NCBI RefSeq assembly: GCF_011058165.1
Contig: NZ_JAALEG010000005.1
Span: 1-64,000, forward strand
Direction of reading: 5' to 3'
DNA from: Rhodococcus aetherivorans
GTDB lineage: Bacteria > Actinomycetota > Actinomycetes > Mycobacteriales > Mycobacteriaceae
DNA length: 64,000 bases
Of this stretch, positions 1 to 64,000 are shown one piece after another (position 1 is the stretch's first letter; each line of letters starts with the position of its first letter). The notes beneath the pieces were generated by a model, which saw nothing but the letters and a program-made list of their open reading frames with translations, searched no databases and had not been told where the DNA came from. Made by a program: the position numbers and the translations under genes.

Positions 1-116
1 GTGTCGGCCCGGTGGATCCGCTGGGTCACCAGCCGGCAGAAGTCGAGGGCGGATCCGGTGACGGTCTGGGTGGCGGCGTCGGGCCCCCAGGTCCACTCCT
101 GCCCGTCGGGCGGGGA
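1..116 (-). pseudogene. C-terminal fragment of a TIGR03084-like (maleylpyruvate isomerase-like) protein
   Basis: Read on the minus strand, this stretch gives [10 protein letters not shown], then [11 protein letters not shown] and IHRAD, running off the left edge. From memory this matches the C-terminal motif of TIGR03084 family proteins (W-x-WGP, then ALDFC-x-LVTQRRH-x-D), which are usually about 260 residues long. About 200 residues should precede it. Instead, recognisable similarity stops near base 116 and a MarR gene begins less than 100 bases further on. It therefore looks like a gene that has lost its 5' part, although the rest of its 3' end is outside the window. The family assignment comes from a short motif, so a chance reading cannot be excluded. 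Confidence 0.45.
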
Positions 117-131
117 ACGTGAGATCCGAGC

Positions 132-198
132 GGGAGGTTGTCGCGCCGAGGGGGCGGTTGTCGGGCACGCCACTCGCACGTTGCCACAACAACCTCCC
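132..198. repeat. Inverted repeat at the edge of the gene fragment
   Basis: GGGAGGTTGT at 132-141 is matched by its reverse complement ACAACCTCCC at 189-198, with about 47 bases between them that hold further GGTTGT and ACAAC segments. The repeat lies exactly between the truncated fragment on its left and the stop codon of the MarR gene on its right. It could be a terminator for the MarR gene, or a dispersed palindrome involved in the truncation. Confidence 0.5.
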
Positions 199-212
199 CC
201 TCGTCGCGGGAG

Positions 213-638
213 TCACCCGTCGGCGAGCTTGGTGAGGAGGCGGGCCAGTTCGGTGCGCTCGGGGCCGTCGAGGTGGGCGAAGAACTCGGTGGCCTCGGTG
301 TCGCGGGCCGCGTCGAGTTCGGCGGCGATGCGACGGCCCTCGTCGGTGAGGTGGACGCACACGGCGCGACGGTCGGCGGGGTCGGCGACGCGACGGGTCA
401 GGCCCCGGGCCTCGAGCCGGTCGATCACCTCGGTGGCCGATCGCGGCGCGATGCGCAGCGCCTTGGCGACGTCGCCGAGGCGCAGCGGCTGAGCGGAGTG
501 GCCGACGACGTGCAGCGCGCGGTGCTCGTGCGGGGACAGTTCCCACGGGACGAGGGTGGCGTGCCAGCGGCGTCGCAGCGTGCGGGTGGCCGTCATCAGC
601 AGGTCGCGCAGCGCCGGGTCGGTGGGGGCGTCGGACAT
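213..638 (-). CDS. MarR family transcriptional regulator
   Basis: A 141-residue winged-helix regulator. The recognition region reads LRLGDVAKALRIAPRSATEVIDRLEARGL, broken here as the helix-turn-helix (about residues 50-80), followed by the wing motif ADPADRRAVCVHLT typical of MarR proteins. It is divergent from the ABC exporter at 727. The shared 88-base gap carries TGAGG/CCTCA palindromes, so it probably represses the exporter and itself. The ATG at 638 was chosen because it begins a normal MarR N-terminus. An in-frame ATG at 650 is equally possible, since neither has a well-spaced ribosome binding site. The inducing ligand cannot be told from sequence. Confidence 0.85.
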   Translation of the reverse strand: MSDAPTDPALRDLLMTATRTLRRRWHATLVPWELSPHEHRALHVVGHSAQPLRLGDVAKALRIAPRSATEVIDRLEARGLTRRVADPADRRAVCVHLTDEGRRIAAELDAARDTEATEFFAHLDGPERTELARLLTKLADG

Positions 639-651
639 GATGCGGATCATA

Positions 652-688
652 CCTCACTTGACGGCTGCCTCTTAGTGAGGCAACCTCA
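652..688. promoter_or_regulatory. Probable MarR operator between MarR gene and ABC exporter
   Basis: TGAGG-CAA-CCTCA at 676-688 is a perfect palindrome with a 3-base centre. CCTCACT at 652-658 and AGTGAGG at 674-680 form a second inverted pair. A further GCCTCAC lies at about 704-710, just before the exporter ribosome binding site. Overlapping inverted copies between divergent regulator and transporter genes are the usual arrangement of a MarR autoregulatory operator. Confidence 0.55.
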
Positions 689-726
689 ACAAGTACGTTT
701 CGTGCCTCACGAAGGAGGTGATGGGC

Positions 727-2562
727 ATGATGCAGCCTCCGCCCGGCGGCGGGCCGGGACCGATGCGGCACGCCAAGCCCGACCCGCGCGACCGCGCCCA
801 GCTCGAGGAATCCCCCGTGAGCGTGCGCCGCATCGGCGCGCTCTTCGCGCCCTACCGCTGGCAGGTCGCGCTCGTCGTCGTGCTCATCGTGGTGTCGTCG
901 GTGATCACGCTCGCCAACCCGTTCCTCGTCCGCACCCTCATCGACCACGCGATTCCCGACCAGGACGTGCCGTTGCTGCTCGGCGCCGTCGGCGCGATGC
1001 TCGCCGTCACCGTCGTCGCCTCGATCCTCGGGGTGGTGCAGACGTGGATCTCCACCACGGTGGGCCAGCACGTCATGCACGACCTGCGCACCCGCGTGTT
1101 CGACCACCTGCAACGGCAGTCCCTCGGCTTCTTCACCCGCACCCGCGGCGGGGAGATCCAGTCACGCCTGACCAACGACATCGGCGGCATGCAGAACGTC
1201 GTCACCTCCACCGCCACCTCGATCGCCGCCAACGTCACCACCGTCGTCGGCACGGCCGTCGCGATGGCGGTGCTCAGCTGGCGGCTGTCGCTGCTGTCCC
1301 TGCTGGTGCTGCCGCCGGCGATCTGGCTCACCCGCAAAGTCGCCCTGATGCGCCGCGAGATCACCGCCGTGCGCCAGCGTCGCCTCGCCGACATGCAGAC
1401 CCAGATCGAGGAGAGTCTCTCGCTCAGCGGCGTCCTGCTCGGTAAGACCCTCGGCACCGGCCCGGCCATGTCGACACGCTTCGCCCGCACCTCCACCGAA
1501 CTGGCCGACCTCGAGGTCCGTTCCCAGCTGTCCGGTCGCTGGCGCATGGCCACGATGAACATCGTCTTCGCCGCCATCCCCGCCCTGCTCTACCTCGTCG
1601 CCGGCCTGCCCGCGACGTCGGGAGGGATGACCATCGGCACCCTCGTCGCCTTCACCGGCCTGCAGGCCACCCTGTTCCGGCCGCTGATGAGCCTGCTCGA
1701 CGTGGGCGTGTCGGTCACCGGTTCGCTGGCGCTGTTCAGCCGCATCTTCGAATACCTCGACCTGACCGTCGAGATCGGCGAACCCGCGAACCCGGTGCGG
1801 CTCGACCTCGACCGGATCGCCGGCGCCGTGCGGTTCGACGACGTCCGCTTCCGCTACGACGGCGCCGACCGGGACGCGCTGGCCGGCATCACCCTCGACG
1901 TGCCCGCCGGCTCACACGTCGCTCTCGTCGGCGAAACAGGTTCGGGAAAGACGACTCTCGGGTCGCTCGTCGCGCGGCTGTACGACCCCACGTCGGGGCG
2001 GGTGACGATCGACGGCGTCGACGTGCGCGACCTTCCGCTCGCCGACATCGCGAGCCTGGTCGGGGTCGTCTCCCAGGAGACGTACCTGCTGCACGCCACG
2101 GTCCGGGAGAACCTGCGCCACGCCAAGCCCGACGCGACGGACGCCGAGATCGAGCAGGCCGCCCGCGCCGCGCACATCCACGAGCTCCTGTCCTCGTTGC
2201 CGGACGGCTACGACACCGTCGTCGGGGCGCGCGGACACCGCTTCTCCGGCGGCGAGAAGCAGCGCCTCGCCATCGCCCGCACCCTGCTGCGCGACCCGCG
2301 CATCCTGGTGCTCGACGAGGCGACGAGCGCGCTCGACAACGAGACCGAACGCGCGGTGCAGCAGGCCCTGGACGCGGCCCGCCGCGGCCGCACGACCCTC
2401 ACCGTCGCGCACCGCCTCTCGACGATCCGCGACGCCGACACGATCGTCGTCCTCGACCGCGGCCGCATCGTGGAGCAGGGCAGCCACGACGAACTGCTCG
2501 CCCGCGGCGGCAGATACGCCGCGCTCGCGGCCCGCACGGAACCGCAGGAAGTCGGCGTGTAA
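727..2562 (+). CDS. ABC exporter, fused membrane and ATPase domains
   Basis: A 611-residue half-transporter of the MsbA/LmrA type. The N-terminal six-helix domain (about residues 45-335) is followed by an ATPase domain with Walker A GETGSGKTTL, a Q-loop SQETYLLHATV, signature FSGGEKQRLA, Walker B ILVLDEATSALD and a switch His in VAHRLST. It would work as a homodimer in the cytoplasmic membrane and expel a hydrophobic compound. The start at 727 fits AGGAGG at 713-718. A GTG at 718 overlaps that site and is unlikely. Control by the divergent MarR protein is likely. It ends 17 bases from the end of the convergent entB-like gene. A role in siderophore export is possible, but the EntS homologue fits that role better. 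Confidence 0.9.
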   Translation: MMQPPPGGGPGPMRHAKPDPRDRAQLEESPVSVRRIGALFAPYRWQVALVVVLIVVSSVITLANPFLVRTLIDHAIPDQDVPLLLGAVGAMLAVTVVASILGVVQTWISTTVGQHVMHDLRTRVFDHLQRQSLGFFTRTRGGEIQSRLTNDIGGMQNVVTSTATSIAANVTTVVGTAVAMAVLSWRLSLLSLLVLPPAIWLTRKVALMRREITAVRQRRLADMQTQIEESLSLSGVLLGKTLGTGPAMSTRFARTSTELADLEVRSQLSGRWRMATMNIVFAAIPALLYLVAGLPATSGGMTIGTLVAFTGLQATLFRPLMSLLDVGVSVTGSLALFSRIFEYLDLTVEIGEPANPVRLDLDRIAGAVRFDDVRFRYDGADRDALAGITLDVPAGSHVALVGETGSGKTTLGSLVARLYDPTSGRVTIDGVDVRDLPLADIASLVGVVSQETYLLHATVRENLRHAKPDATDAEIEQAARAAHIHELLSSLPDGYDTVVGARGHRFSGGEKQRLAIARTLLRDPRILVLDEATSALDNETERAVQQALDAARRGRTTLTVAHRLSTIRDADTIVVLDRGRIVEQGSHDELLARGGRYAALAARTEPQEVGV

Positions 2563-2579
2563 GCGGCGCTCCCCGCGGA

Positions 2580-3233
2580 TCAGCCGGACACCGAGAGGAC
2601 GCGGGTGCGCAGGCGCCGCACCGCGTCCGCCGCCGGCACCACGGCGGCGCACCGCGCCGCGAGGTAGTGCAGCGCCTCGGTGTGCTCGCGCCGGGAGAAG
2701 TCCGCGACGCCGTCCGCGACGACGAAGACCTGCACGTCCTGCATGAATCCGTCCAGCGCGGTGCTCAGGCACCCGATGTGGGCGTAGACGCCGGTGACGA
2801 CGAGCTGGTCCCGGCCCCACGCGCGCATCCGCTCCCGCAGGTCGGTGCGGATGAACGCGCTGTAGCGCCACTTGGTGAGCTGCACGTCGTCCTCGCGCGG
2901 CGCGAGGTCGGCGACGACGGACGTCAGGGCCGGATCGTCGGCCAGGCCGGGACCCCAGAAATCGGTGAGCAGCGCCCGCTCGGCCGGATCCTGGTCGCCG
3001 GGCTGGGCGGTGTAGACGACGGGAATGCCCGCCTCGTACGCCGACCGCCGGATCGCGTCGATGTTCGGGACCACCGTCGCCAGCGGATCCGCCGCGCGGT
3101 CGAAGGCCCGCACGAAGTACTCCTGCATGTCGTGCACGAGCAGTACCGCCCGCCCCGGGTCGATGGTCCAGTCGACGGTGTTGGCGGGCAGGTCGGTCGG
3201 CAGGGGATAGGACACGGACTTCGGCAGGGCCAT
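2580..3233 (-). CDS. entB: Isochorismatase, free-standing (EntB N-terminal half)
   Basis: A 217-residue isochorismatase that hydrolyses isochorismate to 2,3-dihydro-2,3-dihydroxybenzoate and pyruvate. The N-terminus (SVSYPLP, then [20 protein letters not shown]) and [34 protein letters not shown] match EntB/DhbB closely. In those proteins this domain is followed by an aryl carrier domain. Here the chain stops after the hydrolase, and the missing carrier is a separate gene at 26874. It is the last gene of the entC-entA-entE-entB operon, 37 bases after entE. The ATG at 3233 is the only start that gives the conserved N-terminus. Confidence 0.93.
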
Positions 3234-3270
3234 CGCAGGATTCGCTTTCTGTGGTCGAGCGGAGTCGGGA

Positions 3271-4920
3271 TCAGTGCTGCAGGGTGGCGGCGAGCGCGCG
3301 ACGCAGTCCGGCGCGGCTGGTCTTGCCCACACCGGTGCGGGGGAAGGTGTCGACGAAGACCACCTTGTCGGGGATCTTGTACGCGGCCAGGCCCCGCTCG
3401 CGCAGGAAGGTCCTCAGCGCCGGGGCCTTCGGGGCCTCGCCGTCGGCGACGACGAACACACACGTGCGCTCCCCGAGGTAGGCGTCGGGCACGGCCACCA
3501 CCGCGGCGTCCAGGACCCCGGGGTGGGCGAGCAGGTGGTTCTCCACCTCCTCGGCGGCGATCTTCTCGCCGCCCCGGTTGATCTGGTCCTTCGCGCGGCC
3601 CTCGACGACGACGTAGCCGTCCTCGGTCAGCCGCACGAGGTCACCGGTGCGGTAGAACCCGTCGGCGGTGAACGCCGACGCGTTGTGCCCGGGCGCGTCG
3701 TAGTAGCCGCGGATCGTGTAGGGACCGCGGGTGAGCAGGTGGCCCGTCGCGCCCGGGGCGACGGGACGGTCGGCGTCGTCGACCACCCGGATCTCGTCGT
3801 GCGGGCTGATGGGCCGGCCCTGGGTGCCGACGATGGTGGCCTCGGGGTCGTCGAGCCGGGTGTAGTTGACCAGGCCCTCGGCCATCCCGAACACCTGCTG
3901 CAGGGTGCAGCCGAGTTCGGGCGTCACGCGCGCGGCCGCCTCGGCGCCGAACTTCGCGCCCCCCACCTGCAGGACCTGCAGCGACGACAGGTCCCGGTCG
4001 ATACGGGGCCGCGCCGACAGCCACGCCAGTGCGAGCGGGGGCACGAGCGACGCCATGGTGACCCGCTCGCGCTCGATCAGCGCGAAGGCGGTGTCGGGGC
4101 TCGGGTCCGGCGCCAGCACGATCGTGCCGCCGGCGTGCAGGACCCCGAGGATCCCGGGTGAGCTCATCGGGAAGTTGTGCGCCGCCGGCAGTACCACCAG
4201 CATCCGGGTGCCGGCGTCGACGCCGCAGATGCGGGCCGACTCGCGCACCGAGTACAGGTAGTCGGTGTGGGTGCGCGGGATCAGCTTCGGGGTTCCGGTG
4301 GTGCCGCCCGAGAGCTGCAGGAAGGCGACGGATTCCGCTTCGACATCGGCGAATTCGCCCGGCTCGTGCTCGCGCAGCGCGTCGAGCGGGGTGAACTCCC
4401 GGGCGTCGCCGGCGACGACCACGACCGGCGGACGGTCGAGGTTCGTGCACACCTGCCGGGCCAGGCCGCGGTAGTCGAATCCGCCGTGCTCGCCGGCGAT
4501 CACGTACGCGGCGGCGTCGGTGAACCGGCAGAAGTACCCGATCTCGGCGCTGCGGTGCGCGGGCAGCGCGAACACCGGCAGCGCACCGAGCCGGAACACC
4601 GCGAAGACCACCTCGGTGTACTCGACGATGTTGGGCAGCTGCACCAGCACCCGGTCGCCCGGCCGGACGCCCGCGGCCGCGAGCCCGGTGGCGATCCGGT
4701 CCGCGGCGCCGGTGAGTTCGCGGTAGGTGAGGCGGCGTTCGGTGCCGCGGGCGTCACGGCCGACCACGGCGACGCGCTCGCCGTGGCGGTCGGCCCGCAC
4801 GGACAGGAACCGGACGAACGTCTCGTCCGTCCAGTAGCCCGCGGCGCGGTAGAGTTCCGCGAACTCCTGGGGGTAGCCGGCGGTGGCAGCCAGGGGAGTC
4901 CGGGTGGCGGCGATCGTCAC
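3271..4920 (-). CDS. entE: 2,3-dihydroxybenzoate-AMP ligase
   Basis: A 549-residue stand-alone adenylation enzyme that activates DHB as its adenylate and loads it on the aryl carrier protein. It shows the P-loop [12 protein letters not shown], the DHB-pocket segment [11 protein letters not shown] (HNYPLSSPG-like in DhbE), [11 protein letters not shown], the hinge region [31 protein letters not shown] (split here as A8) and the catalytic lysine in [10 protein letters not shown]. The GTG at 4920 has AAAGGA just upstream. It lies 20 bases after entA, and translation is probably coupled within the operon. Its partner carrier is most likely the 79-residue protein at 26874, not the neighbouring entB, which lacks a carrier domain. 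Confidence 0.95.
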
Positions 4921-4940
4921 GGAGTTCCTTTCGATCCGGT

Positions 4941-5711
4941 TCAGGCGCGCAGCGTGGCGCCGCCGTCGACGTACAGGGTCTGCATGGTGATGTGGCGGGC
5001 ACGGTCGGAGAGCAGGAACTCGACGGCGTCGGCGATGTCGGCAGGGTCGGCGATGCGGCCCAGCGGAATCCCCACCTTGAACGAGGCGGCGTCGCCGTCG
5101 ATCGCGGTGCGGGCGCCCGCGTCGTCGGCCGGATCCGGCCACAGGGACCGTTGCATCGCCGTGTCCGTGGAGCCCGGGGCGACGACGTTGGCGCGGACCC
5201 CGAACCGGGCCAGCTCGAGGCCGAGCACACGAACGATCATGTGGGCGGCGGACTTCGACGCGCCGTATGCGCCCATTCCGGCGCGGGGCACACCCGCCGA
5301 ATTGGAGCCGACCGTGACGATCGCCCCGCGGCGACGCTCGCGCATCCCGCGACCGACGACGCGCAGCACGTTGATCAGGCCGGTGACGTTGACGTCGAAC
5401 ATCCGCTGCCACTCGGCGGGATCGGAGTCGAGCACCGACCCGGTGGTGAAGACGCCCGCGACGTGGGCCAGCGCGTCGACCGGCCCGTGCTCGGCCTCCA
5501 CTCGTGCGACCGCCTCGGCGACGCCGGCCGCGTCGCACACGTCGAGACCGTGCACGGGGGCGGCCACGTCGAGCAGCGCGGCGGTCTCGGCGAGGCCGTC
5601 GACATCGCGGTCGGCGAGGACGACGCGGTGCCCGGCCTTCGCGAGGGTCAGGGCGGTGGCGCGGCCGATGCCCTGGGCGGCGCCGACGACGAGGGTGACG
5701 GACCGGCTCAC
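4941..5711 (-). CDS. entA: 2,3-dihydro-2,3-dihydroxybenzoate dehydrogenase
   Basis: A 256-residue short-chain dehydrogenase that oxidises dihydro-DHB to DHB with NAD. It has the nucleotide-binding motif [11 protein letters not shown], the LAHVAGVF strand (NNAG position), the Ser-Tyr-Lys triad in VGSNSAG and YGASKSA, and a C-terminal [12 protein letters not shown], all as in EntA/DhbA. The GTG start at 5711 overlaps the entC stop (GTGA), which indicates translational coupling. Identity as EntA rather than a generic SDR rests mainly on its place between entC and entE. Confidence 0.92.
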
Positions 5712-6925
5712 CGCCGCACCCCCAGCGCCTCGAGCACCGTGCCGAACTTCGTTGTGGTCTCCGCGAGTTCGTCGAGCGGATCCGACCCGGCGACGATGCC
5801 GCCGCCCGCGTGGGTCGTGAGCGTGGTGCCGTCGGCGTCGAGGACGGCGCAGCGGATCGTCACCATCCATTCGCCGTCGCCGTCCCGGTCGGCCCAGCCG
5901 ACGGCGCCGGCGTAGAAACCGCGGTCACCCTCCAGTTCCTGGATCAGCGCCCGGGCGGGGGCGGTCGGCGTGCCGCAGATCGCGGGGGTCGGATGCACGG
6001 CGAGGGCGAGGTCGAGGGCGGTGACCGACCGGTCCCGCAACCGGCCCGAGATCGGGGTGCCCAGGTGCCAGAGCTGCCGGGTGCTCGTCAGGGTCGGCGA
6101 CCCGGGGATGTCGAGGTCGGTGCACAGCGGTTCGAGGCTCGCACGCAGGGCGTCGACGACGTGGGCGTGCTCGGCGAGGTTCTTCTCCGACGCGACGAGG
6201 CGCCGGCCGGTGCGCCGGTCGACCTCGGGGTCCGGGTGCCGGGGCGCCGAACCGGCGAGCGGATGACACGTGACGAGGTCGCCGCGGCGCCGGACGAGCA
6301 CCTCGGGACTGGCCCCGACGAGGTGTCGGCCGGTCCACGGTCCCCCGGCGGCGGTGAGGTCGACGACGAATCCGTTGCCGGAGGGGTCGTTTCCGGCCAG
6401 GCGGGCGAGCAGCGACGCCGGGTCGACGGGTGCGTCCGCCCGCAGGAGCAGCGCGCGGGCCAGCACCACCTTCGCCAGGTCGTCGGCCGGGTCGCGCAGT
6501 TGCCGCAGCGCCGTGGCCACCCGGTCGAGGTGTTCGTCCTCGGTGGGCAGCGTCGCGGCGATCCGCACCGGCGGCAGCGCGACGGTGACGTCCCCGACGG
6601 GGTCCGGCTGGTGTCGCAGCGCGACGGGAGCGGTGAGGGCGGCGTGGTGGTCGGGTGCGAACGGCAGCGCGCCGACGACGGCGGCCACCGAGCCGGCGCG
6701 CAGCGCTGCCGCGGCCTCGCCGGCCGAGGCGAACCGGGCGTCGACGCCCTCCGCCACGACGGTGCCGTGCGGACGCGACAGCACGAACGGGGCGGCGGAC
6801 CCGATCTGCCGCGGGGCGGCGGTGCCGATCTGCCGCGGGGCGGCGGTGCCGATCTGCCGCGGGGCGGCGGTGCCGATCTGCCGCGGGGCGGCGGTGCCGG
6901 GCGCGGCGACGGCCGGTGCTTGCAT
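5708..6925 (-). CDS. entC: Isochorismate synthase with repeat-containing N-terminus
   Basis: A 405-residue chorismate-binding enzyme that isomerises chorismate to isochorismate, the first committed step to DHB. Family motifs include [42 protein letters not shown] and the C-terminal [12 protein letters not shown] and [13 protein letters not shown]. The first 45 residues are unusual: the octapeptide TAAPRQIG is repeated four times, encoded by a perfect 24-bp tandem repeat. This extension is probably disordered and not part of the enzyme fold. It is the first gene of the DHB operon, with an IdeR box 69 bases upstream of its ATG, so it should be repressed by iron. Confidence 0.95.
6803..6898. repeat. 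Four perfect 24-bp tandem repeats in entC
   Basis: Four identical 24-base units start at 6803, 6827, 6851 and 6875. Because 24 is a multiple of three, each unit adds eight residues (TAAPRQIG) to the EntC N-terminus without changing frame. Perfect identity suggests recent expansion by slippage, so copy number probably varies between strains. Confidence 0.95.
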
Positions 6926-6993
6926 GTGCGCAGACCTCTCGTAGTGGTGACAGGGACGGTCGCGGTGCCGTGCACCCGACCCAGCAGAACATA

Positions 6994-7012
6994 TACGGTT
7001 AGCCTAACCTTT
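6994..7012. promoter_or_regulatory. IdeR/DtxR iron box between entC and NRPS1
   Basis: The core GGTTAGCCTAACC (6997-7009) is a palindrome. The 19-base window fits TWAGGTWAGSCTWACCTWA at 17 of 19 positions. It sits between divergent entC (69 bases away) and NRPS1 (89 bases away), so one site could repress both arms of the locus when iron is plentiful. Confidence 0.85.
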
Positions 7013-7100
7013 GGTATCGTCACGTTTCGCGCCGGACCGGCTTCACCTCTCGTGATGCGATACGGCACAGTCGAATTCGACCGTAGAAAGGGGATCGATC

Positions 7101-10100
7101 GTGCCCACGTCCGGCCCGTCGACCTCGGCATTTCCGCTGACGCGGGCCCAGTCCGGCGTATGGTTCGCCCAGCAGCTCGACCCCGCGAACCCCGTCTTCA
7201 ACACCGCGGAATGCGTCGAACTCCGCGGCGACGTCGACGTCGCCGCGGTGACGCGGGCGGTCCGGGAGGCCGTCGCCGAAGCCGAGGTGCTCACCGCGGC
7301 CTTCGCCGTGGAGGCCGACGGATCGGTCCTCATCCGTCCCGGCGCGCACGAGGCGCCGGAGCCCGCCGTCGTCGATCTGCGCCGCGAGCCCGACCCGGAG
7401 GCGGCCGCCCGGCGCTGGATGGCCGGCGACCACACGCGCGTGCTGGATCCCGCCCGCGAGCCGTGCCTGCGCGCCGCCGTGCTCCGCCTCGGCGACCGGC
7501 ACGCCGTCCTCTACCTGTGCATCCACCACCTGGTGATCGATGCCTACGGCTTCGGCCTGCTCACCCGGCGCATCGCCGAACGCTACACCGCCGACGTGCT
7601 CGGGCTGCCGGTCCCACCGGCCAGGTTCGCCCCACTCGCCCCCGTCGTCGCCGAGGAAGCCGCCTACCGCGCGTCCGCGGACTTCGCCGCCGACCGGGAC
7701 TTCTGGGCCGGCTACCTCGACGGCGCCGAGGACGCCGTGACCCTCGCCGACGGTCCCGGCGGCATCGCCGTCCGCTGCCGCGGCGTGCGCCTGACCCTGA
7801 CCGCCGTACAGCAGCAAGGGCTCTCGCGGATCGGCAAGGCCACCGGCGCGAGCTGGGGCGACGTCGTCACCGCCGCCGTCGCCGCGTTCCTGCGCGCCGC
7901 GACGGGACGCGGCGACGTGATCGTGGGATTCCCGGTGATGAACCGGCTCGGCAGCGCCGCGACGACCGTGCCGATGTCCGCGGTCAACGTCGTGCCGCTG
8001 CGCCTGCGTCCCGAACCCGCCCGCACTCTCGCCGATCTCGTCGCCGAGGTGCGTGCCGCCGTGGCGGACTGCCGCCCGCACCACCGCTACCGCGGGGAGG
8101 ACATCCAGAACGACCTGCGCCTGCCCGCGGGCTCCCGGGGCGTCGTCGGACCGTCCGTCAACGTCAAACCGTTCGGCGACCGGCTGCGCTTCGCGGACCT
8201 GCACGCCGCGGTGCACTCCGTGGCCCGGGGCCCGCTGCAGGACTTCATGGTGACCGTGCGGCCGCTCGACCACACCGGCGGCCTCGAGGTCTGGGTGGAC
8301 GCGGATGCCGACGCCTACACCGCCGACGACCTCGCGCGGCACGCACGCCGTCTCGAACTGCTCCTCACCCAAATCGCCGCGCTCGCCGATCCGCACCGGC
8401 CGCTGGCCCGGCTGCAGATCCTCGGCGCCGGCGAGCGCCGCCGCCTCCTCGTCGAGCGCAGCGGCGACGACCTGCCGGTGCCGACGGACCTCACGCTGCC
8501 GGACCTGCTGGCCGCGCAGGTGGCCCGTGACCCGGACGCACCCGCGGTGCGCGATGCCGCCACCGCCCTGACCTTCGGCGAACTGGCCGCGCGCTCGCGC
8601 CGCCTCGCCCGTCACCTCCTGAGCCGCGGGCTCGGCCCACAGCGGCGCGTCGCCGTCGCGTTGCCGCGCCGCGCCGACACGCTGGTTGCGCTGTTCGCCG
8701 TCCTCGAGGCCGGCGCCACGTGCGTTCCGCTGGACCCCGACCATCCCGCCGAGCGGCTCGCCCACGTGCTCGCCGAGACCGTACCCGGTGTCGTGCTCAC
8801 CGGCGGCGACGGCGCCGCACGTATCGCCGAGATCTCCTGCACCGCGGGCCTGCCCGATCCGGTGAACCTCGACGGGCTGGACCTGTCCGGCTACGACGCC
8901 GAGCCGCTGACCCGCGCCGAACGCGGCCGCCCGCTGCACGAGCTCGACGTCGCCTACGTCATCCACACCTCCGGTTCGACCGGCCGGCCCAAGGGCGTGG
9001 AGGTCCCGCACCGCGGCGCCGTCAACCTGTTCCACAGCCACCGCGAGCGCGTCTTCTCCCGTGCCCGCGCCGAGGCCGGCCGCGACCGCCTGCGGGTCGG
9101 GCATGCCTGGTCGTTCGCGTTCGACGCCTCGTGGGGCCCGCATCTGTGGCTGCTCGACGGACACGAGCTGCGCATCGTCGACGAGGCCACCCAGCGGGAC
9201 CCGCACCGGCTCGCCGAACTCGCCGGCAGCGAGGGCTGGCACTTCGTCGAACTGTCGCCCGCGCAACTCGAGCAGATCGTCGAGGCCGACCTGCTGCCCG
9301 CCGGTACCGTGCCGACGCTCGGCTTCGGCGGCGACGCCGTCACCGACGCCCTGTGGCGGCGTCTGCGTGAGCGCGACGGCGCCGCGTTCAACTTCTACGG
9401 CCCCACGGAGGGCACCGTCGACGTCCTCGTCGCCGAGGTGGGGGACGCGGCGGAACCCGTGATCGGCCGGCCGGTGGCGAACCTGCGCGCCTACGTGCTC
9501 GACGCCGCGCTGAATCCGGTCCCGGAGGGCGTGGACGGCGAACTGTACGTCGCCGGCCCCGGCGTGGTGCGAGGCTACCTCGGCGCGCCCGGCGCGACCG
9601 CGGCGCGGTTCGTGGCGAACCCGTTCGGCGACAGCGAAAGCCGCATGTACCGCACCGGCGACGTGGTGCGGTGGACCGCGGACGGCCACCTCGTCTACCG
9701 CGGCCGCCGGGACGACCAGGTCAAGATCCGTGGCTTCCGCGTCGAACTCGGCGAGGTCGAGGCGGCGCTGCAGGAGCTGCCCGGCGTCGCGCGGGCCGTC
9801 GCCGTGGCGCGTCCCGACGCGACCGGCACCGCGCGGCTCGTCGCCTACCTGGTGGGCGGCGACGGTGACCCCGCGGCGGCCCGTGAGCTCGTGGCGCGGC
9901 GGCTGCCGGCGCACATGGTGCCGTCGGCGTTCGTGTTCCTCGACGCGCTGTCGCTCACCTCCAACGGGAAGGTGGACCGCACGTCGCTGCCGGAACCGGA
10001 CTTCGGGGCCCTCGTCGGCGGCCGCGCGGCCGCCACCGAACGCGAACGCGTGCTGTGCGCGGTGTTCGCGGACGTCCTGGGCCTCGACACCGTCGGCGTC

Positions 10101-13100
10101 GACGACGACTTCTTCCTCCTCGGCGGTCACTCCCTCGCGGCGGCCAAGCTGATCGCGAAGGTCCGCGACGCGCTCGGCGTGGAACTGCCGATCCGCACCG
10201 TCTTCGACCACCCGACCGTCGAGGGGCTCGCCGCGCAGTGCCCCGACGATGCCGCGGCCCTGCGGATCCCGCTGCGTCCGGTCGAACGCGGCGACCGTGC
10301 ACCGCTTTCGGCGGGGCAGCAGCGGCTGTGGTTCCAGTTCCGGCTCGAGGGCCCGAGCCCGACCTACAACGTCCCGCTGACGCTGCGCCTGCGCGGCGTC
10401 CCCGATCCGGCGGCGCTGCACGAAGCGGTGCGCGCGGTGCTGGACCGGCACGAGGTCCTGCGCACCGTGCTCGAGGACCACGACGGCGTCGGCATGCAGC
10501 GCGTGCTCGCCGCACCCGGCGTGCCGTTCACCGCCCGCACCGTCGCGGGGGCCGACCTGGACGCGGCGGTGGCGGCCGCGGCGCGGCACGTGTTCGACCT
10601 CGAACGCGAGATCCCGATCAGGGTGATGCTTTTCGAGGGCGGATCCGCGGAGGCCGTGCTGCTGGTGCTCGTGCACCACGTCGCCGCCGACGAGTTGTCC
10701 GCCCCGATCCTGCTGCGCGAGCTCGGCGCGGCCTACGCCGCCGCGGCCGCCGGGAGTTCCTGGACGCCGGCGCCGCTGCCGGTGCAGTACGCCGACTTCG
10801 CGGTGTGGCACCGCGAGATCCTCGGCGACGGCGACGGACTCGCCGCCCGCCAGCTCGACTACTGGCGCGCCCGGCTCGACGGGATGCCGGAGGAACTCGA
10901 CCTGCCCACCGACCGGCCCCGCGGCGCGACAGCCACGTTCGCGGGCGGCACGGTCGAACGGCTGGTACCGCCGCACGTGGCCGATGCGCTGCGGGCCGTC
11001 GCGCGCGGTGCGGGCGCCACGATGTTCATGCTCGTGCACACCGCCGTCGCCGTCGCCCTCGCGCGCAGCGGCGCGGGGGAGGACATCCCGATCGGCTCGC
11101 CCACCGCGGGCCGCCCCGCCGCCGAACTGGACGACCTCGTCGGGTTCTTCGTCAACATGGTGGTTCTGCGGACGGACCTGTCCGGCGATCCCACGCTCGC
11201 CGAACTGCTCGCCCGGATCCGCAGCACCGACCTCGACGCCTACGCGAACCAGGACCTGCCGTTCGACCGGCTGGTCGAGGCCCTGAACCCCTCCCGCAGC
11301 GCCGGCCGGCACCCGCTGTTCCAGGTGCTCGTGCAGCACCGCACCCCGCCGGTCGTCGACGCCTTCGCCGGCCTGGAACCGCGGGTGTCCACCGTCGACA
11401 CCGGCGCCGCCCTGTTCGACCTGACCTTCGACGTGGTCGAGGACGCGGGCGACGGCCTGCGAGTGCGGGTGGAGTACGCGCGGGACCTGTTCGACGCGGC
11501 CACCGCCGATGCGCTCGCCGCCCGCGTGGTGCGCGCCTTCGCGGCGCTCGCGAGGGATCCGCGGACCCGGCTGTCCGCGCTCGACCTGCTCGCCGACGAC
11601 GAGCGCGACCGTCTCTGCTCCGGCAGCCCGTACGTATGTATGGACGACGTCGAAGACGTCGGCGTGGACACCCTGGGTGAGCTGTTCACCCGCCAGGCGC
11701 GGCGCACCCCGACCGCGACCGCGCTGGTCACCGCCACCGGGACGCTCACCTTCGGGGAACTGCACGCCCGGACCAGTCGGCTCGCGCGGCACCTGATCCG
11801 CCGCGGCGTGGGACCCGAGACGGTGGTCGGGCTGATGCTGCCGCGCGGCACCGACGCGATCGTCGCGGCCCTCGCGGTGTGGCAGGCCGGCGGCGCCTAC
11901 GTCCCGATCGATCCCGGGTACCCGGCCGAGCGCATCGAACACATGCTCGCCGACTCGAGGCCCGTCCTCGTCCTCGACGAGGCCGCGCTCGCCGCGGTGG
12001 ACCCCACGCTCCCGGACACCCCGCTCGAGCCGGGCGAGCATCTCGGCGCAGTCTCCGGCGACGGGGCCGCCTATGTCGTCTACACCTCCGGCTCGACCGG
12101 GCTCCCCAAGGGCGTCGTGGTGCCGCACCGCGGCGTCGTGAACCTGGTCGCGACCCAGCGGCGCCGGACCGTCGGCCGCGCGGAGGACCGGCCGCTGCGG
12201 GTGCTGCTGAGCTACGCGCTGTCGTTCGACTCCTCGATCGACCCGCTGCTGTCCATGCTCGCCGGGCACACCCTGTACCTGCCGGACGCCGACCTGCTCG
12301 CCGACGCCGCCGCCACCGTCGCCTACGTGCGCACCCACCGCATCGACGCCGTCGACTGCGTACCGCTGCTCATGACCGAACTGCTCGCCGCCGGCCTGTG
12401 CGAGCCCGCGGCGCCGCACCGTCCCAGCCTGCTCGCCGTCGGCGGCGAGGCCGTGTCCGCGGACCTGTGGTCGGCGCTCGGCGCGTTCGACGGGGTACGG
12501 GCGCTGAACATGTACGGCCCCACCGAATGCACGGTCGACGCCACGGTCGCCGAGATCCGCGGGGCGCGCCCGCACATCGGGGCGCCGATCGACGGCGCCC
12601 GGGTGTACGTGCTCGACGACCGTCTGCGCCTCGTCGCGGCGGGCGTGGCCGGAGAGCTGTACGTCGGCGGGCCCGGCGTCACCCGCGGCTACCTGAACCG
12701 CCCCGGGCCGAGTGCGGCCCGCTACGTGGCCGATCCGTTCGGCGCTGCGGGCGCCCGGCTCTACCGCACCGGAGATCGGGTGCGGTGGATCGACGCGGGC
12801 GGCGACCGTCCGGTGCTCGAGTACCTCGGCCGCAGCGACGATCAGGTCAAGATCCGCGGGTTCCGCATCGAGCTCGGCGAGATCGAGGCCGCGTTGTCGG
12901 CGCACCCGGCGGTCGCGGGCTGCGTGGTCGTGGCCCGGGAGGACGAGCCGGGCCGCCGCCGGCTCGTCGGGTACGTCACCGGCGCCGGAGCAGATCCGGA
13001 AGTGTTGCGGCAGCACGTGTCCCGTAGTCTGCCCGAGCACATGGTGCCGGCCGCGATCGTGGTGCTCGACGAGTTCCCGGTCACCCCCAACGGTAAGGTC

Positions 13101-14843
13101 GACCGGCGGGCGCTGCCCGCCCCGGTCTTCGCGCCCGCCGGGGCGTCCCGGGCCCCGGCGAACGACCTCGAGCGGCGCCTGTGCGCGGTGGTGGCGGAGG
13201 TGCTGCGCCTGGACACGATCGGACCCGACGACGATTTCTTCTCCCTCGGCGGTGATTCCATCGTCTCGATCCAGCTCGTGTCGAGAGCCCGGGCGGCGGG
13301 ACTGCGCTTCGCCGCCCGCGACGTCTTCGAGCACCGCACCCCGGCGGGCCTGGCCCGCATCGTGCAGGTCGACACGGCACCGGACGAGACGGAACGCACC
13401 GCCGCCCTGGGTCTCGTCCCGGCGACCCCGATCGTGCACGACCTCCTCGACCGCGGCGGCCCCTACCGGGGATTCGCCCAGTCCCGCCTCCTGCACGCGC
13501 CCGTCGGGGTCGACCTCGGCACCCTGGTCGCGGCGGTGGGCCGGGTGCTCGCGGTGCACGACGCCTTGCGTACCGTGTTCGATCCGGCGGCAAGGACATT
13601 CGACGTCCGTGCCGCGGACGCCGTCGATCCGGCCACGCTCGTCACGCGGGTGGATGTCCGGGGACTCGACGAGCGGTCCCGCTCGACGGTGCTGTCCGAG
13701 GAGACCGACGTCGCCTGTGCCGCCCTGGATCCCGAGACCGGTGACATGATGCGGGTGGTCTTCTTCGACGCCGGCCCAGGGCGTCCGGGCCGGATCCTGG
13801 TGGTGGTGCATCATCTGGTGATCGACGGGGTCTCGTGGCGGATCCTGGTCCCGGACCTGGCCGTCGCGTGCGAGGGCACCGAACCGGCCGGCGGGGGAAC
13901 GCCGCTGCGGACGTGGGCGCGGGGGCTGCTCGACCAGGTTCCGGCGCGGCGCGGCGAACTGGGGTTGTGGCGCCGCGCCCTCGAACCGGCCGGGTGCGTG
14001 CGGATCGCGGGGCGGCGGGTGGATCCCGCGCGCGACACGATGGTGACGGTCTCGAGGGTGCAGGTGCAGGTCCCGGCGTCGGTGACCGAGGCGCTGCTGA
14101 CGACGGTGCCGGAGCGCTTCCGCGCCGGCGTCGACGACGTGCTGCTCACCGCGCTGGCGCTGACGGTGGGCCGGGTGTGCGGCGGTGGGGCGGTCCCGGT
14201 GGACCGGGAGGGGCACGGACGCGAGGAACAGGTGGTTCCTGGCGCCGACCTGTCCCGCACCGTCGGCTGGTTCACCAGCCTGTATCCGGTCCGCCTCGAC
14301 GTCTCCGGGGTGGATCTCGCCGAGGCGTTCGCCGGCGGCGACTGCGCCGGGGTGGCGCTCAAGCTCGTCAAGGAACAGTTGCGGGAGATCCCCGACAACG
14401 GAATCGGGTTCGGCATGCTCCGCCATCTCGATCCCGAGTCCGGGACCGAACTCGGGGCCGCACCGGCACCGGAGATCGGGTTCAACTATCTCGGCCGGCT
14501 GACCCTCGGCGAGGGGGACGGCGGACCGTGGACGGCCGCTCCGGAGGCCGGCGTGCTCGGCGGCACCACCGACGAGGCGATGCCGGTGAGCCACGCGATC
14601 GAGGTCGGCGCCGTCACCGAGGAGACGCCGGCCGGACCGGTGCTCCGCGCGACGTGGGGTTACGCCACCGGGGTCGTGCCGGCGTCCGTCGTCGCCGAGT
14701 TGGCGCACGGCTGGGTCGCGGCGCTGTGTGCGCTCGCCGACCACGCCGCGCGCGACGACGCCGGTGGCTTCACTCCCTCCGATCTGACGCTGAGCGACCT
14801 CGACCAGTCCGAAATCGACGATTTCGCACTGGAATTCGGGTGA
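7101..14843 (+). CDS. Siderophore NRPS 1: C-A-T-C-A-T-E
   Basis: A 2580-residue two-module synthetase. Approximate domains: C1 10-435, A1 455-955, T1 around Ser1011 (GGHSL), C2 1065-1490, A2 1520-2000, T2 around Ser2053 (GGDSI), E 2100-2560. C1 starts [16 protein letters not shown], like the EntF condensation domain that accepts DHB from an aryl carrier, so this is the first elongating enzyme. The GGDS carrier before the E domain ([16 protein letters not shown]) fits a D-configured second residue. Eye-read A-domain codes are DAGELFFVD (A1) and DSDDLVMVD (A2); the acidic residue at the fourth position suggests basic amino acids. C1 carries HHLVIDA and C2 HHVAADE, not the usual HHxxxDG. The C-terminal [18 protein letters not shown] looks like an E-type docking tail for NRPS2. 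Start GTG after AAAGGGG. Confidence 0.93.
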
Positions 14844-15003
14844 GTGCCTCGGCGCTGGGCCCGGAGGTGCGCCGCATCATCGATGCGGACCGTCGACAGC
14901 GGAGTAACGACGTGTTCTTCGATCGGGACGGACAGGACACCGTCCCTCCTGGGGCGTCGGTACGCTCCGGGACCGCGTAGGCCACGGAGCAGTGGTCGGG
15001 GTC

Positions 15004-15456
15004 CTACAGGGGCAGGGGACGGTTGTCTACCACGCTTTTCATGACGAGAGTGGAGCTGAGGCGCCCGACGCCGGGGAGGGTGGCGAGGGATTCGTCGTAG
15101 AGCTTCTGGAAGGCGGGCAGGTCGCGGGTGATCACCCGCAGGAGGTAGTCGGGGTCGCCGAACAGTCGTTGCGCTTGCAGGACATGGGGTATGGCGGCGA
15201 CGGCCGGTTCGAATGCCTCGAGGGTGTCGCGGTCGACGGTGCGCATGGTGACGAAGACGAGCGCCTCGAACGTCAGGCCCAGGGCGCCGGCGTCGAGCTG
15301 GGCGCGGTAGCCGGTGATCGCGCCGGAGCTCTCCAGCGCGCGTAGGCGGCGGTGGCAGGGCGAGATGCTGAGTTGGACCCGATCTGCGAGTTCGGTGACG
15401 GTGAGCCGCCCGTCTTGTTGGAGCTCGGCAAGGATCTTTTTGTCGACGTTGTCCAT
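15004..15456 (-). CDS. Lrp/AsnC family regulator
   Basis: A 150-residue feast/famine regulator with an N-terminal helix-turn-helix (MDNVDKKILAELQQDGR, then TVTELADRVQLSISPCHRRL) and a C-terminal ligand-binding RAM domain ending in GVGRLSSTLVMKSVV. It is divergent from a LysE-type exporter at 15579, a common pairing in which the regulator senses an amino acid and switches on its efflux. The pair interrupts the siderophore locus between NRPS1 and the binding protein. Whether it serves the pathway, for example by controlling a precursor amino acid, is inference. Confidence 0.9.
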   Translation of the reverse strand: MDNVDKKILAELQQDGRLTVTELADRVQLSISPCHRRLRALESSGAITGYRAQLDAGALGLTFEALVFVTMRTVDRDTLEAFEPAVAAIPHVLQAQRLFGDPDYLLRVITRDLPAFQKLYDESLATLPGVGRLSSTLVMKSVVDNRPLPL

Positions 15457-15543
15457 GTGGAAGATTTTCCCCCAATTACGCGGTTCTTGTGAAAACTATG
15501 GGAACGAATTCCAGGTCGATCTCCCTAATCTCTCTATCGGGAA

Positions 15544-15562
15544 CCGCCAGGCGTCCTGGCGG
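15544..15562. promoter_or_regulatory. Hairpin or palindromic operator in the lysE leader
   Basis: CCGCCAGG-CGT-CCTGGCGG is a perfect 8-bp inverted repeat with a 3-base centre, 16 bases before the exporter start. There is no T-run. It could be an operator for the divergent Lrp protein or a leader hairpin. The surrounding 15457-15578 gap is noticeably richer in A and T than its neighbours. Confidence 0.45.
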
Positions 15563-15578
15563 TCCGAGAGTGTGAAGG

Positions 15579-16211
15579 ATGAGTGAGGTCATGGCGGTCG
15601 GTACCGTTGCTGCGTTCTGGGCGGTGTCGTTTCTGTTCGTGCTGACGCCGGGGGCGGATTGGGCGTACGCGATCGCGGCGGGGCTGCGGCACCGCACCGT
15701 GGTGCCCGCGGTCGGTGGGATGTTGTCGGGGCATCTGGCAATGACCGCGGTGGTGGCGACCGGCGTCGCGGCGCTGGTGGCCCGCTCGCCGTTGGTGCTG
15801 ACCGCGTTGACGGCGGTCGGGGCGGCGTACCTGGTGTGGCTGGGGATCGCGATGCTCGTCAAGCCCTCGGCTCTGCCGCAGGCCGGGGCGGAGCAGGCGC
15901 CGGAATCGTGGGTGCGGCAGGCGGTCAAGGGTATGGGGACCAGCGGGCTGAATCCGAAGGTGCTTCTGCTGTTCCTGGCGCTGCTGCCACAGTTCACCGA
16001 CACGGACGCGCGGTGGCCCCTCGCGGTGCAGATCGTGCTGCTGGGTGTGGTGCACACGGTCAGCTGCGCGGTGGTCTACACGGGGGTGGGGACGGGGGCG
16101 CGGGTGGTGCTGCGCACCCGCCCCGCCGCGGCGCGGGTGGTGACCTGGATTTCCGGTGCCGCGATGATCGGAATCGGTGCGGTACTGCTGATCCAGCGGG
16201 TGGTCGGATAG
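15579..16211 (+). CDS. LysE/RhtB family amino-acid exporter
   Basis: A 210-residue membrane protein with the LysE/RhtB signature TPGADWAYAIAAGLRHR near its N-terminus, GLNPKVLLLFLALLPQF in the middle and about six hydrophobic segments. Members export amino acids or related small molecules by proton exchange. An in-frame ATG at 15591 has GTGAGG upstream and could be the true start; the ATG at 15579 has GAAGG placed very close. Divergence from an Lrp-type regulator fits amino-acid-responsive control. The substrate is not known. Confidence 0.88.
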   Translation: MSEVMAVGTVAAFWAVSFLFVLTPGADWAYAIAAGLRHRTVVPAVGGMLSGHLAMTAVVATGVAALVARSPLVLTALTAVGAAYLVWLGIAMLVKPSALPQAGAEQAPESWVRQAVKGMGTSGLNPKVLLLFLALLPQFTDTDARWPLAVQIVLLGVVHTVSCAVVYTGVGTGARVVLRTRPAAARVVTWISGAAMIGIGAVLLIQRVVG

Positions 16212-16434
16212 GCCTGCCACGGTGGGTTCGGCCCGTGCGCTACGAGCGATCCGGCACCGACCGCAATGACGAGCAGGCCGTGGGTCACGGTCGGTGCGCC
16301 GTAGCGACGACGCGCGAGGACCGTGAGGTAACCGGTCCGCGGAACGACGCGATTCAGCCGTCATGTGGCGACGAGGATCAGTGCAGACAACCGTGCGCAG
16401 GACCGGGGACGTAGCGCTTGGCGCCCGCACCGAG

Positions 16435-16453
16435 TTCGGTTAGCCTAACCAAT
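16435..16453. promoter_or_regulatory. IdeR/DtxR iron box before the siderophore-binding lipoprotein
   Basis: The same 13-base core as the box at 6997 (GGTTAGCCTAACC, here 16438-16450) lies 46 bases before the lipoprotein ATG, with 16 of 19 consensus matches. Identical cores at both sites argue for shared iron control. Confidence 0.85.
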
Positions 16454-16498
16454 CAGGTCCGGGCGGGTGCCCGGCGAACAGACATGTGGGAGTTAGCG

Positions 16499-17515
16499 AT
16501 GCGGGTTGAGGGACGGGGCCGGCTGCGCCGCGCAGCGGTGTTCGGCGCGACGGCGGTGCTGGCCGTGGGCCTGGTGGGGTGCGGCAGCGACGGTGGCTCC
16601 GGCGAGGAACCGGCCGCGGACGCCACGCGCACGTTCGAGGCGCAGAACGGGCCGATCGAGATCCCGTCCGACCCGCAGCGTATCGTCGCCTGCGGCTACG
16701 CGGTGCTACCGCTGCTCCAGGCCGACGCGAATCTCGCCGCCGCCTGCGAATGGACCCGCGAGCTCGACAACATGGACGCGGAGACCAAGGCCGCGTACGA
16801 GGCGCTGCCCAAGGTGGCGCCGGACGGGGCCGTGAGCGAACTCGACTACGAGGCCGTCGCCGCCGCCGCGCCCGACCTGATCATCATGGGCGTGCCCGCG
16901 CGCGTGCAGTCGCAGCTCGACACGGCCAAGCTCGAGGCCCTCGCTCCGGTGGTCTTCCTCGGCCTGACCAACCCCGGTGACTGGCGCGGCCTCGGTGAGC
17001 AGTACGCCGACGCCGCGAACGTGTCCGACGCCTACGGCGAGTACAAGGAGCAGTACGAGGCACGCGCCGCGGAGATCGCCGGGAAGTACCGCGGCACCCT
17101 CGGGAACCTGACCTTCGCCGGCGTCTGCAACGTGTGCGGCACCGAGCCCGGTGAGTTCTTCCGCGAGTACACCTCGTCGTACACCACCAACCTGTTCGAG
17201 GACCTCGACCTGCAGTTCCCCGGTCAGCCCGCCAACCCCGAGGACGTGCACGGCGAGTACCTCTCCGTCGAGGAGATCGGCCGGAACCTCGGGAACGTCG
17301 ACGTCATCGTCTACGGCGTCGAGGCCGACGGCTCGGTCTCGCCCGAGCTGCAGGAGCTGATGGCCTCCCCGCTGTGGCAGTCCCTGCCCGCCGTGCAGGC
17401 CGGAAATCTGGTTCCGGTCAAACATTCCCACGCCGCGACCTACGAGACCGCGCTGCTCGCACTCGATTCCATCGACGAGGCGCTCCCCGCGCTGCCCGCG
17501 AACCGGCAGCAGTAG
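16499..17515 (+). CDS. Iron-siderophore ABC transporter substrate-binding lipoprotein
   Basis: A 338-residue FepB/FhuD-like binding protein anchored outside the membrane. A signal peptide with twin Arg (GRGRLRRAAV) ends in the lipobox LVGC at about residue 27. The mature part has the helical-backbone periplasmic-binding fold motifs, including GPIEIPSDPQRIVACGYAVLP (split here) and AAAAPDLIIMG. A CNVCG segment in the middle is unusual. The start at 16499 follows GGGAG, and the iron box lies just upstream. No permease or ATPase follows, so the rest of the importer must be elsewhere or shared. Position inside the NRPS locus indicates that its cargo is the ferric form of the product. Confidence 0.9.
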   Translation: MRVEGRGRLRRAAVFGATAVLAVGLVGCGSDGGSGEEPAADATRTFEAQNGPIEIPSDPQRIVACGYAVLPLLQADANLAAACEWTRELDNMDAETKAAYEALPKVAPDGAVSELDYEAVAAAAPDLIIMGVPARVQSQLDTAKLEALAPVVFLGLTNPGDWRGLGEQYADAANVSDAYGEYKEQYEARAAEIAGKYRGTLGNLTFAGVCNVCGTEPGEFFREYTSSYTTNLFEDLDLQFPGQPANPEDVHGEYLSVEEIGRNLGNVDVIVYGVEADGSVSPELQELMASPLWQSLPAVQAGNLVPVKHSHAATYETALLALDSIDEALPALPANRQQ

Positions 17516-17529
17516 CCCTCCCGGCACCC

Positions 17530-17561
17530 ACGGCCCCCGCGTCCGGCGACCCGGGGGCCGT
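17530..17561 (+). terminator. Hairpin between binding protein and NRPS2
   Basis: ACGGCCCCCG (17530-17539) pairs with CGGGGGCCGT (17552-17561) across a 12-base loop, 15 bases after the lipoprotein stop. There is no T-tract. It may terminate or reduce transcription into NRPS2, which starts 36 bases later. Confidence 0.6.
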
Positions 17562-17596
17562 GTTCGTCGCACCTCGCACCCGTTCGTTAGGCAGAT

Positions 17597-20500
17597 ATGA
17601 CCCGCACCTCCGCGCTCGAAGACATCGTTCCCCTCTCGCCGCTGCAGCAAGGCCTGCTCTACCTCAGCACCGTCGCCGCGCCCGACGACACCGCCCGTGC
17701 CGCCGGAGCCGTCGAACCGGACGCCTACACCGTGCAGTCCGTGCTGAGCCTGACCGGGCGGGTGGACGAGGACACCCTGCGGACCTCCGCGCAGGCGCTG
17801 CTGGACCGGCACCCCGCCCTGCGCACGTGCTTCCGCTCCCGCAAGGACGGCCGCACCGCCGGCCTCGTCGTGCGCGGCACCGAAGCCCCCTGGCGCAGCG
17901 TCGATCTGACCGGTCTCGAGCCGGACGTCGCGGAGCGTCACCTCGCGGACCTGCTCGCCGAGGATCTACGCGACTGGTTCGACCTCACGCGGCCGCCGCT
18001 GATCCGCTGGCTGTTCGTGCGATTCGGGCCGGACGACGTGCGGCTCGTGCTCACCGCCCACCACATCGTCGTGGACGGCTGGTCCACCCCGATCCTGGTG
18101 CGCGAACTCCTCGAGATCTACGCCGCGGGCGGTGCCGCCACCGGCCTGCTTCCGGTCCGGCCCTACCGCGACTACCTCGCGTGGCTCGGCAGGCAGGACC
18201 ACGACGCCGCCCGCGCGTTGTGGCGCGAATCCCTCGACGGACTCACCGAACCGAGCCTCGTCGCCCCGCCCGGCGCCACCCGGGCCACGACGCCGACCGC
18301 CGCCGTCGCCGTCGAGGTGCCGGCCGGACTCGGCGACCGGCTCACCGGCCTGGCCCGCGACGCCGGCGTCACCCTCAACACCGTCCTGCAGACCGGGTGG
18401 GCGCTGCTGCTGTCCGGGCTGCTCGGCCGCGATGACGTCGTCTTCGGCGCCACCGTCTCCGGGCGACCGCCGGAACTGGCCGGCGTCGAATCCATGGTCG
18501 GGTTGTTCATCAACACCGTGCCCGTGCGGGTGCGCCTGGATCCCCGCGCCACCGTCACCGAGCTGCTACGGCGCGTGCAGCTGGCGCAGTCCCGCACCGT
18601 CGACCACCAGTACCTCGGCCTCGCCGAGGTACAGCGCGACGTGGGACTGGGGGAGCTGTTCGACACCCTCACCGTCTTCGAGAGCTATCCCGTGGACCGC
18701 GACGCGCTCGACCGTGCCCAGCGCGCCGGCGGGGTCACGATCGCCGCCGTCGAGGGCCGCGACGCCACCAACTATCCGCTCGTGCTCACCGCGGGCGTCG
18801 CAGACACCCTCGTCATGACCCTCGACTACCGGCCCGGCCTGTTCACCGCGGACGACGCCGCCGCCCTCGCCGGCCGCCTCGTCCACATCCTCGGCGCCCT
18901 CGCCGCCGCGCCGGACCGCCCGGCCGCCGCGCTGGACCTGCTCACCGGCACCGAACGCGACCGCGTCCTCGGCACGTGGTCCGTCGCGCCGGCCGCGCCC
19001 TCGGACGGCACCGTCGCGGCGCTGCCCGCCTCGGCGGGGCCGGAAACCCTCGCGGTGGTGTGCGGCGCCGAGGAGCGCACCTTCGCGGAGCTCGGGGCGA
19101 ACTCGGCGCGGCTCGCGCGCCTGCTGATCGGGCTCGGTGTCGGACCCGACGTGCTCGTGGGCCTGGCCCTGCCACGCTCCGCCGCCACCGTGGAGGCCGT
19201 CCTCGCGGTGCTCGCCGCCGGGGGTGCCTACCTGCCGCTCGATCCGTCGTACCCGGCGGAGCGGTTGGCGCACATGGTCGCCGACGCCCGCCCCGGTGTC
19301 GTGCTCACCACCCGTGCCGTCGCCGACGAACTCGGAGCGACCCTCACCGGCAGCGGCGCGTGCCTCGTCGTGCTCGACGACCCGGACCTGCGCGCCCGGC
19401 TCGCCGCGCTGCCCGCCGCCGCGGTGGCCGACGCCGATCGTCTCCGCCCGCTCCGCCCCGGTCACGCCGCGTACGTCGTCTACACCTCCGGCTCCACCGG
19501 CCTCCCCAAGGGTGTCACCGTCACCCACGCCAATCTCACCGATCTCGTTGCTGCGCAGCGAGAGACGATCATGCGGTCGGCGTCCGGCACGTGGCGGGTG
19601 CTGCTGACCTACCCGTTCGCCTTCGACTCGGCCGTCGCGGCCCTGACCTGGCTGCTGTCCGGGCACACCCTGCACGTGCTGCCCGACGAGCACCGCACCG
19701 ACACCGCGTTCGTCGTCGACTACGTGCGGACCCACCGCATCGATCATGTCGACTGCGTGCCCGTGCTGATGAGCGGTCTGCTCGACGCCGGTCTGCTCGA
19801 CGGTGACCGCCCCCGGCCCGCCAAGGTGACCGTCGGCGGCGAGGCAGTCGGATCGGCGCTGTGGCGGCGCCTCGGCGCCGCGGACGGCGTCGAGGCCTAC
19901 AACTGCTACGGCCCCACCGAATGCACGGTCGACGCAACCTGCTCCCGTATCGAGGGAGACACCGTGACCATCGGCGGACCGACCCCCGGCACCCGGCTGT
20001 ACGTGCTGGACCGGTGGCTGCGGCCGGCACCGCCCGGCGTGGCCGGGGAACTGTATGTCGCCGGCGGGGGTGTCGCCCGCGGTTACGTGGGACAACCCGG
20101 CCGGACGGGGGAGCGGTTCGTCGCCGACCCGTTCACCGGCCGGGGCGAGCGGATGTACCGCACCGGCGACGTCGTGCGGTGGTTGCCGGACCCGGTCGAC
20201 ACCGAACGCGGTGCCCTCGAATACGTGGGCCGCGACGACGACCAGGTCAAGATCCGCGGGTTCCGCGTCGAACTCGGCGAGATCGAGGCCGCGCTGGGTG
20301 CCGTGCCGGGGGTGCGTGCCGCCGTCGTCGTCGCGCACACCGACGCCCGCGACGTGCGCCGCCTGGTCGGCTACGTCACCGGAACGGCCGAGCCCGTGAC
20401 CGTCCGCACCGCCGTCGCCGCCCACCTGCCCGAGTACCTGGTGCCCGCCGCGATCCTGCGGGTCCCGGAACTGCCGACCACCGCGAACGGCAAGGTGGAC

Positions 20501-23500
20501 CGGAAGGCCCTGCCGGAGCCGGACTTCGGGGCGCTCGCCGGATCCGGTGCGCCAAGCACCGCGACGGAGTCGGCGCTGTGCTCCGCGTTCGCGGAGGTCC
20601 TCGGCCTCGACCGCGTCGGCGTCGACGACGACTTCTTCACCCTCGGCGGCGATTCCATCGTCTCGATTCAACTGGTGTCCCGCGCTCGCGCCGCCGACGT
20701 CCGGATCACCGCGCGCCAGGTGTTCGAACTGCGCACCGTCGCCGCGCTCGCCGCGGCCTGCGAGTCCGGCACCGGTGACGAGCAGCCGGCGCGGCCCGCC
20801 GTCGCGGCCACCGGCCCGGTCCCGCTCACCCCCATCGTGCGCGAAACCCTCGACCACGGAGGGGATCTGCGGCGCTTCGCGCAAGCCCGCCTGCTGATCG
20901 CTCCGCCCGGGCTCACCGAGGCGCACCTCGTCGCGGCCGTCGACGCACTGCTGCGCACCCATCCCATGCTCCGCTCGCGCCTGACCGTCGCCGGCGGCGA
21001 CGCGGACTGGGTGGTGCCCGAGGGTATTCCGGACGCGGCGACGGCGGTGCGCCGGGTCTACGCGGCAGGTCTCGACGACGCGCGGTGGCGCGCCCTGTTC
21101 GAGGCCGAACGCGACCGCGCGCTGGCGGACCTCGACCCCGCGGCCGGGCAGATGATCCGCGTGGTGCTCCTCGACGCCGGCCCCGACGCGGCGGGCCGCG
21201 TGTTCGTCGCCGTGCACCACCTCGTCGTCGACGGTGTGTCGTGGCGGATTCTCGTGCCCGACCTCGCGGCCGCCGTCGATCGGGTGCGCCGCGGCGCCGC
21301 GCCGGACCTCGAGCCGGCCGGCACCTCCTTCCGGGACTGGGCGCTCGGGCTCACCGAAGCCGCCACGTCCGATCGCATTACGCACGCTTTGCCGCGCTGG
21401 CAGGAGATCGCCGAGACCACCGAACCGCCGCTGGGCGCCCGCCCGCTGGATCCGGCGCGCGACACCGTCGCCACCGCGCGGTCGCGCGAGGTGCGGGTAC
21501 CCGTGGCGGTCACCGAGCAGATCCTCACCACCGTGCCCGCCGCGTACCAGGCGGGCGTCGCGGATGTGCTGCTCACCGCCCTCGCGCTGGCCGTGACGTC
21601 GGTGCGCGGCGGCGACGTGCTGCGCGTGCACCTCGAGGGCCACGGCCGCGCCGAGCACGCCGTGCCCGGCGCCGACCTCACCCGCACCGTCGGCTGGTTC
21701 ACCACCCTGTACCCCGCCGTGCTCGACGTGTCCGGCATCGACCCGCACGAGGCCCTCGCCGGTACCGCGGCAGCCGGAACCGCTCTGGCCCAGGTCAAGG
21801 AGTCGCTGCGGGCCCTGCCCGACGACGGCCTCGGATTCGGGCTGCTGCGCCGGCTCGCTCCCGGGGGAACGCGGCACTTCCCGGGGTACCGGGCCCCCGA
21901 CGTGATGTTCAACTACCTCGGCCGGATGACGCTCGGGGAGAACGCAGGTCAGGCGTGGTCCGCCGCGCCGGAGGCGGGTGCCCTCGGCGGCGCCGTCGAT
22001 CCCGGCACACCCCTCGACCACGTCCTCGACGTCAACGCCGTCACCGAGGACGGCCCCCGCGGCCCCGAGATCGTCTGCGAATTCACGGCGGCGGGCGTCC
22101 TCGACGAGGAGACCGTCGCCCTCGTCGCCGGCCGGTGGGTGGAGGCGCTCGCCGCGCTGGCCCGGCACGCCGGCACCCCCGGCGCCGGCGGACCCACCCC
22201 GTCGGACCTGACCTACCGGGGGCTGGCGCTGCCCGAACTCGCCTCGCTCACCACCGAACTCGGCCCGATCGACGACGTCGTGCCGCTCACGCCGCTGCAG
22301 CGCGGCATGTTCTTCCTCGCCGGTCTCGACGACGGCACCGGCACCGACGTGTACTCGATGCAGACCGTCCTCGATCTGCGCGGCGACCTCGACCGGGACA
22401 CGTTGCGGCGCAGCGTCGTCGCGCTGCTGGACCGGAACGCGACCCTGCGCACCGGATTCCGCACGACCGCAGCCGGTGACCCCGTCGGCGTCGTTCTCCG
22501 GGACCCCGGCCTGCGGTGGACGGACGTCGACCTCACACACGACCCCACCCCCGTGACCGAATGTCACACCGCTTCGGTCAGATCGACGCGATGTGACATT
22601 CGGCCCGTCGAGGAGCGCAGCGACGACCTCGTCGCCGCCGACCGCGCCACCCGGTTCGACGTCGCGGCCGCGCCGCTGGTGCGGTTCACCCTCGTGCGCG
22701 TCGCACCGGACCGGCACCGGCTGATCTTCGCCGCCCACCACCTGCTGCTCGACGGCTGGTCGTCGCCGCTGCTGATGCAGGAACTGTTCACCCTCTACGG
22801 CGCGGGCGCCGACCCGGCGTCGCTGCCCGGGGTCCGCCCGTTCACCGACTACCTTGCGTGGCTGGGCGACCGCGACACCGACGAGGGCTTGCGCCGCTGG
22901 ACCGAGGCGCTCACCGGCGTCGAGGAACCCACGCTGCTTGCCCCGGCCGGCTCGTCGCTCGACGCCACGCTGCCCGCCGAACTCTCGGTGCCGGTGCCGG
23001 CCGGCCTGGCCGCGCGGCTGCAGCGCCGCTGCCGCGACCTCGGCGTCACCGTGAACACCGCGGTGCAGACCGCGTGGGCGGTTCTCCTCGGCGCCCGGCT
23101 CGACCGCACCGACGTGACCTTCGGCGCCGTCGTGTCCGGCCGCGTCCCGGACGTTCCCGGCGTCGAGACGATGATCGGCCTGTTCATCAACACCGTGCCC
23201 GTGCGCGTCGCGCTGCGCCCCGGCGAGCCCGCCGCCGAACTGCTCCGGCGCGTCCAGGACGAGCAGAACCGGCTCCTGGATCACCAGTACGTCGGCCTCG
23301 CCGACATCCAGCGCGCCGTCGGCCTCGGCGAACTGTTCGACACCCTCATCGTGTTCGAGAGCTACCCGATCGACACCGACGCCCTCGCCCGCGCGCAGCG
23401 CTCCGGTGGTCTCGATGTCACCGACGTCCGCGGTCACGACGCCACCAACTTCCCGCTGGTGCTCGTCGCCGCACTCGACGACGAGCTCGCCCTCACCCTC

Positions 23501-26500
23501 GAGTACCAGCAGGCGTTGTTTACCGCCGCCGACGCCGGCGAGCTCGGCCGGCAGCTCGTGCGCCTCCTCGACCAGCTCGCCGGGGAACAGTCGCTGCGCG
23601 TCGCCCAGCTCGACGTCCTCGGTCCGGCCGAGCGAGGGCGGCTGCCCGAACTCTCGTCGACCGCCCCGGCACCGTCGAACGGGCACCGCACCGTGCCCGA
23701 CCTGCTCGCGGCGCAGATCGCCCGCACCCCGGACGCGGCGGCCGTCGTGTGCGGCGCCGTGCGGCTCACCTTCGCCCAGCTCGGCGCCGCGTCGGCACGT
23801 CTGGCACGACGGCTGATCGACGAGGGCGTCGGACCCGAGACGCTCGTGGGCCTGGCCCTGCCGCGCTCGGCGGACATGATGGTCGCGCTCTGCGCCGTGC
23901 ACGCCGCCGGCGGCGCCTACGTGCCGATGGACCCGGCGTACCCCGCGGAGCGCCTCGCGCACATGGTCGGCGACGCGCGGCCGCGGGTCGTGGTCACGAA
24001 CGGTGCCGTGGCGCAGACGCTGCGACCGGTGCTCGGCGGGGTGCCGGTGCTCGACCTCGACGACGAGACGGTCCGTGCCGACGTCGGGGCCCGCCCGGCC
24101 GCACCCGTCGCCGACCACGAGCGCACCGCACCGCTCCGACCGGAGCACCCCGTGTACGTCATCTACACGTCCGGCTCCACCGGGTTGCCGAAGGGCGTGG
24201 CGATCACCCACGCGAACCTGCTCAACCTGTTCGACAGCCACCGCGCCGACCTGTACGTGCCCACCGTGGCGGGGGCGGGCCGGACGAGCGTGGGCGTCGG
24301 GCACGCCTGGTCGTTCGGGTTCGACGCCTCGTGGCAGCCGATGCTGTGGCTGCTCGACGGCCACGCCGTGCACGTGTTCGACGAGGACACCCTGCGCGAT
24401 CCCGAGGCGATGGTCGCGTACGTCGCCGAACACGAACTCGACTTCCTCGAGGTCACCCCGTCGTTCCTCGACCGCATGGTCGCCGCCGGGCTGTTCGACG
24501 GCGGACACCGGCCCGCCACGGTCGGGTTCGGGGGCGAGGCCGTCAACCCGGCGCTGTGGCGGCGGTTGCGGGAGCTGACCGACGGACGTGCGTTCAATCT
24601 CTACGGGCCCACCGAGTGCACCGTCGACTCGCTCGTCGGACAGGTCACCGACGCCGACACCCCGTGCCTGGGCCGGGCCGTGCACGGCGCCGCCACCTAC
24701 GTCCTCGACCGGATGCTGCGCCCCGTGCCGGTCGGCGTCGCGGGTGAGCTGTACGTCGCCGGATCCGGCGTGGCCCGCGGCTACCTCGGCCGCCCCGACC
24801 TGACCGGCACCCGCTTCCTGCCCGACCCGTTCGGTCCGCCGGGAACCCGCATGTACCGCACCGGCGACGTCGTGCGCCGGGTCCCGGCCGGCGACGGCCG
24901 TGTCACCCTCGAATTCCTCGGCCGCGGCGACGACCAGGTCAAGATCCGCGGCTTCCGGGTCGAGCTCGGCGAGGTCGAGGCGGCCCTGACCGCGGTGCGC
25001 GGGGTGCGCGACGCCGTCGCCGTCGCCCACACCGACGAACGCGGCGTGCGCCGGCTCGTCGGCTACGTCGTGCCCGACGGCGACGTGGACCCGGCCGTCG
25101 TGCGGGCCGTGCTCGCCGAGCGGCTCCCGGACTACATGGTGCCGGCCGCGGTGCTCGTGCTGGCCGCATTCCCCGTCACCGCCAACGGCAAGGTGGATCG
25201 GAAGGCGCTGCCGGAGCCGGACTTCGGGGCACTCGTCGGCTCGGGTGCGCCGCGCACCGAGCGGGAGGCGGTGCTGGCGGAGGTGGCCGCCGAGGTGCTC
25301 GGCCTCGACCGGGTGGGCATCGACGACGACTTCTTCGCGCTCGGCGGTGACTCGATCGTCTCGATCCAGTTCGTCTCCCGCGCCCGGGCCGCCGGGCTCC
25401 GGCTCACGGCCCGGCAGGTGTTCGAGCTGCGCACCGTCGCGGCCCTGGCCGCGGTCGACGAGACGGACACGGCCCCGGCGGCGGTGCCCGCGGTCGCCGC
25501 GACGGGCGACGTGCCGATCACCCCGATCGTGTGGGAGGCCCTCGCGTGGGGTGGCGACCTCGCGCGGTTCTCGCAGGCGCGGTTGCTCGTCGCGCCCGTC
25601 GGCCTCACCGTGGACACGCTCGGGAAGGCCGTCGCGGCGCTGCTCGACACCCATCCGATGCTGCGGTCCCGGTTCGCCGTCGCCGGGGGCCGACCCCGCT
25701 GGACCGTCCCCGAGACCGCACCGGGCATCGAGACCCTGGTGCGCCGCGTCGAGGTCGGCGAGGTCGACGACGAGCAGTGGGCGGATCGGTTCGCTGCCGA
25801 ACGCGAAATCGCCTACAGGGCACTCGATCCGGAATCCGGAGTGATGGTGCAGGCGATCTTGTTCGACTTCGGGCCGCACCGCCCCGGCCGCGTGTTCATC
25901 GCCGTGCACCACCTGGTGATCGACGGTGTGTCGTGGCGCATCCTCGTGCCCGACCTCGCCGACGCCGTCGAACAGGCCGGACGCGGCGAGACCGTCGCGC
26001 TGACGTCACCCGGCACGTCCTTCCGGGCGTGGGCGACCGGCCTCGCCGAGGCCGCGCGCTCCGAGCGGATCAGGGCCTCGCTGCCCGCCTGGCAACCCGC
26101 GGTCGACGCGGTCGAACCACCCCTCGGCGTCCGGGCCCTCGACCCGGCACGCGACACGGTCTCGGCGCTGCGCTCGACGCACGTGCGGGTTCCCGTGCCG
26201 GTCACCGAGGACGTCCTCGCCTCCGGGGCCGTGAACGACGCGCTGCTCGCGGCGCTCGCCGTGGCGGTCGCCTCGGTCCGCGGCGGCGACGTCGTGCGCG
26301 TCGAACTCGAGGGTCACGGCCGCGAGGAACAGGTCGTGCCCGGAGCCGACGTCGCGCGCACCGTCGGGTGGTTCACGTCGATGTTCCCGGTCGCGCTGAA
26401 CCTGGCCGGTATCGACCCCGAGGACGCCCTGACCGGCGCGGCCGCCGCGCGCGAGGCCCGCGCGCGAGTCGCGCACGTGCTGAACGCCGTGCCCGACAAC

Positions 26501-26869
26501 GGCATCGGCTTCGGACTACTGCACCGCCTCGCGCCCGACCACGTCTTCGACCGCTATCGGCGGCCCCAGGTGGTGTTCAACTACCTCGGCCGGATGACGC
26601 TCGGCGAGGACACCGGCGCCCCGTGGTCGGGCGCACCCGAGGCCGTCGCGCTCGGCGGTTCCGTCGACCCGGCCACGCCGCTCGACCACGTCCTGCACGT
26701 CGACGCCGTCGTCGAGGACACCCCGGAGGGGCCCGTGCTCGACTGCGAATTCGCCGCGCCCGACGAGGTGCTCGACGAGCACACCGTCGCCGTCGTGGCC
26801 CGGCGCTGGGTCCAGGCCCTCACCGCGGCCGCCCGCATCCCCGAACCCGTTGCAACCGAGAAGGAGTGA
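17597..26869 (+). CDS. Siderophore NRPS 2: C-A-T-E-C-A-T-E, no thioesterase
   Basis: A 3090-residue two-module synthetase. Approximate domains: C1 5-430 (HHIVVDG at 155), A1 480-970, T1 Ser1020, E1 1065-1530 (HHLVVDG at 1207), C2 1555-2010 (HHLLLDG at 1714), A2 2035-2535, T2 Ser2586, E2 2630-3075 (HHLVIDG at 2771). Both carriers are GGDSI, as expected before E domains, and both C domains begin VPL(S/T)PLQ like those that accept D-residues. Eye-read codes are DSADVVCVD (A1) and DAQEVFLVD (A2). The protein ends shortly after E2 with no thioesterase, reductase or docking tail, so chain release is unexplained. C2 carries a 17-residue insert (about 1653-1669) encoded by a palindromic repeat. Stop is 4 bases before the aryl carrier gene. 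Confidence 0.93.
22557..22603. repeat. 47-bp palindromic repeat, copy A, inside NRPS2
   Basis: Twelve-base perfect arms CCGAATGTCACA (22557-22568) and TGTGACATTCGG (22592-22603) flank a 23-base centre. The same 47-bp design recurs at 38866 and 42817. Here it is translated as part of condensation domain 2, giving ECHT...RCDIRP. The 5-base sequence CCCGT occurs on both sides (22550-22554 and 22604-22608), possibly a trace of insertion. Confidence 0.9.
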
Positions 26870-26873
26870 CCTC

Positions 26874-27113
26874 ATGTCAACACAGTCCGGCATCCTGGAC
26901 CGCGAGACGATCCGCACCGATATCGCACGGCTCCTCGAGATCGAGGCCGACGAACTCGACCCCGCGCTCAGCCTCGTCGACCAGGGCCTCGACTCGGTGC
27001 GTCTGATGGGGCTCGTGGAGCAGTGGCGCGGCGCCGGCGCGGATGTCGACTTCGTCTCGCTGGCCACCGAACCGCAGCTCGAGGCGTGGTACGACCTGCT
27101 CGCCCCGCGGTGA
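26874..27113 (+). CDS. Free-standing aryl carrier protein (EntB C-terminal half)
   Basis: A 79-residue carrier protein. The 4'-phosphopantetheine site is Ser41 in DQGLDSVRLMGL. The C-terminal DFVSLATEPQLEAWYDLL closely resembles the EntB aryl carrier end (DFVMLAKNPTIDAWWKLL), so it is an aryl carrier and not an ordinary PCP. It should be charged with DHB by EntE and donate it to C1 of NRPS1. GAAGGAG at 26859 provides a strong ribosome binding site inside the end of NRPS2, and the spacing implies co-transcription with NRPS2 and the exporter that follows 7 bases later. Confidence 0.92.
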   Translation: MSTQSGILDRETIRTDIARLLEIEADELDPALSLVDQGLDSVRLMGLVEQWRGAGADVDFVSLATEPQLEAWYDLLAPR

Positions 27114-27120
27114 CCCGGCC

Positions 27121-28371
27121 GTGGCCCTGATCGACAAGCTGGTCCTCGACGTCGACCCCCTGCGCACCAGCCGCGAATTCCGCTACATCTTCACCGCTCG
27201 GGTCGTGTCGCTGTTCGGCCTCGGCTTCCTCGTCGTCGCCGTGCCGCTGCAGGTGTACCGGCTCACCGGGTCCACCGCGCAGGTCGCCGCCGTGTCGGCG
27301 GTGCTCGGCGTGACCACGTTCGCCGCCACGTTCGTCGGCGGGGTGCTCGCCGACCGCTACGATCGCCGGCGCGTCATCGCCGTCGCCCGGGGCACCGCGG
27401 GCGTGGCGTTCGCGGTGCTCGCACTCAACGCGTTTCTGCCCGACCCGAAGATGTGGGTCGTCTATGTGGCGGCCGTGATCGACGGCGCGTGCGGCGGCAT
27501 TTCCGCGACCGCCCTCATGGCCGTCACCCCCAGTCTGCTGCCGCGGGAGAAGATGGCGGCGGCCGGTGCGCTCATGGCCCTCACCGGCGACCTGGGCGCG
27601 ATGGTCGGACCCGCACTCGGCGGGGTCGTCATCGCCGCCGGCGGAGTCGGGGTGGCCTATGCTCTCGCGGCATTCACCACCGCCGTGACCACGTTCTGCA
27701 TCACCCGGCTGCCGTCCCTGCCGCCGACGCACGTCGCCGACGAGTCGCCGCTGCGCTCGGTGCTCAGCGGCTTCCGCTACGCGTCGGGGAACCGTGTCAT
27801 CGGCGGCGTGCTCGTCTGCGGATTCGTGACGATGCTGCTTGCCGGCTGGTCGGTACTCGTCCCCGAGTACGCCACCGAGGTGCTCGGTGCGGGACCGTCG
27901 GTGGTGGGGCTGCTCTACACCGCCCCGGCCGTCGGCGCGGTGATCGGCTCGCTCACCAGCGGCTGGACCGGCCACCTCCGCCGATCCGGGCAGGTGGTCT
28001 TCCTGCTCATGGCCGTCTCCGCCGCCGGGCTCGTCGGGGCGGGCCTCACCGCGACCGTCGCGGTGGCGCTGCTGGGCCTGGCCGCGCACGGCTTCGGCGA
28101 CGCGCTCACCGACATCGTCCGGTACGCGACGGTCCAGAAACACACCCCCGACGAGTACCGGGGGCGCATCGCCGCGGTGTGGGCGGCGCAGGTCACCGCC
28201 GGTGCCTCCGTCGGCGCGGTGGTCGCGGGCGCAGTGGCGGCGCTGGTGCCGATCTCGGCGGCGCTGCCCGCGTACGGTGCCGTCGGGCTGGTGATCACCG
28301 CGCTGCTGTGGGCCACCTGGCGCACGCTGCGCCGGCTCGACGAGGGGACCTCACTCGAGCGCGTCGCCTGA
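27121..28371 (+). CDS. entS: EntS-like MFS siderophore exporter
   Basis: A 416-residue major facilitator protein with about 12 membrane segments. It matches EntS along its length: FRYIFTARVVSLFGLGFLVVAVPLQ, GGVLADRYDRRRVI (the loop 2-3 motif), ARGTAGVAFAVLALNAFLP, LLSGFRY-like SVLSGFRYASGN, and QKHTPDEYRGRIAAVWAAQ. EntS exports enterobactin in enteric bacteria, so this protein most likely secretes the DHB peptide. GTG start 7 bases after the aryl carrier stop; a strong hairpin follows the gene. Regulation should follow NRPS2. Confidence 0.92.
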   Translation: MALIDKLVLDVDPLRTSREFRYIFTARVVSLFGLGFLVVAVPLQVYRLTGSTAQVAAVSAVLGVTTFAATFVGGVLADRYDRRRVIAVARGTAGVAFAVLALNAFLPDPKMWVVYVAAVIDGACGGISATALMAVTPSLLPREKMAAAGALMALTGDLGAMVGPALGGVVIAAGGVGVAYALAAFTTAVTTFCITRLPSLPPTHVADESPLRSVLSGFRYASGNRVIGGVLVCGFVTMLLAGWSVLVPEYATEVLGAGPSVVGLLYTAPAVGAVIGSLTSGWTGHLRRSGQVVFLLMAVSAAGLVGAGLTATVAVALLGLAAHGFGDALTDIVRYATVQKHTPDEYRGRIAAVWAAQVTAGASVGAVVAGAVAALVPISAALPAYGAVGLVITALLWATWRTLRRLDEGTSLERVA

Positions 28372-28393
28372 GCCCGTCCTGCCGAACGCCGCT

Positions 28394-28423
28394 GCGCCGG
28401 CACCCGTGTGCGGGTGCCGGCGC
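28394..28423 (+). terminator. Strong hairpin after the siderophore exporter
   Basis: GCGCCGGCACCCG (28394-28406), loop TGTG, then CGGGTGCCGGCGC (28411-28423): 13 perfect pairs with a tetraloop, 22 bases after the exporter stop. It marks the right end of the siderophore transcription unit. Confidence 0.75.
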
Positions 28424-28440
28424 GGGCCGGTTCCGCTCGG

Positions 28441-28538
28441 TCGAACACGATCACGCCGCGGATGTTCTTGCCGGCGTGCATGTCCTCGTATGCCTCGGCG
28501 ACCTGGTCGAGGGTGTAGCGGGTGGTGATCAGCGCGCA
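28441..28538 (-). pseudogene. C-terminal remnant of a zinc alcohol dehydrogenase
   Basis: Minus-strand translation gives ALITTRYTLDQVAEAYEDMH then AGKNIRGVIVFD, the usual last 30 or so residues of NDMA-dependent or related zinc alcohol dehydrogenases. Nothing of the rest of the enzyme is present: upstream (28540-28640) there is no dehydrogenase sequence, and the normal stop after VFD is missing. It is a dead fragment left by a deletion or rearrangement at the end of the siderophore locus. Confidence 0.8.
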
Positions 28539-28642
28539 TACCCCCGAGATCGTGAGCTACGCGGTCCGAAGGCTCGCACCGGCGTGAGACCCGCCTCGTC
28601 GTACCGCTGTTTCCGGACTCCGGCGAGGGGAATCCCGACGGC

Positions 28643-29383
28643 ATGTCCACCAACGAACCGTTCGTGCCGTTCGAGCGCACGCCCGGAGAAGAGATCGATG
28701 CTGCGCACCCCTCTGCACGCTGGATGACGAGTGACGCAGCGCAGGCCCGGGACTACGACACCTGGTTCGCCAGCCCGTGGGGCGCCCACGCCTGGGCCGT
28801 GGAGCGTGGCGCGATCGATGTGGCCCTGCCGGAGGTGGCAGGCCGCACCGTGGTCGAGATCGGCTGCGGGACCGGACGGCTCGTGTGCCATCTTGTTCAC
28901 CGTGGTGCCCGTGTGCTCGGTGTGGACCTGTCGGCGGGCATGCTGGCCGTCGCGGCCGGCCGGGCACCCGGCCGGGTCGTGCGTGCCGACGCCGCCCGCC
29001 TGCCGGTGCCGGACGCTGCGGCCGACGCGGCCGTCACCGTCGCGACCCTCGAGTTCACCGACGCCGCGGCCGTGCTCACCGAGATGGCTCGCATCACTCG
29101 TCCGGGCGGGCGCATCGTCGCACTCACCCTGAACCCGACCAGCCCTTGGGGGTGGCTCGATCGGCCCACCCGCCGAGCGCCGTACTCGGACGGACGCTTT
29201 GTCACGCGGCGAGAGCTGCGCCGTCTGGGCGCTCGACACGGCCGAGCCCGGGTGCAGGGCCGGTTGTTCACCGCGGCGCATCCGCGGTTCGGGCACCGGC
29301 TCGAGCCGCCGGCGGCCCTGATCGGCCGGATCGTCCCGCAGTTCGGTGCCGTCCAGGTGCTGGTCGTCGACCGGACGCGATGA
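28643..29383 (+). CDS. Class I SAM-dependent methyltransferase
   Basis: A 246-residue protein with the AdoMet-binding motifs VVEIGCGTGRL (motif I, about residue 70), VLGVDLSAGML and RITRPGGRIVALTLNP. This is the Methyltransf_11 (UbiE-like) layout. The substrate cannot be told. It follows the dehydrogenase remnant and precedes the SRPBCC/ArsR operon, with no obvious link to either. The N-terminal SDAAQARDYDTWFASPWG resembles small-molecule methyltransferases of actinobacteria. Confidence 0.85.
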   Translation: MSTNEPFVPFERTPGEEIDAAHPSARWMTSDAAQARDYDTWFASPWGAHAWAVERGAIDVALPEVAGRTVVEIGCGTGRLVCHLVHRGARVLGVDLSAGMLAVAAGRAPGRVVRADAARLPVPDAAADAAVTVATLEFTDAAAVLTEMARITRPGGRIVALTLNPTSPWGWLDRPTRRAPYSDGRFVTRRELRRLGARHGRARVQGRLFTAAHPRFGHRLEPPAALIGRIVPQFGAVQVLVVDRTR

Positions 29384-29415
29384 GAGGTGAGTCGCCGTCG
29401 CGACGAACATATTTC

Positions 29416-29433
29416 TGCAACTGGGGGGTTGCA
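29416..29433. promoter_or_regulatory. ArsR operator, distal copy
   Basis: TGCAAC-N6-GTTGCA is a perfect palindrome at 29416-29433. An identical motif with the same 6-base spacer lies 33 bases downstream, about three helical turns, on the same DNA face. Both precede an operon that encodes an ArsR-type repressor. Confidence 0.75.
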
Positions 29434-29447
29434 GCCGAGGAAGAAAG

Positions 29448-29467
29448 GTGCAACCCTGGAGTTGCAC
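29448..29467. promoter_or_regulatory. ArsR operator, proximal copy
   Basis: GTGCAAC-N6-GTTGCAC, a 7-bp-arm palindrome containing the same TGCAAC-N6-GTTGCA core as the distal site. It ends 26 bases before the SRPBCC start codon, a position suited to block transcription. Confidence 0.75.
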
Positions 29468-29493
29468 AACCCCTACCCGAACTGGAGGCGATC

Positions 29494-29925
29494 ATGGCCC
29501 CGCTCGACATCACCCGCACCATCGACATCGCGGCACCGGCCACCAAGGTGTGGTCCGCCCTGACCGAACCCGCACTGATCGCGCAATGGTTCGGCGACAG
29601 AATCGAATTCGACGCATCGCCCGGCGGTACCGGCACGTTCGGCTGGACGGGCCACGACGCCGGACCCTTCCGGGTGCTGGTCGAACACGTGGACGAGCCG
29701 AAGACACTGATCTACCGCTGGGCACGCGACGCGAATGTGGACCCGGTACCGGGCAACTCCACGGTCGTGCGGTTCGACCTGGCCGAGATCGACGGCGGCA
29801 CCCGGTTGACGATGGTGGAGACCGGCTTCGAGGAACTCGTCGACCCGCAGTCGGCCCACGACGGCAATGTCGACGGCTGGCGTGCCGAACTCGGCGATCT
29901 GGTGGAGTTCCTGGAATCCCGGTGA
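29494..29925 (+). CDS. SRPBCC (AHSA1-like) domain protein
   Basis: A 143-residue single-domain protein of the START/SRPBCC fold, AHSA1 subgroup, seen in ITRTIDIAAPATKVWSALTE, IAQWFGDRIEFD, the P-rich GHDAGPFRVLVEHVDEPKTL and the C-terminal GWRAELGDLVEFLES. The fold holds a hydrophobic ligand pocket, but no function can be given. The stop overlaps the start of an ArsR regulator by 4 bases. This SRPBCC/ArsR couple is frequent in actinobacteria and is probably autoregulated through the two upstream palindromes. Confidence 0.88.
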   Translation: MAPLDITRTIDIAAPATKVWSALTEPALIAQWFGDRIEFDASPGGTGTFGWTGHDAGPFRVLVEHVDEPKTLIYRWARDANVDPVPGNSTVVRFDLAEIDGGTRLTMVETGFEELVDPQSAHDGNVDGWRAELGDLVEFLESR

Positions 29926-30245
29926 ACGATGTGCCGAAGGGCGTTCCAGCGGTGCTCGCGGTACTGGCCGACGAGACCCGCTGGAACATCCTCACCGCGA
30001 TCGGCGCCGAGGACCTGTCCGCCAGTGCGCTCGCGGGGCGGCTGCCGGTCAGTCGTCAGGCGATCGCCAAGCACCTGACCGTGCTGGCCGACGCCGGGCT
30101 CGTGGAGTCGGTTCGGGTCGGACGGGAGATCCGCTACCGGGCGGTCGGTGCCCGGCTCGGCGAACTGGCCGGCGAGCTGGAATCGATCGGACGGCAGTGG
30201 GACCGCCGGCTCGAAGCGATCAAGCGCATCGCCGAACGTCCCTAG
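29922..30245 (+). CDS. ArsR family transcriptional regulator
   Basis: A 107-residue winged-helix protein. The helix-turn-helix is LSASALAGRLPVSRQAIAKHL and the wing GLVESVRVGREIRYRAV. No CxC or other obvious metal-binding cysteines are present, so it is not a typical arsenic or zinc sensor. GTG start overlapping the SRPBCC stop (GTGA). It is the natural binder of the TGCAAC-N6-GTTGCA sites at 29416 and 29448. Its signal is unknown, perhaps the ligand of the SRPBCC protein. Confidence 0.9.
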   Translation: MNDVPKGVPAVLAVLADETRWNILTAIGAEDLSASALAGRLPVSRQAIAKHLTVLADAGLVESVRVGREIRYRAVGARLGELAGELESIGRQWDRRLEAIKRIAERP

Positions 30246-30379
30246 CCGCACGGGCGGCCGGAGCGCGGCGAGGCCCGAGCGGCGACGCGCTCGGCGAGGA
30301 GGGTGGAGCGCCGTCCCGAGGGGTTGTCCATCGACACCCTCGGGGTGGTGGTGCCGGTCGCCGCCGGCACCGACCCTGT

Positions 30380-30421
30380 AGTGGTCCGAGGAGAGATTCG
30401 CCTCTCCGATCGAGTACCACT
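30380..30421. promoter_or_regulatory. Nested inverted repeat before the secreted peptidase
   Basis: Outer arms AGTGGT (30380-30385) and ACCACT (30416-30421) enclose inner arms GGAGAG (30390-30395) and CTCTCC (30402-30407). The structure ends 17 bases before the peptidase ATG. The RNA could fold into a two-part stem, or the DNA could be an operator. Nothing else is recognised in 30246-30438. Confidence 0.4.
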
Positions 30422-30438
30422 GGAGGGCAGGTCGATTC

Positions 30439-32004
30439 ATGGCGGCGAGTGGAGAGCGCAGGACCCGGGACCGGGTCCTGCGGTTCGTGACCGCAACGGG
30501 AGCGGCGACGGCACTGATCGTGGGCGGGTTCACGTCTCCGGTCGGCGCGGCCGGCTTCGCCTCGGCGGCGGGGGAGATCCCGCCGGGCCTCGAGCCCTTC
30601 TACACCCAGCAGCTCCAGTGGGGCTCGTGCGACGGCTACAGCACCGACGGATCGGACCTGGCCGGGGCCGGGCTCGAGTGCGCGCGGGTGACCGTGCCGA
30701 TCGATTACGAGAACCCCCAGGGCGATACCGCGCAGATCGCCCTGTCCCGATCACGGTCGACGGGGGAGAAGGTCGGGTCGCTGCTCGTCAACCCGGGTGG
30801 ACCGGGAGCGTCCGGCCTCGGGATGGCCGTCGTCGGCGCCGGCACCGAGCTCGCCGAGCGGTTCGACGTCGTCGGATTCGACCCGCGCGGCATCGGTGCG
30901 TCGACACCGCAGATCGACTGCCTGACGCCCGAGGAGACCGACGCGTGGCGGCAGGACCCCGCGGTGGACATGACCCCCGAGGGGATCGCCCGGGCGGAGC
31001 AGAACCGCCGGGAGTACGCGGCGCGCTGCGCCGAACGCACGGGCACCGACGTGCTGGCGCACGTGGGCACCCGCGACGTGGTGCGGGACATGGACGTCAT
31101 CCGGGCCGTTCTCGGCGACCCGAAGCTGAACTACCTCGGCTACTCCTACGGAACCCGGCTCGGTTCGGCCTACGCGGAGGCGTTTCCCGGCAACGTGCGG
31201 GCGATGGTGCTCGACGGGGCGCTCGATCCTCAGCAGGACCCGGTCGAGGAAGCGGTGCGGCAGGCCGCCGGTTTCCAGCAGGCCTTCGACGCATTCGCCA
31301 CGGAGTGCGCGACCCGCGAGGACTGCCCCCTCGGCTCCGATCCCGCGGTCGCAGTCGAGCGGTTCCGCTCGCTGGTCGATCCCCTGATCGATCGGCCGGC
31401 CGCGACGGAGGATCCGCGGGGGCTGAGCTACGCGAACGCGATCAGCGGCGTCATCGCGACCCTGTACTCGCCGGAGGGCTGGGAATACCTGCGGGACGGG
31501 CTCGCCGAACTGGTGCAGGGCCGGGGCGACACACTGCTGGTGCTGTCCGACATGTACGAGGGCCGGTTCGCCGACGGTTCGTACTCGAACTCTGCCGAGG
31601 CGATGGCGGCGGTGCGGTGCGTCGACGACGCCGCCGTGACCGACCCCGCCGTGGCCGGTGAACTCGACACCCGGTCCCGGCAGGCGGCCCCGTTCCTCGA
31701 CGACGGCCGCGGCACCGGCAACGCGCCGCTCGGTGCGTGCGCCTTCTGGCCCGTGCCGCCGACGGGAGATCGGCACGCCGTGGAGGTCGACGGTCTGCCC
31801 CCGATCGTCGTGGTCTCCACCACCGAGGATCCGGCGACGCCGTATCAGGCGGGTGTGGACCTGGCGAAGCAACTGGACGCGGTGCTCGTCACGTACCGCG
31901 GAACCCAGCACGGCGTGGTGCTGAGCGGCCAGTGGTGCGTCGACCTGCCCGTCGCGCGTTACCTCGTCGATCTGGCTGTGCCGGAGGGGGATACGACATG
32001 CTGA
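30439..32004 (+). CDS. Secreted alpha/beta-hydrolase, tripeptidyl aminopeptidase-like
   Basis: A 521-residue exported serine peptidase of the TAP/Slp family, which removes short N-terminal peptides. The signal peptide (RVLRFVTATGAATALIVGG) probably ends near residues 40-45. The catalytic triad is Ser236 in GYSYGT, Asp464 in TTEDPATPY and His491 in GTQHGV, with the oxyanion region NPGGPGASG. The C-terminal QWCVDLPVARYLVD is the family TAP-C segment. A strong terminator follows. A role in the siderophore cluster is not supported by position: it lies 2 kb beyond the cluster terminator. Confidence 0.9.
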   Translation: MAASGERRTRDRVLRFVTATGAATALIVGGFTSPVGAAGFASAAGEIPPGLEPFYTQQLQWGSCDGYSTDGSDLAGAGLECARVTVPIDYENPQGDTAQIALSRSRSTGEKVGSLLVNPGGPGASGLGMAVVGAGTELAERFDVVGFDPRGIGASTPQIDCLTPEETDAWRQDPAVDMTPEGIARAEQNRREYAARCAERTGTDVLAHVGTRDVVRDMDVIRAVLGDPKLNYLGYSYGTRLGSAYAEAFPGNVRAMVLDGALDPQQDPVEEAVRQAAGFQQAFDAFATECATREDCPLGSDPAVAVERFRSLVDPLIDRPAATEDPRGLSYANAISGVIATLYSPEGWEYLRDGLAELVQGRGDTLLVLSDMYEGRFADGSYSNSAEAMAAVRCVDDAAVTDPAVAGELDTRSRQAAPFLDDGRGTGNAPLGACAFWPVPPTGDRHAVEVDGLPPIVVVSTTEDPATPYQAGVDLAKQLDAVLVTYRGTQHGVVLSGQWCVDLPVARYLVDLAVPEGDTTC

Positions 32005-32039
32005 GCCGGACCGGAGCCGATCCGTCGTGACAGACGTTC

Positions 32040-32071
32040 GGGGCGCCCGCGGTGGTCACCGCGGGCGCCCC
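32040..32071 (+). terminator. Terminator after the secreted peptidase
   Basis: A 15-bp perfect stem, GGGGCGCCCGCGGTG (32040-32054) against CACCGCGGGCGCCCC (32057-32071), with a very short loop, 36 bases after the peptidase stop. Confidence 0.8.
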
Positions 32072-32188
32072 GCGAATTCGGAGCCGAACGGCAGGGTTTC
32101 CCAAGGCTGCTGCCAGCTGCGCGGGTCAGTGTGGAGTCGTCCAACGGGCGGGGAACCACCTCGCCCCCGACGAGAGGACTGCGAAGTC

Positions 32189-32410
32189 GTGAAGGTTCTG
32201 AACACGAAGCTGGGCAAGGTCGCGGCGACGGGGACGATCGCGTTGGCCGCAGTGGGCGCCGGCGCCGGCGTCGCGAGCGCCGCACCCGGTTCGTCCCCGG
32301 TTCAGCAGCAGCCGGCGCCGCAGCACCAGCCGGCCCCGCAGCATCAGCAGCCCGGGCCGCAGGGGCACGGGTTCTGGCTGTTCGACCAGTGGGTGCCGCT
32401 GCCGTGGTGA
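32189..32410 (+). CDS. Small secreted Gln/Pro/His-rich protein
   Basis: A 73-residue protein: a clear signal peptide (MKVLNTKLGKVAATGTIALA onward) with a likely cut after ASA near residue 31, then a mature chain of about 40 residues rich in Gln, Pro and His with short QHQPAPQHQ repeats, ending GFWLFDQWVPLPW. GTG start with AGAGGA upstream. Similar tiny exported proteins with an aromatic tail are common in Rhodococcus and Nocardia and have no known role. The His/Gln-rich centre might bind metal, but this is speculation. Confidence 0.75.
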   Translation: MKVLNTKLGKVAATGTIALAAVGAGAGVASAAPGSSPVQQQPAPQHQPAPQHQQPGPQGHGFWLFDQWVPLPW

Positions 32411-32561
32411 CGACTGCGCCCGTCCATCCCGGCTGAGGGTGCGCGGCGACCGTGCCGCTCCGGCGCGGTCGCCGCGTGCCGCCCTCACGCTCGTCACCGC
32501 GGCTCCGGGTCGGCGCCGGGCCGCACCCTCGGCCGACCTGGCAGACTCGATCGGGAAGGCG

Positions 32562-33281
32562 ATGAGGAGACAGACGGTGACGGAAACGGTGGACGGCGCT
32601 GACGACGTGCAGCTGAGGCAACCACGAGTCGAGCCGGCGCAGCTCAACCTGGACCCGCCGCAGATCGCGCTCCAACGGGAGTTCCGCCGCGTCCTGATGG
32701 TCTACAAGTTCGGTATCGACGAGATGATGACCAAGATCAACATCCTCCGGGAGGAGTTCGGCTTCACCCACGACCACAACCCGATCGAGCACGTCAAGTC
32801 GCGGCTGAAGACACCGGAGTCGGTCGTCGAGAAGGCCGTCCGCAAGGACCTGCCGCTCACCCTCGACGCGATCCGCGAGAACATCTACGACATCGCCGGC
32901 ATCCGCATCACCTGCAGTTTCATCTCCGACGTCTACCGGATCTTCGACTTGATCACCGGGCAGCGCGACGTCCGGGTCGTCCAGGTCAAGGACTACATCG
33001 CGCATCCGAAGCCCAACGGGTACCGGAGCCTGCACGCGATCGTCGAGGTCCCCGTGTTCATGTCCGACCGGGTGCAGCCGGTGTTCGTCGAACTGCAGAT
33101 CCGCACGGTCGCGATGGACTTCTGGGCCAGTCTCGAACACAAGATCTTCTACAAGTACGACAAGGCGGTGCCCGTCGGACTGCTCGACGAACTCCGGGCA
33201 GCGGCCGCGACCGCCCGCGATCTCGACGTCCGGATGGAGGCCCTGCACGACCAGGTGCACGGGCCCGACTCGTCGCCCTGA
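32562..33281 (+). CDS. Small alarmone synthetase (RelA/SpoT synthetase domain only)
   Basis: A 239-residue protein holding only the (p)ppGpp synthetase domain; no HD hydrolase, TGS or ACT domain. Synthetase motifs are VKSRLKTPESVVEK, DIAGIRITC, YIAHPKPNGYRSLHAIV and the Mg-binding VELQIRTVAMDFWASLEHKI. It should transfer pyrophosphate from ATP to GDP or GTP as a single-domain enzyme of the YjbM/YwaC type. ATG at 32562 after GGGAAGG; a GTG at 32577 is possible. It stands alone, followed by a palindromic repeat and the convergent siderophore-interacting protein. Confidence 0.9.
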   Translation: MRRQTVTETVDGADDVQLRQPRVEPAQLNLDPPQIALQREFRRVLMVYKFGIDEMMTKINILREEFGFTHDHNPIEHVKSRLKTPESVVEKAVRKDLPLTLDAIRENIYDIAGIRITCSFISDVYRIFDLITGQRDVRVVQVKDYIAHPKPNGYRSLHAIVEVPVFMSDRVQPVFVELQIRTVAMDFWASLEHKIFYKYDKAVPVGLLDELRAAAATARDLDVRMEALHDQVHGPDSSP

Positions 33282-33293
33282 CCTCCTGCGGGG

Positions 33294-33346
33294 CGAGCGA
33301 ATGTATCGCTCGCTACCGCTGAGGAGATGGACGATACATTCGCTCG
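33294..33346. repeat. 53-bp palindrome between convergent genes
   Basis: Perfect 15-base arms CGAGCGAATGTATCG (33294-33308) and CGATACATTCGCTCG (33332-33346) with a 23-base centre. The arm core CGAATGT/ACATTCG and the 23-base centre match the design of the 47-bp elements at 22557, 38866 and 42817, but the rest differs. Position just after one gene and before the end of a convergent one would suit a bidirectional terminator. Confidence 0.85.
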
Positions 33347-33350
33347 GCCC

Positions 33351-33380
33351 GGGGCGGCCCGGGGCGGCCCGGGGCGGCCC
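33351..33380. repeat. 10-bp tandem repeat, three units
   Basis: GGGGCGGCCC is repeated exactly at 33351, 33361 and 33371, followed by a degenerate fourth copy. It is a simple-sequence tract next to the 53-bp palindrome, with no evident function. Confidence 0.8.
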
Positions 33381-33415
33381 CGAGGCGGCCCAAGGCGCGC
33401 GTCGCTCGGCCCGGC

Positions 33416-34246
33416 TCAGGCGTCGTGCTCGGTGAAGTCCCGGTCGTGATCCGTGGTACGGCCGTACCCGGTCTCGGTCATGCCGTGCCGCCAGTAGCCG
33501 ATGACGAGGGTGGACCTGCGGTCGAAGCCCGCCTCGTTCCGCAGATACCTGCGCATCCGCAGCACAGTCGCGGATTCGGCCGAGACCCACGCGAACCGCT
33601 TCAATTCGCCGTCGGGGATCGGCACGGCGGTCGCCGCGTCGGCCAGGTGTGTGGTGGTGCCCGCGGGCGCCCCGTCGCGGTGCACCCAGCGGATCTCGAT
33701 GTCGGCGGGGGAGCGCAGATCCTGCCGTTCACCCTCGTCGGCGACCTCGACGACGGCGGTGCCGCGGGCGCCCTCGGGTAGGCGTTCGAGCATGCGGCCG
33801 ATCGCCGGCAGCGCCGTCTCGTCGCCGACGATCAGATACCAGTCGGCCGGGGGCGCGACGATCCCGCCGCCGCCGGCCGCCGCGATGCGGTCGCCCGGAC
33901 GGGCCCGCTCGGCCCAGGCGCTGGCCAGCCCTTCGTCGCCGTGCCGGACGAAGTCGATGTCCATCTCGGAGGCCGCGGGATCGAGCCGCCGCACGGTGTA
34001 GGTGCGGACCTGCGCCTTGAGCGTGGGGTCGGGCCACTCGAGGCGACGGCCGCCGGTGTTGACCGGCAGGTCGAGGTCGCCGTTCTCCCGCGGGAAGATC
34101 AGTTTGATGTTGGGCACGCGGGTCGGGTCGCTCGCGTAGACCTCGACCCCGCGGCCGGCGAACGTGACGCGGCGCATGCGGGGGGTGATGTCCTCGACCT
34201 TCGCGACTTCGATGACGCTGGGCATCAGCCCGTCTTCGTTCGACAT
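33416..34246 (-). CDS. Siderophore-interacting protein (FAD-dependent ferric-siderophore reductase)
   Basis: A 276-residue ViuB/SIP-family flavoprotein. It shows the FAD-binding RTYTVRRLD, the start of the NAD(P)H domain WYLIVGDETALPAIGRML, and the C-terminal YLRNEAGFDRRSTLVIGYWRHG, including the conserved GYWRxG end. These enzymes reduce ferric siderophores in the cytoplasm to free iron, so this is the likely unloading step for the cluster product, although it lies 5 kb outside the cluster. The ATG at 34246 is directly preceded by an IdeR-like box at 34257-34275. Convergent with the alarmone synthetase. Confidence 0.92.
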   Translation of the reverse strand: MSNEDGLMPSVIEVAKVEDITPRMRRVTFAGRGVEVYASDPTRVPNIKLIFPRENGDLDLPVNTGGRRLEWPDPTLKAQVRTYTVRRLDPAASEMDIDFVRHGDEGLASAWAERARPGDRIAAAGGGGIVAPPADWYLIVGDETALPAIGRMLERLPEGARGTAVVEVADEGERQDLRSPADIEIRWVHRDGAPAGTTTHLADAATAVPIPDGELKRFAWVSAESATVLRMRRYLRNEAGFDRRSTLVIGYWRHGMTETGYGRTTDHDRDFTEHDA

Positions 34247-34256
34247 GACCCACACC

Positions 34257-34275
34257 TTAGGTGAGCCTTTCCAAC
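34257..34275. promoter_or_regulatory. IdeR/DtxR-like iron box before the siderophore-interacting protein
   Basis: The left half TTAGGTGAGCCT is a full match to the consensus; the right half is degenerate, giving 16 of 19. It occupies the space between the MFS stop (34276) and the reductase start (34246), so it would control the reductase alone. Confidence 0.65.
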
Positions 34276-35712
34276 CTAAGGGGTGCCGGGTGGTTCGGCG
34301 GGCCGGTTCGGCATCGTCGCGGCCGTCACCGCCAGGCCCACCGCGGCCACGAGAAGGGCGACGAACACCGGAGCCACCGCGTCGGCGAGCCGCTCCGGCT
34401 CCAAGGGGCCCGACCCGGCGACCCCGTCCGCGGCCAGCGCCGAGTTCGCCAGCGCGCCGAACACCGCGACCCCGACGGCGCTGCCGATCGATCGGGCGAA
34501 CGAATACGCCCCCGTCACCACGCCCCGCTCGGCCCACGTCACGCTCGACTGCGCCGAGATCAGCGCCGGGCTCGCGATCAGGCCCATCCCGAGACCGACC
34601 AGCACGCAGCACACCGCGACGTGCCACACCGGCGACCGCTCGTCGAGCAGCGTCAGCAGACCCGTGCCGGCCAGCACCGGCACGGACCCGATCATCGCGG
34701 TGTTGCGGAACCCGATCCGCAGGTAGAACCAGCCGGAACGAGCCGCCGCGAGCGGCCAGCCGATCGTCATCGTCGACAGGGTGAATCCCGCGACCAGTGC
34801 CGTGGTGCCCAGCGACCCCTGCACGAACGCGGGCACGTAGGAGGTCAGCCCCAGCACCACGGCGCCGACGAGGGCAGCGACCGCGCTGCTGGTCAGCACC
34901 ACACGACGGGCGAACACCCACGGCGGCAGGATCGGCTCCGGCGCCCGCCGCTCGACCCACACGAACAGCAGTAACAGCGTCGTGCCGGCCGCGAACACCC
35001 CGGCGCTCGGCGCCGATGCCCACGCCCACGCCTGCCCGCCCTCGAGCAGACCCAGGATCAGCAGACCCGAACCCGTGGCGAGCGTCGCGGCGCCGGCCAG
35101 ATCCACCCGCCGCCGGGCGGCCGGGGGCCGTGGCTCGGCGAACGCCCGCAGGAGCACCCCCGCGGCCAGCGCACACAGCGGCAGGTTGACCCAGAAGATC
35201 CACCGCCACGACACATAGTCGGAGAACACGCCGCCGACGGCGGGGCCGACGATCGCCGACATGCCCCACACGCTCGCGAGGTAGCCCTGCGCCTTTGCGC
35301 GCTCGGCGACGGTGTAGATGTCGCCGGCGATGGTCTGCGCCATCGGCAGCACGGCCCCCGCCCCGAGACCCTGCACCGCGCGGAAGGCGATCAGTGCCGG
35401 CATGCTCCACGCCAGCGCGCACAGCGCCGAGCCCAGCGCGAACAGCGCGATGCCGAACAGCAGCACGGGTTTGCGCCCGTACACGTCCGACACCTTGCCG
35501 TAGACCGGCACGAGCACGGCCTGCGTGAGCAGGTAGCTCGAGAACAGCCACGGGAACTGCGTGAAGCCGCCGAGGTCCGCGACGATGGTCGGGACGGCGG
35601 TGGCCAGGATGGTGCTCTCGAGTGCGACGAGCGCGGTGGCGAGCATCAGAGCCGCGAGAATCGGTCCGCGTTCCGAGCGCAGACCCACGTCGATCCGGGG
35701 TGCGGCCGACAT
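34276..35712 (-). CDS. MFS drug exporter, DHA2 (EmrB/QacA) type
   Basis: A 478-residue transporter with about 14 membrane segments. Motifs include LESTILATAVPTIVADLGG (motif D1), GKVSDVYGRKPVLLFG (motif A) and AVQGLGAGAVLPMAQTI (motif B with Arg, read as FRAVQGLGAG). Motif C appears in MSAIVGPAVGGVF. The substrate is unknown. ATG at 35712 fits AGGAG upstream better than the GTG at 35715. It lies just upstream of the iron-regulated reductase but is separated from it by the iron box, so the two may be independent. Confidence 0.9.
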   Translation of the reverse strand: MSAAPRIDVGLRSERGPILAALMLATALVALESTILATAVPTIVADLGGFTQFPWLFSSYLLTQAVLVPVYGKVSDVYGRKPVLLFGIALFALGSALCALAWSMPALIAFRAVQGLGAGAVLPMAQTIAGDIYTVAERAKAQGYLASVWGMSAIVGPAVGGVFSDYVSWRWIFWVNLPLCALAAGVLLRAFAEPRPPAARRRVDLAGAATLATGSGLLILGLLEGGQAWAWASAPSAGVFAAGTTLLLLFVWVERRAPEPILPPWVFARRVVLTSSAVAALVGAVVLGLTSYVPAFVQGSLGTTALVAGFTLSTMTIGWPLAAARSGWFYLRIGFRNTAMIGSVPVLAGTGLLTLLDERSPVWHVAVCCVLVGLGMGLIASPALISAQSSVTWAERGVVTGAYSFARSIGSAVGVAVFGALANSALAADGVAGSGPLEPERLADAVAPVFVALLVAAVGLAVTAATMPNRPAEPPGTP

Positions 35713-35821
35713 CACGCTCCTGTTCGGGGTGGGGTTCCGGTCACGATCATTGTCATAGTGAACGATCCGGCGATCGGACGGGGGTGCGGTGCAGGTCGGC
35801 GCGGCGCACTAGGGTGGCAGC

Positions 35822-36715
35822 GTGCGTCCATCACTCCAGTCCTACCCCCACCTCGCCGGCGGCAAGGTCCGGGACCTGTATGTCATAGACGACGAGCACC
35901 TGCTCCTCGTGGCCAGCGACCGGATCTCGGCATACGACCACGTGCTCGACACCCCGATCCCCGACAAGGGCCGGGTGCTCACCGCGATGAGCGTGTTCTT
36001 CTTCAACCTGCTCGAGGTGAACCACCACCTCGCCGGGGAGCCCGACGACGAACGCATCCCCGCCGAGGTCCTCGGCCGCGCCCTCGTCGTCAAACGGCTG
36101 AAGATGGTGCCGATCGAGTGCGTGGCCCGCGGCTTCCTCACCGGGTCGGGCCTGCTCGACTACCGGAAGACCGGCGCGGTGTGCGGCGTCCCGCTGCCCG
36201 AGGGCCTCGTGGAGGCCAGTCAGCTGCCGGATCCGATCTTCACCCCGGCGAGCAAGGCCGAACTCGGCGACCACGACGAGAACATCACCTTCGAGGAGGT
36301 CGCCGACAAGGTCGGCGTGGATCTCGCCGTGAAGCTGCGCGAGGACACCCTCGACATCTACGGCCGTGCCGCGATGTACGCGGCGGACAAGGGCATCCTG
36401 CTCGCCGACACGAAGTTCGAGTTCGGCCTCGACGACGACGGCAACCTCATCCTCGCCGACGAAGTACTCACCCCGGATTCGTCACGCTACTGGCCCGCCG
36501 AGGGCTACGAGCCCGGCAAGGTGCAGCCCAGCTTCGACAAGCAGTTCGTGCGCAACTGGCTGACGGGCCCCGAGTCCGGCTGGGACCGTGCGTCCGACAC
36601 CCCGCCGCCGCCCCTGCCGCAGCACATCGTCGACGCCACCCGGGAGCGCTACATCGAAGCCTACGAACGGATCTCGGGCCTGTCGTTCGCCGACTGGTGG
36701 GGGCCGAGCGCATGA
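35822..36715 (+). CDS. purC: SAICAR synthase
   Basis: A 297-residue phosphoribosylaminoimidazole-succinocarboxamide synthase, which joins aspartate to CAIR in purine synthesis. Family motifs: [36 protein letters not shown] (split after VAR in practice), and ADTKFEFG with [16 protein letters not shown] start. Its stop overlaps the next ATG (ATGA), so purC and the oligopeptidase gene are one unit, as is usual in mycobacteria and rhodococci. Confidence 0.96.
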
Positions 36716-38853
36716 CCCCGCCGATCGCCAAGCGGGTCCCGTCCGAGCGGGTCCATCACGGACACACCTTCGTCGACGAGTACGAGTGGCTCCGCGACAA
36801 GGAGAATCCCGAGGTCATCGCCCATCTCGAGGCCGAGAACGCGTGGACCGAGAAGCAGACCGCGCATCTGGCGCCGCTGCGGGAGCGGATCTTCGAGGAG
36901 ATCAAGTCCCGCACGCAGGAAACCGACATGTCGGTGCCCACCCGCATGGGGAACTGGTGGTACTACGCCCGTACCGTCGAGGGCAAGCAGTACAGCATCC
37001 AGTGCCGCTGTCCGATCGCCGACCCCGACGACTGGAATCCGCCGGAGCTGGCGCCGGGTGTGGAACTGCCGGGCGAGCAGGTGCTGCTCGACGGCAACGT
37101 CGAGGCGGCCGGGCACGAGTTCTTCTCCCTCGGCGCGTTCTCGATCAGCCACGACGGGACGCTGCTCGCGTACTCGGTCGACGTCGTCGGCGACGAGCGC
37201 TACACGCTGCGGTTCAAGAATCTCGGCACCGGCGAGCTGCTCGCCGACGAGATCCCCGGGACCGCACCCGGCGCGACGTGGGCGATCGACCACAGCCACA
37301 TCTTCTACCTCACCGTGGACGAGTCGTGGCGGCCGGACACAGTATGGCGGCACCGTCTCGGCACGTCCCACACCGAGGACGTCAAGGTCTTCCACGAGCC
37401 CGACGAGCGGTACTGGGTGTCGGTGGGTACCACCCGCAGCGAGAAGTATCTGATGATCTGGGTGGGATCCAAGATCACCACCGAGGGCTGGGTGCTCGAA
37501 TCCGCGGATCCCACCGGCGAATTCCGGGTGTTGCTGCCGCGCCGCGAGGGCGTCGAGTACGGCGCCGAGCATGCCGTCATCGGCGGCGAGGACCGGTTCC
37601 TGGTCATGCACAACGACGTCGTCGAGGTGGTGAACGACGCGACGGGGGAGATCACCCGCGAGAAGGCGGAGAACTTCGTCCTCGCCGAGGCGCCAGTGGA
37701 CGATCCGTCGGCGCTGCGCACTCTCATCGGGCACCGGCACGACGTGCGTCTCGAGGACGTCGACGCGTTCGCCGGGCACCTCGTTCTCGGGTACCGGCGG
37801 GAGGCGCTGACCCGGCTCGCGGTGTGGCCGCTGACCGCCGACGGCTACGGCGAGCTGACCGAACTCGAGTTCGACGAGGAACTCTTCGCCGTCGGCCCGG
37901 GTGCGAATCCGGAATGGCACCAGCCGATGCTGCGGCTCGGCTTCACGTCGTTCATCACCCCCAGCCGGGTCTACGACTACGTCGTGGATTCGGGAGAGCT
38001 GTTGCTGCGCAAGGCCCAGCCGGTGCTCGGTGACTTCGACCCGTCGAACTACGAACAGCGCCGGGACTGGGCGGTGGCCGAGGACGGCACCCGTATCCCG
38101 CTGTCGATCGTGACCCGCAAGGGCACGCCCGAGAACTCGCCGGCGCTGCTCTACGGTTACGGGTCGTACGAGGCCAGCATCGACCCCGGTTTCTCGGTGG
38201 CGCGCCTGTCGCTCCTCGACCGGGGCATGGTCTTCGCGGTGGCGCACGTGCGGGGCGGCGGCGAGATGGGCCGGCACTGGTACGAGAACGGCAAGACGCT
38301 GGCGAAGAAGAACACCTTCACCGACTTCGTCGCCTGCGCACGGCACCTGATCGACGCCGGTGTCACCGGCCCGGACCGGCTCGTCGCCGACGGCGGCAGC
38401 GCGGGTGGCCTGTTGATGGGCGCGGTGGCGAACCTGGCGCCGGAGCTGTTCGCCGGGATCCTTGCGAACGTGCCGTTCGTCGACCCGCTCACGTCGATCC
38501 TCGATCCGTCGCTGCCGCTGACGGTGATCGAATGGGACGAGTGGGGAAACCCCCTCGACAACCCCGAGGTGTACGAGTACATGCGCTCGTACAGCCCGTA
38601 CGAGAACGTCGAGGCGAAGGACTACCCGGCGATCCTCGCGATCACCAGCCTCAACGACACCCGGGTGCTCTACGTCGAGCCGGCCAAGTGGGTGGCCAAG
38701 CTGCGCGCCACCAAGACCGGTGACGCCCCGTTGCTGCTCAAGACGGAGATGAGCGCCGGCCACGGCGGCGTGTCCGGCCGGTACGAGAAGTGGCGCGAGG
38801 TGGCCTTCGAGTTCGCGTGGGTGCTCGAGACCTCCGGGGCATACCGCGGCTGA
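36712..38853 (+). CDS. ptrB: Oligopeptidase B (S9A prolyl oligopeptidase family)
   Basis: A 713-residue serine peptidase with an N-terminal beta-propeller and a C-terminal alpha/beta-hydrolase. The catalytic triad is Ser563 (GGSAGG), Asp649 (LNDTRV) and His684 (SAGHGG). [17 protein letters not shown] and [18 protein letters not shown] mark the S9A family. It would cut short peptides after basic residues in the cytoplasm; there is no signal peptide. Co-translated with purC. A 47-bp palindrome follows the stop. Confidence 0.92.
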
Positions 38854-38865
38854 GAACCGCCGGGG

Positions 38866-38912
38866 CCGAATGTCACATGCGTTCGATGTAAACGACACGG
38901 TGTGACATTCGG
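38866..38912. repeat. 47-bp palindromic repeat, copy B
   Basis: Arms CCGAATGTCACA (38866-38877) and TGTGACATTCGG (38901-38912) are identical to copy A; the centre is more degenerate. It lies 12 bases after the ptrB stop and 36 before the end of the convergent response regulator gene, where it could end transcription from both sides. Confidence 0.9.
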
Positions 38913-38948
38913 CCACAACGGCCACAAACGGCCACCGCGTGCCGCCGC

Positions 38949-39638
38949 TCAGCGCGGGGCGTAGCGGATCTGCGGACGGCCGGCACGGCCGTACTCGGTG
39001 TGCCGGGAGGCGACGCCGTCGTCGGCCAGGCGCTCCAGATACCGCCACGCCGTCACCCGGGACACGCCCACCGCGCTGCCCACCTCGGCGGCCGTCAGCG
39101 GGCGCGACGCGTCCCGCAGGCACCGGGCCACCGCATCGAGGGTTTGCGGCGCAACGCCTTTCGGGGACGAGGCGCGCGGATCGGAGGTCCGCAGCGCAGC
39201 CATCGCCCGGTCGATGTCGTGCTGGCCGGTGGCCGTGCCCGACGCGCCGAGCGCGTCGCGGTAGGCCAGGTAGTGGTCGAGCTTGTCGCTCAGGGCCGCG
39301 AATGTGAACGGCTTGAGCAGATACAGCACGATGCCCCGGGCGACGGCGGTGCGGACGACCTCGAGGTCGCGGGCGGAGGTGACGGCGATGATGTCCGGGC
39401 TCGGGCGGATCCCGCTCATCGCTGCAGCCACGTCGAGGCCGCTCATGTCGGGCAGGCCGATGTCCAGCAACACCAGATCCACCGGCTCGGCGGTCCGCGC
39501 GGCGTCGGCGACGGCGCGCAGCGCGGCCTGCCCGGTGTTGGCGACGGCGACGACCCTGAACTGCGGCAGCCGATCGACGTAGGCGCGGTGGGCATCGGCG
39601 ATGCGGGGCTCGTCCTCCACGACGAGGACGCGAATCAT
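38949..39638 (-). CDS. Response regulator, CitB/DcuR type
   Basis: A 229-residue regulator: receiver domain (acidic pocket VVEDEPR, phosphorylated Asp in LVLLDIGLPDMSG, conserved Lys in LLKPF) and a C-terminal helix-turn-helix (LTAAEVGSAVGVSRVTAWRYL). Its ATG overlaps the stop of the sensor kinase gene. CitB/DcuR-type regulators respond to citrate or C4-dicarboxylates, and dctA lies divergently just beyond the kinase, so the likely target is the 41219-41384 promoter region. Confidence 0.92.
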   Translation of the reverse strand: MIRVLVVEDEPRIADAHRAYVDRLPQFRVVAVANTGQAALRAVADAARTAEPVDLVLLDIGLPDMSGLDVAAAMSGIRPSPDIIAVTSARDLEVVRTAVARGIVLYLLKPFTFAALSDKLDHYLAYRDALGASGTATGQHDIDRAMAALRTSDPRASSPKGVAPQTLDAVARCLRDASRPLTAAEVGSAVGVSRVTAWRYLERLADDGVASRHTEYGRAGRPQIRYAPR

Positions 39639-41218
39639 CGTGCGCCGCCTCCGTGCTCGGCCTGCAGGGGGATCTCCGCGACGACCATCGAACCCAGCGA
39701 CGGTTCGGTCCGCAGAGTGCCGCGGTGCCGCGCCACCACCTGCGCGACGAGGGCCAGGCCCAGGCCGTGGTGGTCCGCCTTCGTGGAGTAGCCCCGCGCC
39801 ATGGCACGGGCGAGGGTTTCCGGCGACATCCCCGGCCCGCTGTCCGCCACCTCGACGATCATGTTCGAATCATCCTGCCGTATCGTCACTTCCACCCAGG
39901 GCTCGTCGACGGCCCGCGCGGCGTCGATGGCGTTGTCCACCAGGTTGCCGACGAGCGTCACCAGGTCCCGGGTGCCGAGCGGCGTCGCGCCCAGTGCGGT
40001 GTCGTCGGTGACGGTCAGCTCCACGCCGCGCTCGGCGGCGTCGTTGATCTTCCCCAGCAGCAGGGCGACCAGCGCGGGTTCCTGCACCGACGCGGTGAGC
40101 CGGTCGATGAGCTGCTGCGACAGGCGTAGCTCCTCCGTCGCGAACGCGACCGCCTCCTCGGGGCGTCCCAGTTCGACCATCGTGACGATGGTGTGCAGCC
40201 GGTTCGCCGACTCGTGCGCCTGCGCGCGCAGCGCGTCGGCGAATCCGCGCACCGAGTCCAGTTCGCCCAGCACCCTCCGCAATTCGGTGCGATCCCGCAA
40301 CGTCATCACCGTGGCGATCCGTCGGTCCTCCCACTGCACCGGGCTGCGGTCGACGACCAGGACGCGGTCCTCGGTGAGAAGTACGTCGCCGCGGGCGTCC
40401 GGGTCCGAGCCGGCCACCCGCAGCGCCTCGGGCAGGTCCTCCGTCGTGACCGGGCCGTCGCCGAGGCCGAGCAGGCGCCGCGCCTCGTCGTTGACGACCT
40501 CCACACGTGCGGGCTCGTCGGTGCCGAGCACGATCAGGCCCTCGCCGATCGCGTGGAGGACCGCGTCGTGGTGCTCGTAGAGCCGGCGCAGCTCGTCCGG
40601 TGCGAGTCCGAGGGTCTGGCGGCGCAGGCGCCGGCTGACGAGCACGGCGCCGGCGGCCGCGACGGCCAGGGCCGCGGCCGACAGGCCCAGGAGGGCGGGC
40701 AGCCCACGGGCGAACTGGTCGGCGACCTTCGCGCGGGTGACGCCGACGGCGACCAGGCCGACGACGCGTTCGTCGTCGAGGATCGGCGCCACCGCCCGGA
40801 TGGACGGGCCGAGCGAGCCGGCGTAGGTCTCGGTGAACGCGGTGCCGGCGAGGGCCGGTTCGATGTTGCCGCTGAACGGCAGACCGATCATCGCGGGGTC
40901 GGTGTGGGTGTACCGGGTCCGGTCCGGCGCCATCACCACGATGAAGTCGGTGCCCGTCGCCTCCCGGATCCGTTCGGTGCGCGGTTGCAGCACCGCGGTC
41001 GGGTCCGGCGTGCGCAGCGCCGCGGCCGTCGAGTCGGACCCGGCCAGGGATTCGGCGATGGCGAGGACGGTGCGGCGGGTGGCGTCGTCGCTGTCGCGGC
41101 GCTCATCGATCCCGACGAGGACGGTACCTGCGGCGATGACCAGGGCGAGCACAGCCAGCTGCAGCACCAGCAGCTGACGTGCCACGCTCATCGACGGCCG
41201 GTGCGCGGTCGGCGGCAC
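39635..41218 (-). CDS. Sensor histidine kinase, CitA/DcuS type
   Basis: A 527-residue membrane kinase. One N-terminal membrane helix (residues about 15-35), an extracytoplasmic sensor domain to about 170 with the DcuS/CitA-like GTDFIVVMAPDRTRYTHTDP, a second helix, a PAS domain, and a kinase core with phospho-acceptor His in LRAQAHESANRLHTIVTM and ATP-binding GNLVDNAIDAAR, DSGPGM and HGLGLALV. It most likely senses an organic acid outside the cell and controls dctA. GTG or ATG choice is not an issue: the ATG at 41218 gives a normal N-terminus. Confidence 0.92.
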   Translation of the reverse strand: MPPTAHRPSMSVARQLLVLQLAVLALVIAAGTVLVGIDERRDSDDATRRTVLAIAESLAGSDSTAAALRTPDPTAVLQPRTERIREATGTDFIVVMAPDRTRYTHTDPAMIGLPFSGNIEPALAGTAFTETYAGSLGPSIRAVAPILDDERVVGLVAVGVTRAKVADQFARGLPALLGLSAAALAVAAAGAVLVSRRLRRQTLGLAPDELRRLYEHHDAVLHAIGEGLIVLGTDEPARVEVVNDEARRLLGLGDGPVTTEDLPEALRVAGSDPDARGDVLLTEDRVLVVDRSPVQWEDRRIATVMTLRDRTELRRVLGELDSVRGFADALRAQAHESANRLHTIVTMVELGRPEEAVAFATEELRLSQQLIDRLTASVQEPALVALLLGKINDAAERGVELTVTDDTALGATPLGTRDLVTLVGNLVDNAIDAARAVDEPWVEVTIRQDDSNMIVEVADSGPGMSPETLARAMARGYSTKADHHGLGLALVAQVVARHRGTLRTEPSLGSMVVAEIPLQAEHGGGAR

Positions 41219-41384
41219 GGACGTACTCCTTCCGGATGCCGGTGGGTCCGCCTCGTGAGCGCGACATCACCTGAACGAAATGAACGCAATCTTCACCGGG
41301 TGAGGCTGCGCTACCACCATTTCTATCAGGAACGTGACCGCGATCACGAAGTCCCCCGAAACGTCCCATCCGAGAGGATCCGCC

Positions 41385-42791
41385 ATGAGCACGTCCACAG
41401 ACTCCCGGCCACCCGGTGCCAAGTCGCCGGCCAAGCGCAAAGACCGGACGCACTGGCTCTACGTCGGTGTCATCGTGGCGGTGGTGGCCGGCGTCCTCGT
41501 CGGCTGGCTCGCCCCGGACGTCGCCAAGTCGTTCGGCGTCCTCGGTACGATGTTCGTCGATCTCATCAAGATGATGATCAGCCCGGTCATCTTCTGCACG
41601 ATCGTCCTCGGCATCGGCTCGGTGCGGGCCGCCGCCAGCGTCGGCAAGGTCGGCGGCCTGGCGATGGTGTACTTCCTCGGCATGTCCACCGTCGCGCTCG
41701 CTATCGGCCTGGGGGTGGGTAACCTGCTCGATCCGGGCAGCGGCCTGAACCTCTCTCCGGAGACCGCCGGCACCGGTGCCGCGCTGGCCGACAAGGCCCA
41801 CGCCGCGGGCGGGACCATGGACTTCATCGCGTCGATCATCCCCACGTCGCTGCTGTCGGCGCTGACCGAGGGCAGCGTGCTGCAGACCCTGTTCGTCGCA
41901 CTGCTGGTCGGCTTCGCGCTGCAGGCCCTCGGGAAGACCGGCGAGCCGGTCCTGCGAGGCATCGGCTACGTGCAGAAGCTCGTGTTCAAGATCCTGTCGA
42001 TGATCCTGTGGCTCGCTCCGATCGGTGCCTTCGGCGCCATCGCCAACGTGGTCGGGCAGACCGGTCTCGGCGCGGTCGTCCAGCTCGGCACCCTCATGAT
42101 CGGGTTCTACCTCACCTGCGTGCTGTTCGTGTTCGGTGTGCTGGGCTCCCTGCTGCGCATGGTGTCCGGGGTGTCGATCTTCAAGCTGGTCAAGTACCTG
42201 GCCCGCGAATACCTGCTGATCTTCGCGACGTCCTCGTCCGAGTCCGCGCTGCCCCGGCTCATCGCGAAGATGGAGCACGTCGGTGTCGAGCGCACCACCG
42301 TCGGCGTCGTGGTCCCCACCGGCTACTCGTTCAACCTGGACGGCACCGCCATCTACCTGACGATGGCCTCGCTCTTCATCGCCGATGCGCTCGGTTCGCC
42401 GCTGTCCCTGGCCGAGCAGCTCTCCCTGCTGGTGTTCATGATCGTCGCGTCGAAGGGCGCGGCCGGAGTGAGCGGCGCGGGCCTGGCCACGCTCGCCGGC
42501 GGCCTGCAGAGCCACCGTCCGGAGCTGCTCGACGGCGTCGGCCTCATCGTCGGCATCGACCGGTTCATGTCCGAGGCGCGCGCGGTCACCAACTTCTCCG
42601 GCAACGCCGTCGCCACCCTGCTGGTGGGAACGTGGACCGGCACCGTCGACCGCGGCCGCGTCCGCGACGTCCTCGCCGGCCGCATCCCGTTCGACGAGGA
42701 GACCATGGTCGACGACGGCCACGGTCCGGTCGCCGAGCCGAAGCCGGCCGTCGCCGCCGAGCCGGAAGAGAAGGTGCTGGCACGCGCCTGA
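41385..42791 (+). CDS. dctA: Dicarboxylate:cation symporter
   Basis: A 468-residue DAACS-family transporter, DctA-like. Signature parts are the serine-rich hairpin ATSSSESALPRLIAKME, the cation/substrate site GYSFNLDGTAIYLTMASLFIA, and VGIDRFMSEARAVTNFSGNAVATL. It takes up succinate, fumarate, malate or related acids with protons or sodium. ATG at 41385 after AGAGGA. The 166-base gap to the divergent kinase gene should hold the response-regulator site, but no clear repeat was seen there. A 47-bp palindrome follows. Confidence 0.9.
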   Translation: MSTSTDSRPPGAKSPAKRKDRTHWLYVGVIVAVVAGVLVGWLAPDVAKSFGVLGTMFVDLIKMMISPVIFCTIVLGIGSVRAAASVGKVGGLAMVYFLGMSTVALAIGLGVGNLLDPGSGLNLSPETAGTGAALADKAHAAGGTMDFIASIIPTSLLSALTEGSVLQTLFVALLVGFALQALGKTGEPVLRGIGYVQKLVFKILSMILWLAPIGAFGAIANVVGQTGLGAVVQLGTLMIGFYLTCVLFVFGVLGSLLRMVSGVSIFKLVKYLAREYLLIFATSSSESALPRLIAKMEHVGVERTTVGVVVPTGYSFNLDGTAIYLTMASLFIADALGSPLSLAEQLSLLVFMIVASKGAAGVSGAGLATLAGGLQSHRPELLDGVGLIVGIDRFMSEARAVTNFSGNAVATLLVGTWTGTVDRGRVRDVLAGRIPFDEETMVDDGHGPVAEPKPAVAAEPEEKVLARA

Positions 42792-42816
42792 CCCACCTCC
42801 GCGAAACCCCTTGTGG

Positions 42817-42863
42817 CCGAATGTCACACCGGTTCGATCAGATCGAGCCGGTGTGACATTCGG
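42817..42863. repeat. 47-bp palindromic repeat, copy C (most complete)
   Basis: Almost the whole element is palindromic: 22-base arms with one mismatch around a CAG centre, extended by GTGG/CCAC outside. It lies 25 bases after the dctA stop and 14 before the end of the convergent nucleoside hydrolase gene. Confidence 0.92.
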
Positions 42864-42877
42864 CCACAGGCGTTCGG

Positions 42878-43924
42878 TCAGACGTGCGTCCGGGACAGCG
42901 CGGCGAGGTGCGCCCCGACCCGCTCGACGAGGTGGTCGAAGAACAGCGGCGGGTCGGTGGCGACGACGATCTCGGCGTTCGGTTGCCGGCCCCACATGCC
43001 GGACCAGTCGGCGACGGTGGTGCCGCGGGTGAGCCGGCCGTCGAGTTCGACGTCGACCGTCGCCGGACGGGTGGTGACGGGCACCGCTCCCAGGGCGACC
43101 GCCGCCGCGAACGGATCGTGGACGTGTGCCAGGAAACCCTGATCCTGATCGCGGTGGAATTCCATGTAGAAGCGCAGGGCGTCGGACAGGTACCGCACGA
43201 CCGGGTGGGACGCCTCCGAGCGCAGTCCGCGCGGATCGTCCGGCGAGAGGATTTCGGCCGGCACGCTCCCCGCGGTCTCGGCGAGCCGTCGCAGGTGTTC
43301 GGGTCGCATCGCGATGGACTCGGTGGTGTCGAGCGAGCACACGATCGGCCGACGGCCGGGCTCGACCGCGGAGAACGCGTCGAACACCGCCTTCGCGGCC
43401 TCGGGGTCCACCGCGACGTTCCACTCGGAGGTGGGTGTGGTGTTGCCCGGGTAGTTGAACGCCCCGCCCATCACGACCAGACGACGCAACCGGTGGGGGA
43501 GTTCCGGGTCGAGCCGGACCGCCAGTGCGAGATTGGTGAGCGGACCGGTGACGAGCCCGACGAGTTCGCCGGGGTGGGCGCGGGTCAGCTCCACCCATGC
43601 CTCGGCGGCGCTGCGGCCCGACGGGCCGCGTCCGGGGGCGGGCAGGTCGGCGTAACCGACGCCGCGCGGGCCGTGCGTGTCCTCGGTGGTCATCAGCGGC
43701 GCGACGAGCGGGGCCTCGGAGCCGACGGCGACCTCGATGTCCGGCCGGCCGCACACCTGCAGCCACGCCAGGTTGTTCGTGGTGACCTGCTGCACGGGCA
43801 CGTTCCCCGCGGTGGAGAGCACCGCGACGATCTCCGCGTCCGGACTCGCCAGCAGGTAGAGCAGGGCGAGTGCATCGTCGATGCCGGTGTCGACGTCGGC
43901 GACGAGGCGGGTGGGTTCGGGCAC
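42878..43924 (-). CDS. Inosine/uridine-preferring nucleoside hydrolase family protein
   Basis: A 348-residue nucleoside hydrolase. The Ca-binding N-terminal motif is DVDTGIDDALALLYLL, followed by STAGNVPVQQVTTNN, LVTGPLTNLALA, VVMGGAFNYPGNTTPTSEWN and HDPFAAAVAL. It cleaves the N-glycosidic bond of ribonucleosides for salvage. GTG at 43924 was chosen for GGATGGGCGG upstream and the conserved start; a GTG 6 codons earlier is possible. Convergent with dctA. Confidence 0.9.
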   Translation of the reverse strand: MPEPTRLVADVDTGIDDALALLYLLASPDAEIVAVLSTAGNVPVQQVTTNNLAWLQVCGRPDIEVAVGSEAPLVAPLMTTEDTHGPRGVGYADLPAPGRGPSGRSAAEAWVELTRAHPGELVGLVTGPLTNLALAVRLDPELPHRLRRLVVMGGAFNYPGNTTPTSEWNVAVDPEAAKAVFDAFSAVEPGRRPIVCSLDTTESIAMRPEHLRRLAETAGSVPAEILSPDDPRGLRSEASHPVVRYLSDALRFYMEFHRDQDQGFLAHVHDPFAAAVALGAVPVTTRPATVDVELDGRLTRGTTVADWSGMWGRQPNAEIVVATDPPLFFDHLVERVGAHLAALSRTHV

Positions 43925-44043
43925 CCGCCCATCCTGCAGTACGCGGCCGCGGCCCGGAACGGTCGGGGCGGGCCGGATGGGTGTGGATGCCGACCACACC
44001 GCGGACGGACGGCCGATCGCGGCTCGGGCAGTGCGAGTCGGTC

Positions 44044-44649
44044 TCAGCCGACGATGCGCCGCAACTCCTCGCGGCAGCGGCGGTAGACCTCCACCGGTTC
44101 CGCGGCCTCGCCCGCGAGGGCGAGTTCGCCCCAACGCTCCCAGCTCGTGCGCCACACGGCCACGGCCGTCTCGGCGACCAGCAGGATCGTCGCCGGGTCG
44201 TAGTGCGGGAGCTGTTCGGTCAGGCGGGCCCGGAGGCGGGACGTGAGGACCTGCTCCTGCGATGCGGCGAGCGCCTGCAGGTCGGGCTCTTTCGCCAGCA
44301 GGCGCGCGACGCGCCGGTGTTCCTCCAGGTCGGGGTCGGTCTCCCGGCTCATCACCGCCTCCGCGGCGGCCTCGACGCTTCTCAGGACGGCGGCGGGATC
44401 CGGGCCGGAGACCTCCAGGGCGTCGATCACCAGGAGCAGGCGGCGCTGTCCGGGCAGGGCGGCCTGCTCCTTGGAGGTGAAGTACCGGAAGAAGGTGCGG
44501 GCCGAGATGCCGACCCGGTCGGAGATCTGCTGGACGGTGGTCTCGCGGACGCCCTGTTCCTCGAACAACTCGAGGGCAGCCCGGTGGATCTCCTGGTGGG
44601 TGTCCAGGCGGCGCCGGGTCCGCAGATCGCGGGGGATGTCGACGTTCAT
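44044..44649 (-). CDS. TetR family regulator
   Basis: A 201-residue regulator. The N-terminal helix-turn-helix is HRAALELFEEQGVRETTVQQ followed by ISDRVGISARTFFRYFTSKE; the C-terminal half is variable. ATG at 44649 has GAGGAAGGA upstream; a longer reading from 44688 is less likely. The target is not evident: neighbours are a nucleoside hydrolase gene downstream in the same direction, about 120 bases away, and oxyR upstream. Confidence 0.9.
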   Translation of the reverse strand: MNVDIPRDLRTRRRLDTHQEIHRAALELFEEQGVRETTVQQISDRVGISARTFFRYFTSKEQAALPGQRRLLLVIDALEVSGPDPAAVLRSVEAAAEAVMSRETDPDLEEHRRVARLLAKEPDLQALAASQEQVLTSRLRARLTEQLPHYDPATILLVAETAVAVWRTSWERWGELALAGEAAEPVEVYRRCREELRRIVG

Positions 44650-44743
44650 GCGGTCCTTCCTCAGCCGGTGTCCTGCGATTATGACCACCTCCGTCGATGC
44701 CGGCGTGCGGGCGGCGACCCGGCCGTCGCCTCGGGTTGCCGGC

Positions 44744-45661
44744 TCAGGAGGGCGGTGTCGTGTCGACCAGGCCGGCGGGGAGCTGGCGGAACATCTCGGC
44801 GAGCTGAGGCAGGAAGTCGCGGAAGCCGCTGCTCTTGCGCCAGAACATGCCGATGCGGCGATGCGGGACGGGATCTTCGAAGCGCAGCAGCCGGATGTCC
44901 GGCGGCTGGGTGACCGGGGTGGTGACGGCCAGGCGGGGCAACAGTGTCACCCCGACCCCGGCGATCACCATCTGACGCAGGGTCTCCAGGCTCGTCGCCC
45001 GGAAGCCGTTGCGTTCGGCGGCTCCGGTCAACCGGCACACCTCGAGGGCTTGGTCCCGCAGGCAGTGACCGTCCTCGAGCAACAGAAGGCTCTCGTCCGC
45101 GATCACCGACATAGGGGCAGGTTCGGCCGTGGCGGCCAGCGGATGCGTGGCCGGGACGGCGAGCACGAAGTCCTCGGAGAACAGGTACTCCTGGTGCAGG
45201 TGTTCGTCGTTGACCGGGAGCGCCAGCACGGCGACGTCGAGGTCGCCGCCGCGGAGCCGCTCGAGGAGGTCCTCGGTCTTCTCCTCGATCAACAGCAGTT
45301 CGAGGTCGGGGAACCTCGCCCGCACCTTCGGCACGACATGGGGGAGCAGGTACGGCGCGAGGGTCGGGAACAGGCCGATGCGGAGCGTGCCCGACTCCGG
45401 GTCGGAGGACTGCCGGGCGATCTCGCGAATGTTCGCCGTCTCGCTCAGAATGATCCGGGCCCGCTCCACGATCTGCCGGCCCGCGTCGGTCAGGGTGATC
45501 TGACGCGGGCTCCGCTCGACGAGTTCGACGCCGAGTTCCTGTTCGAGCTTGCGGATCTGGGTCGACAGCGTCGGCTGACTGACGTAACAGGCCTCCGCCG
45601 CCCGGCCGAAGTGGCGGTGATGCGCCACCGCGGCCAGGTACTCGAGATCACGCAGGTTCAC
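44744..45661 (-). CDS. oxyR: Peroxide-sensing LysR regulator
   Basis: A 305-residue LysR-type activator with N-terminal helix-turn-helix (FGRAAEACYVSQPTLSTQIR). The redox pair Cys200 and Cys209 lies in LLLLEDGHCLRDQALEVC, matching the OxyR disulfide switch. It activates peroxide defence when oxidised. Here it lies 10 bases after ahpF in the same direction, so it can be made from the ahpC-ahpF transcript, giving positive feedback; in many actinobacteria oxyR is divergent from ahpC instead. Confidence 0.94.
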   Translation of the reverse strand: MNLRDLEYLAAVAHHRHFGRAAEACYVSQPTLSTQIRKLEQELGVELVERSPRQITLTDAGRQIVERARIILSETANIREIARQSSDPESGTLRIGLFPTLAPYLLPHVVPKVRARFPDLELLLIEEKTEDLLERLRGGDLDVAVLALPVNDEHLHQEYLFSEDFVLAVPATHPLAATAEPAPMSVIADESLLLLEDGHCLRDQALEVCRLTGAAERNGFRATSLETLRQMVIAGVGVTLLPRLAVTTPVTQPPDIRLLRFEDPVPHRRIGMFWRKSSGFRDFLPQLAEMFRQLPAGLVDTTPPS

Positions 45662-45671
45662 GAGGGACGAA

Positions 45672-47261
45672 CTATCGGACGACCGCGGCGACCGAGTCCT
45701 CGGCCGGGGCGCTGGTGCGGATGAGATGGTCGAACGCGCCGAGCGCTGCCGTCGCTCCGGCGCCGGCGGCGATGATGATCTGCTTGTATGGCACCGTGGT
45801 GCAGTCGCCGGCGGCGAACACGCCGGGCACCGAGGTCTGGCCGCGGTCGTCGACGACGATCTCGCCGCGCGGCGACAGCTCGACCGTCCCGGTGAGCCAC
45901 TCGGTGTTGGGCAGCAGGCCGATCTGGACGAAGATGCCCTCCAGGTCGAGCCTGTGCGCGGTCTCGGTGGTGCGGTCCCGGTAGGTCAGGCCGGTGACCT
46001 TGTGGCCGTCGCCGAGGACCTCGGTGGTCAGCGCGCTGACGACGATGTCGACGTTCGGCAGGCTGCGCAGCTTGCGCTGCAGCACCTCGTCGGCGCGCAG
46101 CGCCGAGTCGAACTCGAGGAGCGTGACGTGCGCGACGACGCCGGCGAGATCGATCGCGGCCTCGACGCCGGAGTTGCCGCCGCCGATCACGGCGACGCGC
46201 TTGCCCTTGAACAGCGGTCCGTCGCAGTGCGGGCAGTAGGTCACGCCCTTGTTCCGGTACTCGGTCTCGCCGGGCACGTTCATCGAACGCCACCGTGCAC
46301 CCGTGGACAGGATCACGCTGCGGGCGAGCAGGGAGGCGCCGCTCTCGAGCTCGACCTCGACGAGGCCGCCCTCGGTCGCAGGCACGAGCTTCGCCGCGCG
46401 CTGCACGTTCATGATGTCGACGTCGTACTGGCGGACGTGGTTGTCGAGTGCGGCGCCGAGCTTGGGGCCTTCGGTGTAGGGCACGGAGACGAAATTCTCG
46501 ATCGCCATCGTGTCGAGCACCTGGCCGCCGAAGCGCTCGGCGACGACACCGGTGCGAATGCCCTTGCGGGCGGCGTAGATCGCGGCCGCGGCACCGGCCG
46601 GGCCGCCGCCGACGACGAGCACGTCGAACGGGTCCTTCTCGTCGATCGCGGCCGCCGCCCGGTCCGCGGCGCCGGTGTCGAGCTTGCCGATGATCTGCTC
46701 GAGGCTCATGCGGCCCGAGTCGAACAGCTCGCCGTTGAGGTACACCGTCGGCACGGCCATCACCTGACGTCCGTCGACCTCGTCCTGGAACAGGGCGCCG
46801 TCGATCGCGACGTGCTTGATGCGCGGGTTGAGCACGCACATCAGGTTCAGGGCCTGCACGACGTCGGGACAGTTCTGGCAGGACAACGAGAAGTAGGTCT
46901 CGAAGTGCAGCTCGCCGTCCAGGTCTCGCACCTGTTGCTGCAGCTCCTCGGGCTCCTTCGACGGGTAACCGCCGACCTGGAGCAGTGCAAGCGCGAGCGA
47001 GGTGAACTCGTGGCCCAGCGGGATGCCGGCGAAGCGGACCTCGATGTCGGTGCCGACGCGGCGCACCGCGAAGGACGGGCGACGCGCGTCGTCGTCGCGA
47101 CGCTCGTAGGTGACCTTGTCCGACATCGCCGCGATCTCGGTGAGCAGTTCGGCGAGTTCGGCGGACTTGGGTCCGTCGTCGAGGGAGGACACGAGCTCGA
47201 TCGGCAGGGTCAGCCGCTCGAGGAGGGACTTCAGTTGGCCGGCAAGCGAGGCTTCGAGCAT
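45672..47261 (-). CDS. ahpF: Alkyl hydroperoxide reductase subunit F
   Basis: A 529-residue NADH:peroxiredoxin oxidoreductase that reduces AhpC. N-terminal thioredoxin-like domains hold Cys128 and Cys131 (SCQNCPD); then FAD-binding [12 protein letters not shown], the thioredoxin-reductase-like centre Cys343-Cys346 (YCPHCDG), NAD-binding [12 protein letters not shown] and GVFAAGDCT. Full length for the family. It lies 139 bases after ahpC with a strong hairpin between, so expression is probably below that of ahpC. Confidence 0.96.
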
Positions 47262-47339
47262 AGGGATCTACTCCATCGACGGGGCGGAACGGTGATCGGG
47301 CGAAGGGAACTGCGCCGGGCGGTTCGGCGCTCCGGGGGT

Positions 47340-47371
47340 GGCGCGGGGTCCGGCGGACCGGACCCCGCGCC
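47340..47371 (-). terminator. Hairpin between ahpC and ahpF
   Basis: A perfect 14-bp stem, GGCGCGGGGTCCGG (47340-47353) with CCGGACCCCGCGCC (47358-47371), four-base loop. It begins 30 bases after the ahpC stop and 79 before the ahpF start, and should act as a partial terminator. Confidence 0.75.
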
Positions 47372-47400
47372 GCACTACCGGGGTGTCGAATCCGGGTGCG

Positions 47401-47964
47401 TCAGATCTTGCCCACGAGGTCCAGCGACGGGGCGAGGGTGTCGTCGCCCTCTTCCCACTTGGCCGGGCAGACCTCGCCCGGGTGCGACCGGACGTACTGG
47501 GCGGCCTTGACCTTGCGGACGAGTTCGGCGGCGTTGCGGCCGATGCCCTCCGCGGTGATCTCGGTGAACTGGATGATGCCGTCCGGGTCGACGAGGAAGG
47601 TGCCGCGGTCGGCCAGGCCCTCGTTCTCACGCAGCACCTCGAAGTTGGTGCTGATCTGCAGGGTCGGGTCGCCGATCATGGCGTACTTGATCTTGCCGAT
47701 GGTCTCGGACGAGTCGTGCCACGCCTTGTGCGTGAAGTGGGTGTCGGTGGAGACCGAGAAGACCTCGACGCCGAGCTTCTGCAGCTCCTCGTAGTGGTCG
47801 GCCAGGTCGCCGAGCTCCGTCGGGCAGACGAAGGTGAAGTCGGCCGGGTAGAAGAAGAAGATCGCCCACTTGCCCTTGATGTCCTCGTCGGACACGGAGA
47901 CGAAGCCGCCCTCCTGGTAGGCGGTCGCGGAGAAGGGCTTGATCTGCTTGTTGATCAGGGCCAC
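47401..47964 (-). CDS. ahpC: Alkyl hydroperoxide reductase subunit C (2-Cys peroxiredoxin)
   Basis: A 187-residue typical 2-Cys peroxiredoxin with peroxidatic Cys47 (FTFVCPTEL) and resolving Cys166 (GEVCPAKW). Length and sequence are of the AhpC that uses AhpF (enteric and firmicute type), in contrast to the AhpC/AhpD system of mycobacteria. It reduces peroxides in the cytoplasm. An OxyR-like site lies about 95-110 bases upstream, in an A/T-richer leader. Confidence 0.97.
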
Positions 47965-48057
47965 GTTGAACCTCTGTTCGGTCGATATGGGTTTCTGACG
48001 TTGTGAACACTAACGACTTTCGATAGATAATGCCAATCGACCGGTCTGATTCGATTG

Positions 48058-48072
48058 ATAGTCTGCATCTAT
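48058..48072. promoter_or_regulatory. OxyR-like site upstream of ahpC
   Basis: ATAG-N7-CTAT at 48058-48072 matches the OxyR half-site (ATAGnTnnnAnCTAT, one mismatch). CGATAGAT at 48021-48028 and ATCTATCG at 48067-48074 form a wider inverted pair. It lies upstream of ahpC, so OxyR could activate the ahpC-ahpF-oxyR unit. Confidence 0.7.
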
Positions 48073-48162
48073 CGGTATGATTGGTCGCGCCCGTCACCGC
48101 ACCATGAAGACGGCGAGAGTTGTTCTCTCCGCTGCCGAGCGGGGCCGGCGCAGCCCTGAGGC

Positions 48163-49239
48163 TCAGCCCGCCTGCAGGAACGGGTAGTCGGTGTAGCCCT
48201 CGGCGCCCGGCGAGTAGAACAACGCCGGCCGCAGCTCGTTCTCCGGGTGCTCGCCGTGCCAGCGCTCGACCAGATCGGGATTGGCGATGAGCGCCCGGCC
48301 CACCGCCACGGCGTCGGCATGGGCGGCCTCGATCAGCTGCACCGCCTCCGCACGGGTGGTCGGCGACGCGAAGCCGCTGTTGGCGATCAGCCTGCCGCCG
48401 AAACGCCGGCGCAGCTCCTGCACCAACTCACCGGCCGGGTCCGCGTGCAGCACGGACAGGTAGGCCAGATTCAGCGGGCGCACCTGCTCGAGCAGGGCGC
48501 CGTAGGTGGCCAGGACGTCGTCCCGGTCGGTTTCGTAGGCGTCCTGGATGTTGTGCTCCGGCGAGATCCGCAGCCCGACCCGGCCGGCGCCGATGGCCGA
48601 TGCCACCGCCGTGACCACCTCCACGACGAAACGGGCCCGGTTCTGCGGCGAACCGCCGTACTCGTCGGCGCGCTGATTGGCGGCCGGGGAGAGGAATTCG
48701 TGCAGCAGGTAGCCGTTGGCGCTGTGGATCTCCACGCCGTCCAGCCCGGCCTCGATCGCCCGGCGGGCCGCGGCGACGAAGTCCCCGATGATCGCCCGCG
48801 CCTCCTCCGTGGTCAGCGCGTGCGGCACCGGGTACGGCTGCTTGCCCTTCTCCGTGTGCCCCACACCGTCGATCGCGATCGCGCTCGGGGCGACGACCCG
48901 CCGGCCGCCGTTCACGTCGGGGTGCGTGACCCGGCCGCCGTGCATCACCTGCAGCACGATGCGGCCGCCGCGGTCGTGCACCGCCTCGGCCACCCGCCGC
49001 CAGCCGGCCACCTGCTCGCCGGTGACGATCCCCGGCTGGCCGACGAAGGCCTGCGATTCGTGGTTCACATAGGTGCCCTCGGCGATGATCAGCCCGGCAC
49101 TCGCCCGCTGCCGGTAGTGCTCGACCACCAGGTCTCCGGGGACGCCGGAGGCGCCGGACCGCAGCCGGGTCAGTGGGGCCATGACAACGCGATTGGCGAG
49201 TTCGAGGTCTCCGAGGGTGACAGGTGTAAACAAATCCAT
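48163..49239 (-). CDS. Old yellow enzyme family ene-reductase
   Basis: A 358-residue FMN-dependent oxidoreductase of the NemA/OYE class. Family motifs: NRVVMAPLTRLR, QVMHGGRVTHP, GLDGVEIHSANGYLLHEFLSP (the paired active-site HxxN), NQRADEYGGS..NRARF and GGRLIANSGF. It reduces activated double bonds, nitro compounds or quinones with NADPH. Lying just upstream of ahpC suggests a place in oxidative or electrophile stress, but it has its own gap from ahpC. Confidence 0.92.
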   Translation of the reverse strand: MDLFTPVTLGDLELANRVVMAPLTRLRSGASGVPGDLVVEHYRQRASAGLIIAEGTYVNHESQAFVGQPGIVTGEQVAGWRRVAEAVHDRGGRIVLQVMHGGRVTHPDVNGGRRVVAPSAIAIDGVGHTEKGKQPYPVPHALTTEEARAIIGDFVAAARRAIEAGLDGVEIHSANGYLLHEFLSPAANQRADEYGGSPQNRARFVVEVVTAVASAIGAGRVGLRISPEHNIQDAYETDRDDVLATYGALLEQVRPLNLAYLSVLHADPAGELVQELRRRFGGRLIANSGFASPTTRAEAVQLIEAAHADAVAVGRALIANPDLVERWHGEHPENELRPALFYSPGAEGYTDYPFLQAG

Positions 49240-49352
49240 GTCGGGCGCAACCGGGCTGGCGTACCCGCGATTCCCGAACGTGACCGACTGCGACCGGCGT
49301 CACGCCCGCCGCGGCGGTTGTGCCGGGTCATGCTGCGCGCGAAGATGGTCCG

Positions 49353-50099
49353 ATGACCGGCCACGTCGAGGTCCGGGCGTACGCCGAGCTGAACGACTTC
49401 GTGGCGCCCGAGTCGCGGGGCATCGCGGTGCGGCGGCCGTTCCGTGCCCATCAGACGGTCAAGGACGTCGTCGAGGCGATGGGCATACCGCACACCGAGG
49501 TCGATCTGATCGTGGTCGACGGCGAGCCGGTGGATTTCGCGTACCGGCCGCACTCGGGCGCCCGCATAGCGGTCTATCCCTTGTTCGAGGCGCTCGACAT
49601 CGAGCCGATCACCCGGCTGCGCCCGGTTCCCCTGCGTGACCCCCGGTTCGTGGTCGACGTCAACCTGGGCCGGCTGGCGCGCCTGCTCCGGTTGCTGGGG
49701 TTCGACGTGATCTGGACGTCCGACATGGACGACGCGGAGCTGGCGAGGATCGGGCGTGCGGATCAGCGGATCCTGCTGACCCGCGACCGGGGACTGCTCG
49801 AGCGCCGGGAGATCACCCACGGGCTGTTCGTGCACGCCGACCGCCCGCTCGAGCAGATCGTCGAGGTCGTCCGCCGGCTCGATCTCGCGGCGCGGTTCGC
49901 CCCGCTCACCCGGTGCCTGCGCTGCAACGGCCGGCTCGACCCGGTGCCCAAGGACGAGGTCCTCGATCGGCTCGAGCCGCTCACCCGCCGCTTCTACGAC
50001 GAGTTCTCCCGGTGCACGGACTGCGGCCGCATCTACTGGGCCGGCTCGCATCACGGGAAGCTGGTCGCCCTCGTCCGGGAGATCGCGGCGGAGGTCTGA
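49353..50099 (+). CDS. Mut7-C RNase-like protein with ubiquitin-like N-terminus
   Basis: A 248-residue protein. Residues 1-85 are a ThiS/MoaD-like beta-grasp (VEVRAYAELNDFV to RIAVYPLFE). Residues about 100-245 are a Mut7-C domain, a PIN-related fold, with FVVDVNLGRLARLLRLLGFDV, ADQRILLTRDRGLL and a C-terminal zinc ribbon (CLRCNG and CTDCGRIYW). Such proteins are conserved in actinobacteria; an RNase activity is inferred from the fold and is not proven. Divergent from the old yellow enzyme gene. Confidence 0.85.
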   Translation: MTGHVEVRAYAELNDFVAPESRGIAVRRPFRAHQTVKDVVEAMGIPHTEVDLIVVDGEPVDFAYRPHSGARIAVYPLFEALDIEPITRLRPVPLRDPRFVVDVNLGRLARLLRLLGFDVIWTSDMDDAELARIGRADQRILLTRDRGLLERREITHGLFVHADRPLEQIVEVVRRLDLAARFAPLTRCLRCNGRLDPVPKDEVLDRLEPLTRRFYDEFSRCTDCGRIYWAGSHHGKLVALVREIAAEV

Positions 50100-50123
50100 C
50101 GTCTTCAGATGCGCACCTCGACG

Positions 50124-50828
50124 TCAGATGCGCAACCCGACGTCGACGATCGCCTGCGCGACGGCGCGCACCGGCGCCTGATGGCGGCGCGCGTAGGCGC
50201 GGATCAGCTCGAACGCCGCGGCCGGCGTGACGCCGCGGGCCTGGGCGGTGATGCCCTTGGCCTGCTCGACGACGATGCGGGTGTCGAGCGCGGTCTGCAG
50301 TTGCGCGGAGAGCTGCTCCTGCTGGCGCAGCTTGTCCGAGTTGACGATGTAGCCGGTGGCCATGTCGGCGAACACCTGCGCGGCGGCGAGCTCGTCGTCG
50401 GCCCATTCCCGGGGCTCGCGGCAGTAGAGGTCCAGGGCGCCGACCTTGACCTCGCCGAGCTGCATCGGGACACCGGCGACGGCGGCGATCTCCCGCCGTC
50501 GCGCCTCGGCGGCGAACTCCGGCCACAGATCGTCGCGGCGGCGCACATCGGAGACGGCGATGGTCTCGCCATGGGCGAAGGCGTGCGCGCACGGTCCGGC
50601 GGCGAATCGCTCCTGGCACCGCTCCATCGCTTCGATCTGTTCGCCGGCGGCGGTGACGAACCGGAGCCGGCCGTCGATGTGCAGAGTCACTCCCGCTCCC
50701 GACAGCTCGAGCACGGTGGTCACCTTGCGGACGACTGCGTCGAGGGCGGCGTCGACCTCGTACGGGGTGAGGAGGCGCTGCGCGAACTTCGACAGCGCAG
50801 CGACGAATTCCCTGTGCCGGTAGGCCAT
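50124..50828 (-). CDS. GAF and ANTAR domain protein
   Basis: A 234-residue protein: an N-terminal GAF sensor (about 20-160, including GPCAHAFAHGETIAVSDV) and a C-terminal ANTAR domain (ALDTRIVVEQAKGITAQARG, then AFELIRAYARR), which binds paired RNA hairpins to prevent termination. ATG at 50828 follows GGGGG. It probably acts on RNA elsewhere; no ANTAR double hairpin was seen in the window. Divergent from nadE. Confidence 0.88.
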   Translation of the reverse strand: MAYRHREFVAALSKFAQRLLTPYEVDAALDAVVRKVTTVLELSGAGVTLHIDGRLRFVTAAGEQIEAMERCQERFAAGPCAHAFAHGETIAVSDVRRRDDLWPEFAAEARRREIAAVAGVPMQLGEVKVGALDLYCREPREWADDELAAAQVFADMATGYIVNSDKLRQQEQLSAQLQTALDTRIVVEQAKGITAQARGVTPAAAFELIRAYARRHQAPVRAVAQAIVDVGLRI

Positions 50829-51030
50829 CACCACCCCCTGTGCCGCGCGGACGGGCCCAGTTTCCGTCGTCTGTACCGGAGTGTTCCCCGAAACGCCGAG
50901 ATAATGCCGCGAAAGTCCGGATCCGGCCCGCTCCACGTCGCCGAGTGGCGTCGAGCGGCCGGATCCCTAGGATTCGATCACGCGATCCGGGCGCCGCGAG
51001 GGCGCGGACGACGGAGAAGGAGGCAGCGCG

Positions 51031-53172
51031 ATGACCGACGAAGCCGGCGCTCGGGACGTCCCCGTCCCCGCGGCGAGACCCGAGTTCCGGTCCAGCTACC
51101 ACCACGGCTTCCTGCGGGTCGCGGCCTGCGCGACGCCGACGACGATCGTCGATCCGGCGGCCAACGCGGCGGCGGTGCTGCGGGCCGCCCGGGTCTGCCA
51201 TGACGACGGGGCCGGGCTGGCGGTGTTTCCCGAGATGACGTTGACCGGGTACTCGGTCGAGGACCTGTCGATGCAGGACACCGTGCTGGAGGCGGCCGAG
51301 CGGGCGCTGGCGGAGATCGTCGCCGGCTCGGCCGGCCTGCTGCCCGTCCTGCTGGTGGGCCTGCCGCTGCGGCATCGGCACCGGATCTACAACGCCGTCG
51401 CGGTCGTGCACCGCGGCCGGGTCCTGGGGGTCGCCCCCAAGTCGTATCTGCCGACGTATCGGGAGTTCTACGAGCGCCGGCAGATCGCGCCGGGGGACGA
51501 TGCGAGCGGCACGGTCCGGGTCGCCGGTCACGACGCACCGTTCGGTCCCGATCTGCTGTTCGAGGCCACCGACGTTCCCGGTCTGGTGCTCCACGTGGAG
51601 ATCTGCGAGGACATGTGGGTCCCCATCCCGCCCAGCGCGGAGGCCGCCCTGGCCGGCGCGACGGTGCTGGCGAACCTGTCGGGCAGCCCGATCACCGTCG
51701 GCCGCGCCGAGGACCGTCACCTGCTGGCTCGCTCGGCGTCGTCGCGGTGCCTGGCCGCCTACGTGTACTGCGCGGCGGGATCGGGGGAGTCCACCACCGA
51801 CCTGTCCTGGGACGGGCAGGCGATGGTGTACGAGAACGGGATGCTGCTCGCCGAGACCGAGCGGTTCCCGCGCGGCGAACAGCACGCGGTGGCCGACGTC
51901 GACCTCGAACTGCTGCGCAACGAGCGCACCCGCATGGGCACCTTCGACGACAATCGGCGTCATCACGCGGCCCGCCTCGACGCGTTCCGCCGTATCGCGT
52001 TCACCCTCGCGCCTCCGCTCACCGACATCGGGTTGCGGCGCCGGGTGGAGCGATACCCCTTCGTGCCGTCCGATCCGGCCCGCCTCGAGCACGACTGCTA
52101 CGAGGCGTACAACATCCAGGTCGCCGGGCTCGAGCAGCGCCTGCGTGCGCTGAGTGGTCCGACGCGGGGCGGTCCGAAGGTCGTGATCGGCGTGTCGGGC
52201 GGACTGGACTCCACGCACGCGCTCATCGTCGCCGTCAAGGCGATGGACCGCCTCGGCCGTCCGCGCGAGGACGTGCTCGCCTTCACCCTCCCGGGGTTCG
52301 CGACGAGCGACCGGACCCGGGAGAACGCCCGCCGGCTGTGCCACTCGCTCGGGGTGACGCTCGAGGAAATCGACATCACCCGTGCCGCGCGCGTGATGCT
52401 GGAGGACCTGGGTCACCCGTTTGCGCGCGGCGAGCGGGTCTACGACATCACGTTCGAGAACATCCAGGCCGGGCTGCGCACCGACTATCTGTTCCGGGCC
52501 GCGAACCAGCGCGGCGGCCTGGTGCTCGGGACGGGCGACCTGTCGGAGATCGCGCTGGGCTGGTCCACGTACGGCGTCGGGGACCAGATGTCGCACTACA
52601 ACGTCAACGCCGGGGTGCCGAAGACGCTCATCCAGCATCTGATCCGCTGGGTCGTCTCGTCCGGGCAATTCGACGACGAGGTCGGCGCCACCCTCGAGGC
52701 CGTGCTGGGCACCGAGATCAGTCCCGAGCTCGTCCCCGTCGAGGAGGGGGAGACGCCGCAGAGCACCCAGGCCACGATCGGTCCCTACGACCTGCACGAC
52801 TTCTTCCTGTTCCAGGTGCTGCGCTTCGGGTTCCGGCCGTCGAAGATCGCCTACCTCGCATGGCAGGCCTGGCACGAGGCCGGCGCCGGGGAGTGGCCGT
52901 CCGGCCATCCCGGGCACGCCCGCCGCGAGTACGACCTGCCCGAGATCCGGCGGTGGCTGGGTGTGTTCGTCCAGCGGTTCTTCGCCTTCAGCCAGTTCAA
53001 GCGGTCCGCGATGCCGAACGGGCCGAAGGTCGCCGCCGGGGGGTCCCTCTCACCGCGCGGGGACTGGCGTGCGCCCTCCGACGCGTCCGCGCGCATCTGG
53101 CTCGACGAACTCGATCGGGAGGTGCCGGAGGACCGGGGCGGATCAGGTTCCGAGGAACTCCGTCAGCGGTGA
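51031..53172 (+). CDS. nadE: Glutamine-dependent NAD synthetase
   Basis: A 713-residue two-domain enzyme that makes NAD from deamido-NAD, ATP and glutamine. The nitrilase-type glutaminase has Glu68 (FPEMTLTGY), Lys137 (PKSYLPTYREFYE) and Cys192 (EICEDMW). The synthetase has the pyrophosphate loop GVSGGLDSTHAL. It is like the mycobacterial NadE (about 680 residues), with about 16 extra residues at the N-terminus and a Ser/Glu-rich C-terminal tail. The last 30 bases overlap the end of the convergent PatB-like gene. Confidence 0.95.
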   Translation: MTDEAGARDVPVPAARPEFRSSYHHGFLRVAACATPTTIVDPAANAAAVLRAARVCHDDGAGLAVFPEMTLTGYSVEDLSMQDTVLEAAERALAEIVAGSAGLLPVLLVGLPLRHRHRIYNAVAVVHRGRVLGVAPKSYLPTYREFYERRQIAPGDDASGTVRVAGHDAPFGPDLLFEATDVPGLVLHVEICEDMWVPIPPSAEAALAGATVLANLSGSPITVGRAEDRHLLARSASSRCLAAYVYCAAGSGESTTDLSWDGQAMVYENGMLLAETERFPRGEQHAVADVDLELLRNERTRMGTFDDNRRHHAARLDAFRRIAFTLAPPLTDIGLRRRVERYPFVPSDPARLEHDCYEAYNIQVAGLEQRLRALSGPTRGGPKVVIGVSGGLDSTHALIVAVKAMDRLGRPREDVLAFTLPGFATSDRTRENARRLCHSLGVTLEEIDITRAARVMLEDLGHPFARGERVYDITFENIQAGLRTDYLFRAANQRGGLVLGTGDLSEIALGWSTYGVGDQMSHYNVNAGVPKTLIQHLIRWVVSSGQFDDEVGATLEAVLGTEISPELVPVEEGETPQSTQATIGPYDLHDFFLFQVLRFGFRPSKIAYLAWQAWHEAGAGEWPSGHPGHARREYDLPEIRRWLGVFVQRFFAFSQFKRSAMPNGPKVAAGGSLSPRGDWRAPSDASARIWLDELDREVPEDRGGSGSEELRQR

Positions 53173-54375
53173 GACGGCTCGTCGCCCGCGCATCGCCGCC
53201 GAGATGCCGTCGAGGATGTGCTCGAGGACAGCCGCCGACGTGGCGAAGTTGATCCGCACGAATCCCGCTGCCGCGCTTCCGAAGGGTCTGCCGCCGTCGA
53301 CCAGCACCCGGCCGAGGTCCCGGATCCGGCGGATCGGATCGTCGACGGGTGCGGCCGAGACATCGACCCAGCTGAGGTAGGTGGCTTCCGGCAGATGGTG
53401 GCGGGCTTCCGGCAGGTGCTCGCGCAGGACCGTGTCGACACGTCGCCGGTTGCGGTCGAGCACTCGGAGCAGCGTGTCCTGCCAGCTCTGGCAGCGTTGC
53501 CATGCGGCCAGTGTGCCGAGCACCGCCGGGGTCGATACGGTTCCGTACAGGTCGGGCGGTTCGCCGTCCCGCACGGCGAGCAACTGCTTCGACCCGTAGT
53601 GCGCGACGGCGCAGCGCAGTCCGGCGATGTTGAAGGCCTTTCCGGCCGACGTGACGGTGATCGTCCGAGCTGCCGCCTCCGGACTGATCGACGCGAACGG
53701 GATGTGCCGGTGCGGCGCGTAGATCAGCTCCGCATGAATCTCGTCGCTGACGACAAGAAGGTCGAACTCGACGGCCAGTTCGGCGATGCGGGTGAGTTCG
53801 GAACGGGTGTGGACGCGTCCGGTCGGGTTGTGCGGATCGACCAGGACGAGCACTTTCGGGCGCTCGGCGGCGAGCGACGCCCTGAGCGTCTCGAAGTCGA
53901 GCCGCCACCCGTCCTGTGTGTCGGCGAACGGGAATTCGACCGTCCTGCGGCCCATGGCCGCGATGGTGGCGAGGAACGGCGGGTAGTTCGGAGTCTGGAT
54001 CACGACGGCGTCGCCGCGCTCGGTGTGCAGGTGCAGGATCAGTTGCAGGGCCTGGATGAGATCGGTCTGCTCCCGGACGTCGGCGGGGTCGACCGTCCAT
54101 CCGTATCGGGACTGCATCCGCCGGGCGAACTCCGCACGCAGCGGGGTACCGCCGAGCCAATCGGGGTAGCCGAGTTCTCCCGACCGGGCCGACTCGCACA
54201 GCGCGTCCCGGATCTCGGGGGCGATCGGGAAGTCCATGTCGGCCACCCAGGCCGGCAGGGCGCCCGCGCGGACGGCACGTGCCCACTTGACCCCGGTGCG
54301 ACGGACGAGATCGCCGATCTCGATATCGTCGAATCCGGGATACCGGGCCTCCGATGCCGGAGGCAATCCGGTCAT
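53143..54375 (-). CDS. PatB/MalY-like PLP-dependent lyase (fold type I)
   Basis: A 410-residue aminotransferase-class I/II protein of the MalY/PatB group, often cystathionine beta-lyases. Motifs: LPAWVADMDFPIAPEI, YGWTVDPADV, NPHNPTGRV-like VDPHNPTGRV, VSDEIHAELIY and the PLP lysine in TSAGKAFNIAGLRCA; the C-terminal GFVRINFAT closes the fold. The likely reaction is cleavage of C-S bonds in cystathionine or related amino acids. Overlaps nadE tail to tail by 30 bases. Confidence 0.9.
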   Translation of the reverse strand: MTGLPPASEARYPGFDDIEIGDLVRRTGVKWARAVRAGALPAWVADMDFPIAPEIRDALCESARSGELGYPDWLGGTPLRAEFARRMQSRYGWTVDPADVREQTDLIQALQLILHLHTERGDAVVIQTPNYPPFLATIAAMGRRTVEFPFADTQDGWRLDFETLRASLAAERPKVLVLVDPHNPTGRVHTRSELTRIAELAVEFDLLVVSDEIHAELIYAPHRHIPFASISPEAAARTITVTSAGKAFNIAGLRCAVAHYGSKQLLAVRDGEPPDLYGTVSTPAVLGTLAAWQRCQSWQDTLLRVLDRNRRRVDTVLREHLPEARHHLPEATYLSWVDVSAAPVDDPIRRIRDLGRVLVDGGRPFGSAAAGFVRINFATSAAVLEHILDGISAAMRGRRAVSPLTEFLGT

Positions 54376-54605
54376 CGGACGGTCCCGGAACGGGGGTCCC
54401 CCGAGCAGTCCATGCAGTGAGTGTGCCCGTGCCGTGTACCGGACGGAAGCGAACCCGAAATCCGATCCGCCTTCGTCCGCAGCTGCCCGTGGACTCCGCG
54501 AGTGGTCGATCGACGTTCGAAAGCGCCTGCCTGCCGTGCCCGTCGCGCAGCACCTGGCACGGGGTGTGGTTGACGGCGCCTGCGTGATGGGTGGAGCCTG
54601 ACGAC

Positions 54606-55085
54606 ATGGCGAGGCGGTTGCCGGAGTGGGAGTTGCTGGTACCCGGGGAGGGGCCGTATGTCGGCACGATCCGGATCGAGGACGAGGCGGGGCGGCCGGT
54701 GCCGATCGCCGGCGGGGTTGCGGTGGGAGCGTGCGCGTGGCGGGCGAAGTGTCTGCATTGTGACTGGCTGGGCAGCACGGCGGTGCGGGTCGGTTCGGGC
54801 GAGGCGTTGCGTCCGGGGCGCCTGACGCGGGAAAAGCTCGAGGAGGAGTGGGTGCGCCACATCTATCGGGTGTCGGCGAAGGCGGCAGTGCTCGATGCGC
54901 TCGAGCAGCTCGACCGGTTGGCGGCCGAACAGCAGGCCCTGACCGAAGTGGTGGACGAGGGGGTACGGCGCCTGCGCGCCGAGGGTGCCTCGTGGGCGCA
55001 GGTGGGGGAGCTGGTGGGGATGACGCGTCAGTCGGCGTGGGAGCACTGGGCGGACTCGTCGGCGGCGCGCCGGCACCGCCGATGA
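54606..55085 (+). CDS. Hypothetical protein with C-terminal helix-turn-helix-like segment
   Basis: A 159-residue protein of unknown role. The N-terminal part has a CLHCDW (CxxC) pair; the C-terminal LRAEGASWAQVGELVGMTRQ followed by SAWEHWA looks like a helix-turn-helix of the type seen in small actinobacterial DNA-binding proteins. ATG at 54606 follows GGTGGAG; a GTG at 54591 overlaps that site. Upstream gap 54376-54605 holds no recognised gene. Confidence 0.7.
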   Translation: MARRLPEWELLVPGEGPYVGTIRIEDEAGRPVPIAGGVAVGACAWRAKCLHCDWLGSTAVRVGSGEALRPGRLTREKLEEEWVRHIYRVSAKAAVLDALEQLDRLAAEQQALTEVVDEGVRRLRAEGASWAQVGELVGMTRQSAWEHWADSSAARRHRR

Positions 55086-55119
55086 CGGTTGAAGAGTGCG
55101 CGCGCCGTAATCGGGGCTG

Positions 55120-55800
55120 TCAGCCCCTCCTGACCCCTGACGTTGATGTGGCGGCGTGAACAGTGGAGTTCTGCGCAACGGTGAAGTGCCGGTCGGTGCC
55201 GGGGCGCTCGATTTCGTCCAGGGCGGCCACGGCGAGGTCCTCGGCGGTGATGCGGGAGGTGCCGTCCGGCTCGGTGAGCAGGGTGGTGGTTCCCCGGCAG
55301 TACGTGCCGGTGCGGGTACCGGGTTCGAGGATCGCGGGCGGGCTGAGGTAGGTCCAGCGGTGGTTCGGGTGCTGGACGCAGGTGCGGAGTTGGGTGGCGC
55401 TGGCGTCGGCGATCGCTCGCCATTCGATCGGCACATAGTTCGGATCGTCGATGACCAACAGGTCGCCCTTGTGCGGTGAGCGTAAGGGCCCGGCCCCGCC
55501 GATGACGAGTAGACGGGCGCCGGCCCGGCCTGCCGCGTCCAGGACTGCGGTGGTCAGCGGTGCGATCGTCTGCTCCTGGCCGGGAGCGGCACGGACGGCA
55601 AGGATCGCGGCGTGGGCGTCGGCGAGTGCGGCCTCGAGTTGCCCTGGTGCGCCGGCATCGACGGCGAGGGGAGTGACGGCGGGGTCCGGGTGTGTGCCGG
55701 GGTGCCGGGCGGCAGCGGTGACGCGGTGCCCGCGGGCGGTGGCTTCGGTGACGAGGCGCGAGCCGACCATGCCGGTGGCGCCGATGACGGTGATGTTCAC
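55120..55800 (-). CDS. NAD(P)-binding NmrA-like protein
   Basis: A 226-residue atypical short-chain dehydrogenase of the NmrA/SDR_a5 group with GATGMVGSRLVTEATARGH at its N-terminus and YVPIEWRAIADASATQL in place of a classical Tyr-x3-Lys. Such proteins act as epimerase-like enzymes or redox sensors; the substrate is unknown. GTG start overlapping the stop of the EamA transporter gene (GTGA), so the two are co-translated. Both are divergent from a LysR regulator. Confidence 0.85.
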   Translation of the reverse strand: MNITVIGATGMVGSRLVTEATARGHRVTAAARHPGTHPDPAVTPLAVDAGAPGQLEAALADAHAAILAVRAAPGQEQTIAPLTTAVLDAAGRAGARLLVIGGAGPLRSPHKGDLLVIDDPNYVPIEWRAIADASATQLRTCVQHPNHRWTYLSPPAILEPGTRTGTYCRGTTTLLTEPDGTSRITAEDLAVAALDEIERPGTDRHFTVAQNSTVHAATSTSGVRRG

Positions 55801-56720
55801 GACGGGAGTCCTTTCCTCGTACGGGGACGAGGGATGACCTGTCCGGCGCCCAGCGCTGCGAGGGCGAACGCGAAGCCGACAAGTTGGAGTGCGCTGAGGG
55901 TTTCTCCTGCCACGACGACGCCGAGGACGGCGGCCACGAGTGGGGAGAGCAGTCCGAGCAGAGCCGTCGCGGTGACCGGCAGGGTGCGCAGGCCGTTGAA
56001 CCAGAGGGAATAGGCAAGAAGCCCGCCGACGATGCCGAGCCAGAGGTAGCCCGCCACGGCGGGGGCGCCGATTCGGCTGGGAATCCCCTCGAACAACAGC
56101 GTCGGGGCCAGCAGCACCAGGCCTCCGGCGGTGAGCTGCCAACCTGCGAAGCCGATCGCGCTGACTTCCTCGGGCCGGCCCCACCGTTTGGTGAGAACGA
56201 CGCCGGTTCCCATCGCAGCGGCACCGGCCAGACCGGCGATGATGCCGACGGGGTCGAACATCGCTCCGGGGCCCAGCACCACCAGCCCCACCCCGATCAC
56301 GCCGACGACGCCCCAGCCCAGGCGCCAGAGCGAGAGGCGTTCGGACAGAACGATCACGGCGAGGACGGCGACGAGGATCGGCTGGGTCGCCCCGAGAGTG
56401 GCGGCCACTCCGCCGGGCAGTCGTTCCGCGGCGAGGAACAGCAGCGGGAAGAACAGGCCGATGTTCAAGGCGCCCAGCACCGCGGCCTTCCACCACCATG
56501 CCCCGCGCGGAAGCGTGCGGGAGAGCAGGAGGCCGAGCGCACCTGCGGGCAGAGCGCGCATGAGCGCGGCGAACAGGGGGTGGTCAGGCGGCAGCAGTTC
56601 GGTGGTGACGAGGTAGGTCGTGCCCCACACCACCGGGGCCACAGCGGTCGCCGCGGTGAGCGCCGCACGATTCGTCACCGGGCCGGGCGACGTGGGCGGA
56701 GAAGTGGTCGTCGTAGTCAC
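55797..56720 (-). CDS. EamA/DMT family transporter
   Basis: A 307-residue drug/metabolite transporter with ten hydrophobic segments in two EamA repeats (WGTTYLVTTELLPPDHPLF in repeat 1; GYLWLGIVGGLLAYSLWFNG in repeat 2). YdcZ/RhaT-like exporters of this type move amino acids or drugs. GTG at 56720 is preferred because longer readings would run into the LysR gene promoter and start. Co-translated with the NmrA-like protein. Confidence 0.87.
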   Translation of the reverse strand: MTTTTTSPPTSPGPVTNRAALTAATAVAPVVWGTTYLVTTELLPPDHPLFAALMRALPAGALGLLLSRTLPRGAWWWKAAVLGALNIGLFFPLLFLAAERLPGGVAATLGATQPILVAVLAVIVLSERLSLWRLGWGVVGVIGVGLVVLGPGAMFDPVGIIAGLAGAAAMGTGVVLTKRWGRPEEVSAIGFAGWQLTAGGLVLLAPTLLFEGIPSRIGAPAVAGYLWLGIVGGLLAYSLWFNGLRTLPVTATALLGLLSPLVAAVLGVVVAGETLSALQLVGFAFALAALGAGQVIPRPRTRKGLPS

Positions 56721-56745
56721 CCCACCACTGTCGTGCCCTTTCGGT

Positions 56746-56773
56746 TGATGAGTCCAACACATGCTTTTCATCA
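56746..56773. promoter_or_regulatory. Possible LysR-type operator
   Basis: TGATGA (56746-56751) and TCATCA (56768-56773) form an inverted pair with a 16-base spacer in the 79-base gap between the EamA gene and its divergent LysR regulator, the usual site of LysR autoregulation. Confidence 0.45.
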
Positions 56774-56799
56774 CAACGATCGCGATGCACGATAGATGG

Positions 56800-57759
56800 A
56801 TGGAGTTGCAGCAACTGAGGTATGTGCTCGCCGTGGCAGAGAAGAGGAACTTCACCCGAGCGGCCGAGCAGTGCTTCGTCGTCCAATCGGCGCTCAGTCA
56901 CCAGATCAAGGCGCTCGAACAAGAGCTGGGCGTGCCGCTGTTCGCCCGGACCAGCCGTCGGGTCGAGCTCACTGATGCCGGGGCGGCGTTCCTGCCCGCG
57001 GCGCGGGCGAGTCTGGAGGCCGCCGAGCGTGCCGCCGCCGACGCGGCAGCGACCGTAGGGCAGATCCGTGGCCCGTTGACGATCGGTGTCATCCCCACCG
57101 TGACCGCCATCGACATTCCCGCTGCGCTGGGCGAATTCCACCGCGCTCACCCGGCGGTGAGCATCGCGCTTCGAAACGGCGGCAGCGACGAACTCGTGAC
57201 CGCGATCCGCGCGGGCGAGGTCGACATCGCCGTGCTGGGCCTGCCTGACGCGACCACCCCTCACCGTGTCCGGTTCATCGAGTTGGCCCGCGAACGTCTC
57301 GTTGCCGTTCTCGCCGCTGATCATCGACTGTCGGGACGGCGCCGCCTGCGCCTACGCGATCTGGCAGACGAGACCTTCGCGGATTTTCCCGCCGGGACGC
57401 AGGGGCGCGCACAGAGCGACCGGGCCTTCGATGCTGCCGAACTCCGGCGCGAGGTGACCTTCGAATCGATGTCTACCGATCTGATCCTCGACCTCGTGAA
57501 ACAGGGCCTCGCCGTCGCACTGCTGCCCCCCGCCTTCGTCCCCTCGAACCCGAACCTGGTCCAGGTGCCCGTCAGCGACGGGCCGACCCGAGTCGAATAC
57601 CTCGCCTGGAGCGACTTCGACCCCGCGCCCGCCGCGGTGGCATTCCTGGACGCATTGCACTCTCAGATGGCATCGAATCGACTGAAATCCCAACCTATTC
57701 CGATGCGACCATCGTCCTGGGAGTCGGATGCTCAGGCGAGGACGTTGTCGCGCAGGTAG
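56800..57759 (+). CDS. LysR family regulator
   Basis: A 319-residue LysR-type regulator. The N-terminal helix-turn-helix is MELQQLRYVLAVAEKRNFTR to SALSHQIKALEQELG; the effector domain starts GPLTIGVIPTVTAIDIP. It most likely controls the divergent EamA/NmrA unit. The ATG at 56800 is the standard LysR start; a reading from 56761 would add 13 atypical residues. Its last 28 bases overlap the end of the convergent LuxR gene, which may have extended its C-terminal tail. Confidence 0.9.
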   Translation: MELQQLRYVLAVAEKRNFTRAAEQCFVVQSALSHQIKALEQELGVPLFARTSRRVELTDAGAAFLPAARASLEAAERAAADAAATVGQIRGPLTIGVIPTVTAIDIPAALGEFHRAHPAVSIALRNGGSDELVTAIRAGEVDIAVLGLPDATTPHRVRFIELARERLVAVLAADHRLSGRRRLRLRDLADETFADFPAGTQGRAQSDRAFDAAELRREVTFESMSTDLILDLVKQGLAVALLPPAFVPSNPNLVQVPVSDGPTRVEYLAWSDFDPAPAAVAFLDALHSQMASNRLKSQPIPMRPSSWESDAQARTLSRR

Positions 57760-60527
57760 TTCGCCAGCTGGGTGCGGGACCGGATGCCGAGCTTCCGGTA
57801 CAGCCGTCCCAGATGCATTTCGATGGTCTTGACGCTGAGGAAGAGCTGCTCGGCGATCTCACGGTTGGTGCCGCCGCGGGCGGCGAGCCGGGCCACCTGG
57901 AGTTCCTGCGGGGTGAGCCGGTGCCCCGCGGCAGCGGCGGGCGCGTCGACCGGCCGGCCGACGGCGCCCAGTTCCGTCGCGGCCTGCGCGGCCCACGTGC
58001 GGGCCCCGATGTGCCGGAACGCGTCGAACGCCACCTCCAGATGCTTGCGGGCGTCGCGCCGGCGCCCGGCGCGGCGCAACCGTTCGCCGTAGCACAGCGC
58101 GGTCCGGGCGGTGTCGAACGGGGACGGCGAGCGTGCGTGCAGTTGCAGGGCTTTGGTGAACCAGGTGTCGTACTCCGCGTCGTCGCCGATCAGTGCCCGG
58201 CCGCGGCAGATCAGGGCTCCGAGCGCATCGGGCAGCGCGAGTTCCGTGAGCAGCCGCAACTGTTCGCGAACCGCGTCCGGCACGTCGCGTCCTGATCGGA
58301 CGTACGCTTCGATCAGGTCTGCGGACGACGCTCGCGCGACGAGGAGACCGTCCGCGTACCCGGACGGTCGCCGGTTGGCCTCCTCCAGATGGTCGACGGC
58401 ACGGTCGGGTCGATTCAGGCTCAGTTCCAGCAGCCCGAGTCCGTCCAGGGCGTCGCGATGCATCTCGCCCAGACGGGTCCTCTCGCGGATCCGCAACGAG
58501 TCGGCGGCGTGCGCCCGGCAGGCCTGTTCGTCACCGAGTTGCGCCTCGAGTTCCGCCAGGCATCCGAGCGCCGCGCAGAGCGCGAGCAAATCACCTGTGC
58601 GGGTGGCGAGTTCGACGGCCTCGGTGGCCGCGCAACGACCGGAGTGCAGGCGTCCGAGGCGGCTGTCGGCCAGCGCCGTGACGTACAGCGCCAGGGGCAA
58701 CTGCCCCCAGGCGCCCTCGGCCCGGAGCCGGTGGACCAGCGGGTCGAGCACCTGCCGCGGATCGCCGTCCTCCCCGTGCCAGGCCACCGCGCCCAGCTCC
58801 GCGAACAGGACCCATTCGACGTCGGCGTCGGCGCCCCACCGCGCGAGCGCCGCCGCATCCTGCAGCCAGCGCATCCCGTCGGAGGGGTTGCCGGACAACG
58901 ACAACGCGCTACCGATGACGAGCGAGCCGAGGAGCGTCGTGTCGGTGTCCCGGGGCGGCGCCGACCGGATCGCCCGGCGAGCGAGCCGCAGTGCCCCCTC
59001 GGGCTCGCCGGCGACGAGTGCTCCCTCGGCCGCCATGGCCAACAGGTGGGCGCCTCGCGCCGGGTCTCGTCGACCGATGTCCGCGGCGCCCGTCTCCCAC
59101 ACCCGGCGTGCGATACACGCTGCGCCGGTGTGGAGTTCGACCCGTCCGCGGACGCCGGCGCTGGCGGCCCGCAGGGCCGGATCGGTGGTGTGGTCGTCGG
59201 ATCGGTCCAGCAGCCGCAGCGCGGTCGTGCCGCGGCCCGCGCGCCGGGCCGCGTCGGCCGCCGCGCAGAGACGCCGGGCCGTACCCGCCTCGTCGGCGGA
59301 GAACGCGGCAGCCTGCTCCATGACGACCGCGGCGGCCGCGTACCCGCGCCGTTCCGACGTCAGCCGCGCGGACTGCTCCAGTTCCCGGGCGGTGCCCTCG
59401 TCCGGGGCGAGGGTGGCTTCGGTCAGGTGCCACGCACGTCGGTCCTGCTGCGCCGGATCGGTGAGCATCTCGGCCACTGCGCGGTGCAGCGACCGCCGCC
59501 GCGTCGGCGGGAGATCGGATACCGCGGCGCTGCGGATCAACGGATGCGGAAAGGACAACCGGCCGCCCGCGAACGACGTCAACCCGGTGTCCTCGAGCGT
59601 TCCCAGGGCACCGCCGGCGATCCCCAGGTGCGCCAGGACGGCGGACACCACGGGCAACCCGTCGTCGGCCGCCACCGCCGCGACCTGGAGGGCTCGGCGT
59701 GTCGCGTCGTCGAGCGTGGCGATGCGCGCACCGAAGATGCGGGTCGCGGCCGACCCGGCGCGTACCGGGAGGCGCAGCGGACGGGTTCCGGTGAGTTCGT
59801 CGCACGAGAGAGTGCCCGCCAGCTCCAGCAGCGCCGACGGGTTGCCCCCCACCTGTGCGGCCGCCGCCGCCACCACGTCGTCCGGCGGGCGCCGGCCCAG
59901 GAGGGCGGCCAGCAGCTGACCGGCCGCCTCGTCGCCGAGACCCCGCACCACCGACGTCTCGACGCCGGCCGGACCCTGCGGCTCGCGGGTGGCGACCAGA
60001 ATCCCGATCCGCTCGGTGGTGAGCCGCCGAGCGGCGAAGGCGACGGCGTCCAGGGTCGGCCGGTCCAGCCACTGCGCATCGTCGATCACTACCAGCAGTG
60101 CCGCGCTGCGTGCGGCCGCTGTCAAAATCCGGAAGAATCCGGCGTAGATCGCGAATCGGTCCTCCGGCCCGGGAATTTCGCGCGCGGTGGAGCCGCACAA
60201 CGGGCGCACCCTGGGCAGCGACGCGATGGGCCCCGGCACCGGCGCCAGCAGGCGTTCGAGCGCCGCGAAGGGGATCGGGGCCTCGGCTTCCGCACCCGTC
60301 ACCGACAGCACCCCGAGTCCGGAGGCATGCTCGCGGGCGTAGTCGAGGAGGGCGGTCTTGCCGATTCCCGCTTCCCCGCTCAGCACCACTGCTCCACCCG
60401 CTCCCTGCCGGAGTGCGGCAAGCAGCCGATCGATGCGTGCGCATTCCGGTCCCCGCCCGAACAGCACAGCTTCACCGTAGCCCCCGGGTGGGGGCCGGCG
60501 CCCTCTTCTCAACCGAAATGGAAGCAT
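57732..60527 (-). CDS. LuxR family ATP-binding regulator (LAL type)
   Basis: A 931-residue large regulator. The N-terminal AAA/NACHT-like ATPase has Walker A SGEAGIGKTALL (about residue 45) and Walker B LLVVIDDAQWLD; a long helical, TPR-like middle follows; the C-terminal LuxR helix-turn-helix is LTPQELQVARLAARGGTNRE to LYRKLGIRSRTQLANYL. These act as ATP-dependent activators, often of secondary metabolism. ATG at 60527 puts LFGRGPE near the N-terminus as usual; an ATG at 60572 is possible. It is divergent from a 74-residue secreted protein at 60706. Target unknown. Confidence 0.92.
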   Translation of the reverse strand: MLPFRLRRGRRPPPGGYGEAVLFGRGPECARIDRLLAALRQGAGGAVVLSGEAGIGKTALLDYAREHASGLGVLSVTGAEAEAPIPFAALERLLAPVPGPIASLPRVRPLCGSTAREIPGPEDRFAIYAGFFRILTAAARSAALLVVIDDAQWLDRPTLDAVAFAARRLTTERIGILVATREPQGPAGVETSVVRGLGDEAAGQLLAALLGRRPPDDVVAAAAAQVGGNPSALLELAGTLSCDELTGTRPLRLPVRAGSAATRIFGARIATLDDATRRALQVAAVAADDGLPVVSAVLAHLGIAGGALGTLEDTGLTSFAGGRLSFPHPLIRSAAVSDLPPTRRRSLHRAVAEMLTDPAQQDRRAWHLTEATLAPDEGTARELEQSARLTSERRGYAAAAVVMEQAAAFSADEAGTARRLCAAADAARRAGRGTTALRLLDRSDDHTTDPALRAASAGVRGRVELHTGAACIARRVWETGAADIGRRDPARGAHLLAMAAEGALVAGEPEGALRLARRAIRSAPPRDTDTTLLGSLVIGSALSLSGNPSDGMRWLQDAAALARWGADADVEWVLFAELGAVAWHGEDGDPRQVLDPLVHRLRAEGAWGQLPLALYVTALADSRLGRLHSGRCAATEAVELATRTGDLLALCAALGCLAELEAQLGDEQACRAHAADSLRIRERTRLGEMHRDALDGLGLLELSLNRPDRAVDHLEEANRRPSGYADGLLVARASSADLIEAYVRSGRDVPDAVREQLRLLTELALPDALGALICRGRALIGDDAEYDTWFTKALQLHARSPSPFDTARTALCYGERLRRAGRRRDARKHLEVAFDAFRHIGARTWAAQAATELGAVGRPVDAPAAAAGHRLTPQELQVARLAARGGTNREIAEQLFLSVKTIEMHLGRLYRKLGIRSRTQLANYLRDNVLA

Positions 60528-60705
60528 CGGGGCCGGCCTCGACCGAAACGAGACCCGTCGGTACGTGGCCATGCCCGAGTCGTCGCGATGCAGGGTTTTC
60601 CCCGTCGCCCGGCGTCGGGTTCGTCGGCGATGCTGATATACAGCCGATCCATTTCCGTGCCGTGGGCGCGTATCGGTCGCGGCACGCGACGCGAGGAGAA
60701 ACACC

Positions 60706-60930
60706 ATGAGCAGGACTACGTTTCGCGCGGCGGTAGCGGCGACCGCCATGGCCCCCATGATCGCCCTCGGCACCGGTGCCGCGACAGCGGCCCCCGCCAT
60801 CCCCACCGCGCCTGCCCCGATCGCGGAATCCGTCCAGCCGGCGGTCCTCGGCCCGTTCGGTGTCGTGTGCGTTCCGTTGCTCTTCGTTCCGGTCGTCGGA
60901 GTGCCGCTGTTCGTGGTCTGCCTCGTCTGA
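60706..60930 (+). CDS. Small secreted hydrophobic protein
   Basis: A 74-residue protein with a signal peptide (MSRTTFRAAVAATAMAPMIA...) cut after about TAA/APA near residue 30, a short Pro/Ala linker, then a very hydrophobic tail GPFGVVCVPLLFVPVVGVPL with two Cys. AGGAG precedes the ATG by 7 bases. It could lie in the mycolate outer layer or the membrane; no function is known. Divergent from the LAL regulator and closed by a hairpin. Confidence 0.78.
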   Translation: MSRTTFRAAVAATAMAPMIALGTGAATAAPAIPTAPAPIAESVQPAVLGPFGVVCVPLLFVPVVGVPLFVVCLV

Positions 60931-60944
60931 CACCGGGTCGACCC

Positions 60945-60985
60945 CTCGTTGCGGCGAGCCGGCCCGGCCGGCCCGCCGCAACGAG
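60945..60985 (+). terminator. Terminator after the small secreted protein
   Basis: CTCGTTGCGGCG (60945-60956) pairs with CGCCGCAACGAG (60974-60985); the 17-base loop GCCGGCC-rich stretch can also pair. It starts 15 bases after the stop codon. Confidence 0.75.
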
Positions 60986-61135
60986 ACACCCGTACCTGCC
61001 GAGATGCGCAGCCGGCATCTCGGCGGCCCCTCCCTACCGTGACGGTCGTGTACCGAGGCGACCGGTGGGTATCCCGAAGGACGGATCGCCGGCATCGGCG
61101 GGGCGCCCGGCACGGACCACGGGAGGAAACGAACA

Positions 61136-62113
61136 GTGACCGACTTCGGCTACACCATGCTCTGCGAGCAGTCCCGGCCGGACCACCTCGTCCGCGACGT
61201 GCAGATGGCGGAGAAGGCCGGCTTCGACTTCTCGGTGATCAGTGACCACTACAACCCGTGGCTGGAGGAACAGGGGCATTCCGGCTACGCGTGGTCCATC
61301 CTTGGTGCCGCTGCCCAGGCCACCGAGCAGATCCCGCTCATGACCTACGTGACCTGCCCGATCCTGCGGTACCACCCGGCGGTGGTGGCGCAGAAGGCGG
61401 CGACGATGCAGATCCTGTCCGGGGGCCGGTTCCGCCTCGGCCTGGGCGCGGGCGAGAACCTCAACGAACACGTCGTCGGCAAGGGCTGGCCCGCGGTGGG
61501 CACCCGTCACGAGATGCTCGCCGAGGCCGTGGAGATCATTTCGGCGCTGTTCGACGGCGGCAACGTGAACTTCCGCGGCGACTACTTCGACGTCGAGTCC
61601 GCGCACCTGTACGACCTGCCCGAGACCCGGGTGCCGATCGGCATCGCCGTGTCCGGTTCGCAGTCGTGCGCCCTCGCCGGGGAGAAGGCCGACCTGATGG
61701 TGGCGACCGAACCCGAGCCGGAGCTGACCCGGATGTTCGACGAGGCCGGGGGAGCGGGCAAACCGCGAGTCGGGCAGATCGCCGTCTCCTACGACACCGA
61801 CCGCGACGCGGCGGTGCAGCGGGCGCACGAGCAGTTCCGGTGGTTCGGCCTCGGCTGGAAGGTCAGCCCGGACCTGCCCGCGCCGTCCTCGTTCGCGGCG
61901 GCCACCCGGTTCGTGACGCCCGAGCAGGTCGGGGCGCAACTTCCGTGCGGCGACGACATCGACGAGTACGTGGACAAGATCCGGCCGTTCGTCGACGCGG
62001 GATTCACGGAGGTCGCCCTCGTCCAGATCGGAGGTGACCGGCAGGGGCCGTTCATCCGGTGGGCCGAACAGGAACTGCTGCCGGCGCTGCGCAGCCTGTT
62101 GCCGGGCTCATGA
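61136..62113 (+). CDS. LLM-class F420-dependent oxidoreductase
   Basis: A 325-residue luciferase-like (beta/alpha)8 protein of the TIGR03557 F420 family, related to F420-dependent glucose-6-phosphate dehydrogenase. It begins FGYTMLCEQSRPDHLV, then FDFSVISDHYNPWLEEQGHS and RFRLGLGAGENLNEHVVG, as in family members. It would use the deazaflavin F420, found in actinobacteria including rhodococci. GTG start after GGAGG. The last eight codons lie in the first unit of a 26-bp tandem repeat that continues past the stop. The substrate is unknown. Confidence 0.9.
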   Translation: MTDFGYTMLCEQSRPDHLVRDVQMAEKAGFDFSVISDHYNPWLEEQGHSGYAWSILGAAAQATEQIPLMTYVTCPILRYHPAVVAQKAATMQILSGGRFRLGLGAGENLNEHVVGKGWPAVGTRHEMLAEAVEIISALFDGGNVNFRGDYFDVESAHLYDLPETRVPIGIAVSGSQSCALAGEKADLMVATEPEPELTRMFDEAGGAGKPRVGQIAVSYDTDRDAAVQRAHEQFRWFGLGWKVSPDLPAPSSFAAATRFVTPEQVGAQLPCGDDIDEYVDKIRPFVDAGFTEVALVQIGGDRQGPFIRWAEQELLPALRSLLPGS

Positions 62114-62192
62114 AGCGCAGCCTGTTGCCGGGCTCATGAAGCGCAGCCTGTTGCCGGGCTCATGAAGCGCAGCCTGTTGCCGGGCTCGTGAA
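62089..62192. repeat. Four 26-bp tandem repeats across the stop codon
   Basis: Units start at 62089, 62115, 62141 and 62167; the first three are identical and the fourth differs at one base. Each carries a copy of the gene end including TGA (mutated context in unit 4). The first unit is coding; the others are in the 3' untranslated region. Confidence 0.95.
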
Positions 62193-62312
62193 ACGCCGCG
62201 CGCTCGCGGCGCGATGGTCTCGGTAGTAGTCAGTTTCGCTGACGCCGCAGATCTCGGACCCGCATGCTCCCGCGAGCGCACCCGACGGTCGCCGGCGTCG
62301 AAGGGTGCCGAG

Positions 62313-62648
62313 ATGAACGTCGAACCGCGGATGGCCGGGTTGCGCCAATGGCGCACCGATCGCCTCGAGGATCTCGTGGCCCAGCTCGAACGCACGACCG
62401 ATCCCGCGCTGCCCTGCTTCGCCCGCGACGTCGCGCGCACCGAGCTGGCGCTGCGCCGGGAGGGCGGAACGGTGGACTGGGTGTGCCGTGTCAGGGCACA
62501 GCCGAGGTCCGACGGTCGTTCCGTGCTGCTGACCCTGGCGTTGCCCACGACGCTGTCGGAGCCGGAGGTGCGCGACGCGGCTCTGGTCCGCGCCCGCGAA
62601 CTGTTCGGGTCCGACGTCGTCGTCGACAGCGTGCAGTTCGGCGACTGA
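62313..62648 (+). CDS. Conserved hypothetical protein
   Basis: A 111-residue protein, no known domain. It has a charged amphipathic N-terminal half (LRQWRTDRLEDLVAQLERTT) and a C-terminal LLTLALPTTLSEPEVRDAAL. AAGGG precedes the ATG. The codon pattern is that of a real gene. It may be related to small actinobacterial proteins of unknown function. Confidence 0.6.
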   Translation: MNVEPRMAGLRQWRTDRLEDLVAQLERTTDPALPCFARDVARTELALRREGGTVDWVCRVRAQPRSDGRSVLLTLALPTTLSEPEVRDAALVRARELFGSDVVVDSVQFGD

Positions 62649-62665
62649 GGGGTTCGCCGAGCCGG

Positions 62666-62923
62666 TCAGGGTCCGAGCCGGACGGCCGAGACCAGGCCGG
62701 ACACCGTGGCGACGGTACCGACCGCCACGAAGCCGGTCACCATGGTGGCGACGGCCCCCGCGGAGACGACCGTGCCGAGGACGGTGCCCACGCGGGGACG
62801 CAGGCCGGAGGCCGGACGGATCGGGGCCGGCTCCTCGAGGCGTATCGAGTGGGGCGCCGCCGGAATCGTCGCGGCCGGCAGAGCGAAGAGGGGGTCGGGT
62901 CGGTGGGCGATGTTCTCGGACAT
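62666..62923 (-). CDS. Small hypothetical membrane protein
   Basis: An 85-residue protein with a 50-residue Pro/Ala/Arg N-terminal part and a C-terminal hydrophobic segment (TVLGTVVSAGAVATMVTGFV) that can span the membrane once or twice. The ribosome binding site is weak. It is convergent with the gene at 62313. Real gene status is likely but not certain. Confidence 0.5.
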   Translation of the reverse strand: MSENIAHRPDPLFALPAATIPAAPHSIRLEEPAPIRPASGLRPRVGTVLGTVVSAGAVATMVTGFVAVGTVATVSGLVSAVRLGP

Positions 62924-63432
62924 ATCAGTGTTTCCCCGTCCGTCGTTGACACCTTGTGCCTCCAGTGTCGCGGCGGCGGGTCTCCGGCAGATGGCCGCAT
63001 TTTGAACTCTGGGTTTCGTGGAGTCGGCGTCGTCGGTCCCGGTTCCGGGGCACCGCGGGCGAGGCAGCGGCGTGGCAGTACGGTGATCCGCCCGAGTGTG
63101 CCGGCCCGCACGCGCCCGGATGCCGGTCACCGCCCCCTGCGCGGTGACCGGCCCGCCGGTCCGCCGCATCACCCGACGTTCCGGCGCGTTGCCCCTCGGA
63201 AGAGGGGCCGGTGGCGACGCCCCGGCCGCACGAGGGCGCAGTCCGTTCGACAGCCACCATCAATCGGAACGCACCGGGGATCGCCGCGGTTCCGGAGCCG
63301 AGGTCGCGAACGGGGTGAAAGTGAGGGTGAAAACCGGGGGAGGGCGGCGGACGATGGAACGGCGCTCCGGGTGGCCGTCCCGACGGACCCGCGCACCGGT
63401 GGCCGACCCTGCGATGCGAGCCGGCCGCCGAC
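62924..63432. other. Long gap with no recognised gene
   Basis: About 500 bases between the small membrane protein and the riboswitch. Readings that cross it in either strand have no family motif and arginine/proline-rich shadow composition. No strong hairpin or repeat was found. A TTGACA-like box at 62946-62951 and a CATAAT at 63436-63441 just before the riboswitch may be promoter parts. Confidence 0.5.
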
Positions 63433-63441
63433 ATGCATAAT

Positions 63442-63676
63442 GGCCGCAGCGTTGCTGACGCCCGTGCAGGGAAAGTCCGGTCCGAGTCCGGCGCTGACCC
63501 GCAACGGTAGGCCGTCCATCCGACGGTGAGCCCGATCGCCTGCACGGGGGTGCGCGACTCCGGTATTTCGTCGTGGTCTACGAGATGGAGTCCAGCAGGG
63601 TAGCCGGTGCCCGCTGTCCGGGGTCGCTGCCGTGCCGGAGTCTGCCTCGTGCCACCTGAGCAGAGCACGAGGTCCC
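63442..63676 (+). promoter_or_regulatory. Cobalamin riboswitch
   Basis: The closing stem CCCGTGCAGG (63461-63470) pairs with CCTGCACGGG (63539-63548). Inside lie GGGAAAGTCCGGT, AGTCCGGCGCTGACCCGCAA and CGGTAGG, matching the conserved core of the cobalamin aptamer (GGGAA...CCGGT...CCCGC-A-CNGT), and the B12-box-like AGCCCGATCGCCTGC (63529-63543). The element leads directly to a B12-type binding protein gene. Downstream sequence contains a hairpin that covers the ribosome binding site, so control is probably at translation. Confidence 0.88.
63645..63672 (+). promoter_or_regulatory. Ribosome-binding-site hairpin of the riboswitch
   Basis: CCTCGTGC (63645-63652) and GCACGAGG (63665-63672) are perfect complements around a 12-base loop. 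The right arm contains GAGG, the likely Shine-Dalgarno of the ATG at 63677, so formation of the stem would block translation. Confidence 0.75.
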
Positions 63677-64000
63677 ATGCCCGTCGACTTCCGCCGTCCC
63701 GTGCGAGACGCCGCCGCGGTTCTCGCCGCCCTGACCGTCGCCACCGCGGCCCTGTCGGGTTGCTCGCGGGGCGCAGACACCGGCGCCACCCCGCCGGCCG
63801 CGGCCTTCGGCGAACCGGTGACGATCACCAACTGCGGACGCACCGCGACCTACGACGCGCCCCCGCAGCGGATCGTGTCGATGAACGACCACGTCACCGA
63901 AACCCTGATCCAGATGGGCGTGGGGGATCGCATCGTCGGTATGGGCTACGGCGAGAAGGACGACCCGCTGCCCGAGACGGCCGAGCAGTTCCGGGCGATT
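63677..64000 (+). CDS. BtuF-like corrinoid-binding lipoprotein (partial)
   Basis: The first 108 residues of a substrate-binding lipoprotein that runs off the right edge. The signal peptide (RRPVRDAAAVLAALTVATAA) ends in the lipobox LSGC at residue 29. The mature start FGEPVTITNCGRTATYDAPP, then QRIVSMNDHVTETLIQMGVG and RIVGMGY, matches the periplasmic-binding-protein family of iron and B12 uptake. The cobalamin riboswitch directly upstream points to vitamin B12 or a related corrinoid as cargo. Permease and ATPase genes are expected beyond the window. Confidence 0.88.
   Translation, partial: MPVDFRRPVRDAAAVLAALTVATAALSGCSRGADTGATPPAAAFGEPVTITNCGRTATYDAPPQRIVSMNDHVTETLIQMGVGDRIVGMGYGEKDDPLPETAEQFRAI

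Follow-up and report, generated by a model that had tools for sequence, protein, structure and literature searches.

How a DHB-capped peptide is released from an assembly line that ends in an epimerization (E) domain, and what kind of siderophore would result, are the questions raised by a locus in the Rhodococcus aetherivorans stretch analyzed here (64,000 nucleotides, the window). The window starts at base 1 of its contig (total length 135 kb), hence the region upstream of the locus is visible only in relatives. Gene calls were made from Pfam and NCBIfam matches and from reading of ORFs and motifs, with start positions read from the frames.

718..2562, + strand: ABC exporter, membrane and ATPase parts fused, flanking the DHB operon (PF00664/PF00005)
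2580..3233, - strand: isochorismatase (EntB/DhbB role) without fused aryl carrier (PF00857, 139.1 bits)
3271..4920, - strand: 2,3-dihydroxybenzoate-AMP ligase, EntE (TIGR02275, 748.6 bits, cut-off 723.55)
4941..5711, - strand: 2,3-dihydro-2,3-dihydroxybenzoate dehydrogenase, EntA (TIGR04316, 302.2 bits, cut-off 300)
5708..6925, - strand: isochorismate synthase, EntC/DhbC (TIGR00543, 247.7 bits, cut-off 224.75)
6994..7012, unstranded: IdeR/DmdR-type iron box TACGGTTAGCCTAACCTTT between entC and NRPS1
7101..14843, + strand: NRPS1, 2580 aa, C(starter)-A-T-C-A-T-E, codes DAWEGGFVDK and DSIDAGMVDK
16435..16453, unstranded: second iron box TTCGGTTAGCCTAACCAAT, ahead of the binding-protein gene
~16481..17515, + strand: siderophore-binding lipoprotein, Peripla_BP_2 (PF01497, 57.9 bits)
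17597..26869, + strand: NRPS2, 3090 aa, C-A-T-E-C-A-T-E, codes DSVDTGCVDK and DAWEGGLVDK
23708..25192, + strand: last adenylation domain, hydroxy-ornithine-type code DAWEGGLVDK (limits from Pfam matches to NRPS2)
25583..26845, + strand: terminal E domain, HHLVIDG, EGHGR and Tyr motifs intact
26874..27113, + strand: stand-alone aryl carrier protein, 79 aa (PF00550, 31.7 bits)
27121..28371, + strand: EntS-type MFS exporter, start uncertain, frame opening at 27043 (PRK10489, 521.4 bits, cut-off 324)

The EntCAEB-type DHB operon is thus divergent from the two NRPS genes, with which the binding-protein and MFS genes are grouped. The DHB genes, the stand-alone aryl carrier and both NRPSs lie where a preliminary description had located them, and the Pfam matches bear out its domain orders, supporting an assembly line for a DHB-capped tetrapeptide in which residues 2-4 are each followed by an E domain and no cis-acting release domain is present. 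All three E domains retain the HHxxxDG motif, and the NRPS2 C terminus lies 7 residues past the Pfam match of the last of them. Since NRPS1 and NRPS2 are both E-terminated, reversing their order leaves the release puzzle in place. The isochorismatase shows 71% identity to its Hoyosella counterpart, the PRK10957 match of the binding protein is weak and well under its cut-off, and the aryl carrier is matched in 74 of 151 genomes, including distant ones. The ABC exporter also adjoins the DHB operon in R. ruber (L188) and in two more genomes of the genus (L115, L122).

A third NRPS or a thioesterase (TE) beside the window is ruled out on the contig: over its whole 135 kb, at E<=0.001, there is no PF00975 match, and the seven condensation domain matches all fall within NRPS1 (three) and NRPS2 (four). 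The same search found neither an MbtH gene nor a Lys/Orn N-hydroxylase. The absence of thioesterase, N-hydroxylase and MbtH previously reported for the window therefore extends to the contig; it does not extend to the genome, where contig C202 carries adjacent MbtH and N-hydroxylase genes. In R. ruber, a 20-kb stretch that includes the region just upstream of the cluster (L188) has no TE family in the ten ORFs scanned. A TAP-like hydrolase at 30439-32004 was considered and rejected as release enzyme; its N terminus looks, by eye, like a secretion signal, and other genes intervene before the cluster.

Comparison with Rhodococcus equi places the locus among known ones. The order EntC-NRPS1-SBP-NRPS2-ArCP-MFS is conserved in P. 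equi DSM 20307 and R. hoagii AcN21-7, to which NRPS1 is 68-69% and NRPS2 69-70% identical over full length, and the nine code positions are identical at all four A domains. This R. equi locus fits the rhequibactin genes (IupS/IupT) described in the accessible portions of PMC2947987, which numbers them REQ08100-08200, and PMC5550956, the latter recording a loss of free-living growth when R. equi carried the deletion. As judged from sequence, the window locus is a rhequibactin-type (IupS/IupT) siderophore locus, both NRPSs being full-length homologues; what connects it with REQ08100-08200 of R. equi 103S is the gene complement and arrangement seen in other R. equi genomes, not the 103S sequence itself. 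Gene content and order, NRPS identity of 68-70%, codes and two iron boxes are common to both, whereas an AsnC-LysE gene pair between NRPS1 and the binding protein is present in the window and absent in R. equi, and the terminal E motif reads HH in the window and NH in R. equi. The locus had been put forward as a candidate for a new siderophore; it matches the R. equi locus gene for gene, and the resemblance to a characterized cluster that had been named as the decisive counter-evidence is largely there, though at about 70%, short of near-identity. The cluster is not new; no rhequibactin structure was found in the open-licence literature searched.

The two iron boxes, scored against an assumed IdeR/DmdR-type consensus, have 4 (TACGGTTAGCCTAACCTTT) and 3 (TTCGGTTAGCCTAACCAAT) mismatches to it; five simulated 64-kb sequences contained no box at <=5 mismatches. 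The 19 bases of the first are identical in stretches L031 and L033, with one base different in Hoyosella (L038), and the second is likewise identical in L031 and L033. These boxes are consistent with a putative iron-regulated catecholate product. No iron box was found near the N-hydroxylase gene in the window genome.

The unusual end of NRPS2 is a shared property of these loci. Of 20 stretches around aryl-carrier matches, a non-random choice of same-genus or high-scoring matches, 15 carry the locus. NRPS2 is T-E-terminated with the last code DAWEGGLVD in all 17 genomes compared jointly, and two further genomes agree (19 in total); recurrence of this form argues that the E-terminated end is not a truncation. 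The counts of codes and E motifs omit L031, L033, L034 and L038, which are the same genomes as L118, L117, L110 and L129, and A1 is readable in 14 of the 17, three stretches ending before it. The modules ahead of this end vary, with two modules in NRPS2 in 14/17 genomes, three in 2/17 and one in 1/17, and with an extra NRPS at the locus in G044.

The last code suggests what the final module loads. DAWEGGLVDK is the scabichelin code loading hydroxy-ornithine, and synthetases related to that of scabichelin end in C/A/T/E, according to the available part of PMC7692728; both features of such a terminal module, code and E-terminated end, are present here. By its match to this published assignment, we infer that the last module selects hydroxy-ornithine. 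The genome has one strong PF13434 N-hydroxylase match (357 bits, next 45), on C202, where the gene overlaps the only MbtH gene of the genome by 4 bases. Its orthologue adjoins entB inside the locus in H. altamirensis (39 bp), G066 and G044, and it is matched in 19/19 locus-bearing genomes among the 151. It is present also in 6/18 same-genus genomes where the NRPS locus was not found (one genome being 75% complete), and in R. equi and G040 it neighbors a different large NRPS. Ten other NRPS contigs of the genome, a set without contig C150 (a single partial C match), gave no hydroxy-ornithine-like code among those that could be read, some of them incompletely. The nearest solved N-hydroxylase is the lysine-specific MbtG (448 bits), followed by the ornithine-type KtzI (350). 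A purely catecholate product, as had been supposed, is doubtful, given the code of the last module and the N-hydroxylase, be it elsewhere in the genome or beside entB.

Our preferred reading, which we consider rather probable, is that this rhequibactin-type locus makes a mixed catecholate-hydroxamate siderophore in which DHB caps a peptide ending in N5-hydroxy-ornithine and release occurs by cyclization. Residue 4, and perhaps residue 1, would be N5-hydroxy-ornithine, supplied by the N-hydroxylase encoded elsewhere beside MbtH; residues 2 and 3 would be basic, with arginine likeliest for residue 2. The N-OH of the terminal residue would attack its own thioester on the last carrier, giving a cyclic hydroxamate and freeing the chain, either unaided or with a trans-acting α/β-hydrolase. 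Such self-cyclization would make a thioesterase unnecessary. Of the linear or trans-released product envisaged in the preliminary description, trans- or self-release remains plausible, but the hydroxy-ornithine-type code of the last module casts doubt on a linear form. The six iron ligands of the proposed product are not all accounted for. Precedents for siderophore synthetases that are E-terminated or lack a TE are described, in the portions available, for the scabichelin relatives (PMC7692728) and chlorodactyloferrin (PMC10683483), the latter a DHB-type siderophore with a C-terminal cyclo-hydroxy-ornithine, a last module without TE and a proposed trans hydrolase.

A hydrolase of this type lies ahead of siderophore-type NRPSs in 28/79 named loci, and the window genome encodes a homologue (G000:C154, 324 bits, next 52) that is 59% identical to the hydrolase beside an Amycolatopsis NRPS, a figure that does not refer to the AmcB and DafK sequences themselves. 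The gene is within 280 bases of the N-hydroxylase gene in 16/18 same-genus genomes, but not in the window genome; in four genomes that have no match to the N-hydroxylase, its neighbor is an otsA-like gene. In a tree omitting L212, L214 and L219 (the same genes as L247-L249), it falls in a clade separate from the cluster-borne hydrolases; among solved relatives, BpoC is the closest. The neighboring otsA-like gene and the place in the tree speak against treating the Mycobacteriales hydrolase as a proven cyclase: the AmcB-like protein is a candidate release helper, weakly linked to the locus, and may have another role.

Other routes off the last carrier have to be weighed against cyclization. It is unlikely, in our judgment, that the chain is hydrolyzed to a linear DHB tetrapeptide acid, its last residue perhaps unmodified, by a general type II thioesterase whose gene lies at another site in the genome. 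The genome does hold 16 PF00975 matches, albeit all off this contig, and the MbtG-like character of the N-hydroxylase leaves hydroxy-ornithine in some doubt; against this stand the hydroxy-ornithine-type last code in 17/17 genomes and two more and the location of the N-hydroxylase gene beside entB in three relatives. That the terminal E domain itself joins in release or cyclization, repurposed since no C domain follows, appears improbable, and we know of no precedent for it. The first His of its HHxxxDG motif does vary (N in 9, H in 7 and D in 1 of 17), whereas it is H in 16/16 in both the NRPS1 E domain and the first NRPS2 E domain, yet its second His, Glu and Tyr do not vary across the 17 and its mean pairwise identity (65.1) is like that of the other E domains (66.1 and 68.8). 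However, the standard HH is present in the window, G044 and G066, the residues that we presume an epimerase to need are retained, and the second E domain of the two three-module NRPS2s also has N or D, so that the change is not limited to the last position. A terminal E domain would be odd if cyclization were purely spontaneous.

PBP-type (PF00144) trans thioesterases act on D-terminal chains, as in surugamide-type systems, and R. ruber encodes a PF00144 protein some 6 kb upstream of its ABC exporter. Release of the D-terminal peptide by such an enzyme is nonetheless very improbable and largely refuted by distribution, with 2/18 same-genus genomes matched at E<=1e-60 (13/91 overall); moreover, the relatives of the R. 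ruber protein are carboxylesterases/LipL, and a DHB-capped chain cannot close head-to-tail. Slightest of all is the prospect of a remnant, decayed or no longer productive, from which the thioesterase has been lost, for although a releasing domain is lacking in cis, frames and motifs are intact, the form is common to 17/17 genomes, and the growth defect of the R. equi deletion (PMC5550956, as far as accessible) speaks for function.

With the cyclization reading, an 'unknown siderophore' becomes a defined class of structure that can be tested, at a locus that has been genetically known for years. According to the accessible text of a 2020 review (PMC7502451), the gene cluster for rhodobactin of R. 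rhodochrous had not been identified; the window locus is a candidate source, the link being possible. A bolder and tentative proposal, which we think possible though doubtful, is that the locus is the rhodobactin source and that rhequibactin is a molecule of the same kind, a DHB-capped peptide closed by cyclic D-hydroxy-ornithine. Its length would depend on how many whole modules had been gained or lost ahead of a fixed hydroxy-ornithine-E module, which would couple epimerization to thioesterase-free release; NRPS2 may hold a single C-A-T-E module, two or three, and G044 has its extra NRPS. The natural series of synthetases, with variable middle modules and an invariant E-terminated end module, should be useful for studies of thioesterase-free release and module exchange.

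With enterobactin EntF and bacillibactin DhbF the locus shares DHB supply genes and a DHB-type starter module; EntF and DhbF carry a terminal TE and form a Ser/Thr triester, and a C-terminal TE after a Ser/Thr module is absent from the window NRPSs. A synthetase in two same-genus genomes (L126/L127), which we take to be heterobactin-type from its domain order, likewise has a DHB-type ligase nearby and an E domain in its first module, whose code DALDVGMVDK resembles the window A2 code DSIDAGMVDK. It differs in being a single NRPS with an extra carrier-like order in module 2 and a terminal serine-hydrolase (TE-like) motif; the single NRPS with a TE-like end is a hallmark absent from the window locus. 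Scabichelin-type synthetases share the last-module code and, in the relatives described in the available part of PMC7692728, the A/T/E end, although scabichelin is, per the cited title, a tris-hydroxamate without DHB, in contrast to the DHB starter here. Chlorodactyloferrin (DafA/DafB), as described in the accessible part of PMC10683483, resembles the window system in its catechol starter, two NRPSs and TE-less last module, and combines four E domains with the cyclo-hydroxy-ornithine end and proposed hydrolase mentioned above; it differs in having seven amino-acid residues and chlorinated DHB, and in carrying N-hydroxylase, acetyltransferase and hydrolase genes all within its cluster.

Pfam, NCBIfam and motif reading bear out the anatomy of the locus given in the preliminary description. 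A leftward 2,3-dihydroxybenzoate (DHB) operon encodes an isochorismatase, DHB-AMP ligase, EntA and EntC; NRPS1 is read rightward and is followed in turn by genes for a regulator of the Lrp/AsnC type, a LysE exporter, the siderophore-binding protein, NRPS2, an aryl carrier of 79 aa and an EntS-type MFS exporter.

7101 to 14843, forward strand: NRPS1, C-A-T-C-A-T-E
15004 to 16211: divergent AsnC/Lrp regulator and LysE exporter, separating NRPS1 from the binding-protein gene and absent there in R. equi
17597 to 26869, forward strand: NRPS2, C-A-T-E-C-A-T-E

The R. ruber insert at the NRPS1/binding-protein gap differs, having GNAT acetyltransferase, DHDPS-family, cupin-HTH and class II aldolase frames. 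Since both NRPSs end in an E domain, a releasing domain is absent whichever works last. The claimed absence of a thioesterase, MbtH, N-hydroxylase and further condensation domain holds across the whole contig of the window (135,330 bases), which gave no match to any of these.

The missing thioesterase is real, and not peculiar to this genome. Aryl-carrier matches were found in 74 genomes; among 20 stretches fetched around such matches, 15 carry the same locus, two a heterobactin-like synthetase and two DHB genes with the carrier but without NRPS1/NRPS2, one being too short to judge. Adding the window and a further named genome to the 15 locus stretches gave 17 genomes to compare, and NRPS2 ended in T-E in every one; 14 have a two-module NRPS2, two have three modules, and Hoyosella altamirensis has a single one. 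The thioesterase-free end recurs in two extra genomes: G066, which resembles H. altamirensis, and G044, from a different genus, where NRPS1 is accompanied by another NRPS of 2582 residues and by a one-module NRPS2 ending DAWEGGLVDK-T-E.

One-module NRPS2s thus occur in two Hoyosella-type genomes and G044, and three-module ones in two same-genus genomes (stretches L129/L038, L267, L111, L113 and L264); the end module is constant whatever the module count, the extra NRPS of G044 standing between. At L115 (genome G013) and L122 (G012) the DHB genes and aryl carrier are kept, with NRPS1/NRPS2 missing at that site; elsewhere, G012 encodes an NRPS of 3567 residues whose starter is EntF-like and whose codes include Gly- and Ser-like ones.

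Judged by sequence, the terminal E domain has been conserved rather than left to decay: the second His, the Glu and the Tyr do not vary (17/17 genomes), and its mean pairwise identity is 65.1%, compared with 66.1% and 68.8% for the other two E domains. The first His of its HHxxxDG motif is replaced by Asn in nine of the 17 and by Asp in one more (L032, L113, L117-L121, L123-L125), and Asn or Asp likewise stands there in the second E domain of both three-module NRPS2s; it is His in the window, G044 and G066, and is retained in the E domain of NRPS1 and in the first one of NRPS2 (16/16 each). The change could reflect relaxed constraint or a shifted role.

Adenylation codes were read by alignment with GrsA, whose own code came out as expected. 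The two middle codes (DSIDAGMVDK, DSVDTGCVDK) are similar to DALDVGMVDK, the code that comes first in the heterobactin-like synthetase of L126/L127 and presumably loads arginine. The first A domain reads DAWEGGFVD in 12 of 14 genomes and DAVEGGFVD in two, and the last reads DAWEGGLVD in 17 of 17. In the available text of PMC7692728, DAWEGGLVDK is the scabichelin code for hydroxy-ornithine loading (fifth module), and related synthetases have a C/A/T/E ending. The terminal residue is likely hydroxy-ornithine.

The one strong Lys/Orn N-hydroxylase of the window genome lies on contig C202 (357 bits; next match 45), its gene end overlapping the genome's only MbtH gene by four bases. C202 gave no condensation-domain match, and no hydroxy-ornithine-like code was present among those readable at ten other NRPS contigs (some codes being partial, and C150 left out). 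An N-hydroxylase match is present in all 19 locus-bearing genomes, one of which, split by a contig end, was recognised separately. The R. ruber orthologue shares a contig with the cluster, ~57 kb away from the aryl carrier; in H. altamirensis it lies 39 bp past entB, in the same direction; in G066 it is within ~50 bp downstream of entB, also in the same direction; and in G044 it adjoins entB, upstream of NRPS1 and on its strand. Against its assignment to the locus, six of 18 same-genus genomes have the enzyme although the locus was not detected in them, and among solved proteins the lysine enzyme MbtG is its nearest relative. In R. equi (L241), an NRPS of 5596 residues lies between the hydrolase considered below and the N-hydroxylase-MbtH pair; its codes are different ones, which we take to be hydroxy-ornithine-like. 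Because a large NRPS neighbours it there, the N-hydroxylase probably also serves another siderophore in R. equi and G040, the latter (L245) similarly having an NRPS of roughly 5.6-thousand residues between these genes. In four other rhodococci (L242-L244, L246) the hydrolase is directly beside the pair. An OrfB/TnpB-type transposase gene (L187:2438-3724) lies near the R. ruber N-hydroxylase, and the R. ruber hydrolase is on a different contig.

The chain would leave the last carrier by cyclising release, which is our best inference. Excerpts of PMC10683483 describe a peptide that contains chlorinated DHB and ends, at its C-terminus, in cyclo-hydroxy-ornithine; it is made by two NRPSs with a last module lacking a thioesterase, and the releasing enzyme proposed is an AmcB homologue, an alpha/beta-hydrolase acting in trans. 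Our query, a hydrolase beside an NRPS in Amycolatopsis anabasis (L042), was judged AmcB-like by position and fold family. It was matched at no less than 62% in 28 of 79 named loci (its own counted), where the hydrolase is on the NRPS strand and precedes the NRPS match by 0.2-8 kb; one further locus has a 52% match. The window genome has a 59% homologue on contig C154, far ahead of the next match, and in 16 of 18 same-genus genomes the homologue and the N-hydroxylase share a strand and are less than 280 bases apart, which is not so in the window genome or R. ruber. The hydrolase is, however, beside an otsA-like gene in four of seven further contexts, all in genomes without an N-hydroxylase match; a quick tree places Mycobacteriales hydrolases apart from cluster-borne ones; and homologues occur in 75 of 151 genomes. 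Self-cyclisation is therefore our main claim, and the AmcB-like hydrolase a candidate release helper only.

Overall, a rhequibactin-type locus with a hydroxy-ornithine end and cyclising release is, in our judgement, the probable explanation, held with somewhat better than even confidence, which rose slightly because two more genomes (G066, G044) carry the N-hydroxylase within the locus. Two 19-base iron boxes, in the entC/NRPS1 gap and ahead of the binding-protein gene, have identical bases in the two R. equi/hoagii loci; scored with an IdeR/DmdR-type consensus, a weaker third match lies at 34257 (5 mismatches), and no match with 5 or fewer mismatches arose in five simulated sequences. Rhodobactin comprises two catecholates and one hydroxamate, a make-up that, together with the report that its genes were unassigned, suggests a possible link to the locus. 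That these genes had not been identified is stated in an excerpt of PMC7502451.

By protein search of named genomes and gene maps, the order EntC-NRPS1-SBP-NRPS2-ArCP-MFS (SBP, binding protein; ArCP, aryl carrier) is common to the window, Prescottella equi DSM 20307 and Rhodococcus hoagii AcN21-7, with full-length identities to the latter two of 68-69% for NRPS1 and 69-70% for NRPS2; identity to R. ruber NBRC 15591 is 88%, NRPS1 being covered there only in part. The siderophore cluster, initially thought to be new, is thus already known. The published R. equi locus, as described in parts of PMC2947987 and PMC5550956, comprises Ent/DhbCAEB homologues, Rbt1/IupS, MFS transporters and a binding protein, the NRPSs being named IupS and IupT in PMC5550956. 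It was matched on gene content and order via two R. equi/hoagii genomes other than 103S, and, the make-up and order being the same, the window is securely identified as a rhequibactin-type locus. One passage of PMC5550956 restricts the locus to R. equi strains and another places it in several Rhodococcus strains and A. subflavus; our search of 151 genomes found it in 19. The catecholate rhequibactins are described, in the available text of the same two papers, as required for free-living growth and dispensable for infection.
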